Below are positions 1 through 64,000 of a DNA stretch of 64,000 nucleotides, piece by piece; within the stretch, counting starts at the first letter, position 1, and every line of letters begins with the position of its first letter. Where the stretch lies: NCBI GenBank assembly GCA_027923505.1, contig BROI01000020.1:496001-560000 (forward strand), written 5' to 3'. Below the pieces are notes generated by a model. That model worked only from the letters and a program-made list of their open reading frames with translations, was not told the DNA's origin and searched no databases. A program made the translations under genes and the position numbers. Origin of the DNA: Mayamaea pseudoterrestris (taxonomy: Eukaryota; Bacillariophyta; Bacillariophyceae; Sellaphorales; Sellaphoraceae).

Positions 1-1161
1 ACTGCCGCCCTCTTGGCGGCTGCGTCCGACTCTGCTTCCATGGATTCCAAGAGTCATGTCACTGGAAGGAGTGAGCGAAGTCGAGACACTACGCGGTCTG
101 GAGTGGATTCGGCTCGAGCGGCGGAGTTGGATCAGCTAATTGACGCTGGTGATTGGGAAGGTGTCGTGCTGGCGGCGGCCAAGTTTGAAACAGCAGAATC
201 TGGCGCTGATACGGATGGCGACCATGCCTCCATGGATGCCACCGAATCTGAAGCGGACATGTCTAATAGTCGAACTGGAGTTTCCACGTCGGCCGGGACA
301 AGCCAATCTGACTCTATCAGCCAGAAAGCAAGGACGGCAGCAATTCGCAAAGAGGTTGTGGAGTTGGTAGAGCGCGTTGTTCCTGAGGAGTTGGACAATG
401 TTGATGAAATGATGAACCAATTCAAAGGCCGAGAAGATGAATTGCTCGAGACGCTCAGAACAATGCAGGAGCGTTTCATTGCGCAAAAGGCGCGAGAGAC
501 AAACCAAAAGTCAGCCAAGATTGAGGCGCGACGGACCGTGCGCGAGGCAGCAGGAATGAACGCTGCTCGAACAGATACGGGTCCTCGTCAAGCTGTGTCT
601 CCGGAAGCGTCTAGTGGCGATGTATCGGCCCGCAGCGCTGACCGGAGTTCCATTGCCAGTGTACCATCGGAGGAACGACGAACCGCACTTGAGTCTGCTA
701 TCGAAGCAGGCGACTGGGAAGCTGTAGGCGCGGCGGCTGCCTTGATGAGTGACGCAGACACCGGGAGCAACAACTCGGGTGACATTTCTCAGCTGAACGA
801 AGCATTATCGAGCGTCGAGAACAGCCAGCGGAGCCAACGGAGTGAAATATCGGAATCCGATACTGCCCGAGCTGCGCGAATCGATTCTCTTGTCGGCAAG
901 AGTGATTGGCAAGGTGTCGTTGAAGCCACTAAATTGTTTTCGGACGAAGACAAGCCTTTGCGTAGCCAGGAAGAGGAAGAAGCTCTGGCCGAAGCGGAGG
1001 CTTGGATGAAGATCGCCGAAGATACAAAAGAAGGCGCCACAGACGCGGCTGCGAGCGAAGCCGCTGAATGGGCGATTCAAAAGTCACTGTCCCAATTGCA
1101 GGAAGAGGAAAGGCAACAGGGAAAGAAGGAGCCTTCGGGGGACGACGAAGATGAAGTGTAG
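1..1161 (+). CDS. GDW-repeat protein, 5' truncated
   Basis: The frame is open from the window edge (the first codons read TAALLAAASD, in frame with no ATG), so the N terminus lies outside; it stops at TAG 1159-1161. At least 386 residues are visible. Three imperfect repeats are spread along the protein: LDQLIDAGDWEGVVLAAAKF near residue 40, LESAIEAGDWEAVGAAAAL near 228 and IDSLVGKSDWQGVVEATKLF near 297. The first visible residues look like the tail of a further unit. Linkers are Ser/Asp/Glu/Arg-rich and probably disordered; a charged helical stretch near residues 120-170 could be coiled coil. Such 'GDWEGVV' repeats are, from general knowledge, frequent in diatom proteins of unknown function. 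No catalytic motif is seen. No function is assigned. Confidence 0.8.
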   Translation, partial: TAALLAAASDSASMDSKSHVTGRSERSRDTTRSGVDSARAAELDQLIDAGDWEGVVLAAAKFETAESGADTDGDHASMDATESEADMSNSRTGVSTSAGTSQSDSISQKARTAAIRKEVVELVERVVPEELDNVDEMMNQFKGREDELLETLRTMQERFIAQKARETNQKSAKIEARRTVREAAGMNAARTDTGPRQAVSPEASSGDVSARSADRSSIASVPSEERRTALESAIEAGDWEAVGAAAALMSDADTGSNNSGDISQLNEALSSVENSQRSQRSEISESDTARAARIDSLVGKSDWQGVVEATKLFSDEDKPLRSQEEEEALAEAEAWMKIAEDTKEGATDAAASEAAEWAIQKSLSQLQEEERQQGKKEPSGDDEDEV

Positions 1162-1375
1162 ACGTATATAGTGTGTTGCGACTAATAAATGTATTTGTGT
1201 TACCGGGCAGATCAATTGTAATATCTTCATAGCTACACGCCTCAACATTGGTCGATGCATGCTCACGAACGTTAAGCTATGTCAAACGTGGTTACTGAAG
1301 ACAGCTGGACTATACCACGATAACATTAAAATCTATGCCAAAACATTTCCATTCCATCTTTCATTACCCACCTGT

Positions 1376-2797
1376 TCACGGCATAAAAGAATCGCACTTT
1401 TTGTGCTTGTTGCACTCGCCGTAGCAACAGTCGGTATGACGAATGCACTTGGAGCCAGGTTCCCGACACACGCGGCAACGTCCAAGCTGCTGGCCGACAA
1501 AGTCGCGAATGCAAGTGAGGCCAATGCAGCAACGGCCGTTCGCTCGGCATGGCTTGCGCCTGCCGCGACACTGCTTGTTGGAAGGAATGGCGCGATACGT
1601 GTAGTACTGCGCCACCATGCGCTCAATCTGGCCAGGAGTAAAGCTCCCGTGCAAGCTGCGGCAGTCCGGTGTGCCATAGTTCATGACTGTACATAACGAA
1701 GGGAGGAATGCATGTGAGCATGATGATGCGACGATACCAATCCTTGCGCAAAGAGTCGTTCAGCATGCCAAACAAAGTCCATCCACTTACAGTTGTTCAC
1801 TGGATCCAAGCCAACATCAATTCCAGGAATGGAATCGTCGCAAGTATCCAGCGCCGCATCCAGCCAGCATGTTTCATTGTCATCCGTTGGCCCCGCATGC
1901 GATGGAGTATCATATACGCCGTCGTTCACCAAGTTTCTATAGATTGATTGGTCGTCATCGGTGGTAGTAAAGTTGGCCATTTCGGCACTGGCACAACCGT
2001 CCTCTGCGAATGCAAAACGAAGCACAGCGTCATGAGACAAAAGAGAATCTGAAACGATAACCGCCAACGTGTTTAATCGTCTAAAACTAACCAAACGTAT
2101 GCAGTAGTCCAAACCAATGACCAGTCTCGTGCACCAGAGTCATGTAGCTGGCAAGATGCGTCTCATACAACTCTGGATTCTGGACCACGACGCCATCCAT
2201 GACGGCGTCGGGGCTGTTGGCCATTAACGGATAGTAGCTCCACCCTGACACTTCGGAGCTGTAGGCGTTGCAAATGTACACGTTCAAGGCATTGCGATCG
2301 CCCTCGCGCAGCTGCGACTTGAAGGAATACTCAACCATGCCTTTGGAGCAGTTGTGCAACATTGGATCAATGGTGTGCTTGACCCTTTTGAACACGAAGC
2401 GAAACGGCGTTTCGCCGTAGGCCTTGTTCAAGGCTCGAATGAAGCCTTTGGTAATGATGGAGCGATTCATGTTGCCAACGTCTTCATCGTACTGGAGAAT
2501 GTGGAAGATGACTGGAATTTCAATGGAAATGTCGGAGCTGTTGCTCGTCAAAAGTGCTCGATGGCTTTCGCCGTGACTTGATTTCCAGTCTTCCACCGAG
2601 CGAGCGAGTTGGAACTTTTCGTCAAACGACAAAGAGTTGGTTGCACATTGTTTGACGGTTGGAACACTGCCTTGCAGCTGACGGGATAAGTGGCGTGGGT
2701 TCGTTCCATCATGACTATCGCAAGCATCGGCTGAAATGCAAACACGCGAGAAAATCATGGCGACCAATGCCAACAGAGAGATGTTTTTTAAGATCAT
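1376..2797 (-). CDS. secreted M43 (pappalysin-like) metalloprotease with Cys-rich tail
   Basis: Three exons, join 1376-1686, 1791-2003 and 2092-2797 on the minus strand; donors GTTAGT and GTAAGT, acceptors CAG. About 409 aa. The start chosen is the ATG at 2797, which opens a hydrophobic signal peptide (MILKNISLLALVAMIFSRV). Exon 1 ends in the zinc motif HETGHWFGLLH (HExxHxxGxxH). Exon 2 carries the M43-typical GVYDTP segment and GLDPVNN, and exon 3 opens with FMNYG, the Met-turn, followed by FTPGQIERM. These joins restore the family order, which supports both introns. After the protease domain come about 65 residues with repeated Cys patterns C-x6-C-x5-CC-x4-C. It should be a secreted or wall-associated endopeptidase; the substrate is unknown. 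The same Cys spacing occurs in the next gene at 3170-3766. Confidence 0.85.
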
Positions 2798-3169
2798 ATT
2801 GCTCGCTTGTCGGTTATTCAATTGGCAAGCGTACAGAGTAGGGAGGTGTTCGAATTATGATGGTGTGCAGCTCGTCCGCTGACCGAAGAACATGGGAAGT
2901 GTGACTGCCGAGAAAGAATCGCAAGTGTGACTGGATGACTCTCATTTCGGTCATTTCCAAACCTGGAGCAACCTCACGATTGCTCCCGCAATATTACTAC
3001 AGGTAAGGTACCATGTTGCCTATCACAAGTTAACAACTACATAACTACGTTGTGCAAGAGTCTCAGCAAACATGATTATATCTATAGGAGCATTTCCAGC
3101 ATTTACAAAGCTCCACAGATATGACCGCAATGGAGCATAGGCCTCCAAAGGCTCGCTAAGTGACCAGAA
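2798..3169. other. intergenic, nothing recognised
   Basis: Spacer between the protease start and the stop of the small Cys-rich gene. It should hold the protease promoter. No ORF with convincing codon content, RNA gene or repeat was seen. Confidence 0.5.
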
Positions 3170-3766
3170 TTAGTCTCTGGAGTTGTCTGGCCCGCACCTA
3201 CCGAACGCAGCAGTACGAGACGCATAGTTGCAGTCCAAATCACCACAGCAGTCGTCATCCGCAACACACTGGGCGTTTCGACCCTTGCACTTTTTGCACT
3301 AGCGAAATGCAAGGAAGTACATCGAGTCAGGACTGATTCAACCAATAAATACACAATAGTGCATGTCACAGTCAATGATACTCACCGTTTGCCTAGCGCG
3401 GCAGCAAGCGTTGCGTGGGCTGCGGTCGCAATCTCCACCACGACGAAAGAAACGACGGCACTGATAAGGAATTGTCGCAGGAGTGAGCTGAGTGAGAGAC
3501 GAAGACCTACGGTCACGCGAATTGTCGCACAATTATCAACAAAGTCAAATTCTTACCGCAGCCGAATACGACCTGAAGGTACAGGCCGCGCTGGGCGAGC
3601 AGCAATCGTCTTCGTCCGAGCAGAATCCGCCGTTTCGAACGCAACGATCGTTCGAGTTGCCCGTGTTGCCATCAATCGAGTTTCCGCCATCGTTGCTGTT
3701 GCTGTTCTGACCCATGACGGTGACGAGCAAGATGGCGAAAAAGGTTAGGAGGGAGAATGTCTTCAT
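3170..3766 (-). CDS. small secreted Cys-rich (knottin-like) protein
   Basis: Minus-strand exons 3557-3766, 3386-3487 and 3170-3298, all junctions in phase 0, donors GTAAGA and GTGAGT. This gives 146 aa. The ATG at 3766 opens a clear signal peptide (MKTFSLLTFFAILLVTVMG); an Asn/Ser/Gly linker follows. Three Cys modules come next, about one per exon: C-x6-C-x5-CC-x5-C near residue 41, a looser module C-x9-C-x7-CC-x5-C in exon 2 and C-x6-C-x5-CC-x4-C in exon 3. The spacing is like cystine-knot mini-domains, but the fold is inferred from Cys spacing alone. The exon 2 acceptor (CTCACTCAG) was chosen because it keeps the frame; an upstream AG does not. It could be a wall, adhesion or defence peptide; no function is assigned. 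Confidence 0.65.
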
Positions 3767-4085
3767 GGCGGCTGCTTGTTGGCTGAGTGGTTTGACGGAT
3801 CGCACTTTCGAATTGTGAGCAAATAGCTCGACAGGTTCCCAAGCTGACAAGTTCGATCGAAAGATCAAGCCACCACGTAAGTATCATTATTCAAGCCGGA
3901 CCATCTCACTGATAAGAGAACAGGGGACAGGAACAGTTGCGGCTAGAAAGGAATAGGCGTGTCGCCCATGGTTTGTGTGATATCAAAAGCAGCGTCTAAG
4001 TGCACGCGCACTCTGTTATCCTTCCGAACCCTGGGTATAGAAGCCACGAACCACTTGCAGCGATATCAAAAGATTCATGGTAGAT
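3767..4085. other. intergenic, nothing recognised
   Basis: Upstream of the Cys-rich gene. No convincing coding sequence, RNA gene or repeat was seen. Confidence 0.4.
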
Positions 4086-4764
4086 TCACTGCAAGATTAT
4101 TATAATTACATGCACGCGTTCTATTTCCAAAGTACCCATGTAAGTAGAGGCTTTTTCATCGCCTTCATTCATTCTATTCGTGCTTTCCTGACACACATGC
4201 AAAATAGGATCATAGCTATCGCATTCCAAAAGCCAGACTTGCGAGATACCTAAACTTGCTACACGAAGAATGATGCGCTCCGCCGTTGCATCCATTCTGT
4301 AAAGACTCGATGCTCGAGCAAGCGTCCTGATTGCACGCATGGCTGATGACGGCGACTCAGCGGCGGCGGCATGTACTCGAACTGAAATAGCCATGTCTTC
4401 CTTGCCAATGCCAGCTATCATTTGTAAGCTCTTGAGCTCTTTGCGCAAGCCATGGTCCGATTGCTAATTGATTGAAAGCTCATGCTGTAAGGAATAAAGG
4501 AACGTATATGTTTCTTTTTAGTTCAGCGTAATGAACGACAAGAGCTGCAGTCATCGAACTGGAGCTAAGCAATAAGAGCGAGTCGCTACTGATTGCAGAA
4601 TGCATCATTGGGGTTTGTGATCGTAGCTTCATTATCTCCGAGAGACATGGCAAGCTGCCCTGCGCTTTGCGAAAGAATTCCCATGGCGGCGGCGCCTGTG
4701 CCGATGATTTTGTCGGATCGGTTTTGGTTAGTGCCGGTCCGACGTGTTTAGCTAAGTGCCTCAT
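4086..4764 (-). other. possible coding remnant or unresolved gene
   Basis: Two minus-strand blocks look partly coding but I could not join them into one clean model. Block one, 4086 to about 4467, reads GLRKELKSLQMIAGIGKEDM and continues helical and Ala-rich, after an AG that could be an acceptor. Block two, about 4605-4745, holds an open frame with IGTGAAAMGILSQSAGQLAM, ending before a possible GTAGCG donor, and a second overlapping open frame. No phase-compatible junction was found. The pieces lie 3' of the ARM-like gene on the same strand, so they may be a decayed neighbour or a missed part of it. No function is assigned. Confidence 0.25.
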
Positions 4765-4874
4765 GCATTACCGGTACAAGTACAAGCTACTGTACTCACT
4801 AGTAATTTAAAATGCATAATGTCAAATAACATATGCCACCATTGTGTTTCTAAACTCACTGTCAATCGATTTCA

Positions 4875-5759
4875 TTAAAAGTCAATTCTGGCGCTTGTAA
4901 GATGTTGCAGAGTTGACCATGCCTCCTCCTGGAGACACTCGCAGCATGGGAAGCCCTGCATGGCATTGCCAATTGCTTGAATGCCCCCAGCCAAAATGAT
5001 AGGTGCGCGATACTGAATATACTTGCTGACATGAGAAAGTACCATGGTGCAAGAAATCTGTACATTGCAGCTATCTTGGTACCGTTTCATTGCCGCAATC
5101 GTCGTTTCAATGCCACCACAGACGTCAACAATGTGCGCCACGTTTTCGTATGACCCACATACCATATCGGCAATGGCATAAAATGCAGCGTCCACCACGT
5201 GTTCGTGCGCTGTATTTACAACCGTTACCGTTAAAGCTTGTGCAAACATTCCAAGTTGTACAAAGGGTCGCGTGTGACTGAGCTCGTCGCTACTCGTAAC
5301 GTTGGCAAGAAGCGTCAATATTAATATCTGGATTTCTGAATTGTATATCCATTGTTTCATCGAGAGACGAAGCAGCGTGTATCCACCGAGAGATGCAAAC
5401 TGCTCGGGATTGGGAAAGAGCGAGATCATTGTTTCCAAAGCACGACGAACAGTGGTTTTATCACGGCGCTGAAAATCTGATAGCAGCAGCTTCGTCATGA
5501 TTTCATCAGGCGTTGCTGGTTCATGTTGCTGGTTGATATCGGTTGTCACTTTGGTGGCGGTAGATGCAACGTTTTGATTGCCGCTGGACTCTCCATTGAA
5601 TGCGGCCGCAATATTACTTCGCGCGACAGCGACAGTGTCCTTTGCACTCACCCCATCGTTTTCCTTGTCCGCCTTTTGACGCTTGATAGGCGGAGCTTGC
5701 TCTTTGTCAGACATTCTCGGCATTCTAAACCGGGCTCGCAGCCTTGCACGACTATCCAT
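4875..5759 (-). CDS. ARM-repeat-like protein
   Basis: A single exon of 294 aa. The start is the ATG at 5759; the frame upstream of it has no other ATG. The first 85 residues are basic then low-complexity (PPIKRQKADKEN), perhaps nuclear. From about residue 90 the protein is a series of helical repeats with armadillo/HEAT character, for example LETMISLFPNPEQFASLGGY, then ILILTLLANV, ALTVTVVNTA, VCGGIETTIAAMKRY and LAGGIQAIGNAMQGF. The 'GGI..I..AM' phrase matches the usual ARM repeat helix 3 of stramenopile ARM proteins. It is probably a protein-binding scaffold; partners are unknown. The protein ends soon after a repeat, so it may be slightly truncated. Confidence 0.7.
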   Translation of the reverse strand: MDSRARLRARFRMPRMSDKEQAPPIKRQKADKENDGVSAKDTVAVARSNIAAAFNGESSGNQNVASTATKVTTDINQQHEPATPDEIMTKLLLSDFQRRDKTTVRRALETMISLFPNPEQFASLGGYTLLRLSMKQWIYNSEIQILILTLLANVTSSDELSHTRPFVQLGMFAQALTVTVVNTAHEHVVDAAFYAIADMVCGSYENVAHIVDVCGGIETTIAAMKRYQDSCNVQISCTMVLSHVSKYIQYRAPIILAGGIQAIGNAMQGFPCCECLQEEAWSTLQHLTSARIDF

Positions 5760-6131
5760 TTTTATGCACGCTGCTACTTTGCGCGCTTTTGAATCTGTAG
5801 TCAATGAAGATCTATAGTCAATGAAGATGCAAAGTCAGCTCTCATAAAGAGAACCCTTCGTTTTGGCATCTTGGAGAGACTCTCGTTCTTACGGGACGCC
5901 CTCCGGAACGCTAGCTAAAACTGTTAGTACCACTCCGACTTTCCAAACCGCTCCGACATTATTTTTTCCAACATTCGCCGAACCGAATCGTTGACGACGT
6001 AGCGATGTCACGATGCATTTGTTCCGTCGCAAGAAAAGCAAGCATTAGGAGCCATTACTACTACTTGATTATCACAAGCGCCCTCTCATTGCTACAACTA
6101 GGTGTACACGATACTGGATCTGTATTCTACA
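5760..6131. promoter_or_regulatory. divergent intergenic region between ARM-like gene and BCKDH E2
   Basis: The two flanking genes start in opposite directions, so this 372-base stretch should hold both promoters. It contains a tandem 14-base direct repeat (5798-5811 and 5815-5828, tagtcaatgaagat). A 16-base sequence (tgcatttgttccgtcg, 6014-6029) recurs exactly at 6184-6199 inside the E2 leader coding region. No TATA-type motif is claimed. Confidence 0.4.
5798..5828. repeat. short tandem direct repeat
   Basis: The 14-mer tagtcaatgaagat occurs twice with a 17-base period just upstream of the ARM-like gene start. Confidence 0.8.
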
Positions 6132-7880
6132 ATGATTGCTTCGTCGCCTCGTCATGCATCTGCCGTGGCTGGCAAACGAATGCTGCATTTGTTCCGTCGT
6201 TGCGATCAACGAGTAAAACCTGCAACGATTTCAAGCGTTTTCAATCAAGGAATGACTACACTATCCACTTGCAGAGCAGTTTCTTCACTATTAAAAGCTT
6301 CTCGGCCATTCTGTTCGATGCAGCTGCAGCAGTATCGATCTTCATCATTTTCGACGGCGGCAGCTGCAACGACGAACGTGGTGTCAACAAGTCATGACGA
6401 CTCAACGAATGCTAATACATCAAACGCATTAACCAATGAGACGACCAACAAAAAGATCATTCCGTTTCTACTTGCCGACATTGGCGAAGGCATTCTGGAG
6501 GTGGAGCTGCTCCAGTGGTTTGTCCAAAAGAATGACGTCATTTGCCAGTTTGACAAGGTCTGCGAGGTGCAGTCGGACAAGGCGACGGTGGAAATCACCA
6601 GTCGCTACGACGGAATCGTGGTGGAGCTGACTGGCGGAAGCGTCGGCGATTTAATCAAGGTGGGAGAGCCGCTGCTCATGATGCAAGTGGATAATGATGA
6701 AAATGACAATGCGTATGAAATGAGCAACAAGTATGAATCATCGTCGGCAGTTTCGCCGCAGTATGAACCCGACAAGCGACTGCACATTCCAACGATTGGC
6801 TCGCAGTTTCACTTGGAGTCGGACAGTGACGACGAGTCAAACGTTAATGGCGAAAGTAGCAACGTCCACATCCATTCTGCTCGATCGGAAGTAACCATGT
6901 CGGGCGGAAGCAACAAGTTCCAGGCGAGTCCGGCGGTTCGAAAGCTTGGTACGGAGTACAACATTGACTTGACGACGATTCGGCCCAGTGGACCGAATGG
7001 TCGCTTGCTCAAGTCGGATGTTATGACATATCTAAAGGAGCAAGGCTTGTGGCGTAGTCGTGATGCAAGTGTCAATGGCGACTGCACCGGCGACGCGACG
7101 AGTCTAAATACAGTTTCGAGTACATCACCAGCTACACAACCATTAACACCTAACTGCGACGAGATCATTCAACTCAAAGGCTACAATCGGCTCATGGTGC
7201 AAACCATGACGGCCTCGCTGCAGATTCCGCACATGGGCTTTTCCGACGAACTCATGGTTGACAAGCTACTGGAGTGTCGCCAGGAAATTAATGCACACTC
7301 CAGCGCCACGAAAATATCCATGCTGGTGTTATTGACCAAGGCTGCCAGTCTCGCCTTGGCGCAAGTTCCCACGGTGAATGCCATTGTGCACTCGGCCAAG
7401 GACTATCAGATTCAGCTCAAGGTGAATCACAATATTGGCATTGCCATGGACACGCCGCGCGGCTTGGTGGTGCCAGTATTAAAGCGAGTCCAAATCAAGT
7501 CGCTGCTCGAGTTGCAGGAGGAACTAAACGAGCTCAAGCACCTGGCGGCCAAGCTGCAGCTCACGACGGATCACTTGTCGCATGGAACCTTTACCCTTTC
7601 CAACATTGGCAGCATGGGATGCGGCACGTACATGCAGCCGGTACTGGTGTCGCCGCAACTCGCCATGGGAGCGATTGGAAGCGTGCAGACGCTGCCGCGG
7701 TTCGCCACCAATGAGGACGGCAGTGTCACGTCGAACCAAGCAGTCATTGCCGCCAAGGTGCTGCACGTGAGCTGGGCCGGTGATCATCGTTTTTTGGATG
7801 GCGCCACCTTGGCGCGCTTCCACAAGGCCTTCAAGAAATACGTCGAGCATCCAATGCACATGTTGGCGCACTTGAAGTAA
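6132..7880 (+). CDS. DBT: BCKDH E2: lipoamide acyltransferase of branched-chain 2-oxoacid dehydrogenase, mitochondrial
   Basis: A single exon of 582 aa; the first ATG in frame is at 6132. The protein transfers branched-chain acyl groups from lipoamide to CoA in valine, leucine and isoleucine breakdown. Residues 1-80 are basic and Ser/Arg-rich, fitting a mitochondrial targeting peptide. The lipoyl domain spans about 108-187 with the lipoylated Lys at about 150 in CEVQSDKATVEITSRYDG, a sequence typical of BCKDH E2 rather than pyruvate dehydrogenase E2. A Ser/Asp-rich linker follows. The E3/E1-binding domain is at about 265-310 (ASPAVRKLGTEYNIDL). The catalytic acyltransferase domain fills about 345-582, with the active-site DHRFLDGA near the C terminus (His about 552, Asp about 556). 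Length and order are standard and nothing is missing. Confidence 0.95.
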   Translation: MIASSPRHASAVAGKRMLHLFRRCDQRVKPATISSVFNQGMTTLSTCRAVSSLLKASRPFCSMQLQQYRSSSFSTAAAATTNVVSTSHDDSTNANTSNALTNETTNKKIIPFLLADIGEGILEVELLQWFVQKNDVICQFDKVCEVQSDKATVEITSRYDGIVVELTGGSVGDLIKVGEPLLMMQVDNDENDNAYEMSNKYESSSAVSPQYEPDKRLHIPTIGSQFHLESDSDDESNVNGESSNVHIHSARSEVTMSGGSNKFQASPAVRKLGTEYNIDLTTIRPSGPNGRLLKSDVMTYLKEQGLWRSRDASVNGDCTGDATSLNTVSSTSPATQPLTPNCDEIIQLKGYNRLMVQTMTASLQIPHMGFSDELMVDKLLECRQEINAHSSATKISMLVLLTKAASLALAQVPTVNAIVHSAKDYQIQLKVNHNIGIAMDTPRGLVVPVLKRVQIKSLLELQEELNELKHLAAKLQLTTDHLSHGTFTLSNIGSMGCGTYMQPVLVSPQLAMGAIGSVQTLPRFATNEDGSVTSNQAVIAAKVLHVSWAGDHRFLDGATLARFHKAFKKYVEHPMHMLAHLK

Positions 7881-8006
7881 CAAAGTGTTTAGCTGCGGCC
7901 CACTGACCGGCACTGTTGCTGACTTTCGGATTTAGTACTCTCGAGGGACCAATTAAATAAATACAATAAAATTATTATAAAAAGACACTTTTGTACGTCA
8001 AAGAGA

Positions 8007-8325
8007 ATGATGATCCAGTCCCCTTTGGAGTGGTTTGTACTTGCTACCAGCCAGCCCTTGCGCAAACTGCTGGTCCACTACACTATCAGCAAGCACTACA
8101 GTACGTTACAATATAAGATCTAGGGATACTGGTGTGTGTAATTATCTAACGATTATCGTTGCTATGCGCCTCGTTTCGTAAACTTATTCGCAGCCTGCCG
8201 AAGCCTTCTCGTAATCATCAGGTCCACAAGCACAAGCAAGTCGTCAATCCTCCATCCACTTCTGTATCGCCATATTTCGTACCAATATTCTATATTACGT
8301 GACATTTTTGGGCATTGGCTGTTGA
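8007..8325 (+). CDS. possible small two-exon protein (65 aa)
   Basis: Exon 8007-8100 reads MMIQSPLEWFVLATSQPLRK and ends at a consensus donor GTACGT. The best frame-keeping acceptor is CATCAG at 8216-8221, giving exon 8222-8325 and a short hydrophobic tail before TGA (FLGIGC). Another acceptor, TTCGCAG at 8187-8193, is also possible and gives a different tail. The start lies 126 bases after the E2 stop. Its 3' end would overlap the last exon of the minus-strand small gene by about 30 bases. Exon 1 looks genuinely coding; exon 2 is less sure. No family is recognised. Confidence 0.4.
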
Positions 8326-8687
8326 ATCTGCCGACGGGGCGCAAAGCTCACGGGCGTGTTGCGCGGCTGCTGGCGAGCCGTTTGATGCTGCTCGGCCTGC
8401 TGCTGCTGGCGCGTCACGGTGCGTTCTACTTCGCGCGTCAAGGCCTTGTCGAGTCCAAGTGTTTCGGAAACGGCGTTCTGTGTAATATCGAAACGAAAAG
8501 TTAGAAGCAGTGTGAGGAGAAAGAGTCAAGAAGATTGTCGGCATCTGTTCGGTGACACCGATCGGCCAACTTCATCAACGATTCGTTGAACACGTTGCTG
8601 CAGTCGCACGCACACTGGAAGATCAAACTTTTACAAATCATACACTCTATCACTTGCCTGCGTCGTTGTTGTAGTTGTAATCGTCAT
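8295..8687 (-). CDS. small coiled-coil-type protein (90 aa), unknown
   Basis: Minus-strand exons 8654-8687, 8559-8614 and 8295-8477. The start is the ATG at 8687 (MTITTTTTTQA). Exon 2 gives RLQQRVQRIVDEVGRS and exon 3 NAVSETLGLDKALTREVERT, followed by a Gln-rich helix and a Pro/Arg-rich tail with SFAPRRQIQQP. The last join, donor GTGTCA and acceptor ACACAG, is phase 0 and yields a continuous amphipathic, basic helix, which is good evidence for coding. The first intron would be only 39 bases, so the N terminus is the weak point; an upstream in-frame extension is possible. No family is recognised; a structural or scaffolding role is only a guess. Confidence 0.5.
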
Positions 8688-9027
8688 GGTACCTTTTCTC
8701 TGTTTGTTGAAATTGTGAGCAAGGAACATGCCGATGCTCGCATGTCGACGCGTAATGGCGCGCCTTTTGACGTCGAACTTGGAAAAGCAAACCTCTTGGC
8801 GCGCCAAGACTGACGCCTGTTTCAGCAAGAATGAAAACTACCAATTACGACGTCAGTAAGTACCGCTACGATGGTCACAACGTCATTCGATGACGAGGAA
8901 ACGGATTGATGGCAGCCCCATCTTGTGATCGTTCGAACATCTTCGGCATCCAAAATCCACCTCCTCTTTTTCCTCCTGATTCATCATTGTCAAAAAGCAC
9001 CTATTTCGTCACTAGACAAGCAGTATT
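8688..9027. other. divergent intergenic spacer
   Basis: Between the small minus-strand gene and the ABC1-type gene. It probably holds both promoters. Several short ORFs overlap on both strands, none convincing. Confidence 0.4.
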
Positions 9028-10985
9028 ATGCTCACTGCAGCATCTACATTGGCTGCTCGATCAGGCGCTCGAGTCGTTGGTGATTCCATGGCAGCTGCCG
9101 CATCATCACCCCTACTGGTGCTCCATCCATGCGTGACCAACGCCTCTCGTCGCTTCCATCAGTCGCTAGCGTCCTCATCCTACTTGCACAAGAATGCCAT
9201 GCAGTTGCAGCGCGCCCACCGCTGGATGCAGTGCAAGGCCCGCCTCTATGCCCGCCACTTGCTCACCGTCGCTGCCCTGCACGCCGCCACGCTCAAGCAC
9301 CGCAGTGCCCTCATGGAGCGGTCACTCAAACCCGCCGAATGGAGCAACTGGTCGCGCAAGGAATGGTCCGACGAACTACTGAAAACACTTGGCTCCACCA
9401 AACTGGCGCGACTATGGAGCGCGACAGTACGACTCGGTCAGCTAACGCTACTAGCCGCGCCACTGTTGTGCATGCTACCACTTTCGCTCGTGTCGCAGCG
9501 CGCGACCGACTATATTTGGTCGTACGCACTCTGGGGCATTGAGCAGGCCGGTCCCACCTTTGTGAAACTCACGCAGTGGGCCACGACGCGGCAAGACTTG
9601 TTCAGTCCGGAATTTTGCAGCTACTTTGGCAAACTGCGCGACGAAACGAATGGACACTCGTGGAAGGAAACGCTCCAAATACTGCAGTCGCAGCCGCAAC
9701 TAGACTACTTGGAGCATGTTGATATCAACCCCACACCCATTGGCAGTGGCTGCATCGCTCAAGTCTACAAGGCCACGTTGAAACACGCCGTGGGCCAGTA
9801 CCCGGCCGGCACGGCCTTGGCCATTAAAGTGCAGCATCCACACATTTGGCAAAAAGTATGCGTCGACTTTTATCTATTCGACAAACTCAGTCACTTGCTG
9901 GAAAGCTTGCCGTATTTGAATCTCAAATACTTGAGTTTGACGGACACGGTGCGGCAGTTTCGCGACATTATGCTGCCGCAGCTCGATTTGACCTTGGAAA
10001 TGAAGCACTTGCAGCGGTTCAACCGCGACTTTTGCAACGAGGAGCAGGTCAAGTTTCCGAAACCAATCGAGCAGCTCACGTCGGAACTCGTCTTGACGGA
10101 AACGTTTATCAGTGGCAAACCAATCATGGAGTTTACCAAGGACAACGTGCCGTTTGCGGTCAAGAATGAACTTGCGTATCTGGGTTTGAATACGACGCTG
10201 AAAATGATGTTTGTTCATGATTGTAAGTGGGTAGTGGAGAAAATAGCTAATAGATTCGTTCGTTTTTGGTGGTGGAGAGTTCGCTATCGTGGCTTGTGTC
10301 ACTACGAAAAGCGGTGTACGGCTCGGGGTAACTTTTCGTATTTCTTACAGCATGCACCTCGTCTTTGTTTCTTCTGTTGCAGTTTTGCATGGTGATTTGC
10401 ATCCAGGCAATAGTAAGTTTATACATACTGATGGTCTAAAAGTAACTCTTGTGCTTGCTTGTCGCATCACTCACCATTGTTCTTTGCTCTTCCAAACAAT
10501 TACAAACACCAACAGTCCTCATTGGCTACAATGACCGTAACAAGCTCGTCATGAACTTGCTGGACTGCGGCTTGGTCGTCGAGGTTGGTCCCGAGCAGCA
10601 CGTCAACATGATCAAAATATTGGGTGCTTTTACACGTCGCAACGGCCGCTTGGCCGGTCAGCTCATGGTGGACACGAGTCGCGACTGCCAGGCTGGGCCG
10701 GAGGACGTGGAGCTCTTTGTGCAAGGCATTGAACTTATTTGTGTCGAGGATGAGGAGCACAACTTTATTGAATGCATTGGTGACTATGTGGCCGACATTT
10801 GCATGCTGGCGTGTCAAAAGCGGGTCAAGCTGGAGGCGAGTTTCATCAACATGGCGCTTGGCATTGAGATTATGGAAGGCATTGCCACGAAACTAAATCC
10901 GGACATTCAAGTGGCCAAGGTGGCGCTCCCCATGGTGCTGCAGGCGGAAGTGATGCACCGGTTACCAAAGTTTAGTCTGTGGTAA
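9028..10985 (+). CDS. ABC1/UbiB/ADCK-family atypical kinase, probably mitochondrial
   Basis: Exons 9028-10222, 10383-10412 and 10516-10985, with donors GTAAGT and GTAAGT; 564 aa. The 30-base middle exon encodes most of the catalytic-loop phrase FLHGDLHPGN, and exon 3 supplies the metal-binding LLDCGLV (the family DxG), so both joins are strongly supported. The N-terminal 120 residues are basic, then a hydrophobic segment (about 132-155) precedes the family start GPTFVKLTQWATTRQDLF. The next conserved block is GSGCIAQVYKATL, the Ala-containing loop that replaces the Gly loop in this family, followed by the AIKVQHP Lys. The canonical KxGQ motif reads KLTQ here. Family members support coenzyme Q metabolism in mitochondria and plastids. 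The WATTRQDLF context is ADCK2-like; the subfamily is inferred. Confidence 0.88.
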
Positions 10986-11750
10986 AATGCGACGAGATTA
11001 CTGTACTTGGGGAATTTGTGTTCGGGTGGTTGTCGACACACTTGCTTGGCGCAAAAGTCTCAAAGAAGCCTTAAGCTTGAGCCGACACGCCGCAGAGTCA
11101 CGTACCAGCGCGGCATTTTAGTGAGCCAGGTCTCCATAATACGCAGTATATATAAAAATCAGACGGGTTTGCTTTATCATCCTCTGTAAGTACGTGCACT
11201 TGTAGTGCCCTCGCCGCGCGTCGGCGTATTGCACCTTTTGGATCAGAATCCTTTGAAAGCTCTAGCAGCATAACTCCGTATGTACGCGTTACCTGCATCG
11301 GTGTATACAGCAATCGTCATGTTTCGCTATACAGTAATGTTCCTCTGCTGTTACTCAATGTTTGGCGATGGAGGTGATCAAGATTCGCATTTACGTTAAG
11401 TACCACCACTACGATTCAGTGAATGATACGCCACATTGTCGTAGCGTTACCCTCGCTCCGCCCTTCCTTTCGACCATGGCCAAGACGAACAAACGAAGTA
11501 GCCGTAGCTACGAAGACGTATTCAACAACCAAGCAAAAATATAGTTAAAACGATTTATCAGCAGGGGATGAAGCAAAAGTTGCGAGTCAAGTAAAAGCGT
11601 CCTAGACTTGCTGCTGCTGCTCATTTTTTCGCGAGCAGCCGGCGCGTGAGGACTCTCAATCATTTTATTGCATATCAAGCATTTTTTGCTTCAGAAGTAA
11701 AAGACTTAGATTAACGTCGCTTGGGGTCTGTTTTTTTTTTGATTTGGACC
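10986..11750. other. intergenic, nothing firm
   Basis: A 765-base spacer between two plus-strand genes. It holds several weak ORFs of at most 71 codons on both strands without protein-like composition, and a run of ten T at 11731-11740 just upstream of the transporter start. No RNA gene was seen. Confidence 0.4.
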
Positions 11751-14242
11751 ATGGCATTCTTTCTGGAGGACGATGAACATGATAACGACGAAGGTGCATC
11801 CTCCAGCGAAAATAATGAGCAGCAATTGCAGCACGATGAATCCTCTGTATCAAACATGCCGCAGCAGCAGCAAGCAGTACTCGCTATTCCATCACAAGAC
11901 AACGAAGCCTTGCGTCGCTACTCGACCAAATCGTCCGATTTGTCATCGTCTTTTTTGTCGTCACGGCATTCCGACTTTACCTTGCCCGTGAGCAATCGGT
12001 TGCTGCACAATGCGCCGCCGCCGCTGCAAGTGAATGGCGCAACTGTCATGATGAATCACAATAGTCACATGCCGTCACATGATGCTTCCGCTGGAGCAAG
12101 TACAAGGAGTCGGCGCCCCATCTTTTGCGGCAAAGTGCAGCGCAAGTACGACGTGGCGCCGGCGCTCGACAATGGCTTACTGTGGAGGAGTCACAATGAG
12201 CATGGCAGTGCTAGTAATGAGCAGCTGCACGAAACGAATAGATTACTAAACACTGATCATCATCAAGACAGTATCGAGCAGCATCCAACCGAAATTATGC
12301 GCAGTCCTTTTGATTTGCAGCATCAACATGGATCTGGAGCAAATGGAATTGGCAATGGCGGCAGCAGTCTCACGTTGCACCACGAGCACCAATGGAACAT
12401 GGACGACGACGAGCAGCAGTATCGAGCAACCTTTGATTCGACCATTTCTCCACTGGCGTCGCCGACAATATCATTGAGCGGATCGTCCGTTCGTGCAGCA
12501 ACAAGTGCTCATGAACACTCGTCCAAGCCAAAGCAACGACAGTCGCTGCTCGTGCATTGCGTGACGACCTTATGCTGCCGGAGGAGCAAACGACAAGAAA
12601 ATGCAACGGACAAGCATGCTTCCGAAAACGATGCAGTACCATTAACAATGACAATCAACGACACTTGCTTTCAGTCGCTCATTCTGGCACTCGCCGTGGC
12701 GTGTGTTTGGACGCCCAGCAATTTATTGGCACCCAACTTGACCATGGTGGCGCGCGACTTGCATATACTCGTCAAACGCGACTTGTACTTGGGGTCGTAC
12801 TGCGCCTTGGCGTCGAGCGTGCTGAGCGCGCCCATGGGCGCCTACATTGGGTTGCTGGCGGATGTGACTGTGAAACGAGTGACAGCGAGTGGAGAGAACG
12901 AACCGACGACGAGTGGATACGGCTCCATGCAAGATGGACTGGCCGTTGACACAAATGTACGTAAGCAACATGTTTCTCGCATGACGCGCCACGCACTATT
13001 TTGCTGGACCATTGCGGGAGGCGGCGTGACGGCCTGGCTGACTGGATCGCGCTGGTGCACTCGCTATTGGCAATTGCTGTTGCTGCGCGTGTTGAATGGC
13101 GGTTTCATGACGGGGTCCGTGCCAATTGCCTTTAGCATCATGGCCGACTGCTTTGGCAGTGAGCAGCGCAACGCAGCGAGTAGCGGACTGACCGCCATGA
13201 TGGGGTTTGGCATGATTGCTGGTCAAATTTATGCTGGCATGACGGGTCCGCCGCTCGGATGGAAGCATGGCTTTCGCGTGAGTGGAGTCGTGACCATCGC
13301 CATGGCCGTCTTGTGCTACTTTCTTGTAAAGGAACCGGAGCGCGGTGGCAAGGAAAAGGCTCTTCAAGACATGTTGCAGTCGGGCAAGCGCTACGAGCGA
13401 AAGCTAACATGGTCTCGTTTCGTACAATCTATGAGGCAAAACAAGTCGAATGCCATTCTCATCTGGCAAGGTTTCTTTTCCTCCATGCCCTGGGGCATTA
13501 TTTCCGTTTTTTTGAACGACTACCTGTCGCAGGAACGTGGATTCAGTGTTGCCGACGCCACCTTCATGGTTGTTTGCTTTGGCGTTGGCTGTGCGATTGG
13601 AGGAATACTTGGAGGTGTCATTGGACAACGAATATACGACTTTCGTCGATCATGGCTGCCCCTCTTCATGTCTGCCACGACGATGCTTGGAATTCTTCCG
13701 TTCATCTGCCTTTTGAATACACATTTCACCAACGCGCATGGACCAATGGGTCTTTTTCTGACCGTTTCCGGCGGCATTATCGCCAATCTTCCGTCTGTCA
13801 ACTCTCGCCCATGCCTCATCAACGTGAATCCACCCGAATCGCGAGGAGCGGCCTTGACGGCTGCCAATGTGCTGGTCAATTTGGGTCGCGGCCTTGGCAC
13901 ATCGACAGTTACGCTCATGGTTGTCATTTTCGAAGTTGATCGGCAGTTTGCTTTCAATGTTACGGTAGGTTGTCATCGTGTCTGCTACTCTTGTCAATCG
14001 CTTGGCTCATGCTTGACTCTCACGAGCGCCACTGCCATGTTTCACGTTTGCAGTTGATTGTATTTTGGTCCATTTCCGCCTTGCAACTGATCTTCCTTTC
14101 AAAAACTCTTGCCCAAGACCAAGACGCCATGGAAGGTGAGCTTGCCGCCTACGCCTTGACGGCCATGGAGAAAGACGAGGACGAGGACGACGACGAGTCC
14201 ATCAAAGTAGCTGGCGTCCATGCATCGCTTGCATGCTTTTGA
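11751..14242 (+). CDS. major facilitator superfamily transporter (spinster-like) with long cytosolic N terminus
   Basis: Exons 11751-13964 and 14054-14242, donor GTAGGT, acceptor TTTGCAG, phase 0; 800 aa. The first 300 residues are acidic, His/Gln/Ser-rich and probably disordered. From about residue 301 the membrane part begins (CFQSLILALAVACVWTPSN), with about twelve hydrophobic helices. The loop after TM2 contains LLADVTVKR at the MFS motif A position; TM4-5 contains GSVPIAFSIMADCFG and the second half GIISVFLNDYLSQERGFS. The pattern is that of spinster-type or organic-anion MFS carriers; the substrate cannot be told. The C-terminal exon adds the last helix (LIVFWSISALQLIFLSKTL) and an acidic cytosolic tail. 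A 5' run of T and a large N terminus suggest protein-level regulation, but that is inference. Confidence 0.85.
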
Positions 14243-14522
14243 TGACCAAGCGGCGCGCGAATAAGCTTTTTGGAGCTCTTGGTACCTTCGCTACATCTGT
14301 TGTCATGGCGCAATGCGACGGGCTTGTGCGCAGGAGCCATGTGATCGCTAGTCAGCAACGTTGCAACTGCGAGAGATTGTTTGCAATATATGTAATTCTA
14401 CCATGTACAAATGGGTAAATGGCTAAGTTTGCACATTATTATTGCTGTAATTAAAGTCTATGGTCAAATCAAAAATTTAAAGCTGGTAGCCGAAATTGCT
14501 CAAAATATTAACAAAGGAGCAT

Positions 14523-15272
14523 TCACTCCACTTGCACGACAATGGCAGCGGCAAGCCTTGGTCGAACGTGACGCTCACTTTCCGTTTCGTCCGACACGGC
14601 TCGCTTCAATACTGGCCGTAGCGCTACCGGTAGCGGCGTCGTGAATGGCGCTATCGTCGGCTGCTCGGTGATATTATGTTCAATAGATTCACGCTCCATC
14701 GTTTCAGTTTCATAAACTCGCTCATAGTCGCGTTTGCCTTCCTCCAGCGCCAATTTCTTGGCCCAGCTGGTGCATTTTGAACATAACTTGGCCAGTTTCG
14801 TTGCGCAAAGTAGCGTTTGCGACGCCTTTAAAATGTATTTATTGGCCATGTACTTGCGCCGCTGTCGCTCGAGGCAGCTGCGCAGCTCGAGGCCGCGACT
14901 GGTAGCGTTTTCGGGCGTGAGTGAAAGATCTTCTTGGTCTGGTAGCGGCTTGTCCAAGGAAAATGTACTCATTGATGTACTGGAACTAGTCGTTGCGCTG
15001 CTGCTGCTGCCATTATCATTCAAAGTGTTACTCATCAATTCGCTCGCAACGTGCTGGCGCATGTGCCGACAAAGCTCGCGCGCCTCGGTGCGAAAGACTT
15101 GCAAATCCTCCGCTTGGTACCACCGGGAGAGTATATTGACATCTTCGTCGTAAGCAGTAGTAGGTATAACGTGCGCCAGCTCGGAAAAGCGGACCGAGCG
15201 AGTGCGACTGTTCGTGAGAGCGTCCGCGTTGATGGCTGCTGGTGAGGAATTCATGCTGCTAATGCCGCTCAT
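14523..15272 (-). CDS. diatom-type 'VRFSELAHVIP' protein, unknown function
   Basis: A single exon of 249 aa from the ATG at 15272. Upstream codons are open for 115 more, but their composition is not protein-like, so this ATG is preferred. Residues 20-70 hold TRSVRFSELAHVIPTTAYDE followed by a Trp-Tyr helix and EDLQVFRTEARELCRHM. Diatom genomes carry many proteins with an N-terminal 'VRF....V..IP' segment followed by a helical 'WY...E...F' block; this is from general knowledge and the role is unknown. The middle is Ser-rich, then come basic helices including a Lys/Cys-rich region (CATKLAKLCSKCTSWAKKLA), and the C terminus is low-complexity. It is probably a nuclear or cytosolic regulator, but that is a guess. 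Confidence 0.65.
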   Translation of the reverse strand: MSGISSMNSSPAAINADALTNSRTRSVRFSELAHVIPTTAYDEDVNILSRWYQAEDLQVFRTEARELCRHMRQHVASELMSNTLNDNGSSSSATTSSSTSMSTFSLDKPLPDQEDLSLTPENATSRGLELRSCLERQRRKYMANKYILKASQTLLCATKLAKLCSKCTSWAKKLALEEGKRDYERVYETETMERESIEHNITEQPTIAPFTTPLPVALRPVLKRAVSDETESERHVRPRLAAAIVVQVE

Positions 15273-16309
15273 GCTGCTCTTTTCGATATATAATAATATT
15301 GAGGAGCAAGGCTTTGGATTAGTCACGTCAAGATAGCACATTGTGGGTTTCAATATTGTTGCAGATGGAGTCGGAAGGAAGGAACAATAAACGCGGCGCT
15401 GATGCCATGGGATTCGAGACGCAGATGATGGAGCGCTGCGCGCGCATGCAGGTTTGAAGCACTGGTCCCGCATGAAGGTTTGAAGTGTGGCGTGGAGAGT
15501 GATGGAACCAAGACTGACTTTCGGAGAGAATGACGCATGACGGAGGAAGTTCCAAGAATGCAACGCTGCGTCACACTTCCTGCTTGGACGAATATGGCCC
15601 GAGCGCGATTGACACATTCATTATTGCTTATTGCATGGCGAGAATCTACTGGTATCATAGTCGCCATGCTGTACAATAACAAAGCTTGCTTGTTCATTGC
15701 TCGAAGCTATGATGAAGAGCACCGCAGTCCCCGAACTGACACGCTCGAGAGACTTGAAGGATGGTGTCCAAGGATACTGCATACGTCTTGCCCAGCCGAT
15801 ACTCAAAGACTTGCTACAAAGCACTTGGCGCCTGACGAACGTAGGCCTGGCTCGACTCATGTTCAAATTTCGCCTAGCAATTTCATCATGGTCGCGCAAT
15901 GGATTGAATTAGCTAGGGTGGCTCCGCCGCGATGCACCTGTTACATCTGACAGTGAGTCATAAATGAGTCATGAATGCAATGCACGATCGAGAAGCGTTT
16001 TATTCCAGTATTGCCATACTGAAGAAATTCGTCAATTGCCATTTATTATACTGCAAGAAGTACGATATGACACAATAGGTCATTCCAAGAATGTCATTTT
16101 CGTCGCGATCGGATGCATGTTCCGCGGATCGGTTCCCTCCGCGACTCGACATGTTTGATCCAAAGAAAAAGCAGCGATGCATTCATTCCTCGTCAACAAC
16201 CTCATTCTTCGTCTCGATGCAACAACTCCCGCGACAATCAATCAATTCATCGCTTGACAACAAGAAAGCTTTTAGACTCTAGCTGTGCTTCCCAGATATC
16301 GGCAACAAA
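15273..16309. other. intergenic, nothing firm
   Basis: About 1 kb between divergent genes, so it should include the promoter of receptor copy 1. Small ORFs occur on both strands but none has a recognisable motif. No RNA gene or mobile element was seen. Confidence 0.4.
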
Positions 16310-19300
16310 ATGATGACGCAAGGAGCAGCAACAGCCACCGCCGAGGACTTTACCTCCCAGTCGTCCGACTTTTATGAATGTAACAACGAAAGCTACGATG
16401 ACGACGACCAAATATTTCACGACGACAGTGACGACGACAGCGACATTTCCATAGTGTTGAAGCAAAAGCGGCAGCAACCAATGGCGCGCGGCAACGCCCT
16501 TGGTCACCGTCGCCAAGGCATCAATGTCACGCGCGTTGGCATGATGGTGACCATTGTCTTGATTGGCATTGCCATGTCCGTGGGCGTCTACCAAATGCTG
16601 CATCGCAAGGAGCATGCGGCAAACGAAGCAGTGGTGAGTTGGCGAATGCAATGGTTATGATAGTCGCTTTGACGCGTTTGTAATTGTAAATGTACTCATT
16701 CCTTCACATTATTCTTTCGTCATACTCTAGTACATTGACTTGACCATGACACTGGAGCAAGCAATCACTGCCAAAGTACAGTCCATGCAGCAATCCGTTT
16801 CAAACCTTGCTCAAGCCGTCACTCTATCAGCGTCATTGAACGAAGCGTCTTCCTTTCCCTTTGTGACCGTCTCCATGTTTGATGCGCTGGCGCAGCAACG
16901 GGAGCCTGGTGTCACGTCCATCATGTACGCGCCCAAAGTAGCGGCGTCGCAGCGAATCGATTGGGAGCAATACGCGCTGGAACATGCCGACAAATTGATG
17001 GTAGCGGCGAGTGCATTAATGGAGCAATCGACAATTAGCGATGCAACGAGTGACGCAGCCGCGACCAATGTAACCATTCCGGCCTTGATTCATCCCGAGC
17101 CAGCTTCAAGCGATGCATACTACCTTCCAGTCTGGCAAGTCGCTCCATTCAGCAGCAACATGATCAACTTCAATCTACGCTCGGCGCTTGGCGAAACCGT
17201 TTTTGACGCGGCGGCGGCAGCAAGCTTGGATCGACTCGTCGCCTGGACCAACGTTGGCATGAATGCCAGCTTTACGAATGTGAGCGAGCTGCCGTTCCAG
17301 TCGGGCCCGTCAATGACGCAGCAGCAGCAGCAGCAGCAGTCATTCATAGTGGCGCCAGTATATGCCGCAACAACAACTGATGCTGCTGGCAACGACATGA
17401 CGTCCCGTTCACCAGCAGTCGCAGTTGGCTTTGTCATTGGAAGTGTTGCTTGGAGCGACGTGCTGTCCAACTTGCTACCCTACGGCCAGTATGGCGTGAC
17501 CGTCGTATTGCAAAACACCTGCGGATCAAGTTTGACGTTTTTGCTGCAGCAGAGTAAAGCTCAGTTCATTGGCATTGGCGACTGGCACGATGGCGCCTAC
17601 GAACATACGGCTGTTTTGGTGCCATTGATGAACAACGCGACGACGACCGAAACGACAAGCCATATTGGTGTTTGCGACTATTTCATGACCTTTTACGCGA
17701 GCAATGTATACCAGGCGTCCATCCAGTCGGGGACGCCGTGGACCGTCACGCTGGCCGTCATGGGGGTCTTTTGCTTCCTCGCGCTGGCGTTTGCGTTGTA
17801 CGACGCCTACACGACCCGACGCAACCAGGCAGTTCTGGCGACGGCGACAAGGTCGCAGGCAATATTGGTGAGTATTGGTGTGCTGGTAGTTCATGTTGAT
17901 GACAAATATCGAATAATAGCGGTTGCAGTGTGATTTCCTAACGTTCCATATGTTCGCCATTTACGCAGGCAAACTTGTTTCCATCCAATGTTCGAGAACG
18001 TCTTTTTGCGGAAAAGGAAACGGAACAACCAAGAAAGCAACGAGCGAGGCAGCCGCAGAATTTAAAAGCTCTGATGAACAGTGGCTTGAGCAGCATGGAG
18101 GGAGAACTTGACGCCGACATGGGGTACAAGGGCAAGCCTATTGCGGACTTGTTCACCGAATCTACCGTCCTCTTTGCCGATATTGCCGGGTTTACTGCGT
18201 GGAGGTAAGATACTTCGAGTCCATGGGTATCACATCACTCACTTTCTCTCCATCTAACGTATTTGTTCCCGCCACAGCTCGCAACGCGAACCCGCCCAAG
18301 TCTTTACACTTTTAGAGACTCTATATCGTGCCTTTGATGAGATTGCAAAGCGACGCCGCGTCTTCAAGGTGGAGACGATTGGTGATTGCTATGTGGCCGT
18401 CACTGGAGTCCCTGAAGCACAAAAGGATCACGCGGTGCTGATGTGTCGATTCGCCCGCGATATGATGAACAAATGTCATGCTTTGACCAAACGTTTAGAG
18501 ACTACTCTGGGCCCTGATACCGGAGACTTGGACATGAGGGTTGGGATTCATTCAGGACCTGTAACAGCCGGTGTGTTGCGAGGGGAACGCTCGCGGTTCC
18601 AGGTACGTTGAAAGCTTCTCCTGAAGTCTCTCATTCTGCGCGACCCAACTCACTTTGCCTTTGATCGCCAACAACTCACAGCTCTTTGGTGATACAATGG
18701 TACGTATATTTCGCTTTTTATGTCGTCTGCAAGCAGAGACTTTACAATGCTCACAGTTGCCATGAATTCCACGATGTAGAATACTGCTTCCCGCACCGAG
18801 AGCACGGGCATTCGAGGCAAGATCCAGCTCTCGCAGGATACTGCTGATTTACTTAATAGCATGGGGAAGAGTCATTGGATAATCCAGCGCGAGGACAAAG
18901 TGTTTGCCAAGGGCAAGGGCGAGATGACGACCTTTTGGTTGCTCATGAGCAAATCCGATGCCGCTTCCAGCAGCGGCGATTCGGACATGTCGATGAGTAG
19001 CCGCTATGTAATCAAGGAAGTGGAAACACGCACAGTCATTGCTCAAATGGCATCGGAAAAGACGTCGCGTCTGGTGGAATGGAATTGCGAAGTCATTTTA
19101 CGACTGCTGAAGCAAATTGCATCGACTCGAATGCGTTTACCTCCTGGACGGAAAGGCAAGATTGACGAAACCAAGTTCATGTGCGCCGGAACGCTCGCGA
19201 TTGATGAAGTGAAGGAAATCATTTCGCTCCCAGTGTACCATGAGTCAAATACAGTTGACATTGATTTGGATAGCGTCCGCCTGCCCATGGCCGTCGTTGA

Positions 19301-20666
19301 CCAGGTGTACGACTTTGTGTCTCATATCTCTGCCTTGTACCGAGACAATCACTTTCACAACTTTGAGCACGCCTCCCATGTTACAATGTCAGTCACTAAG
19401 CTTTTATCTCGGATTGTGGCGCCGTCCGATATGGATGCAGCGGGCAAATCGTTGCATGACCACACGTATGGCATTACGTCATGTCCCTTGACCCAGTTTG
19501 CATGCATATTTAGCGCCTTGATCCACGACGTTGACCATTACGGAATTCCTAACACTTTGCTGGTCTTGGGCAAGACGCAACTCGCAGCCTACTACAAGAA
19601 TCAGAGCGTCGCCGAGCAAAACTCGGTGGATATTGCCTGGCACTTGCTCATGGACAGTTCGTACGCAGACATGAGAGCTGCCATTTACTCAACTGACGAG
19701 GAGCTGAATCTTTTCAGGGCACTTGTTGTCAATAGTGTCATGTCAACCGATATTGTTGATAAGCGGCTCAAGTTCTTGCGGAACGAGCGGTGGGACAAAG
19801 CCTTCTCCAAAAGATCAATGGGTGAAGATGCAAAGACAGTGAATGACCGAAAGGCTACCATTGTCATTGAGCATTTGATACAGGCAAGTGATGTATCACA
19901 CACGATGCAGCACTGGCATATATACCGCAAATGGAATGAGCGCTTCTTTTTCGAGTGCTGGACCAGCTACTGCGAAGGTCTCACTCCCGAAAACCCGGCC
20001 GACTCGTGGTACAAGGGCGAAATTGGATTCTTTGACTTTTACATTATACCACTTGCCAAAAAGCTCAAGGACTGCGGTGTCTTTGGAGTCGCTAGTGACG
20101 AGTACTTGAACTACGCGAACCGCAATCGTGCGGAATGGCAAGCCCGTGGCCAAGAAGTCGTTCAGGAAATGCTTAATAAAGCGCAGCAGTTGATGGAGGG
20201 ACCGCCCATGGAGTACACTCTCGGAATGCCTACCTCGCTGGCACCACCAGAAGCAGCGCCTGACATGGTCGAGCCAATGATGGAGTCTGTTGAAGCTATG
20301 AACGTAGCTCCCGCGTGTACGGCACCATCATCACTCGTGATTCATTCAACCACTCCCCGACCCATCGCTGCCAAGCTCACGTCGTCGCAAGTCATGCGGC
20401 CGCCGTCACCGTTCAAAACGGCAGTCTTGGTGGATGATGAAGATGGCGCAGTCTCGCCAAGCTTTGCTGCAACTGCTTCATTCATCGAGCCAACGCTGCA
20501 TTCAGGCGCGGAGGCGAGTGCAGTTGCATCTACGGCTGCGTTACCCAGCGGCGGCTCGTCCAATCATTCGCTCTCGACGCACAGTGCATCGTCAGCCTTT
20601 GAGCGAACAAGCTCCTTCAAGATGCCAAAGAAGGAACATGCTCCGAATGAAATGCTCTTCTTGTAA
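16310..20666 (+). CDS. receptor nucleotide cyclase-PDE fusion, copy 1
   Basis: Exons 16310-16633, 16731-17867, 17969-18204, 18278-18602, 18682-18699 (18-base microexon) and 18780-20666; 1308 aa, all GT-AG. Acidic cytosolic N terminus, TM1 about 76-96, ectodomain to about 445, TM2 about 446-465, class III cyclase about 515-720, PDE about 760-1120. Cyclase: metal Asp residues in VLFADIAGF and VETIGDCY, transition-state Asn/Arg in NTASR. The Glu of VETIGD predicts guanine, but the usual partner Cys is Gln (RFQLFGD). PDE: HNFEH near 873 and HDVDH near 929. It should make and break cGMP or cAMP. It differs from the others in lacking all ectodomain introns, in a unique intron after TM2 (after SQAIL), a (CAG)7 polyGln at 17319-17339 and a C-terminal Ser/Pro/Ala-rich tail of about 165 aa. 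Confidence 0.92.
17319..17339 (+). repeat. (CAG)7 trinucleotide repeat
   Basis: Seven CAG codons give a polyGln run in the ectodomain of receptor copy 1. It is absent from the paralogues and could vary in length between alleles. Confidence 0.9.
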
Positions 20667-20915
20667 TACCGGTATGATGCAAGGAAACGTTGCGAGTGCG
20701 GGGCCAGTGCTCTTGCACCACTAGAAAGATAACAACAACATAGATACATAATAAATAAGCTCCTCGTAAGTAGCTTCCGATGCATGTAAAAACCATGGCG
20801 CAATTGCTTTTGTTCGCTGCAAGCGAGTGTAGCGTTTGCTAGCTAAAGTGTGAGCGACTGTGAATACAATGTCGCATCACAACTCATTTTCGGCGAGCGA
20901 TGACTCGGTCGCGCC

Positions 20916-22358
20916 ATGGCGGCCGTCCATTTTCTTGGAACGCACAAAACCCTCCTTTCTCGATGCCTTGACTATACACAAACAGATACTCTTGTACCAT
21001 ACAAATTTGAAACAATGGAGAACCATACATTTTCCGAACCAGAACCCGTTGAAAATTCCAGTCCACCGGAATGGCTCGTCCACGTCCTCCGCAACAGCAA
21101 CAGTCCGACGGACGACGACGTTAAAAAGCAAACACTGGTTGCAACGCTGCTCGTTAATTGCGAAACCCTTCCGCCGCGCAGGCGCAAAGGAAGAGTTGTT
21201 TGGAAGTTGCCCGATGATTTTGCCAGCGTTCCAAAGTTTGGAAGCGTCGAGCGGGAGCGACTATGGGAATTGTTCAAGCAGCAGCGCAAGGAGCGGCGGA
21301 AAAGTAAAACAAAAGATGCACTAGTAGTAAATGACATTGGAGATGTAATGATTGATGATTCTGGTGGTATTGAAAAGGAGGAAGGAAATGAAAGAAGAGA
21401 GAATGCTGCTGGCCAAGCAAAGCCAAATGACGAAGGAGCGAATCGCTCGAGTCAGCAATCAGCGTCGGCGGAAAATGGTGCAGCAAGTTTTACTGATGCA
21501 GCAGCACCAGATTTAACGAAACAAGGAACTTCAAACGAAATGAGTCAATTAGATTTCACAAATAGACCGTCGGGTGCTGCTGCTGTAAAGACTCCCGGCA
21601 AGACGGAAGGATCGACGAGGAATGGTGACTACGGCGGAACATTAAGCAATGGAGCGAGCGGCGACTCTGCTGTTTCTTATCGACTCGACCACGAGTCGCA
21701 AGGTAAATCTTCACAACATCAAGCGCTAGAAACTGCTCCAACTCCGCCGACGCTTCCTCCTCCCGGGTTTGGAATGGCAAGCCTTTCACTCGAAACCGTT
21801 GATGCGAAAACAGCAACGCTTCTGCCTCCAGGCATGAATGCAACTGCTCCGCCTCCAGGCATGGAAGCAATACCTGCGCATCCAGCAGCTGCGCCGTTAC
21901 ATTCGCCTCCACAATTGCAGCTCCAACCAAAGTATTTTGAACGACATGAACTTGCGCAACTACCACGACTATTCACGCAACTCATGGCAGGCAACAAGGC
22001 ACGCGAATGGCTTGCATATTACGATCCATGCGCACAATGTTGTTTGCAGCTTGCCAGTGTCCAGGTGCAGTCGCAGTCGCTGCACGAGCGGCTGCAGCGG
22101 TGGACCTTGCTGTCGCAGCAGGGGGTTTGGGAGCCGCAAGGCTGCGCCACGGTGCAACAAATACAATCGCAGCAGTCGCAAGAGCAGAATAACACGTCAG
22201 CAGCAAGTACAGTCTTGGTGGTGTTTTCTGGTCGGACGCGACAAAAGTCGGAGCTTTTGGTCTTTTGCCTGAGTCTAGTCATGAGACAATCGCTGCAGCA
22301 GCATGGTGGCGGTGGTTACCAAATTGTCAATGACGTACTGACGCTCACGCCTGTGTGA
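20916..22358 (+). CDS. Pro/Gln-rich protein with possible NTF2-like C-terminal domain
   Basis: A single exon of 480 aa; the ATG at 20916 is first in frame, and a second Met 33 codons later (MENHTFSEPEP) is a fair alternative. Residues 50-130 include PPEWLVHVL and a basic helix ERERLWELFKQQRKERRKSK, followed by a long low-complexity linker with LPPPGFGM and PPPGM repeats. The last 140 residues look folded: LPRLFTQLMAGNKAREWLAY, then VQVQSQSLHERL, then TVLVVFSGRTRQKSELLVF and YQIVNDVLTL. The order 'hV.G......F...F.L.......Y.I.ND' resembles NTF2-like domains, in which the strand before 'ND' closes the barrel. That would suggest RNA export or a granule protein; this is inference. It lies between receptor copies 1 and 2, convergent with copy 2. 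Confidence 0.65.
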   Translation: MAAVHFLGTHKTLLSRCLDYTQTDTLVPYKFETMENHTFSEPEPVENSSPPEWLVHVLRNSNSPTDDDVKKQTLVATLLVNCETLPPRRRKGRVVWKLPDDFASVPKFGSVERERLWELFKQQRKERRKSKTKDALVVNDIGDVMIDDSGGIEKEEGNERRENAAGQAKPNDEGANRSSQQSASAENGAASFTDAAAPDLTKQGTSNEMSQLDFTNRPSGAAAVKTPGKTEGSTRNGDYGGTLSNGASGDSAVSYRLDHESQGKSSQHQALETAPTPPTLPPPGFGMASLSLETVDAKTATLLPPGMNATAPPPGMEAIPAHPAAAPLHSPPQLQLQPKYFERHELAQLPRLFTQLMAGNKAREWLAYYDPCAQCCLQLASVQVQSQSLHERLQRWTLLSQQGVWEPQGCATVQQIQSQQSQEQNNTSAASTVLVVFSGRTRQKSELLVFCLSLVMRQSLQQHGGGGYQIVNDVLTLTPV

Positions 22359-22579
22359 AGCGTGCATTGGCAGTGGATTGACTTTGACTTGATTGCTCTT
22401 GTTGGCAGTTTTTGAACGTTGCGTTGTCACTCCGATGATTTGTTGCCATCCAAGCCTGATGACTTGCACCGCTTCGAGCCTTTGCGACAAATGTCGATAC
22501 AAATAACAATGAGCGACATACGCAAACATAACAACCACATTGTAAAAAATGAATAAATTCACTTTTGGCCGATTACTTA

Positions 22580-25500
22580 TTAGATGGTAACGCGAAACTG
22601 ATCAGGCGCTTCGTCCTGCATCTCCCGATTCACCTTTTCAATCATTTCTTGCACGACTTCCTCTCCTCTAGCTTCCCACTCTTTGCGGTTCCTTTGAGCA
22701 TAATTCAAGTACTCGTCACTTGAAACACCAAAGACACCGCAATCCTTTAGCTTCTTGGCAAGAGGAATGATGTAAAAGTCAAAGAAACCAATTTCGCCCT
22801 TGTACCAAGACTCACTTGGATCTTGAGCCGATCTGCCTTCCTTCCAGGCACGGAAACACTCAAAGAAGAAGCGCTCATTCCATTTACGGTAAATGTGCCA
22901 GTGCTGCATGGTATGCGAGACATCAGAAGCCTGGATTAAATGCTCAATGACAATTGTGGCTTTTCGGTCGCTAGCTTCCTTGGGGCTTTCGTGCGACACT
23001 TGCTCGGAGAATGCATTTTCCCAACGTTTATTGCGAAGAATCTTTAGCTCCTTGTCAACAATATCCGTTGCCATTACGCTATTGACAACAAGCTCCCGAA
23101 AGCGTCGGAGTTCGGCATCATTGGAGTAAATTGCCTTCCGCAAGTCAACATATGAGTCATCCATGAGCAAGTGCCAGGCAATATCCACCGAGTTCTGCTC
23201 TGCCACGCTCTTTCCCTGATAATAGTCAGCAATGTGCGCTTCCTCCTTCACCAATTGAGCATTTGGAACACCGCAGTGGTCAACATCGTGAATTAATGCC
23301 GAGAAGACACAGGCAAATTGAGTCAAAGGGTCACTCGTAATGCCGTATGTGTGGTCATGCAGAGCTTTATTCGATTCCTTGACTGACGCAACGTTGGACG
23401 GAGCAATGATTCTCGACAGGAGCTTTGAAACACTCATGGCAACATGGCTAGCATGCTCGAAGTTGTGGAAATGATTGTTGCGGTACAAGGCGGCAATGTT
23501 CGAGACGTAGTTAAAGACCTGGTCAACCACAGCCGAGTCGATTGTAATAGAATCAATATTGACGTCAGCATCATCCTTGCTGCGTACAAAGTCAGGAAGC
23601 GAAATGATTTCCTTCACCTCTTCGATTACAGCCGTGTCAGCCTGCATGTACGCATTCTCGTTGGCGGTCTGGTCACTGACTTCCAAATGTGCTGTAGCTA
23701 AGCGGCGCGCCGCAATTTGCTTTAAAATGCGAATCAAAACTTCACAATTCCACTCAATCAAGCGAGCAATCTTATCCGACACCAAGTTGCTCACTTGGTA
23801 GTCTTCTTTTAAGGCCACAGGTGCATCGCAGTCATCGTCGTCATCGGCATCGTCGCCGGACTTCGACGATCCTCCGGAAGACGACACGGCAGTGTCCGCC
23901 TTGAATGTGAGCCAAAAGGTTGACATGACTCCTTTTCCCTTGGCAACAACAACCTCTTCGCGCGGTGTGACCCAATGTCCCTTGCCGACCGAGGTGAGAA
24001 CGTCGGCCGTATCATGCGAAACTTGGATCTTGCCCTTCATGCCGGTGCTCTCTGTTCGTGATGCGGTGTTCTACGCAAAAGTGCAGTAACGCGTGTGAGT
24101 CAAGTGAGAGAGACAGTGTGTGCAAACGAAAGATGCAAGGAGGACAATAGAATACGCACCATTGTATCACCAAACAATTGGAAGCGCGACCGTTCCCCGC
24201 GAAGGACTCCTGCTGTGACTGGACCAGAATGGATGCCCACTCTCATGTCCAATTCTCCAGTGTCAGGTCCCAAAGTAGTCTCAAGTCTCTTCATAAGGAC
24301 CCTACTTCTGCTTAATATATCGCGGGCGAAGCGGCACATGATAACGGCGTGGTCCTTTTGCGGTTCTGGGACACCGGTCACTGCGACATAGCAGTCTCCA
24401 ATCGTTTCAACCTTGAAAACCCGCCGCTTCTTTGCAATTTCATCAAAAGCACGATACAAGGTCTCTAACAATGTGAATACTTGGGCAGGCTCACGCTGGG
24501 AGCTCCATGCAGTAAAACCAGAAATATCTGCGAAAAGAACTGTGGCTTCCGAAAACAAGTCGGCAATAGGTTTGCCAACGTAGCCCATCTCGCCGTCTTC
24601 AACGCCTGCCACACCGACGCCATCACCAGCCAACAGCGACTTCAAATTGCCATCATTTCGGCCAACAGCTTGCTTCTCCGCTTCCGCTTGCTCTGCATAG
24701 AGACGGTCACGAATATTGGAGGGAAAGAGACTCGAAAGAATGGCATGCGACTTGGTGGCGGCACTGAGCACGATGTTATTGCGCCTTTGAACGAACCGAT
24801 CGTAAAAAATGAAAGTCATGGCGACAAACAAAAAGATGACGCACACGGCTGCAACAACAATGCCCGGCAAAGTCGTCTTGACAGTGTTCGCATACTCTTC
24901 CGAGGAGTAGCAGACAAACGAGTAGTAGCAATGGCCCGATAGCTTGGGTGTGAGCTCAGGATTCAAATACTGGTAGAGAGGAATCTGCCTCGCGGAATAG
25001 TCGTATGCTGGATCATGCAAGTCGCCTTCTCCAAGATATGTTGCCTGCATCAGAAAATATTGTCGAGTTTGTCAGATGACAGCTTCATTCGCACCTCGCT
25101 ACATGCGCGCATGTTCCAACGTACCTTGTTTCCATTCAGCACATAGGTCGAGACCTCGCCGCAGCTATTCTGCAAGACAACATACACACCAGAGACCCCC
25201 TCTGGCAACACATTCCAAAGAAACCGATCAAACGGAACCAATGCCTGCAAGTAACCAACAACAAGTGCCGTCGGATTGCTCACTTCGGCAAACACTGGCT
25301 CCACGAGGTACGCGTGCGGCATGCTCAAGGCCTTGGCAACATTTAACTCATTGACAAGAAATTGCTCGTGGTAGGCCACATGTGTATCCGTTCCAAATAA
25401 ATCATCCTTGGCGAGCGCGGAAATGTCCACCATTTGCGTGTAAACGCCCTCTGCAGCGTAAAAGAAGAAGGAACGAGTGTTTGAGCATTCAATTGAATGA

Positions 25501-26608
25501 CAATGTCGATACGTGCTTTACACTTGTCACTCCACTCACCTCGCGCAATGGTCGCCGCGTTAAACACATTCTTGTCAAAGTAAAGCGTCTCCAGCTGGTT
25601 CGAGTTGATAAAGTACGTTGTGGATGGCAGCGGACTCACATGCCAGTACGGAGTGTAGGACGACGCCGTTTCCGCTGGCGAGCGCTCGCCACCATTTACT
25701 GCAAAAATTTGCGGATAAATGGGATCCATGGCTCCATATGTGACATCCTTGCTCGACACTAATCCAGGCGACGCCTGATACTGCTCAATGCTTTGCTGAA
25801 TCCATTGCTGCGCGTCAACACTGTAGGATTCCCAACTGACGCGGTCGCGGTCCCGGACAATGGGACTATAGACCAAACTTTCAATGCCCGACTGCTCCCG
25901 CGTGTGGCGCGCCAGTGTTTCAAAAATGTCAATGGACACAAACGGAAAGGTTTGGTTCTTCACCTCGGCGTACTCGGTGATGCTTTCCGCCAAGCCGCGC
26001 GTCGCCTGTGATTGTGATGATGATAGTTGATGATAAGTTATTAGTTGATTGCATGCAAGCGCCGTGCAATCCTTTCCCTTTTTTCAACACCAATCACATA
26101 TGACGTACCAAGTGAAGGTTCTTGACGTAAAAGGTCGACGAATCCTTGACGGTGGAAGCAAACGAATTGTACTATCGTAGCGTGAAAGACATCAAGCAAG
26201 AGAAGAAGCGTGAGTAAGTACCAGTCAGTCAGTGCCATGCTCTCCCATTCAATCAATCGTTCAATACATTCAAACACTACAACTACTTACACCCTCCATG
26301 TACTGACTCTCCTGCTCGGAGTTTAAAAAGTGAAAGGCACCCGCCGCGACGGCGGCTCCCACAATCACAATGAGCATCAATACCACCCACCGCCAGCAGC
26401 GAATGGTACTGGTTTCACGCGCCGACAGTTGCTTGATTTCCTCTTCATTCGAAAGTCCAGTTGCATGTGTAGTATGCCCGCTCGTTCCCGTGTTGGTGGA
26501 GGATTCCTCGCAGGCGCTGCTGTTTTCTTCGTCGTTGGGGGTTTCCGAATCGGAGTGAGCGTCGTTGTCGCCATGGTCCTTGTTGTTCATGAACTTGTCC
26601 ATCATCAT
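22580..26608 (-). CDS. receptor nucleotide cyclase-PDE fusion, copy 2
   Basis: Minus-strand exons 26291-26608, 26109-26171 (63 bases), 25540-26005, 25125-25450, 24160-25044 and 22580-24070; 1182 aa. The start is the first ATG of an ATG triplet at 26608; an in-frame ATG at 26770 could extend it by 54 codons. TM1 about 74-95, TM2 about 451-473. The ectodomain holds FPFVSIDIFETLARH, LVYSPIVRDRDRVSWESYS and the two Cys in VLQNSCG and GHCYY that all copies keep. The cyclase keeps ADISGF, VETIGDCY and NTASR; the PDE keeps HNFEHASH, HDVDHCG and ASDVSHTMQHW. LFGDTM is fused to the preceding cyclase exon here (no microexon). Donor GTGCGT follows it. It is the first of four head-to-tail minus-strand copies. 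Confidence 0.93.
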
Positions 26609-27135
26609 TGTAAGAGTCTCTTGCAATGGGATCCACGAGTCAAGATGCTGTGAGGTATAGATGGATTGATTTGTGACAGACTCTTGTCGTATGCCAAATG
26701 GCAAGAGGCATTTTCGGTGGCAACGTCGGAGATACGCATGCCTCCGAGGAAACGAAAAAATGGATGGCATCGTCGCAAAATGTCACTAAATGAAAGGCTT
26801 AAGCAAATTAGTGACGCCAGCTGGATCAAGGGCGCGATTGATATTGCATCGCTTAAGCCTCCTCAAAGATTCGTCTAAACGCCAAAAAGATTCACGTTCA
26901 GGGCTATAGGTAAGGATCGGATTCTGTGACTGACAATAGTCATTTGGCGTAACAAAGGGATTGGCTGACGCCAGTAGGTTGAGTAGCTACGTATTTACTC
27001 CGACCTTTGGTCGTGCCAAATCTTCTTCACTGTCAACGCGCAAGCGGCGTCCACGACCAATCTAACTGTAACAAGTGTATAAGTAGTACAGATGCATGTT
27101 CAAACGCAACTGTAATCTACAAAAAGGCATAACAT
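26609..27135. other. intergenic spacer between receptor copies 2 and 3
   Basis: A 527-base spacer that should hold the copy 3 polyadenylation region and the copy 2 promoter and leader. No other gene was seen. Confidence 0.5.
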
Positions 27136-30100
27136 TTACATAGAGACCAAGCTGTCACCAGCGGAGCTTGCGCCAATCTCCCTCCGCGCCTTTTCAACCA
27201 TTTCCTGCACGACTTCTTCGCCTCTTGCTTCCCATTCCATGCGATTCCTTTGCGCGTAGTTTAAGTACTCATCACTAGACACACCAAAGACACCGCAATC
27301 CTTTAGCTTGCGAGCCAGTGGAATGATGTAAAAATCAAAGAATCCAATCTCGCCCTTGTACCAAGAAATGGAAGGATCACCACTTTCGGACCTGCCTTCC
27401 TTCCAAGCATGATAGCACTCGAAAAAGAAACGCTCGTTCCACTTGCGGTAAATATGCCAGTGCTGCATGGTATGGGATACATCACTGGCTTGAATTAAAT
27501 GCTCAATGACAATGGTTGCCTTTCGGTCAATGGCATCCTTGGGGCAATCATCGGCTGTTGCCGATTCCGAAAAGGCCGCCTCCCATCTAGCATTTCGCAG
27601 CTCCTTGAGGCTCTTGTCGACAATATCCGTTGCCATGACACTATTCACCACAAGCTCCCGAAATCGACGGAGTTCATCGTTGGTAGTGTAAATTGCTCGA
27701 CGGAGCGCCTCGTAGGACTCATCCATGAGTAAATGCCAGGCAATATCCACAGAATTTTGCTCGGCAACGCTCTTGCCCTTGTAGTATTCAGCCACTGGTG
27801 TGTGCTCCTTGATGAGCTGGGCATTGGGGACTCCGCAGTGATCAACGTCATGGATCAATGCACTGTAGATGCAGGCAAACTGAGTTAAAGGATCACTCGT
27901 GATTCCGTACGTGTGGTCGTGCAACGCCTGGCCGCTGCCGGCAACGTCGGCGGGGGCCACAATGCGAGACAGTAACTTGGAAACCGACATTGCAACGTGC
28001 GAGGCATGTTCAAAGTTGTGAAAATAGTTGTTTTGGTACATGGCGGCAATGTTGGAAATGTAGTCAAACAGCTGGTCAATAACCTCGGCGCTTATCGCAA
28101 CGGATTCCTCGGCTGCCGACTCTTTGCAGCTTTTATGATCAAAATCAGGAAGGTGTATGATTTCTTGCACTTCATCAATGACGAGCAAATTCGCTTGCAT
28201 GTATCGATTCTCGTCAACGGCGGCACTCATCCGCTTGCCGCCGGTGGCCTTTCGTCTAGCATGCATTTGTTTGAGGATGCGGACCAGTACCTCACAGTTC
28301 CATTCAATCAGGCGTGTCGTTTTCTCTGTACTAGACGAAATCTGCTTGCACGGCTCGGCGGTAAAGTCGACAGAGGCGCTGCCGCAATCTTCCGTGCCAG
28401 AGTCGTTCGAGCCACTGGTGGAGGCAGCGTACGATGACTCCTTCTTGATTGTCAGCCAGTACGTGGTCATTTCTCCCTTGCCCTTTGCAATAACTTTGTC
28501 TTCTCGTTGACTGACCCAGTGTCCCTTGCCTACGGCAATGAGGATGTCAGCAGTCTCTTGAGTCAATTGGATCTTGCCTCGAACTCCTGTACTTTCCGTC
28601 CGTGACGCCGTGTTCTAAATGGTAGAAACGCAAGTTGTATGAGCAAGACGAAACATCAAACACACGCAATAAAGTCGATAACAGGCAAACCATACCATTG
28701 TATCCCCAAAGAGTTGAAACCTTGATCGCTCTCCTCGTAAAACACCAGCAGTGACAGGACCTGAGTGAATGCCTACTCTCATATCCAAGTCAGCGGTATC
28801 GGGCCCCAAGGTTGTCTCAAGCCTCTTGGTTAGCATATGGCACTTGCTTAACATGTCTCTGGCAAACCGGCACATGATGACGGCATGCTCTTTTTGTGGT
28901 TCAGGAACACCAGTCACCGCCACATAACAATCGCCAACTGTCTCGACCTTAAAGACTCGGCGCTTGCGTGCAATGTCATCAAAAGCGCGGTACAGCGTCT
29001 CTAGTAAGGTGAACACTTGAGCAGGCTCCCGCTGCGAACTGAAGGAGAAGTGCAGAATAAAGGAATTAGCTTTGAACCGACCACGATGAGTGCGAAAAGC
29101 CATCACGCACGCTTCAACCGCTTACCTCCATGCCGTGAAACCAGCAATATCAGCAAACAACACAGTTGACTCGGTAAAAAGATCGGCAATTGGCTTTCCC
29201 TTGTATCCCATTTCAGCATCTTCTTCGCCTGCGACACCGGCCAAGCCGTCATTCGCCAAGAGCGACTTTAGATTGGAACTTCCAGACTGCGCAGCATCCG
29301 TTTCCGTCTTTTCGGCGTATAGACGGTCACGTATATTGGACGGAAACAAGCTTGAGAGTATCGCATGTGACTTTGTGGCGGCACTTAAAACAATATTGTT
29401 GCGGCGCTGCACAAAGCGGTCGTAAAAGATAAATGTCATGGCGACAAAGAGAAAGAGGCAGCAAATGGCAGCAACCGCTGCTCCAGCCAAATTGGATTTA
29501 ACACTGCTGGCGTATTCCTCAGACGAGTAGCAAAGGAAAGAGTACGAACAATGGCCCGATAGTCTTGACGTGAGCTCTGGATTCTGATAGTCGTACAGCG
29601 GAATGGTGACTCTCGAATAGTCAAACGCTGGGTCATGCTGGTCGCCAGAGCCAAGAAACGTTGCCTAGAGAAGCAGAAGTAAACAACGCGAATGATGAGG
29701 CCGATACCGCTTACAATTTTGGCGTTTTACTGCCGCACGAATACTCCAAGGTCGCAAAACGTACCTTGTTTCCCTTTAACACATACGTCGCAACATCTCC
29801 ACAGTTGTTTTGTAGCACCACGTAAACACCAGACACTCAGTCGGGTAGTACATTCCAAAGGAAGCGGTCAAATGGCACCAACGCTTGCAAGTAACCAACC
29901 ACCAAGGCAGTCGGATCGCCCACTTCGGCAAAGACTGGCTCGACCAAAAAGGCGTGTGGGGTTTGCAGCGCCGACGAAACGTTCAAACGGTTCACCAAGA
30001 ATTGTTCATGATACGCAATATGTGAGTCGGTCCCAAAGAGCTTGTCCTTGGACAAGGCGGAAATGTCAACCTCTTGCGTATAAACGCCCTCTGTATATGC

Positions 30101-31326
30101 AGCAGTACGTGAAGGAGTAATCGTCAGTCGATTGTACGCTTGTACAAGTAGGTGCGCACACACGCTCGCCGCAGAGTCCATCAACGATTGAACATACCTC
30201 GCGCAATTGACGCAGCGTTAAAGACGGCAATATCAAAATAGGGAGTCTGCAATTGATCCGAATTGATAAAGTATGTGGTGCTTGGAAACGGACTCACGTG
30301 CCAGTATGGCGCATACGAATTGGATGTTGCTGCCGGCGATTGCTGCTTGCGTTCCGTCGCGCCTTCCTGCAGCGTAAAAATGTGAGGGTAAATGGGTGCC
30401 ATGTCTCCATACTCCACTTGACCAGAAGAAACTAGTTCGGGTGACGGCTCGTAATGATCAATGCTTCGCTGAATCCACTCTTGATGACTGACGGAATACT
30501 TTTCCCAGGCTTGACGATTGCGGTCTCGCACCAGTGGACTGTACACGAGGCTTTCAATGCCTGATTGCTCGCGGGCGTGCCTTCCAATGGTTTCAAAAAT
30601 GTGTATGGTGACAAAGGGAAAGGTTTCGTTGGCGGCTTCGGCGTACTCGGTAATGCTTTCCGACAAGCCGCGGGTTGCCTGGAAAAGTAAAAGGGAGTGG
30701 CGAGGGTGAATGAGTGAGAAATGAAGGAGATTCCATGATGCTCAATGACTTAATGATATAAATCACAGTGGTTGCAGCAAACTCAAGTCGTTTGCTTGCA
30801 GTTTCATTTCGTTTCCAAGCATACCTGATGGAGATTCTTTACGTAAAAAGTTGACGAATCTCGTACTGCCGATGAAAAGGCATTGTACTGCAAGGGGAAA
30901 GAGAGGAGCAACGTTAGTAAATAGCCTTTATACAACTCTTTATAGTAGTTACACATTCACTTTCATCTCTCAATTAAATTTCCAACTCACTCCTTCCCTA
31001 TACTGCGTCTCCTCCTGCTTGCTCAAAAAGTAGTAAGCGCCGGCTGCCACGGCCGCTCCAATCACAAGTATCAAGGTCAAAACAATGATGCGCCACAGAC
31101 GAATGGTTTTGGTTTCGCGCGCCGAAAGTTGCTTGATTTCCTCCTCGTTCGATAAACCAGACGATGACTCGTGGGGTCGGCCCGTGGAACCAGTGTTGGT
31201 GGAGGAAGTGTCGTCCTGGTGGCTGCTGCTGTCGGAGCGAGCGTCGTGGGAATCGTCGTCGGATGCAATGGAAGCATCATCGTCGTCCTTGGTTGGATTG
31301 TTAGAAGCCATTGGCTGCTGGTTCAT
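27136..31326 (-). pseudogene. receptor cyclase-PDE fusion, copy 3, with in-frame TGA
   Basis: Minus-strand exons 30991-31326, 30825-30887, 30198-30678, 29765-30090, 29126-29664, 28696-29038 and 27136-28614, all with canonical GT-AG ends; 1189 codons counting the internal stop. The start is the ATG at 31326 (MNQQPMASNN). TM1 about 80-101. Codon 378 is TGA (29837-29839), where the other copies have Gly in LPEGVSGVY; the frame resumes on both sides (LWNVLPD, stop, VSGVYVVLQNNC). The product would end at 377 aa with TM1 and part of the ectodomain, and no cyclase or PDE. Everything downstream, including ADIAGF, VETVGDCY, NTASR, HNFEHASH and HDVDHCG, is intact, so the lesion is young, allelic, or a base error. 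Copy 3 alone shares with copy 1 the intron splitting AW|SSQ in the cyclase. Confidence 0.85.
29837..29839 (-). other. premature TGA in receptor copy 3
   Basis: On the minus strand the codons read CCC GAC TGA GTG TCT. The equivalent in copy 2 is CCA GAG GGG GTC TCT and in copy 4 the protein reads LPEGVSG, so a one-base GGA to TGA change would explain it. TGA is a normal stop in neighbours (for example copy 5), so general recoding is unlikely. Confidence 0.9.
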
Positions 31327-32092
31327 GTTCGAACGTCTGCTATAGAATGACTGCAAGCTGGTCGAACAAGATTCGGTGAATGGAGGCGACGACGACGAAT
31401 GAACATTGCGCGCCGGATGTTGTGAAGCTGGCGCGCCCGAAACGATGACGCACCACCGAATGAATGACCGAGGCATAGTTCGCGAGTGGTCGTGTCATGA
31501 AAATGTATATATATACCTAAATGTCCCTTCATTCGGAAACTACGTATTTCCACGACCCACACTCCCAAGGGCAATAACGAAATCTATTGACGCACTTGGC
31601 CACATCGTCAAGCGTCCGGTTACAAGCCGTTGCCACGAGCCCAATCGTCAGAGTGACTGCCGACTATTCGAAGATTCAGCGAATCAGGGCATATGCGAGC
31701 TCGATAAGTGTGGAGGTCCGCGTTTATCGCAAAAAGGCCCAACAGGCAATCACGGGCGCCATGCTGGCGTAGCAGTGGGATCAGCGGTCCAAGACAGATG
31801 TGTAGTTTACCAGGCACTTCCTTTCCATGAGGAAAAGCATCGCTTCCATCAACGATCGTCAATTTACTTCTTACTTGACTGCTCGTATAACGAACGAGTC
31901 AATGAGTCGCACTTACATCCGGCAGTTGACCGCTAGCAGCTGCGAGTAGTAGACCTCATGCCCTTATACCGACTACAACCTGAACAGCGTCCTTGACGGG
32001 TGCTGAGTACTAATGAAAATATAGAAATGAACGCATCAAGCTAATGTAAAGTTATTAAATTTCGGTCATCTGTATCGCTGTGCGAGCGCGAG
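31327..32092. other. intergenic, one weak ORF
   Basis: Between the start of copy 3 and the stop of copy 4. A 176-codon plus-strand ORF (31406-31936) and a shorter overlapping one (31587-31772) are open but show no motif. A coding remnant near 31600-31770 cannot be excluded. Confidence 0.35.
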
Positions 32093-35000
32093 CTAACTCG
32101 ACGGCTCGGACAAAGCTCTCAATCCCAACTCCTTGTGCACCTTCTCAACCATTTCTTGGACAACTTCCTCCCCACGGGCCTCCCATTCCTTGCGGTTGCG
32201 AATGGCATAGTTCAAATACTCGTCACTAGAGACTCCAAAAACGCCGCAATCCTTTAGTTTCTTGGCAAGAGGAATGATGTAAAAGTCGTAAAAGCCCATT
32301 TCACCCTTGTACCACGATTCACTGGGGTCTTGAGCTGCTCTGCCTTCCTTCCATGCTTGGTAGCATTCAAAGAAGAAGCGCTCATTCCACTTGCGGTAAA
32401 TGTGCCAGTGCTGCATGGTATGGGAAACGTCGCTTGCCTGGATTAAATGCTCAATAACAATGGTAGCCTTGCGATCGATTGCATCCTTTGAGTTTTCGTC
32501 CGAAGCCGCCTCTGAAAAGGCAGTTTCCCATCTCTTGTTGCGAAGGGTCTTTAGCTCCTTGTCTACAATGTCCGTTGCCATCACGCTATTGACAACAAGC
32601 TCTCGTAGGCGGCGAAGCTCATCATTGGTGCTGTAGATGGCCTTCCGCAAGTCGGTGTATGACTCGTCCATGAGTAAATGCCAAGCAATGTCAACAGAAT
32701 TTTGCTCGGCAACGCTCTTGCCTTGGTAATAGTCAGCAATTTGAGCCTTTTCATTAATGAGCTGGGCATTGGGTACCCCGCAATGGTCAACATCATGAAT
32801 GAGTGCCGAAAAGACGCAAGCAAATTGAGTTAAAGGATCGCTGGTAATGCCGTAGGTGTGGTCGTGTAAAGCTTTACCAGATCCTTCGCCACTGTCAATG
32901 TGAGATGGCGCCACAATGCGAGAGAGAAGCTTGGTGACAGACATTGTCACATGTGACGCATGTTCAAAGTTGTGAAAGTGGTTTTCACGATACATGGCCG
33001 CAATGTTGGACACGTAGTCGTAGAGTTGATCAACAACGGCGGGCGCAATGGTGATTGAATCGACGTCTGCATCCTTCTTGCTACTCTGGTCAAAATCAGG
33101 AAGGCGGATAATCTCTTGCACTTCATCAATAACCAGCTTGCCTGACTGTGTGTACTTATGCTCCTCTGCCACCAAACTCGTTCGGGTGGTCGAAGTTGAC
33201 TTTCGCCTGGCGTTAATCTGCTTGATCAGACGCAAAAGTACGTCACAATTCCATTCCACCAAACGCATTGTTTTCTCCGAAGCCAATGCCTTGGCGCGAG
33301 TATCTTCCTTACTTTCAGTGTCAACGCGAGCCGCTTCTTGTATATCATTATCGTCAAATTGCCGCGATTCGGATCCAGAGGAGGATGCCGCGTAGTTATC
33401 CTTCTTGAGCGACAACCAATACGTGGTCATTTCACCCTTGCCTTTGGCTATAACCTTGTCTTCACGTTGTGATAGCCAGTGCGCCTTGCCAACAGCAATA
33501 AGTAGTTCAGCCGTCTCCTGTGACAACTGAATCTTGCCTTTAACGCCAGTACTTTCGGTTCTTGATGCGGTATTCTGCAATTTGAGCGTAAGATAGGGTG
33601 AATGAGCAAGGACTTCAGAGTGGTATACGGAGAGTATCGGGTCGGCAATCGCACGTACCATTGTGTCCCCAAAAAGCTGCGGCAATTTACAAAATGAAGA
33701 GTGTGAGTATAAACCAACCGCCTCGAGCGAGTAACAATTTGCTATCATTGACATACCTGAAAGCGCGACCGCTCCCCTCTCAAAACCCCTGCCGTGACAG
33801 GTCCCGAATGAATGCCAACCCGCATATCAAGATCTCCAGTATCCGGACCCAGGGAGGTCTCAAGCCTCTTGGTTAATTGCCGTGTTGACGTTAGCATGTC
33901 ACGCGCAAAGCGACACATTATCACAGCATGGTCTTTTTGCGGTTCGGGTACGCCAGTGACAGCAACGTAACAGTCGCCAATAGTTTCCACTTTAAAGACT
34001 CGTCTCCGCTTGGCAATCTCGTCAAATGATCGGTACAGCGTCTCCAATAAGGTAAAAACTTGAGCAGGTTCGCGCTGGGAGCTCCACGCAGTAAACCCAG
34101 AAATATCAGCAAACAAAACGGTAGACTCCGTAAACAAGTCAGCAATCGGCTTGCCCTTGTATCCCATGTCTGCATGTGCTTCACCAGCGGCTCCGCCAAT
34201 CTGATCGCTCGAAAGCATCGACTTGAGCGTCGACGGCACGCCACCTTTGGCGTTAATGGGAGTTGCCGACTGTGCCTTCTCCGCATATAACCGATCGCGC
34301 ACATTGGACGGAAACAAACTTGATAGAATGGCATGAGACTTGGTTGCAGCATCAAGCACAATGTTATTACGCCGCTGGACAAAGCAGTCATAAAGGACAA
34401 ACGTCAGCGCCACAAACGCGAAAATGACAACGACTGAAATCACCACCGTTGCCGGCAAATTCGACTTGACGCTTTCCGAATACTCCAACGAGGAATACGT
34501 AATAAACTGATACTCGCAGTGACCTGACACCTTTGATGTTATTGTAGGGTTGATGTATTCGTACAGCGGAATCCGCTTGGCCGTATCGTCAAAGTTCGGA
34601 TCATGAAGGTCTCCGACTCCCAAAAACGTTGCCTGGAAACGAAAGAGAAGGTTTCATGGATGAGATGCAGCCCAATAGCAATCAAGGGTAGATAAGCGTT
34701 GTCAGCAATACATAAACTCACCTTGTTACCGTTCAAAATGTAAGTGTACTGCTCGGCGCAATTATTCTGAAGCACCACGTAGACTCCACTGACGCCCTCC
34801 GGCAAGACGTTTTGCAGCAAGCGATCAAAGGGCACCAAGCCTTGCAGGTATCCAACGACTAGCGCCGTCGGGTCTCCAACGCGCGATAAGACTGGCTCCA
34901 CAAGGTAGGCATGCGGTGTACTCAATGCCGACGAAACATTAAGTTTATTGTCAAGAAACTGCTCGTGGTAGGCAACGTGATTGTCCGTTCCGAACAAGTT

Positions 35001-36284
35001 GTCCTTGGCCAAGGCACCAATGTCAACAATTTGCGTAAAGACTCCCTCTTGAAACAGAGATGGTGACGAAGATGGCGCGTGAGACGTTGTTTTGTGCGCA
35101 AGCGTCGCAACCGCATCAACAAATACATATATTTATATTCACTCGCAAACACAGTATAAACTCACCTCGCGCAATGGACGCCGCATTAAACACACTACTA
35201 TCAAAGAAGCGCTGCTCCATTTGATTGGCGTTGATGAAAAAGGTGGTGGACGGCAGCGGACTCACGTGCCAGTAGGGCGCGTACGAAAACATTTGCGCCG
35301 ACGGACTGCGCGTATCGCCCGTCGTCCACGTGTAAATGGAAGGAAAAATGGGATCCATAATGTCGTATTCGACTACTTCGGACGACACTAACGACGGCGA
35401 CGGCTTGAACTGCTCCATCGACTGGTCGATCCAGCCTTGATGGTTCACCGAGTAAGTTTCCCACGCTTGTCGATCATTGTCACGCACAATGGGACTGTAC
35501 ACCAAACTCTCCATGCCCGACTGCTCCCGCGCATGCCTGGCAATGGTTTCAAACACGTCAATGGTGACAAAGGGAAACGACTCATTGTTGAGCAAGGCGT
35601 AGGCCGTGATGGTTTCCACCAAGTTGCGCGATGCTTGGTGCAGGTTGCGCACGTAAAAGGTGGATGAGTCGCGGACGGCGGAGGAAAAGGCATTGTACTA
35701 GTATAAATAAATAGAAAGAAGAGAGCGACGATTAGTGAGTCAATAGATCAAGTCATACGACTAGGTGCAAGGAAAGCGAAACATTCGAGGTACGAGATTG
35801 ATTGCCTCGAGTCAACGAGTGTGTCACGCTTGCACACGCTGTCACGCGGGTCCGTCATTCGTTCAACAATACAAGTCCTTATTCATTAACCAGTCGACCA
35901 ATCCAATACATATTCAATTCTCACATGACTCGTCACTCAAAATTCACTCACCCCTTCCTTGTAGTGATACTCGTTTTGGTCACTCAGAAAGACGTGGCCG
36001 CCGTAGGCCACGCCCGCGCCCACCACTAATATCAGCAGCAGCACCAGCCACCGCCAGCACCGAATGGTGCTTGTTTCGCGCGCCGCCAGCTGCTTGATTT
36101 CCTCGGAATTGCGGTCCGCCGCGGAGACGGAGTTGTGATTGACAGCTTTACCGAGACTGCTATTGTCGTTGTGACTGGTCGAGTCGTCGTCGTCGTCACG
36201 GACACTCACCGACACGCCATCCTCATTGTCGTCATAGTCGGCCGAGTTGACGGAAAAGTCGCCGGAGGGTTGGTCGTTGTTCAT
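32093..36284 (-). CDS. receptor nucleotide cyclase-PDE fusion, copy 4
   Basis: Minus-strand exons 35952-36284, 35166-35697, 34722-35047, 33757-34632, 33659-33676 (18-base microexon LFGDTM) and 32093-33574; 1188 aa. The start is the ATG at 36284 (MNNDQPSGDF). TM1 about 80-100; TM2 precedes LYDCFVQRRNNIV. The 63-base exon of copies 2 and 3 is fused here with the next exon. Cyclase signatures are ADISGF, VETIGDCY, RGERSRFQ|LFGDTM|NTASR; PDE signatures are HNFEHASH, HDVDHCGVPN and ASDVSHTMQHW, with GEMGFYDF at the purine-Gln position. The 84-base intron before NTASR has no stop in frame, so its retention would only insert 28 residues. The promoter region is shared with the divergent SRP54 gene. 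Confidence 0.93.
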
Positions 36285-36883
36285 AATTGGTATGGAGGTT
36301 GTCGCGTTCTTCTTCTTCCCTGATTCGTCGCAGAAGCAATAGGAATTCGAGGCTCTTCTGCTGCTTGCTTAATTGCTCGAGACGAGAGCTGTTTCTCAAT
36401 CTTCACTCGTCAAACTAAAGATTCTCTTCCTCTTGCTATACACAAGTCAGAGCAACGCTTGCTGATTCAAAACAAGAATGGGATCACAATCAGACGGCAG
36501 CAAAGCGGGGAGGCTTCTTGCAAGTTCGTGGCTGGCTGGGATTCGAAAGGGTCACGACATTGATTGAAAAATGACTGCACGGAGAACGCCACGTTGTGAT
36601 TGTTCGTTGGGACTGGAGGCGTGACGCCATTTTCGGAATAAAATGACTAGTATTAGTAGTTTTCGGTCAATCAAGGCGTAGGCAATAACGGATGGTGTCT
36701 TAATTTTATATTGCCTTAATTTCAATGTACGACCAGCCAATTCAAGGCATATGTGTAAATAATGTCATTATTCATTTCGTTGAAATGACGTGCGGCATAA
36801 CCGGAACGACCTTTTACAATCACACTGGTTCTCGCAGCTACCACAGCAACAGCATCCATTGCACATCATCATAATATATCACC
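36285..36883. promoter_or_regulatory. divergent intergenic region, receptor copy 4 / SRP54
   Basis: 599 bases between two outward-facing starts, so both promoters should lie here. No gene or clear motif was recognised. Confidence 0.4.
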
Positions 36884-39028
<2,145 letters not shown>

Positions 39029-39329
39029 TGGTGGCGGAGCAAGGTTTGCAATTGTATCGATGATATATAGTTGTAAACCCCAGGCCGTGGTATTTCGTAA
39101 ATCTTTGTTCTCGTGATAATTGTATATTAGCATGATAGCTGCATGGAGCATCAATATCCCTTTGCTTCACAGTCACCTCTTCGCAAATGCGGCACCTCCG
39201 TCCATCGTCCAAATCAGCAAGTTTGGCTCGCGGTGTTCACCGGCATTCTAGTAAGTTACACAACTGCTACTATATATAAATTGCTACTACTGTTTGTTGT
39301 TAGCTAGCACAAAACGAAGGCGGATACAT

Positions 39330-42300
39330 TCAATCATACTTGGCTTGGATGCGCTGCACCATCTCTTGTAGTATTTCCTGGCCACGGTCCTCCCATTCCT
39401 TTCGATTTCGCGTGGCATAGTTCAAGTACTCGTCACTTGAAACACCAAAGACACCGCAATCCTTTAACTTTTTGGCGAGGGGAATGATGTAAAAGTCAAA
39501 AAATCCAATTTCGCCCTTGTACCAAGAAATGGAAGGATCCGTATCGGCGCGCCCTTCCTTCCATGCCTTGAAGCATTCTTCGTAAAACCGTTCATTCCAG
39601 CGCCGATACACATGCCAATGCTGCATGGTGTGTGCAATGTCACTGGCTTGGATCAAATGTTCAATGACAATGGTCGCCTTGCGGTTGCGAGAATCGTCCA
39701 AGTTTTCTTCCGAAACAACTTGCTCCGAGAATGCTCGTTTCCACCTTGCATCACGTAACGCCTTGAGATCCTTGTCCATAATGTCCGTTGCCATGACGCT
39801 ATTAACAATCATTTGACGGAAACGCATCAAGCCATCATGTGTGGTGTAAATTGTTTCTCGCAGATCGGCGTACGAGTCGTCCATAAGCAAATGCCACGCA
39901 AGATCCACAGAGTTCTGCTCGGCCATGCTCTTGCCCTTGTAGTAGGTTGCCAGTTGCGAGTCTTCCTTCAACAAGGTAGCGTTTGGGACGCCAGGATGAT
40001 CAACGTCGTGGATGAGAGCGCTCAAAACACACGCCAGCTGCGTTAACGGGTCACTCGTAATCCCGTATGTGTGGTCATGCAACGTTTCGTCACCGTTTGC
40101 CTGGAGATCCGAGGGAGCAACAATGCGAGAAAGCAGCTTGGTGACTGACATGGTAACATGGGATGCATGCTCAAAATTGTGAAAAGGGTTTTCGCGATAC
40201 ATGGCGGCAATGTTTGAAACGTAATCGTACAATTGATCAACCACGTTCGTCGGAAGCACGTATGCGTCCGCGTCTTGAAGCACATTTCCAAACATGGTGG
40301 TCGGAATGTCAATAATCTCCTTCACCTCATCAATCACGTTGCCTTCTCCAATCAACGTCTCATCCGCGTCGGCCTTGCGGTTCGGGTTCCTCTTTTGCAA
40401 AATTTTACGGCGAACAACAACCTGTTTGAGCAAGCGAATTAACACTTCGCAGTTCCATTCAATAAGACGAGTGGTCTTTGAAGCCGTCACTTGAAGCGCC
40501 TTGTCCTTTTTCTTTTCTTGTTTCTCTTGCTGCTGCGAGTGTGAGACACTCGTCATGGAAACGTCATCCATTCCAGTAGTCGAGCAGTTATCCGATCCAC
40601 TGACAACCGTACCAGCATCCGATGCGCCAATGGTAAGCCAGTATGTTCGGAGCTCACCCTTGCCCTTGGCAACAACCGTGTCGATGCGAGGGGTTATCCA
40701 CTGGGTCTTGCCAGCACCAATAAGCAAGTCGACCGTCTCTTGCGAAAGATGTATTTTGCCCTTGACGCCCGACTGTTCCATTCTCGCCGCGGTGTTCTGC
40801 CAGAGAAAGTTGTGTGAGCTTTAATAAAAGAGGAGCACACGCAGGCGCCAAATTGGCCACACAACCACAGTGTTTCTTACCATTGTATCACCAAAAAGTT
40901 GGAACCGGGATCGTTCGCCACGAAGAACACCTCCCGTCACTTGTCCAGAGTAAATACCGACGCGCAAATCAAGCTCCGCCGTATCCGGACCCAGCTTCGT
41001 CTCCAACTGCCGCGACAGCTTGTGGAACGACCTCAAGCAATCCTTGGCAAACCGACACATGGTAACAGCGTGATCCTTTTGCGGCTCGGGAACACCAGTG
41101 ACTGCCACGTAGCAGTCGCCAACAGTTTCCACCTTGTAGACCCGCCGACGCTTGGCGGCCTCGTCAAATGCATTAAACATGGTCTCCAACAAGGTAAAGA
41201 CTTGAGCAGGCTCACGCTGGGAGCTCCATGCAGTAAAACCCGCAATGTCAGCAAAGAGAATGGATGTTTCGGGAAACAAGTCGGCAATGGGCTTGCTCGC
41301 CAAGTCCAAGTTATGATGTCCCTCATTGGCAAAGAATCCAGCCAAATTGTTCATCTCCATTGCAGCCTTGGTATTGGAATTGCCCCCGCCGCCTTTCTTG
41401 GCGTCCTTGTTGTCTTTGGCGTTTGTCATGAGACGGTCCTTGACATGCGATGGAAAGAGCGACGACAAGATTTTGTCCGCCTTCATGGCACTGCGCGAAA
41501 CCTCCTGGTTGTGACGAGAAAGAACATGATCGTACAAGAAGAATGCCAAGACAAACATGATGAATATGAATGCCATGATGAATGTGACAGTGTATGGAAG
41601 TTTCGACATGTGCAAGTCGTAAAAGTCGTCGGACGAGTAAACCGTCAACGTGTAGCCGCACGTAAAATTGCTCGCGTCGGAAGCGTCATGATTATCAAAC
41701 TTTGTTAGAGGAATTTTCGACTCCGTCGAAGCGTAGGCATCATCGTGCCAGTCACCTTTGCCCAAGTACGTTGCCGTGGCATTTTCGTGCATCAAAAAGG
41801 TAAACTGCTCACCGCACGTGTTGGAAAGTATTGCGACAATGCCAGCCAATGGCTCGTTCACCAGCGTCGTCCACGGCACCACCACTTGCACCAAGCCAGC
41901 CACTTGGTTCGAATCGACGACCGGACAAACCAGCAAACTTGTTGGCGGCGCCGTGACATTACTAGCCGTCTTGTTGCCATGATGCGGCGCCACGCCGAGC
42001 GCCTCCAAGAATGCACCTCCCAGCGTTTCGCTGAACAATGGAACTGTAGTTGATGAACATGAAGCGAAAGCAAAAACTGTGAGTCACTCGTTTTATCAAA
42101 CTTTCGGGTGCCACACATTTACATAGTAATACAATCATACCTTGCGCAATGTTGACATGTCGTGTTACTTCCGTCATGCCCTTGACGCCATACAGATTGA
42201 AATTCACCAAATTTTGCAGCTCTGGACTCGACTGCCACACTGGCGCCATTGGCAGACTGGTCGCTTCCGTTGGCGCCAGCAAGTCATTGTAGGGAGCTGG

Positions 42301-43010
42301 CGCCACGTTGCTGCTACCAGACGATGCAACGTAGTTGTTCCATTCCTGCAGCTGCGTCTGCGACTTGACTAGCGGCGACCACATGGCCAATGGACTATTG
42401 ACGGACATTCGCGCCAGTGACGCTTGCTCGTCAAAGGTGGTTAGCGTCACGGTGGGGAATCCAGTGCCTTGCGCCGCAATGGTGGCCAAGCTGTCCGACA
42501 AAGTTTGCGTGCTGGTCAGCAGCGTCGTCATGGTGGCGTTGGACGAGAGTTCAAGAGTCTGCACGGCGGCGAAATACTGTGAATTGAAAATAGAAGATGA
42601 ATACAAATGAGATGTTTGCGACATGGATCGACATATTCTGCGACGCATTGATTCACTCGCATCAATCATCCACCATTTTACTTTTACGACACAACACGTA
42701 CCGACGATTGATACGTCTCCTTGGCCACCTTGGTCAAGCTAACGAACGTAATGGCCGAAATAATGACACCCGCCAGAAAAATCCCCATGAAGACAAAGGT
42801 TCGTCCGCAGGCAATCCACATTGGCGCGTCGTGATCCGAATCGGACTTGTCGTGAGTTTCCATGGCGGCGGCGGCAAAGGTGCTCGAGTCTTCGTCGGCC
42901 TGCGTCGAGTCGAGGAGTTCGTCGTCAATGTCCGAGTCGCTGAGGACGCTCGACTCGTCCGAGGCGCTGTAGGAAGTGTCCTTCAAAGGCATGCCATCGG
43001 AGCGGCACAT
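39330..43010 (-). CDS. receptor nucleotide cyclase-PDE fusion, copy 5 (divergent)
   Basis: Minus-strand exons 42702-43010, 42141-42576, 40881-42043 and 39330-40796; 1124 aa, the fewest introns of the six. The start is the ATG at 43010. TM1 about 71-93; TM2 contains VTFIMAFIFIMFVLAFFLYD. The ectodomain is the most divergent: it keeps FPTVTLTTFDEQASLAR and the Cys pair in LSNTCGEQ and FTCGYT but little else. The cyclase keeps ADIAGF, VETVGDCY and RFQLFGDTM, then NTAARMEQ where others have NTASRTES. The PDE keeps HNFEHASH, HDVDHPGVPN and ASDIAHTMQHW. The mid-ectodomain phase-1 intron is conserved, but the intron after the GNK site is missing. This copy is probably an older branch with its own ligand. 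Confidence 0.92.
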
Positions 43011-44045
43011 GATGATATGTTGGAGAATGTTCTTGTAAAGAATGAATGAGTAATGCAGTTTCTTGAGACTTGAAGCTTTTGGAGTCGAGCGGGGGAGGGA
43101 AATGTTTGACAGATGAAAGACTTTTTGCGTGTCTGTAAAAGTTTAACTTGATGTTGGTATGATTCCAAACAAATGGAGCGAAGGAAGGAAGGAGAGGCAC
43201 GCAAGGATGGGCCGTCGCTGCCAATGGCTGAATATTGGCTGACGTTTGCGAGTTTCCTATAGCCTGACGTATACATGTGTGACACAATGACCGCTGGCAA
43301 TGGTCCGAGTCTTCGTTAGTGAGTATTGCCTTGTCACGCTTGTGACTGTTTTGATACTTATGTAACTTATTGTTTTGGTCGTGTCAAATGTGTTTGTGAC
43401 TCTTGAATGACCGGCATGTGCGTGGGCGATAGAATGGGCCATGACGAACGATTGACCCAACGAGGCTGTTGAGGTCGTCATTTTCGCAACGAACGCCAAT
43501 CAAGCAACGACTGGACAAGTGGACGAACGTGTATTCTCAGTCGACAGCTTGCCAGTCGTAGAAATCTACGACTATCACATAAGTGCCGCCAATGCCGCCG
43601 CTAAGCAATACTGCATACTCCAGTAACGTTATTGGAATACCTTACAATAGCTGATGAGGGTGAACAGAGGGACTGTCCATGCACAAAATTTAGCCAGGAA
43701 CTTGGAGTCACCAAACTCACATGAGAACATGAGGTGTTATGTGGGTTCGAGCTGCGCGCAGCGGCGGAGGAAGATTTTACAGGAGCGGCTTGAAATATGG
43801 AGCATCTTGCGTATCATGATTGCTGGCAGATACCATGCAATGGGAAAGAGAATTTCAATCGTTATAACAAGTCCTTGCGTGAACAGGTGCAATGCAAGTA
43901 GAAAACAAACCACAGCGCGGGAAGATCAAACTTACGTTCCGTTAGTACCAGTACGACATTGTTTGTTGCTTGGGCCGTCTACCATTGGATCCTTTCCTTC
44001 TCGCACTGCTGCCAGCTGCTGCTGCCGACACACACTTGCACCACC
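43011..44045. other. intergenic, nothing firm
   Basis: About 1 kb between divergent starts (receptor copy 5 and the mitochondrial carrier). Several ORFs are open (for example 43654-44049) but lack protein-like composition and conserved motifs. No tRNA or mobile element was recognised. Confidence 0.4.
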
Positions 44046-45392
44046 ATGACGACGACGACTGGCAACAAGGCTTCCTTGCTGGAAAGCATGGCCCTGGGAG
44101 GCTTGGCGGCATCCTTTGCCGTCAACTTTACGCATCCCATTGTATGTATGATATAGTAGGAAGGACTGTAGGATTCTTCCGAGAGAGACGACTAGGAAAA
44201 AGCGTTCGGATTTTGTCCCATTGCTTTGCTTTCACTGTATCTCGTTCACTGATGCTCACATTCAATTCTCCTTCAAAATCTATTATAGGAAACGGTCAAG
44301 ACTCGCATGCAGGTCAGTGGACTGGGAATTGCTGCAACGGCGGGGTGAGTGACACATGAGGGAAGGGCATTTGCTGCTATTGCATGGGCCATGTTATACT
44401 CACTATATGTATTTTCTTCATCATGTATAACTACAACTACTACATTCAACAGCGGCTTGCTTCGCAACGAAGGCATACTAGCCTTTTGGAAGGGCCTGGC
44501 CTTTGCCTACGGCCGCGAGCTGTCGTACACATCGGTCAAGCTTGGCGCCTACGCGCCCGTGCGCGACGCCTTGGGCGCCGGAGGCGAGGCGCCGTTTTAT
44601 CTCAAGTTTGTCGCCGGCGCCATTACCGGAGGCGTCGGTAGTGCCATTGGTAATCCGTTTGACGTGTGAGTCAGAAAAATGAATGATGAGGGAAAAGGAA
44701 GGGTTGCTCTCGCGTCTGTCGGCATTCTGCTCACTCTGCACTCGTTCCACCATCTACCTCCTACTTCCATTTTTCATATATATACAGCATGAAGACGCTC
44801 GCGCAAACCAACAAGGACAAGGCGGCGCCACTCACGACGCTGGTCAAAAACATGTACAAAAACCAAGGCTTGGTGGGCTTTTACCGCGGCGTCGAGGCCA
44901 ACATTATGCGGGCCTGTGTTTTGAATGCCACCAAGATGGGATTCTATGATGTCACCAAGGGATATGTTGTGGATTATAGTATGTATATATACAGATGGAG
45001 AGAAATGGAGAGCGTATGCCTCGTGTGAATTGCATTATTGTTGAGCCATGCTCATTCAAATTCTCACATTACATCCTTCTCACTTTATTACAGCCGGCTG
45101 GAACCGCAAGGACGTGAAAACCTCCTTCGTCGCCGCCTTTGTCGCTGGCTTCTTCATGACCTGCACCGTGTCTCCCTTTGACCGCCTCCGTACCAACTTG
45201 ATGAACCAGCCGCCAGGCGAACAAATCTACAGTGGTTTCTTTGATTGCGCCTCGAAAACGATTCGCAACGACGGCTTTCTAAGTTTGTGGCGAGGCTTTG
45301 TGCCCATTTGGGCGCGGTTCGCTCCGCAAGCGACGTTGCAACTGTTGACGATTGAGCAATTGTACAAGTTTTTTGGGTTTGCGAGTATTTAA
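44046..45392 (+). CDS. mitochondrial carrier (SLC25) family protein
   Basis: Exons 44046-44141, 44289-44344, 44453-44665, 44788-44978 and 45094-45392, all GT-AG; 284 aa, the usual length. The three signature motifs are present, each crossing or abutting a splice site: HPIETVKTRM in repeat 1, NPFDVMKTLA in repeat 2 and [10 protein letters not shown] in repeat 3. Each is followed by its G-rich partner helix ([60 protein letters not shown]). It transports a metabolite across the inner mitochondrial membrane. The GFYDV and RMQVSG context recalls the dicarboxylate/oxoglutarate and uncoupling-protein branch; the substrate is inferred only. Four introns in a short gene is intron-rich for the window. 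Confidence 0.93.
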
Positions 45393-45838
45393 AATATAAT
45401 GGCGATGGAAATGACGGACTACGAGCGACTTCGGTGTGTTTGGTAAACGAGTCACCAGCTGCGACGAGCTGGTCATCACTTGCGATAGTTAACTACGCAG
45501 CTGTAGCAATAATGAAGCAGTAAGCTACAGTGGGCAGTTTTGTCATGCAGTAGCGAATATTTTCTGTATGATGCATCTTCTTTTAATAGACGTTTCTTGT
45601 TGAAGGGCACTGATTGCCCGACGTTTCGCAACGAGTTGTTGAAACGAATACGATGCTAAATAGAAGCTAAAATCGTTTCATAAACGTGTACCTATCGTAT
45701 GTCTTAATCTTGACTGTGTGTATCCTCTCGAAGTATAATGTAATCATGTATGCGACGCTTTCCCTTTGCGTCGTCTCGGGCTCCACCTCCAAAAAGGCTT
45801 CCAAGCGTCACCAGCTTTTTTGCCTCTCCACAACAAAC
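45393..45838. other. convergent intergenic spacer with hairpins
   Basis: 446 bases between the ends of two converging genes. Two short inverted repeats sit side by side: gggc...gccc at 45605-45619 and cgtttcg...tgaaacg at 45622-45646. Nothing else was seen. Confidence 0.4.
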
Positions 45839-47410
45839 CTACTGCACTCGCTCCGCCGCTGGCGAATGCATCATCATTAGATTGTCCGTCGGATCCATTT
45901 TGCTGGCGCGTTCCGTCGGTGCACTCGTAGTAGCACTAGTAGCAGCTGTCGCCCCGTTTCGCTCCATGACGTGCGGCACACCATACTGCAAAAACCATCC
46001 AATCGTTGCACTCGGCAAAATATCGGTAAATGGCAGTAGCTCCTCGAAAAACGAAACATACTTTAGATTAGGTGACGTGGCATCGTACATGGCCATGATT
46101 AATAACGTCTGCAGCGGCGCCCAAACGACATCGGACACTTCTCCCACCAGCGGAATCAAATACGAAGCGTTGCCGAGTCCGTCAATCGCCACACTCAACA
46201 CCAGCTTGCTCCACTTACTGGACGGCACGATTAGATCGCGCGTCACTTGCAGCGGCGATGGGCGGACGCCAGTGGGATAGAGCATGGCTTGGCCCGTGGG
46301 TGATTCCACTAGTTTGGTGGCGAGTGAAGTAAAGTGCCACTGCTGCGCCAGCTTGTGCAGCGCAACACGTCCACTGGGACTGCTGGCGTATAAAATGCAA
46401 AACGCTAAAACTGCTACAGCTCCCAGGGCTGCGCCAATAATGGCGAGCGGCACGATCATGGGAACACTGACAATCAGCGCCGGCAAGATGACCATTGTCA
46501 AGAATGCAAAAACAATGGGAATGGCCGCCACCAACGTCAACATGAGCGACATTGGATGCATGCTCCTCAAGTAGCTCGTCGTGTGACTCATCTTGCCCAT
46601 GATGTTGTTGCGCACTGCCAGCGTCTCGCGCTCCAGTTTCTCCACCATGCTGCACCAAGAGTGCCAGAGTTGCACCAAGACTTGCACCTCGCGGCGGTAT
46701 GGGGAACTTAACGTCAACTGCAGACGCACCGTGGGTGGGGAGGGGAGAGCGGCCAGTGTCGAAGAAGCTGGTGTAGTTGTACTAGGTGTAGGAGGCGGTG
46801 TTGTCGTCGTAGTCTCACTCTTCGTTTTACTCGGTTCTGTATCACGCATGTGCGGCGCCTCCTGCGACTGCGCCTTGCGCAAGGTCTTTGTTGTAATGGT
46901 TCCACTCTTGCTGCCACTTCGCTCCACACTTTCACTCAGACTGAGCATGAACCACGTCGGGCGATTAATGATCAATTGTTGAACGGGCAACTGGCAGTGC
47001 AGTTCCTGCGAAGAATCTTCATACAGCACCTTTAGCACCAAATCTTGGTGATAAATTTCACTCAGCTTGGATGCTCCCAACGTCAACGACTCGCTCGACG
47101 AAAACTTGAACGAATTGAAGTTGCGGTGCCGCTGCACGGGCGGTCCCGTCGTGGCGGATGAAACGCTTATGTCGCTTGTAGTAGTCGTGTCTTTATCCTT
47201 GCCTCTACTTTTGCGAATACTCAAATGAATGCCGAGCGGCGGCTCGCGCTGAAACAAGTCAAAGGCCGACACAATCGTGGCCGTCAGCGTTGCTCCCTGC
47301 TGCGACTTGGACGTATTATTATTGGTACTCTTGGACGTGGCGAGCGACGAGGAGGTAGCCGCCATGGTGCTGGCCGGCGTGGGAGTGGGAGTCATGGGGG
47401 GAGTCGACAT
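45839..47410 (-). CDS. membrane protein with C2-like N-terminal region, unknown function
   Basis: A single exon of 523 aa from the ATG at 47410. Residues about 50-165 read as a beta-rich C2-like domain (ATLTATIVSAFDLFQREPPL, then FKFSSSESLTLGASKLSEI and LVLKVLYEDSSQELHCQLPV), but the Ca-binding Asp residues are not clear. A Thr/Pro-rich linker follows. Around 285-340 is a long hydrophobic block that could be two membrane helices or a hairpin (LAAIPIVFAF-like, then MIVPLAIIGAALGAVAVLAF). The C-terminal 150 residues contain a conserved-looking segment, SYLIPLVGEVSDVVWAPLQ then FFEELLPFTDILPSATIGW. I believe this C-terminal block recurs in uncharacterised algal and plant proteins, but I cannot verify that. 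A membrane-contact or lipid role is a guess. It is divergent from TGS1. Confidence 0.7.
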   Translation of the reverse strand: MSTPPMTPTPTPASTMAATSSSLATSKSTNNNTSKSQQGATLTATIVSAFDLFQREPPLGIHLSIRKSRGKDKDTTTTSDISVSSATTGPPVQRHRNFNSFKFSSSESLTLGASKLSEIYHQDLVLKVLYEDSSQELHCQLPVQQLIINRPTWFMLSLSESVERSGSKSGTITTKTLRKAQSQEAPHMRDTEPSKTKSETTTTTPPPTPSTTTPASSTLAALPSPPTVRLQLTLSSPYRREVQVLVQLWHSWCSMVEKLERETLAVRNNIMGKMSHTTSYLRSMHPMSLMLTLVAAIPIVFAFLTMVILPALIVSVPMIVPLAIIGAALGAVAVLAFCILYASSPSGRVALHKLAQQWHFTSLATKLVESPTGQAMLYPTGVRPSPLQVTRDLIVPSSKWSKLVLSVAIDGLGNASYLIPLVGEVSDVVWAPLQTLLIMAMYDATSPNLKYVSFFEELLPFTDILPSATIGWFLQYGVPHVMERNGATAATSATTSAPTERASKMDPTDNLMMMHSPAAERVQ

Positions 47411-47732
47411 GATGAATGATAGAATGATTGTAGTAATTGCTGTTTCTTGCTTCAACCTTGATGAATCTTTCCCTCTCTATACCTGAAAGCTTTGCAAGAG
47501 ACGTGTTCGCAGGTTTTCCGGCAAGCAAACATGCGAGCATGCGAAAAAGAGACGTTTCGAACGAAGCGGCGACGTCGACGATTACGAGGATGACGTGGCA
47601 ATACCAGTGTGACGCGTGCGAGGTATTGGTACGACAAGCAGTCACAGTAAGACACTTTCATTTCACATTATTTGAAGTGCAACACCATTCAACGCAAACA
47701 TTCCTTTGTTCTTTCATCTCGCAACTGCCATA
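47411..47732. promoter_or_regulatory. divergent spacer, C2-like gene / TGS1
   Basis: 322 bases between outward-facing starts; expected to hold both promoters. No further feature was seen. Confidence 0.4.
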
Positions 47733-49562
47733 ATGGGCCGACGAAAGCATCCAAGAGCTGTCAACGACTGTAGCAGTGATCAGCAGCCGCAATATGCAGT
47801 AGCTGCTAGCGTATCGACAAAGGTAGTCAAGAGGAAGCACAAGAAGAAGCAAAAGAAGTGGCATCCGCGCGCGACGTGGATGGAGCAAGTCATTGATAAA
47901 AACAATACCAATGATCAGCAGCCGCTTGTAATACTACTTAATAATAATGATGATGTAGCAGCTGATGCTGCCGATGACGAGTTCCATAAAACGCTCCGCG
48001 GAGCCGCACCAGTCAGTGTCAGTGAGCAGCAGCAGCTGACGATTATCATGACGCGCGTCTTGCTTGAGGATGACTTTTGGAAACAAACGCAGACGACGAC
48101 TGCAAATAGCAACGCGGAACTGGCGGACAATGCCAAAAAGACGGACGACGCAACTAGGACAGACGGAAAGAATGACAAACAAGAAGCTGTCGATGATGAC
48201 GGAACTGCAGATGCCAATGAGGAAGGATTGACTGCTGCTGCTGCAGCAATAGTCATGAATCCAACAGTCGACTCGCTCCAAGTAGCGTCGACAGATGCTG
48301 CAGCCTCACAAAACAATGACAACCATTCAATACCATCACTGTCATTCTGCAAACTAGTCATTCGCAACCATTTTTCCTGCTCGATCGCTCCTCCATACAT
48401 GCCCAAGCACGTGAAACTACTGCCACACGGAGACAATGGCGACGGCCTATTGAATCCACACTCGAACATTTCCAACAAGTTTTGGGCCCAGCGGCATCGA
48501 CTATTTAGCAAGTTTAGTAGTGGAATTCGACTGGATGAGGCCGAGGCCTGGTACAGTGTCACGCCGGAAGCGATTGCACATCATGTGGCGCGGAAAATGC
48601 TGCTGGGTGACTCTTGCATGCACGACGACGAGCGAGAGGCGGCTGCTGCTGCTGCCGCCGCTGCAATGACTGGAAACGGTCGTGGCTGCAATGCATCTCT
48701 TTCAACGAGTCATGACGACGTTACTAAACCAACCATTAAAACGACACTCAGTCATCGCCCATTTATTATCTTGGACGCCTTTTGCGGCTGGGGCGGCAAC
48801 GCCATTGCCTTTGGCCAACACGCCAACGTTTTGGTCATTGCCGTGGATTTGCACCAGAGCCGGCTCGAACAGGCGGCGCACAATGCCAAGATTTACAACG
48901 TGCCAGCCGAGCGACTACTCTTGGTGCATGCGAATGCGTTGCAAGTCATGGAGCGTTATCAAAATGGAAGGCGCATAACGACAAAGGTGAATGACGCTAC
49001 TTGTACAGCAAAAGATGCATCATCAGCAAATGCAGCAACAATCGACGGCTACCGCATTGGTGGACTGGAGCTGCTACCCGACTACATTGACGCTATTTTT
49101 CTGTCACCGCCGTGGGGAGGGCCGTCGTACCAAAAGACTAGCAGCAACTCGGACGACTCGTTTCCACTAAGTCGCATTCAGATTCAGAAACAGTTGCCTC
49201 CTACTCTGACGAACGAGCTTACCATTGACTCTGGATCAGATGACGGCGCACCCAAACAAATGGTTCGTGAAAGCACGGAAACGGAAGCATTTGTCAATGG
49301 CGCGGAATTGCTGGCCATGGCGCTTCGTGCATTGCCCATGAAAGATGCTACCGACAGCGACCACGACGAGTCAGCTTTAGCATCTAGTGACGCTCTTACT
49401 ATGACGCCAAAATATCGCTTGGCCTACTTTTTGCCGCGCAACATAAACGGGGTGAGCGTTGGTCGCGCCGCGTGGCAAGCTGGATTTAATGGCGAAAGTG
49501 TGGAACTGGAGCAGCAATACTTGCAGCACAAGTTCAAAACCGTCACGGCGTATTTGTCATAA
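47733..49562 (+). CDS. TGS1: trimethylguanosine synthase (snRNA/snoRNA cap hypermethylase)
   Basis: A single exon of 609 aa from the ATG at 47733. It uses SAM to convert m7G caps of snRNAs and snoRNAs to 2,2,7-trimethylguanosine, probably in nucleus and nucleolus. The N terminus is basic (KRKHKKKQKKWHPRATW), then an acidic low-complexity region to about 200. The catalytic part starts near residue 240 with the family hallmark KFWAQRHRLFSKFSSGIRLD then WYSVTPEAIAHHVA. SAM-binding motif I is ILDAFCGWGGNAIAFGQ near 345, followed by VIAVDLHQSRLEQAAHNAKI. The catalytic motif is FLSPPWGGPSY near 457, where the Trp stacks on m7G. Three Ser/Thr/Asp/Ala-rich inserts interrupt the fold, at about 305-325, 415-430 and 470-505. 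The active-site motifs are complete. Confidence 0.92.
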   Translation: MGRRKHPRAVNDCSSDQQPQYAVAASVSTKVVKRKHKKKQKKWHPRATWMEQVIDKNNTNDQQPLVILLNNNDDVAADAADDEFHKTLRGAAPVSVSEQQQLTIIMTRVLLEDDFWKQTQTTTANSNAELADNAKKTDDATRTDGKNDKQEAVDDDGTADANEEGLTAAAAAIVMNPTVDSLQVASTDAAASQNNDNHSIPSLSFCKLVIRNHFSCSIAPPYMPKHVKLLPHGDNGDGLLNPHSNISNKFWAQRHRLFSKFSSGIRLDEAEAWYSVTPEAIAHHVARKMLLGDSCMHDDEREAAAAAAAAAMTGNGRGCNASLSTSHDDVTKPTIKTTLSHRPFIILDAFCGWGGNAIAFGQHANVLVIAVDLHQSRLEQAAHNAKIYNVPAERLLLVHANALQVMERYQNGRRITTKVNDATCTAKDASSANAATIDGYRIGGLELLPDYIDAIFLSPPWGGPSYQKTSSNSDDSFPLSRIQIQKQLPPTLTNELTIDSGSDDGAPKQMVRESTETEAFVNGAELLAMALRALPMKDATDSDHDESALASSDALTMTPKYRLAYFLPRNINGVSVGRAAWQAGFNGESVELEQQYLQHKFKTVTAYLS

Positions 49563-49801
49563 TGCTTTCAAATTGTCACTGCGTACACTAATTTTTGTAG
49601 ATGCCATGCCATTGAATTAACGTAGTAATGGCAAGCTATGTACTCGTATGTATGTCGACACCAAGGAATGGAGTAGCTCGTCATACTTTGTGTGTCGCAC
49701 CGCGGTGTCGACAACGCTGCGACGCTTGATTTTCTCGGACATCGCGACAATTCAAACGACCATGAGGATGGCACGACAGTCATTGCTCCCATGATGTGAC
49801 T

Positions 49802-51064
49802 ATGCGTCTCACTAGACGACACAATTCAAGGAAAAGACGTTGTAAATGCTCCTTGACTTTATTGCTAGCGTTGATTGTCTGTCTAGCCATTCTACTGCTC
49901 TGCTTGCTGCTGCAATGGGTTCCACTCGAATCAATTGCTTCAATCACCGCGCAAATAATACAAACCAATGGTTTGAAGACTCATGATGGTTCTCCACCGG
50001 GCGTCTTTCTACTTGGCATGCATCGATCCGGAACGTCCGCCTTATGCCGACTCTTGACGCAATCCTTTGACCTTGTCCTTGACGATGCTGATGCAGCTGG
50101 TAGCGACAAACTCAACAATGTCAATTCAAGTACACTCATTGGAGGCCGCTTCGCCAACGCGCAGGGCTACTACGAACGCACCGACGTGGTGTGGCAAAAC
50201 AGTCATTGGCTCGAGCAACTCAACCTTTCGGCCTTTTCTCACGTCAAGCGATTGCAGCGAGAACTGTCAGTGCAACTGCAACTGCAACAACAAAAGGACT
50301 CGACATATTTGCCACTGGATGGAAATGGGACGCACGTGATAGACTTTTTGATGCGACAACAAGCAAGAATGATGCACAGCAAGGAGCAAGAGCCTTCTTT
50401 ATTGCAGCAGCGACAGCAGCCATGGCTCGTCAAGGATCCTCGTTTATCATTAACCCTTCCGCTGTGGCTCCATCACTGGCGAAAAGCCAACGCCAAGCAG
50501 CAAGACCCTCATTTTGCAGATCCAGCAATTATCATTCTGTATCGACATCCAGTCCAAGTAGCTTGGAGCTTGCACAACCGCGACAATTGCGACTACAATC
50601 GCGCCTTTGGCTTGTACGTCGTGTACCATCAGCTGGCGTTGCAAGATTCTGCGGCTAGTAAGTGTCGCATATTCGTCAGTAACCATGACTTGCGAACGCG
50701 GCCGCGTGAAACGTTGCGTTACATATCAAAGAAGCTACAAGAGTGCGACATGAACGTTGGTAGCGGAGGCATGGAAAAGGTCAAGTCGAACCTCTTTCCC
50801 TCTTACGCAGCAGCATCGCAACATGTAACACTGCAACGCGACCAACAGTTCCTTCCCGACTGCACGTTGGACTACAAGGACCGCGAGCGGCCACTCGATA
50901 TTCGTTGGAAGTTTTTAAACTTGACCATGTCTTCGTCGCAGCAAGTTTTGGACAAGAAGCGGGTTCGGCAAGCCATGCTGCTTTACTGCGACATACAGAG
51001 TGGACGGGCCATGCAAGACGATTATGTGAATGGAAACGAATGGAACATGCTGGAGCTGGCGTAG
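49802..51064 (+). CDS. type II membrane sulfotransferase-like protein
   Basis: A single exon of 420 aa. The ATG at 49802 gives a basic tail (MRLTRRHNSRKRRCK) and one membrane anchor at about 17-39, a Golgi type II topology. The PAPS-binding P-loop-like motif is LLGMHRSGTSALCRLL near 70-85. Further conserved pieces are YYERTDVVWQNSHWL, VKDPRLSLTLPLW near 210 and IILYRHPVQVAWSLHNRD near 245 (the 3'-phosphate motif RxP...S of sulfotransferases). This set matches the sulfotransferase family that decorates polysaccharides or glycoproteins. The acceptor is unknown; in a diatom, sulfated wall or mucilage polysaccharide is a reasonable inference. No truncation is seen. Confidence 0.8.
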   Translation: MRLTRRHNSRKRRCKCSLTLLLALIVCLAILLLCLLLQWVPLESIASITAQIIQTNGLKTHDGSPPGVFLLGMHRSGTSALCRLLTQSFDLVLDDADAAGSDKLNNVNSSTLIGGRFANAQGYYERTDVVWQNSHWLEQLNLSAFSHVKRLQRELSVQLQLQQQKDSTYLPLDGNGTHVIDFLMRQQARMMHSKEQEPSLLQQRQQPWLVKDPRLSLTLPLWLHHWRKANAKQQDPHFADPAIIILYRHPVQVAWSLHNRDNCDYNRAFGLYVVYHQLALQDSAASKCRIFVSNHDLRTRPRETLRYISKKLQECDMNVGSGGMEKVKSNLFPSYAAASQHVTLQRDQQFLPDCTLDYKDRERPLDIRWKFLNLTMSSSQQVLDKKRVRQAMLLYCDIQSGRAMQDDYVNGNEWNMLELA

Positions 51065-51307
51065 CAATGGAGACGGTGGTTGTGAAGCCGCTTGGTTAGC
51101 GCTCGGCAATGTTCAAACCTGGCAGTCTGGCCCATGAACTCTTCGGACCTTGCTGTATGCCGACGTGCAGATTGTGATGACGCGTACTGGCATACGAACT
51201 AGGCTACGACGATCGTAATTACTTAAATATATAGTGCTTCATTTCAGCATTCATAACTCTAAAATATTATATCCCCTTCCCTTTCCCTTCTATTTGTGTA
51301 TAGTGCG

Positions 51308-54300
51308 CTAGTCTCGAAGAAACGACGATACGCAACCCCTCAATAACCTAATTCGACGCTGCCCTTTTGAAACAATCGACTGCGAACTCTCATCGACAAC
51401 TCCGCCGTGGATCAGGTCGTACTCGTCGTCAGCCAAACTTCTGTCGCTGCAAGTCATTGCCTGATGACGGTACAGTCGGCGAGGCGCCGTGGTTGTATTG
51501 GCCTTTCGCAATGATTCATCCGCAAAGGCAGTAGCGTCGCTGACAGCAGTTGGTGATGCCTTGCTCGTTTTGGTAGCTTCGTTCAGCCGCTTCTCAATCA
51601 GTGTTGGATGAAGATCAATGGATGACTGCTCAGGAGTACTCCAGGTGTTCAAGGTAGAATCAAACGGAGCCGCGCTAGTCGGCGAAGACTGCCGCGATGA
51701 TGCAGATCGTGAATGGTAAATACGCGAAGATTCAAGCAAGTTCCTTGACTGCAACTGGTTGCGACCCCTTTCCGTGACAAGCTGCTGTTGCTTTCTCATA
51801 GTTTCAAGTTTTTGATCAAAGGCCTTGCGACTAGCTACAATTTCAGCGTTTGACGCGGCATCGTCGTCTCCTTGGGCAATGTGAAAAGGATCAAAAATTT
51901 CCGCCGAGCTGCCAGTGACTGAGTTGTCTTTCGTTACACTCCATTGACGCTGCCACTCGCTCGAGCCGCAGTCGTTTGGTGACTTGCTTGGTGTAGTATC
52001 GCTGCGAGCCCTTCTGAGTGACACTGGTGTCGACTTTATTACTCGATGGTTGCTGTCAATTGACGACGTGCTCATGTCAAGTTGAATTGGTGGATCGCTA
52101 AACGTCTTTGTATCCGGCCAAGCTGCTTCCCATGCGTCGACGCTGAATCCTTTGTCTACCACTGCAGACTCGTTGGCAAACGTGTTCGTGTCAAAGGCCA
52201 CAAAGTCACTAGACATGGTTGGATCTGCTTTCTGCAACGACAGACGGCTCCGTTGGACCCTCGAGGCGCTTCCTGGGGGAGAATAAGAACGTCGACGACT
52301 TCGTAAAAGCTCTGGACTGACTGGCTCATGACGGCTCAAATGTCTAACGCTTTCGCCCCGACCAACCGAGGCAGTACGATGAATGTTCAACGTTTCATTC
52401 GCCATGCGCCGCTGCTTCCAGTCTTCCACGCGAGCTTTGCGGAGCGCCAAACGCTCGGCAAAGTCATCTTCACCATGGCCAAGTTTGGTTGCGTCGGGGT
52501 CGCCACTTTGGATGGCTTGCAGTTGGATTGGATCATTAATAACAAGAGAAGCACTCTCCTTGGTGTTCGCAGATACGTTTGGCCTGGACGGACCTGTGTC
52601 CTCGCCATTCAACATGGCAGCATCCTCCGCAACATGTTTTCGCGCCAAATCCAAATCCTCCTTCCAGGGAGATAATCTCGGCTCCGCGCCAAGTCGAGGC
52701 TCCATCGGAACAGACTCACCAGCAGATGCAAGGAACGATGACTCAAACATTTCAATTGACCGTGCCGCCGCCAAACGTCTTTCAGTGTGCGACTCGTTAC
52801 TCGTCGACGCCGCAACTTGGTGAAGCTTGTTCACGCTAGACACTGAAAACGGCGAGTTCGACCGCACTCCAGCAGACTCTTGTCGCCGTCCTTCCATGGA
52901 CTCGTCACTCTCCAAATGATCCGAACGGTCGCGGCGGTGACTCCTTGATAATGTTCCCTTCGTTTCAACTCGCTCGCGCGGCAATGGCCGATCCATCCAA
53001 GGCGACGTTGGTCGTTCCCAGTGGCCGTAACGCACTGGATAGTGGTTGGCACGAGCGCGACTGCCGTCAACTAATCTCGTCAAAGGAGTGACTCGTCCAC
53101 TACTACTAGTCGCGGCAGTATTTTCTTCCTCAACATGGTGCGAGCTACCTGTTGTAGTTGCCACACTTGCGTCGCGTCGCCGCTCCCGCACCTGGTCGAG
53201 TGCTTGCTGGGCGTGGCGACGACTACTTTCGCTCGTCTTGCCCAACGAGGAGAATTGCTCAAACTTTTTGATCGCATCGTGCACCCTGACACTGACTGCT
53301 GGCGTGGGAGAATTTTCGCGACTCTTGTAGCGTTCCTCCTCGTCCAAGACTTGCTCAAAGCCTTGCTCGTCAGAGTCTTCGTGAAACGCGAGTTCCAGGT
53401 TGCAACCACCATCATTTGCGACATGCCGACTCTCCTCGTGACGCGAAATGGGCGAAAGCATGACGCCGTCAAAGGGATTGGAACTATTCAAGCTTGAGTC
53501 ATTTTGCGCGTGGCAATCCACAGATCCTTCCTCTTCGTCGTCATCCTCTTCATCTGCAATCTGCTGCTGCGAGTAGAGGAGCGTCTTGGTGTCGTACGCG
53601 GCAGCGGAGCGCCCTCCATACTGGTGCTTTATTGCCGCCTCGTTCCGCAGGAGAGGCAGCTGGCTGCCATGGCTCTGGTAGCTCGTGTGAAGCAGCCTAC
53701 GACTCGCGCGACTAGCAGACGACGATGCATGCGACACCAAGCTGCTCACACTGGCATCCTTCTCCTCCTCGACGCGCACCAACCATTGCTCCGTCTTGGT
53801 CTCGTCGTCACATTCAGTCTCCGCCGCATGCTGCCGCTGCTCGTCATGCTCTAGTAGTACACTCTGCACGTACAAATTGTGCTGCTCCCGATCCAGCAAC
53901 TGCGCCACCTGCTCCAAGTACATTAGCAAATCGTCCAGTTGCGACTGCGACTTGTTTCGCAATAGACTATACTGAACGTTGTGATAATGAGGATGGGTGG
54001 GCAGTACCTTTGCTAAAAAGTGACGCAGTCGACTGCCAATCAGGTAGGCCTCAATGAGCTCGTCGCGCGAGTCAACGGCGTGCTCCAGGAATTGCTCCAG
54101 GACCTGTGAAAAAGTGGTACAGAATATTAGGGACATGTATCAAGTCCATTAAATAATACAAGCATCTACATGTTTCACTCACGCGATTCGCCACTCCATA
54201 GTATTGCTCGAGACTGCCGCTCACGTCGAGACGAATGCTATTGCAACTGCCGTCGCGCTGCAGCAGGCGCTCGCGAAACTGACGGCCCGGCATGCGCCAG

Positions 54301-54431
54301 CGCTGCTCCGACTCGGTGCTTTGCTGCGAAAACGAGCTGGATGTGTTGATCAGTAGTTGTTGTTGAGGAGAAGGAGATGGAGCAGGAGATGACGAGTGGT
54401 AGGGATGATGAGACAATGATGGTTGCTGCAT
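51308..54431 (-). CDS. 1014-aa disordered protein with helical N-terminal domain
   Basis: Minus-strand exons 54183-54431 and 51308-54103, donor GTGAGT, acceptor CACAG, phase 0. The start is the ATG at 54431. Residues about 65-170 form a helical domain: LEQYYGVANRVLEQFLEHAV, then IEAYLIGSRLRHFLAKVLPT, HPHYHNVQYSLLRNKS and LDDLLMYLEQVAQLLDREQ. The 'A..IG.RL..FL...LP.HP.Y' phrase recalls the helical N-terminal domain of AMSH/USP8-type deubiquitinases and MIT-type bundles, but no protease domain follows. The other 840 residues are Ser/Arg/Glu/Asp-rich, with many SR and RS pairs, and probably disordered with phosphorylation sites. A trafficking or ESCRT adaptor is possible; no function is assigned. 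Confidence 0.7.
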
Positions 54432-55018
54432 CTTGTCGCTGATTTTTTGGCAGCTGCCTGATGCTGCTACGTGACTTGTTACAGCTTCGATTTTCTCTCG
54501 TCGTCTCTATGAGTATACGGTAGTATATTGGTCAGTGCTATTGCTTGCTCAAACAGAGAGAGAGAGACGATGCAGAGAGGAGGCCAACCGATGATGCAAG
54601 CGCATTGGATGTTTCGAAATGCACGAGTCGCGCGTGCTGTGACGGACGAAACGGCGTGGCCGGCTCGCTGGGAGTTTGGGGACCGTCGGTAAGTGCCACT
54701 GCGCCAAGCTTTGCACGCGAGCCGAGCTAGCAACGGCGATAGTCACGAAATTCTGTCATGGCAGTTCGAACCGACACGAACAACAACAATTTGTAACCTA
54801 ACAGCAGCCGTTGCCACGTCCTCTACTATAAACGATGCCACGTCTAGTAGAGCTGGATGGTAGGAGATACATTTATTATGAGAATTGACAGCAAACGCAA
54901 GAGCATGCAAATATATATTGCCCTTTTCCCACATAGAGGCAGAGTTCGCTCAATAGTTTCCCCAGCCTAACCACTTTAAACAAAACTACGACTCTCGAGC
55001 AAACTTGTCATAATTACA
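54432..55018. other. intergenic, (AG)n microsatellite only
   Basis: 587 bases with an (AG)6 run at 54555-54567. The overlapping 84- and 65-codon minus ORFs and a 61-codon plus ORF are not convincing. Confidence 0.4.
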
Positions 55019-55684
55019 CTACGAAACAATACACTGCGGAAACAGTAGCGACGCTTGCACTTGCTGCGCGACCGAAAGAGCCGACGTTTGCCGACGCCAC
55101 GCGTCATACACTGCGTCTGTTTCGTTCCACTCCAACGCCAGTTCCTCGTGCGACCCACTGATGCGTCTTCCATCATGCAATACCACCAAGGAAGGAAGCT
55201 GCGTCACGTTGAAGCAAGCTTGCAGCGTGGGTGTCAGGTGAGTGTAGGCAAAGCCACTGCCGCAAAGGCAGGCGTCAATGGGTTGGGTGACGCGATTAGA
55301 AGTACTACTATCGACTTTGTCCTCATTGACAGCGTCGCTGCTGCTCGTTTCGGACTCCGATGCAATGGCAATGCAAGCTACTTGTTGCGCGTGAGCTTCG
55401 ACGAGACGAAACAGTGCTTTGCGAATCGTCAGGGAATGCTGCTGGGTCAAATCCATGAACAACAAAACAACAATGTCTTTGCCATTCACCAGATCCAGCA
55501 AGTCTATTATGCGTGGTGGTATTGAATCATCTTGTTGCTGCTGCTCCCGCTTTCGTCGCGCACCAGGCCGGAGTCGCTTGGTCGTTTCCGTCCAAGCAAT
55601 GGCATCGTGGTCATAAAACGTGACTTGATCTGGTAGAAATCGCAGCAGTCCAGGAACTCGTCGTGGTGGTGGTGGCTGTTGCAT
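55019..55684 (-). CDS. thioredoxin-fold protein without CxxC
   Basis: A single exon of 221 aa from the ATG at 55684. The N-terminal part reads PGLLRFLPDQVTFYDHDAIA, then a basic Gln-rich linker. Residues about 60-180 look like a thioredoxin/nucleoredoxin-like fold: IDLLDLVNGKDIVVLLFMDL then ALFRLVEAHAQQVACIAIAS and, after a Ser/Asp-rich insert, LQACFNVTQLPSLVVLHDGR. That last phrase matches the cis-Pro strand of thioredoxins (V..LPSL...DG). No CxxC redox pair is seen where expected (LTQQHSLTI), so a redox role is doubtful. Length fits a small single-domain protein. Function is unassigned. Confidence 0.6.
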   Translation of the reverse strand: MQQPPPPRRVPGLLRFLPDQVTFYDHDAIAWTETTKRLRPGARRKREQQQQDDSIPPRIIDLLDLVNGKDIVVLLFMDLTQQHSLTIRKALFRLVEAHAQQVACIAIASESETSSSDAVNEDKVDSSTSNRVTQPIDACLCGSGFAYTHLTPTLQACFNVTQLPSLVVLHDGRRISGSHEELALEWNETDAVYDAWRRQTSALSVAQQVQASLLFPQCIVS

Positions 55685-56027
55685 CTTATTGAAGCAGGAT
55701 TTGTAGAAAGCAGCTTATCTCGATGGTTGTTTATGTTTTGGTGGTGGTCGGATGGTCGTGTGCCGCGCCGCGACGGATCAAGTGAGACGCGTTACGACTT
55801 AATCAGTGCCGCATGATACAGTACGAGTCAGCTATCCGCGGGCTGCCAACCAATCTGTGCCATGTTTAACAGTACGTGTTTTCCGCTACATTTGTTTTGC
55901 TCACTCTACTGTATATAATCGATATGCAATTACATTTTTTATCGTCAGTTACGTCAGCAAAGACAAGCTCGCGTGACGATTAAGTAGCAAGGACAAGGAT
56001 TTTCACACAATCCCTTGGATAAACAAA
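55685..56027. other. intergenic, nothing recognised
   Basis: 343 bases between the start of the thioredoxin-fold gene and the stop of the expansin-like gene. No ORF or repeat of note. Confidence 0.4.
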
Positions 56028-56936
56028 CTACACCGGCATGACGCATTGCGTCCCCGTCGCCACGGGCCAAGCATTGCTAAAGCAACCAAAAATGGATCCA
56101 GTCGTTCCGTCGCTAAAGGTCAATTGAAAGCTCACCGCCTTGTTTGTAGCACCCGTGAGACTCGCCGCCCAGGTGGCGCAGCTCACTCGAAGCATTGGCG
56201 TCGTGATTGTTCCAACTGTGATTGAAGCCGCCTGGACGCCAGTCACTCCGCCGGCGAACAAGACTTTGGTGTAGTAAGCATTGTTTCCATCCAACACGAC
56301 AGCCGCCAGTGGTGAGCGTTGGCAGTTCACCTTGGCGTAGGCCACTGGAAAGACGCCAGTGTTGGCACCCGATATAGCTTGATGCGCCGCCACGTAGCAG
56401 TCAAAGTGTTTCGAGCCGCCCGCGCCAAAGTCAACGACTTGAACAATGGTTGAACCTGCTCTTCCTAAATCACTTCCACCGCTTCCACTGTATGACACGC
56501 GGTAGCAGCTTCCACAAGAAACGCCACTTTCGTACAAGTCGTCACTGACGGCGCAGTACATGCCCGGAGTCACATAGCTGCGGAGCCACGGTGTGTTTCC
56601 GCCAGACGTTGACGTCGACGAAGCATACTCGCAGGATGACCCTTGCACCGCGCTGGGACTCGTCGTCCACATGGTTAATTGACCGCCCGTGATGCATTTG
56701 GACTGCTGGGGGCATTGCAGCTGACAAACGTGAAACACTTTTTTGTTGGTGCGCTGATCCAAAAGGCGGCACTGCGTCTTGGTAATGGCTTTGCAAGTCA
56801 AAAGACTATTGTTGACTTTGACGCGGGTCGAACCAAGGTTGTTGCAGGTTGGTGAAAAGGCAGCATGAGCGACTGAAATGACGCAGCAGATCAAAAGGAG
56901 ATAAGTGCACATGTTTGGGGGTGACGAAAGCTTCAT
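56028..56936 (-). CDS. secreted expansin-like (DPBB) protein
   Basis: A single exon of 302 aa from the ATG at 56936; a second Met eight codons on (MCTYLLLICCVISVAHA) opens the signal peptide core. A short Cys-rich N-terminal region (CKAITKTQCRLLDQ, VCQLQCPQQSKC) precedes the double-psi beta-barrel domain: PGMYCAVSDDLYESGVSCG then CYRVSY, VVDFGAGGSKHFDCYVAAHQ and FPVAYAKVNCQR. This order matches expansins and EG45-type proteins. The HFD motif that holds the conserved Asp of expansins is present (HFDC, near residue 176). The C-terminal 90 residues (VLFAGGVTGVQAASITVG, then VSFQLTFSDGTTG) fit the second, carbohydrate-binding beta domain. It should loosen or bind wall polysaccharide. It is divergent from receptor copy 6. 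Confidence 0.82.
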   Translation of the reverse strand: MKLSSPPNMCTYLLLICCVISVAHAAFSPTCNNLGSTRVKVNNSLLTCKAITKTQCRLLDQRTNKKVFHVCQLQCPQQSKCITGGQLTMWTTSPSAVQGSSCEYASSTSTSGGNTPWLRSYVTPGMYCAVSDDLYESGVSCGSCYRVSYSGSGGSDLGRAGSTIVQVVDFGAGGSKHFDCYVAAHQAISGANTGVFPVAYAKVNCQRSPLAAVVLDGNNAYYTKVLFAGGVTGVQAASITVGTITTPMLRVSCATWAASLTGATNKAVSFQLTFSDGTTGSIFGCFSNAWPVATGTQCVMPV

Positions 56937-57444
56937 TCTACTTGTATTAGGAGGTAGGAGCAACGGCAAGCCTGCTTGGGGGAAACGAAATAATGAAGAT
57001 CTGCAGCCTCAGCAAATGCTAGAGTGGAAAGCTGTGCAATATTTCCCCAATCAACTAATTCAAAGACTCCTCAGTCTTGGAGTTCACCAGGTCATGGCCA
57101 ATGTTGCTCTATTGATGGATTGTGGACGGCACGTAAAGCGTGATTTTGATCTTGCTCGTCGTTCTTCTGTTGGTCGTAAAATCGAAAATCAATCGTGAAT
57201 GACGTAAGATGACCATGAAACGTCACTCTGTCACACAATGACTTTGAAACGTCGTGGGGCAATGCAAAATGTGACCCATTGACATTTTCGTTCTCCGCGC
57301 CGCCAGTCCTCATGGTGCTTCCACGCATGGAACGAGAAGGCGTGAACGGTGTCGCTCATCCCTCTCTATACTATACAATACGCTACAATACAATAGCAAG
57401 CATAAGAGTCTCACTCTCGCTTAAATATTGCTACTGCTGCTGCA
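56937..57444. promoter_or_regulatory. divergent spacer, expansin-like / receptor copy 6
   Basis: 508 bases between outward-facing starts; it includes AT-rich short repeats (actatacaatacgctacaat region, about 57370-57395). Expected to hold both promoters. Nothing else recognised. Confidence 0.4.
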
Positions 57445-60400
57445 ATGGACGACGAACACAAGGACGAAACGAACGCTTTGCGCAGTCACGACGAAAGCTG
57501 CAGTCGCAGCCACAACGACTACTCTAACAGCAGCGACTACGACGACGACGCCGACGACTCTGATTTATGGGACAGTCAGTCCAGCGCCAATGGCGGCAAC
57601 TCTCCCAATGACGACGTGGTTCATTCCGAAGTCCAGCAGCTGAGTCGGCGCGAAACGCGCGCCATTCGGGCCTGGCGAGTGTTCATCTTGCTGCTCATTA
57701 CCTGCGTCGGAGTTGGCGTCTCGGTTGGTTTCTGGGTAATCTTGAGCAACGAGGAGCATGATCGATACATGGAATCGGTATGTTTAAACGAATTATAGTA
57801 GTGGAAGATGGATATGTAGAGGATGCAAAATGTTACAAACGGATGCAGGATTTCCATTCCATTCGCTGCTGCTTCGTCCTATCGCTCACCCTCGGCCATT
57901 ATTTTCCTTCCTCACAATTTTTTCTACATATTTACTATTTTTTGTTCAGTACCAAACGTTTGCCCGCTCCATTCAGGACACGACCAAATTTTACGTGAAC
58001 AATTTACACCACGCCACGCGCGACCTGGCGCAAACGATTACCGTCTCCAGTCTGGTGCGCAACCAAACCTTTCCCTTTGTGTCTGTCGGTTTGTTTGAAA
58101 CGCTGGCGCGGCACTCGCTGCAGCAATCCGCCATGGAGGCGCTGCTGTATAGTCCATTGGTGAGTGATGGTCAGCGAGCCGAATGGGAGCAGTATAGCGT
58201 GGCGCATCAAGATTGGATTGCGGCCAGTCAGTCGCAGTATATGCAAGTGTCAAGTACTGGGAATGGCGCTACTGGAACGTTGCAGTCGGACAGTAACGTT
58301 TACACGGAGGCAGGTAGTGTGCCGATTGCACCATATATTTGGAGTGCTACAACGACAAACGGCAGTGCTACGCTCCGAGTACCGGAACCAGCAGACAGCG
58401 GACCGTATTTGCCAACCTGGATGGTGTCGCCGCTGCCAACGTCGGGCAACTTTTTCGTCAACGCGAATCGCTTCAACGCTCCCATGCTCCACGAGCAGTA
58501 CTACTTTACGGCGGGAGTGGCGCGAGGTGAGTTTGTAGTTGTTGTTACTGTTGTTTAGTTATATTGAATGCGATGAAGCTTGGCCATGCACGCGTCGATC
58601 TTGTCTCATGTCAATTCATTCATGTTCCACCAACGCAGAAGGTGTATTTTCGCACGTTCCCGACTTGCTGCACGAAACAACGAAGGCATCCATTGACTTT
58701 GACCATTACAGTCATCGCGAGATTGACGGCAGCGTCAAAGCCGATCGCGCGTCTGATAAGGGTTTGCCACACGCCATGTTAATCGAGCCCGTCTTTGACA
58801 CTCCCAACGAGAAAACGGCAAACGTGGTTGGATATGTCGAGGGAGTCGTCTTGTGGAACCACTACATGACGGGGCTGGTGCCGGATGGTGTCAATGGAAT
58901 TTGCTGCGTGCTGCAAAACTCGTGTGGGCAGTCGTTTACCTTTACGTTGACTGGAAGCAAGGTATGTGTAAATTGTGAAAAAACACTGGCGCATCATTGT
59001 CCATTCAACATTCATCTGCATGTTGCTGTCGCTGACACTCCACTTTCATCTGCATTTTGCTGTTGCTGACACTCCATTTGCTGCTGCTTTGATAGCCAGA
59101 ATACGTCGGAGTCGGCGACTTGCATGAGTCGGCTTACGATGGCACTGCGGTGTACGTTCCGCTCTACGACTACATTTACCCCAACGCAACGCAGCAATTA
59201 GACGGCCACTGTGAGTATTACATGACTATCTACTCGAGCGCCGAGTTTGAGGAGCAAGCCACGACAAATTTGCCAGCGGTGGTGACGGCGGCGGCTGCCG
59301 GCTTGTTTGCTTTGGTGCTGCTAGTGTTTGTCTTGTATGACTGCTTTGTAGAGCGACGCAACAGCATTTTGCTCGAGGCGGCGGAAAAGTCACACAATAT
59401 ACTTTCGAGTCTTTTTCCTCAAAATGTTCGGGAGCGATTGTTTGCGGAACAAAAGGAGGCAGAAATATTAGCGAAGCAAAATGACGGTCAACGCGCTCGC
59501 AACCTCAAAGGGTATATTGACGGCGGCATGAATGGTGTGGTTGAGGAGGCTGACGATGAGATGGGCTACAAGGGCAAGCCAATTGCCGACTTGTTTTCCG
59601 AGAGTACTGTCCTTTTTGCTGATATCGCCGGATTTACTGCTTGGAGCTCTCAGCGCGAACCAGCGCAGGTTTTCACTTTGCTTGAGACGTTGTATCGAGC
59701 CTTTGATGAGATTGCAACGAAACGTCGAGTTTTTAAAGTTGAGACAATTGGAGATTGCTACGTTGCAGTCACTGGTGTACCCGAACCGCAAAAGGAGCAT
59801 GCTGTCATTATGTGCCGCTTTGCACGAGACATGATGGTATCTACACGCTCACTTGTCAAGCGACTAGAAACAACGCTTGGACCAGACACGGGTGACTTGG
59901 ACATGCGAGTCGGTATTCACTCGGGACCTGTCACAGCTGGTGTTTTAAGAGGCGAACGGTCGCGTTTCCAGGTATGTGTCGAACTTCGTTTTTATTTTGT
60001 TTGAGCTGGGTTGGCTTACACTGCTTTTTTATTAAACGTTGCTACAGCTATTTGGGGATACAATGGTACGTATAATACGCGGGGCATGCCTGTATACGCA
60101 CCTTTCATGATTGTCGTAGCTCAACTCTTTTTGCCTTCTGTAGAACACTGCTTCGCGAACTGAAAGCACTGGGATAAAGGGAAAGATCCAACTTTCGCAA
60201 GAAACAGCAGACCATCTCATTGGATCTGGTAAGGCACATTGGATTGCACAGCGCTCCGATAAGGTTGTTGCAAAAGGCAAAGGAGAAATGACAACATATT
60301 GGCTAGTTTTCGCATCGTCAGGCGGTTCTTCTGGGCCGTCGCATGCCAACTCTTCGGAGCAAGATCCACAGGAAACGAAACTTGAGGTAGAAGAAGAAAC

Positions 60401-61604
60401 TGCTCCCAAGACGGATGCACAACAAGCACGCGTTGCAACTGAAAAGACGTCGAGACTGGTGGCTTGGAACGCCGACGTCCTGTTGCGCCTACTGAAGCAA
60501 ATGGTAGCCCGACGAAAGTTGCAGAAACTTCCACTTCAGGGAAATGGGACAGTAGATGAGAATGTTTACCTACAAGACGGCAACTTGATCATCGACGAGG
60601 TCAAAGAGATCATTACGCTTCCCACGTACGACACGCATGGCAACGCTGATGAGCTCGACTTGGATCAAGTGGAGATTGGCAATGATGTTGTGGAGGCGTT
60701 GTTCGACTATGTTTCCAATATTGCTGCGTTATACCGAAACAATCCCTTTCATAATTTTGAGCACGCATCGCATGTGACTATGTCGGTCACAAAACTACTG
60801 TCTCGCATCGTCGCGCCTTCCGACATTGAATACAATCAGGCGTCGGGCAAATCGTTACATGACCACACATATGGTATTACGAATGATCTTCTGACGCAGT
60901 TTGCGTGCGTGTACAGTGCCTTGATTCATGATGTTGACCACAGTGGTGTTCCAAATGCCCAGCTTGTTGAAGAGAAGAGCCAGCTGGCGCAATTTTACAA
61001 GAGTCAAAGTGTCGCCGAGCAAAATAGCGTCGACTTGTCCTGGAACTTGCTAATGGAGCAGCGCTATTCGGCTTTGCGGCGTACCATTTACACCAACGAA
61101 GCTGAATTTCATCGCTTCCGTAAACTGGTTGTGAATAGTGTAATGGCAACGGACATTGTAGACAAGGAGCTAAAGACGCTGCGGAATAAAAGGTGGGAGG
61201 CTGCATTTTCAAACATTGAAAGTGTGGAGAGTATTGATGACGTCCGCAACCGCAAAGCCACCATCGTCATTGAGCATTTAATCCAGGCCAGCGACGTTTC
61301 TCATACAATGCAGCACTGGCATATATACCGCAAGTGGAATGAGCGATTCTTCTTCGAATGTTTCCGTGCGTGGAAGGAAGGCAGGTCAGCTCAGGATCCC
61401 AGTGAGTCTTGGTACAAGGGAGAAATGGGCTTTTATGATTTCTATATAATACCATTGGCCCGTAAGTTGAAGGATTGTGGCGTTTTTGGGGTGTCAAGCG
61501 AGGAGTATTTAAATTATGCGCAAAGGAACCGCAAAGAATGGGAAGCAAGAGGGGAAGAAGTCGTCCAAGAAATGATTCTAAAGGCAAAAGAGATGAATTT
61601 TTAA
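57445..61604 (+). CDS. receptor nucleotide cyclase-PDE fusion, copy 6
   Basis: Exons 57445-57777, 57950-58526, 58639-58961, 59096-59971, 60048-60065 (18-base microexon LFGDTM) and 60144-61604; 1195 aa. The start is the ATG at 57445 (MDDEHKDETN). TM1 about 79-100, TM2 in the stretch LFALVLLVFVLYDCF. The ectodomain holds FPFVSVGLFETLARHSLQQS and MLIEPVFDTPNEKTANVVGY, with the Cys pair in LQNSCG and GHCEY. Cyclase: ADIAGF, VETIGDCY, RFQ|LFGDTM|NTASR. PDE: HNFEHASH, HDVDHSGVPN, ASDVSHTMQHW, GEMGFYDF. Intron layout equals copy 4, which suggests close kinship. The intron at 58962-59095 holds a 34-base tandem duplication. It sits 14 kb from copy 5 beyond eight unrelated genes. Confidence 0.93.
59011..59078 (+). 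repeat. 34-base tandem duplication in an intron of receptor copy 6
   Basis: The unit ttcatctgca...gctgacactcca occurs twice with a 34-base period and about 90% identity, within the intron 58962-59095. Confidence 0.8.
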
Positions 61605-61731
61605 CTTACAAGCTACGCTAACGCTAACTGCATTGATCAATATTCTCTCACGTAATACGATTCATGTAATGGTACGACGATTAGTGTAAAATGCCTTGAA
61701 TTTAACCATCCTCGACCGCATGATGAACCAT

Positions 61732-63687
61732 CTACGAGGCGAAATTTTCTTTAACATACTTCTTAAAGCACTTGTAATCCAACATGACTTGATCATGGTA
61801 GTTCATTGCCAGCTGCGTGATTGCTTTGCGCCAGGCCTTTCGATGTCGATACTCCTCTAGAGCTGCATACAAGACGTGCTTGAATTGCGCCGGAGACTTG
61901 CTGACGCTTCCTCGAACGTGACTCGTCGCCGTTGCAATGGCTACTTGCTCTGCAAACATGGTAAAGTCCTCCTTGTCGGTTATAGCGTCCAAATCTGGCG
62001 ATGCCTTCCAGGGCGACCGCTGCCGAACAACAAATGCTCGGTCGTCAATGACAACCCAGCCGGTGAACGGATCGGTAAAGGAAGTGAGCGCCCGCTGCGC
62101 CTTGACAGCTCTAGCCGCCGCGTGCGGAAACATGACATCGTACCATGCCGCATCGGCCTTTGACAGGACTCTCGAAACGGCTCCCCACGGTTCAAATTTC
62201 ACGTCCAAAATCACGGCACTCCCACCCGGCGTACCATCGGTTCCATTCATCAGCACATAGTAACGATCCACTCCATACGAACCAACGCCCGATCCAACGC
62301 GTCTCGCTACATCCACCACTTTATAGTAGTCATCGTCCCACTCGCGGACGCGAAAGCCCATCTTTTGCATCGTGGCTCCGTACTGATCCGACGTGAAAGT
62401 TTGCTTGATTCGCTCCTCCAAGTCCGAGTCAATCTTTTCGAGTTTCATTGCCTCCTTCTTGACGAGCCGTCGTTCCATTGTCGAATTGTTCATTTCCGTG
62501 TACTTGTCGAGCTGCTTGTACTGGGAATTGACCGATTCAACGTGCTTTAAAAAGTCTCGTAAACTTCCTTGGGAAGTCTTTGGTGTAATTTCGCTCACCA
62601 AGGCCACGTCGTTGCCAACGTAGGAAAAGACTTTGGCAACGTACGTGCCAAGAAAGGCGTAGACAATGTTCTTAATGGCGTTTGGCTTGAATCCGTTGGT
62701 GTAGGCGTGGTTGTAGATGGAAACTGCGATGCGAATGACGTCAATGTGAAAGTCTGAATGAAGCGAGCAAGAAGCGACGAATTATGAGTGAGTTGCCAGA
62801 AACGAGACAGACAATTACGATCGTGTAACACAGTCAAAGCTAACGAAACAATCAGCTTTGATCGTGCAGAGCAGCCATAGCTAGCCAGCCCAAGCCCTTT
62901 GCCCCTCCTCCAACGTACCATATATCGCCGCCTCATCAAAGTCATTGACTCCAAAAACAACCTCCCCACCCCGATTCTTCCACGCCCCAAAGTTCGACAA
63001 GTGTTGATCACCGGTGATCCACGTATACAATGACTTTTCGCTAAACGGAATGCCATCCATTTTGGGTTGTATGCCGATACTGCTCAACGTAAAGTTGCTC
63101 CACTTGCCGCCGGCAAAGTCCAGCCAAAACAGTTGCGCCGTGGCGCGGTAAAAGACGCTGTAGTCTTGCGACTGAATGTTGTATTCCTCCACGAGTACGC
63201 TTCGCGGAACGCCAAAGGCTTCGGCGCGCTGCATGAACACGTCAATGACGTGACTGCAGCGCTTGCTGGCGGATGGTGGCTTCCAGTACTTGCGGTTGGT
63301 GGAACCTTCCAATGGAATGGAGGAGGAGAATGATGATGTCTTATCGTGCTTATCTTCTATGGTTGTCGTCGTCATGACTTCAATGGGCGAATCATCGTAA
63401 ACGTCATTGTCAAAAAACCTTCTCCAATCGGTTGATGCTTGCTTTGTTGCTGTCACGCTTTGGAATGATGTTCCATTGGCTTGCGTATGACGGCTGCAGC
63501 GAGTTTGAAGCAGCGCGAGACTTGCAAAAAGAGCAACGACTGCAGCAGCTGCACCGGCAATTGCAGTAGTTTTGCGAGGAGACCCTCTTGGTTCCGTTTC
63601 TGTCAATGTAACTGCTGCTGTCGGAAGGAGGCATTGTCGCTCACCAATAGCATCAGAAGCATCAAGATGCTGATTCGTTTGCCGCAT
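61732..63687 (-). CDS. DUF2252 family protein, membrane-anchored
   Basis: Minus-strand exons 62919-63687 and 61732-62753, donor GTACGT, acceptor CATTCAG, phase 1; 596 aa. The start is the ATG at 63687. One membrane segment at about 44-63 (AIAGAAAAVVALFASLALL) follows a short cytosolic tail. The DUF2252 hallmark is TWITGDQHLSNFGAWKNRGG then VFGVNDFDEA, resembling the HGDxHxxN and DFD motifs of the kinase-like phosphotransferase fold. Exon 2 continues with DFHIDVIRIAVSIYNHA, then RRVGSGVGSYGVDRYYVLMN and the C-terminal CATSHVRG-type region seen as ATATSHVRGSV. These pieces agree with the family; no substrate is known for DUF2252. Convergent with receptor copy 6. Confidence 0.85.
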
Positions 63688-63860
63688 TATTATGAAAGTT
63701 GCGTGCAGCAAACAGCAAGCTGTAAAATCCTTTTGTCCCTTTTAGTCTATTTAATGCGAGAGATATACCGAGTAGCCAAACGATCCAATCTTGGATGGAT
63801 TTGTCGTCATGGTGGAGCTCATGGTTGCAGTTCGCGATCTTTTATCTTGTCGCTCTGGTA

Positions 63861-64000
63861 ATGGGTCGACTGGCTGGCTCGATGATTGTCACGCCAGCCG
63901 GACGATCGCTCTCACAATTTCTCGACGCTGGAACCGACGTGAGCTTGCTCAGCTCGCTATCCATCGAGCCACATCAAACGCAATGCTTGCGATTCACACT
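63861..64000 (+). CDS. possible gene start, truncated at window end
   Basis: An ATG at 63861 opens a frame that runs to the window edge without a stop (46 codons), starting MGRLAGSMIVTPAGRSLSQF and continuing with DAGTDVSLLSSLSIEPHQ. The composition is protein-like, but the sequence is too short to place in a family. It is divergent from the DUF2252 gene, about 170 bases away. Confidence 0.35.
   Translation, partial: MGRLAGSMIVTPAGRSLSQFLDAGTDVSLLSSLSIEPHQTQCLRFT

What the first reader, a model, noticed from the sequence alone, without database searches (positions are those of the whole stretch)
16310..61604. Six-member cluster of receptor cyclase-PDE fusion genes
Six full-length gene bodies with the same architecture (acidic N terminus, TM1, ectodomain, TM2, class III cyclase, HD-type PDE) lie in 45 kb: + at 16.3 kb, four head-to-tail on - from 22.6 to 43 kb, and + at 57.4 kb. 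They are separated by unrelated single-copy genes such as SRP54 and TGS1. Bifunctional receptor cyclase/PDE proteins are known, from memory, in pennate diatoms in sex-pheromone signalling. An expanded, ectodomain-diversified cluster would fit a chemoreceptor family. The role in mating is inference.
Basis: partly seen in the sequence, partly recalled or inferred. Interest (0 to 1): 0.75.

Follow-up and report, generated by a model that had tools for sequence, protein, structure and literature searches.

The report
Diatom receptor cyclase-phosphodiesterase gene cluster
A freshwater diatom carries a cluster of genes for cell-surface sensors that both make and destroy a messenger molecule; such genes are already known in other diatoms, but the outer sensing part of at least one of them is predicted to be built like the plant cytokinin-hormone receptor, which would make the long-unknown sensor testable.

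The parts
16310..20666 (+). gA: receptor cyclase/PDE (public MPSEU_000870300, 1308 aa, with a long Ser/Pro-rich C-terminal tail); exons 16310-16633, 16731-17867, 17969-18204, 18278-18602, 18682-18699, 18780-20666
16731..17864 (+). gA exon 2: ectodomain plus TM2; CHASE fold predicted; Pfam CHASE 28.1 bits (cut-off 25)
22580..26608 (-). gB: receptor cyclase/PDE (MPSEU_000870500, 1182 aa)
27136..31326 (-). gC: receptor cyclase/PDE (MPSEU_000870600, 1162 aa in the public model) with an in-frame TGA at 29837-29839
32093..36284 (-). gD: receptor cyclase/PDE (MPSEU_000870700, 1188 aa); start placed from the public protein
39330..43010 (-). gE: receptor cyclase/PDE (MPSEU_000870900, 1124 aa); most divergent window copy, pairs in the tree with a copy on contig C9 (94/62); start placed from the public protein
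57445..61604 (+). gF: receptor cyclase/PDE (MPSEU_000871700, 1195 aa); exons 57445-57777, 57950-58526, 58639-58961, 59096-59971, 60048-60065, 60144-61604
47487..64000 (.). segmental duplication reaching at least to the window end, second copy at C20:563362-584834 (carries TGS1, a sulfotransferase-like gene whose Pfam match is below cut-off, gF and a DUF2252 gene)
58839..63343 (.). tract of raised identity (95% against 85% upstream) between the two duplicate segments: from codon 371 of gF through TM2, cyclase and PDE into the DUF2252 gene; the left edge is well supported, the right edge (63343) is not

Best explanation
The cluster encodes receptor-type bifunctional nucleotide cyclase/phosphodiesterases of the known diatom GC/PDE family. 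Most likely mechanism. A CHASE-type sensor outside the plasma membrane, held between two transmembrane helices, binds a small molecule. TM2 continues as a long helix toward the class III cyclase (modelled: helix 470-517, then 520-539, with low confidence beyond about residue 510), so ligand binding changes cyclase activity and cGMP output. The class I PDE in the same chain removes cGMP again, which would keep the signal local and short. The copies arose by old tandem duplication plus one younger segmental duplication: the output half is kept under strong purifying selection while sensor and N-terminus drift apart, giving several sensors wired to the same output. Shown by sequence: architecture, copies, kept catalytic residues, divergence pattern. 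Predicted: CHASE fold (modelled for gA; the gF model has the same order of secondary-structure elements). Inferred: cGMP as product, ligand sensing, locality of the signal, one ligand per copy.
Against: CHASE is weak at sequence level: no PDB sequence match for the gA ectodomain at E 10 or better, only a spurious repeat match for the family profile, hhalign to this genome's own CHASE histidine kinases scores only 0.60 on its 0-100 scale, 31 of 36 family members show no CHASE match, the gA exon passes the cut-off only as a sum (no single stretch at E 0.001), and gA as a whole protein scores 24.1 bits, just under 25. The second purine residue of the cyclase is Gln, not the Cys of animal guanylyl cyclases (recalled), and the PDE has Glu where PDE4B has Gln, so substrate is not settled by sequence. 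No activity, ligand or expression data. NG86 for gE and gF gave omega 1.49 for the N-terminus (54 codons), too short to weigh.
Confidence: 0.8

Rival explanations
1. The cluster is specifically a set of sex-pheromone receptors or mating-recognition genes.
For: In S. robusta 17 genes with a GC domain respond to SIP in both mating types, 8 of them GC/PDE fusions, all 8 upregulated (PMC8027222, passage); the P. multistriata homologue is regulated 1.9-fold in sex and has Ka:Ks 0.92 (PMC5485032, passages); some S. robusta cGMP-family genes are among sex-upregulated genes with high piN/piS, read by its authors as suggesting positive selection (PMC7335047, passage).
Against: The wider cGMP family in S. 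robusta is its most pleiotropic one, responding to sex, bacteria and many abiotic stresses (PMC7335047, passages; PMC6688387, passages). Upregulation does not make a protein the receptor. Ectodomain omega was below 0.5 in the six pairs where it was finite. Nothing was learned about mating in Mayamaea.
Confidence: 0.15
2. The ectodomain belongs to the general double-Cache (dCache) group rather than to CHASE proper, so cytokinin receptors are no special guide to the ligand.
Against: AHK4 and PcrK stand about 4 Z units above every other entry and are the only Foldseek hits at E 0.001 or better; Pfam CHASE recurs in the family (5 of 36).
Confidence: 0.2
3. The copies are functionally redundant: birth-and-death duplication with relaxed constraint on the ectodomain, no separate ligands.
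For: Neighbouring copies recur in the genome; gC has a stop codon; C2_547 has lost PDE metal residues; ectodomain omega in gF/C20_580 is 0.14 against 0.02 (GC) and 0.09 (PDE), consistent with weaker constraint as well as with diversification.
Against: Old copies with near-saturated silent sites keep all catalytic residues and, apart from gC, open frames, which redundancy alone does not explain.
Confidence: 0.25
4. The enzymes make and break cAMP rather than cGMP.
For: The second purine-contact residue is Gln, not the Cys of animal GCs (recalled); closest solved PDE sequences are cAMP-specific PDE4; one source names many relatives 'class 3 adenylate cyclase'.
Against: Glu replaces the adenine-selecting Lys in 21 of 21 modelled copies (alignment), the closest solved structures of the cyclase domain include a eukaryotic guanylyl cyclase at 40% identity, and Moeys argues for cGMP (PMC4726125, passage).
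Confidence: 0.12

Closest known systems
Seminavis robusta SIP-responsive GC/PDE (PMC4726125; PMC8027222; passages)
   Same: Short N-terminal intracellular part, two TM segments, extracellular stretch, C-terminal GC then PDE; same protein family (S. robusta proteins P0107, P0118, P0135 in the tree; whether one of these is the SIP-induced gene was not checked).
   Different: Seven of eight C20 genes sit in a clade with three unnamed database proteins only; no pheromone data here; this report adds a fold for the extracellular stretch.
S. robusta tandem-enriched cyclase / cGMP families (PMC7335047, passages)
   Same: Tandem expansion of cyclases in a benthic raphid diatom.
   Different: Locus-level detail here: eight copies on one contig, a segmental duplication and a conversion-like tract. 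The main text of the paper does not mention CHASE.
CHASE cytokinin receptors AHK4/CRE1 (3t4j, 3t4k, 3t4s) and Xanthomonas PcrK (6k62)
   Same: Predicted ectodomain fold and its place between two TM helices.
   Different: Output is cyclase+PDE, not histidine kinase; 13-15% identity; ligand unknown; Asn in the five window genes aligned where the AHK4 cytokinin-binding Asp is recalled to lie.
Dictyostelium adenylyl cyclase ACG (named as a CHASE enzyme in PMC5447177, passage)
   Same: CHASE-type sensor with a class III cyclase.
   Different: No PDE in the same chain (recalled).
Rhodopsin-PDE and rhodopsin-GC fusions (5vyd, 6aob)
   Same: Membrane sensor fused to a PDE or GC of similar structure.
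   Different: Light sensor; one enzyme only, not both (recalled).

Membership tests
Diatom receptor-type GC/PDE | cyclase then PDE in one chain | tested here: met
   six of six window genes; gC only if its TGA is spliced out or read through
Diatom receptor-type GC/PDE | two TM segments N-terminal to the enzymes with an extracellular stretch between | tested here: met
   hydropathy in P0001, P0002, P0026, P0032, P0036, P0040; which side faces out is inferred
Diatom receptor-type GC/PDE | induction by sex pheromone | not testable with these tools
   no RNA-seq held; Mayamaea genome paper PMC9724779 not held
CHASE sensor domain | fold | tested here: met
   gA ectodomain only; gF model has the same order of elements, but its own search list was filled by GC and PDE chains
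CHASE sensor domain | curated Pfam profile over cut-off | tested here: inconclusive
   gA exon 28.1 bits over cut-off 25 but 24.1 as whole protein; P0112 25.3; 5 of 36 members at E 0.1 or better, 31 without a match
CHASE cytokinin receptor | cytokinin-contacting Asp (recalled D262 of AHK4) | tested here: inconclusive
   aligned column is Asp in 20 and Asn in 13 of 33; Asn in the five window genes in that alignment (gC not in it); the register rests on a weak alignment and a recalled motif
CHASE cytokinin receptor | binds cytokinin | not testable with these tools
   needs binding assay
Class III guanylyl cyclase | two metal Asp, catalytic Asn and Arg (positions recalled) | tested here: met
   21 of 21 modelled Mayamaea copies
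Class III guanylyl cyclase | Glu at first purine position | tested here: met
   21 of 21
Class III guanylyl cyclase (animal type) | Cys at second purine position (recalled) | tested here: not met
   Gln in 21 of 21
Class I PDE | metal-binding His/Asp set | tested here: met
   8 of 8 C20 copies; 20 of 21 overall, C2_547 degenerate
Class I PDE (mammalian type) | purine-selective Gln (invariance recalled) | tested here: not met
   Glu in 19 of 21 (Asp 1, Gln 1); alignment to PDE4B

The most novel reading that the evidence does not exclude
The diatom GC/PDE family, including the members that answer the sex pheromone in other diatoms, is a lineage-specific CHASE chemoreceptor repertoire: cytokinin-receptor-type sensors wired to a self-terminating cGMP module, expanded in local clusters, with different small-molecule ligands for different copies. 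An Asp/Asn found in all 33 proteins aligned, at the place where AHK4 is recalled to grip cytokinin, would be a shared ligand anchor.
Probability: 0.35. Interest if true: 0.7.

Novelty: new member of a known kind. Interest (0 to 1): 0.45.

Why it matters
The receptors for diatom pheromones are, as far as the papers I saw say, only hypothesised. PMC8027222 describes these proteins as having just an 'extracellular stretch'. If that stretch is a CHASE sensor, the ligand class, pocket residues and binding assays known from cytokinin receptors can be applied at once to diatom sexual and bacterial signalling. The cluster also shows sensor halves diverging while output halves are conserved, and in one duplicate pair apparently homogenised.

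Tried and rejected
Collapsed assembly duplicates: rejected by near-saturated silent sites in 27 of 28 C20 pairs and, for the younger pair, by 64 residue differences and intron identity of 0.80-0.87.

Positive selection on ectodomains: not found. NG86 was run on 9 of 28 pairs among the eight C20 copies. Ectodomain omega was finite in six (0.14, 0.15, 0.32, 0.36, 0.37, 0.48); dS was infinite in three (gB-gC, gC-gD, gE-gF). Only gF/C20_580 is clearly unsaturated, so the test is weak. The one omega above 1 was the short N-terminus of gE-gF (1.49).

Cluster as purely species-specific: not supported, because three unnamed database proteins (P0003, P0029, P0037) nest inside the cluster clade. One origin of the whole cluster is not shown: gE groups with C9_606 (94/62).

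Sequence-only identification of the ectodomain: phmmer against PDB gave nothing; the family profile gave one repeat artefact; hhalign against two CHASE histidine kinases of this genome was weak. A genome search with the CHASE family (E up to 10) found only those two kinases, not the GC/PDEs.

Second family-profile protein search returned mostly unrelated cyclases; its rows P0013-P0024 were left out. In one search, 16 non-Mayamaea rows showed gaps or odd residues in several cyclase columns, probably misaligned PDE-only proteins, so counts outside Mayamaea are approximate and I give none from it.

Full-length gF fold searches were filled by GC and PDE chains and do not test its ectodomain.

CHASE in diatom GC/PDEs in print: I did not find it. 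Nine paper searches ran; only searches used the word CHASE, giving 4, 5 and 0 papers, of which I looked at passages of four (PMC7700396, PMC10338860, PMC6944256, PMC5447177). The word CHASE occurs 0 times in the main texts of PMC4726125, PMC8027222, PMC5485032 and PMC7335047; supplements were not seen. PMC7700396 and PMC6944256 mention CHASE receptor homologues in diatoms, the latter as histidine kinases. Only open-licence papers are held, so absence is not shown.

Full report
WHAT IS THERE. The window is bases 496001-560000 of a 673,252-base contig (C20) in a 30.6 Mb genome. Six genes carry a class III cyclase followed by a class I PDE. Splice modelling by a simple coding model and then by spliced protein alignment gave receptors with an acidic N-terminus, TM1, an ectodomain of about 290-360 residues (five of the six), TM2, cyclase and PDE; TM segments by hydropathy are. 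Public proteins for all six were returned: MPSEU_000870300, 000870500, 000870600, 000870700, 000870900 and 000871700, and the models agree with them apart from gC.

HOW MANY. Family searches of the whole genome gave 58 cyclase and 33 PDE exon-level rows. Pairing rows by hand on the same contig and strand leaves 27 cyclase+PDE loci (a lower bound); the four remaining PDE rows, all on contig C6, have no cyclase row on that contig. Eight of the 27 are on C20 between 471 and 583 kb; other groups are on C11 (82-97 kb and 395-410 kb), C9 (600-607 and 736-743 kb) and C2 (547-555 kb). I modelled 21 of the 27. Outside this genome, 1666 database proteins match the cyclase-PDE region of gF at E 1e-60 or better among 7989 scored candidates, the best 120 being listed; the list includes PDE-only proteins. 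Named relatives in it come from Fistulifera, Epithemia, Phaeodactylum, Seminavis, Nitzschia and Amphora, among others.

HOW THE CLUSTER AROSE. A tree of 54 cyclase-PDE cores (21 from Mayamaea, 33 that I chose from the returned proteins) places seven of the eight C20 genes with three unnamed database proteins in a 100/99 clade; gE pairs with a copy on C9 (94/62). Because those unnamed proteins nest inside, several duplications predate the split from those relatives. Fourfold sites are near saturation in 27 of 28 C20 pairs. The exception is gF and its copy at C20:578-582 kb. These sit in a segmental duplication: window 47487-64000 matches C20:563362-584834 in three pieces, at 76%, 78% and 86% identity, including TGS1, which therefore is not single-copy. 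Along the alignment of window 50765-64000, identity averages 85% up to 58.8 kb and about 95% from there to 63.3 kb. The step at 58839 has a likelihood gain of 133, the largest of 300 block shuffles being 34.5; two further steps, at 52466 (90% to 84%) and 63343 (95% to 88%), gain only 22-23 and are not secure. The main step also shows at third positions (0.82 against 0.90), in introns (0.80 against 0.87) and in the flanks (0.82 upstream, 0.90 downstream), so it is not only selection; a gene-conversion tract is the simplest reading. It begins at codon 371, in the last third of the ectodomain, and covers TM2, cyclase, PDE and much of the neighbouring DUF2252 gene. Of 64 residue differences between the two proteins, 38 lie in the ectodomain, 11 in the N-terminus and 14 from TM2 to the end.

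SELECTION. Among the eight C20 copies, leaving out gF/C20_580, ectodomain identity is 24-74%, GC 69-90% and PDE 60-78%. For gF/C20_580 omega is 0.14 in the ectodomain, 0.02 in GC and 0.09 in PDE. The sensor therefore changes faster, but under purifying or relaxed constraint as far as this test can see.

ONE IMPAIRED COPY. gC has an in-frame TGA at 29837-29839. The public protein lacks 26 residues there (P0032), which an intron would explain. Whether that intron is real I cannot tell.

THE OUTPUT. All 12 catalytic positions examined carry the family residue in 8 of 8 C20 copies. The cyclase has Glu where adenylyl cyclase 8 has Lys, the guanylyl type, but Gln at the second purine position. The PDE has Glu where PDE4B has the purine-selecting Gln; Glu is present in 19 of 21 Mayamaea copies. 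My inference is that Glu in both pockets suits guanine, which would fit cGMP at both ends. A PDE9A structure titled Q453E, which by recall is the same position, is among the fold hits (3qi3), so the substitution is tolerated structurally.

WHAT IS KNOWN. S. robusta GC/PDE was found as a SIP-induced gene and its authors proposed that its extracellular part, or an activator of the protein, senses SIP+; they also wrote that to their knowledge the domain combination is found only in diatoms (PMC4726125, passages). Eight GC/PDE genes are SIP-induced (PMC8027222, passage). Seven GCs, two with a PDE, are upregulated by Maribacter exudates with SIP (PMC6688387, passages), and the cGMP family is the most pleiotropic and a tandem-enriched one in that genome (PMC7335047, passages). 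So the family, its clustering and its link to sex are known in kind. CHASE as the identity of the ectodomain I did not find in print in the searches listed under Tried and rejected.

VERDICT. A real cluster, a new instance of a known diatom receptor family, with one useful addition: a predicted fold, and hence a testable ligand class, for its sensor. The mating role remains an untested possibility among several stimuli.

Noticed in passing
window 29837-29839 (- strand): In-frame TGA in the gC ectodomain; the public protein lacks 26 residues there, as if by an intron.
   Followed up: partly
window 58839-63343 against C20:578-584 kb: Conversion-like tract of about 95% identity inside an 85% segmental duplication, starting in the last third of the gF ectodomain.
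   Followed up: yes
G000:C2:547-548 kb (L024): Cyclase/PDE copy whose PDE has lost metal residues (His to Asn/Arg, Asp to Glu) while the cyclase residues are kept: possibly a cyclase with a dead PDE.
   Followed up: partly
G000:C2:1159999-1160577 and C2:1976419-1976970 (L031, L032): Two CHASE proteins that read as hybrid histidine kinases, i.e. plant-type cytokinin-receptor architecture in a diatom (kinase part judged by eye).
   Followed up: partly
P0028, P0031 (proteins): One cyclase and two PDE stretches with the same two-TM layout; P0028 comes from a transcriptome whose label begins Tiarin (a ciliate, if Tiarina; could be diatom prey). P0025 has two cyclase and two PDE stretches, perhaps a fused gene model.
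   Followed up: partly
PDE position 1136 of P0001 and family: Glu replaces the purine-selecting Gln of PDE4 in 19 of 21 Mayamaea copies and in at least 90% of the 36 aligned family members.
   Followed up: partly
G000:C6:667-679 kb: Four PDE rows without a cyclase row on the contig, clustered; may be double-PDE proteins like P0033.
   Followed up: no
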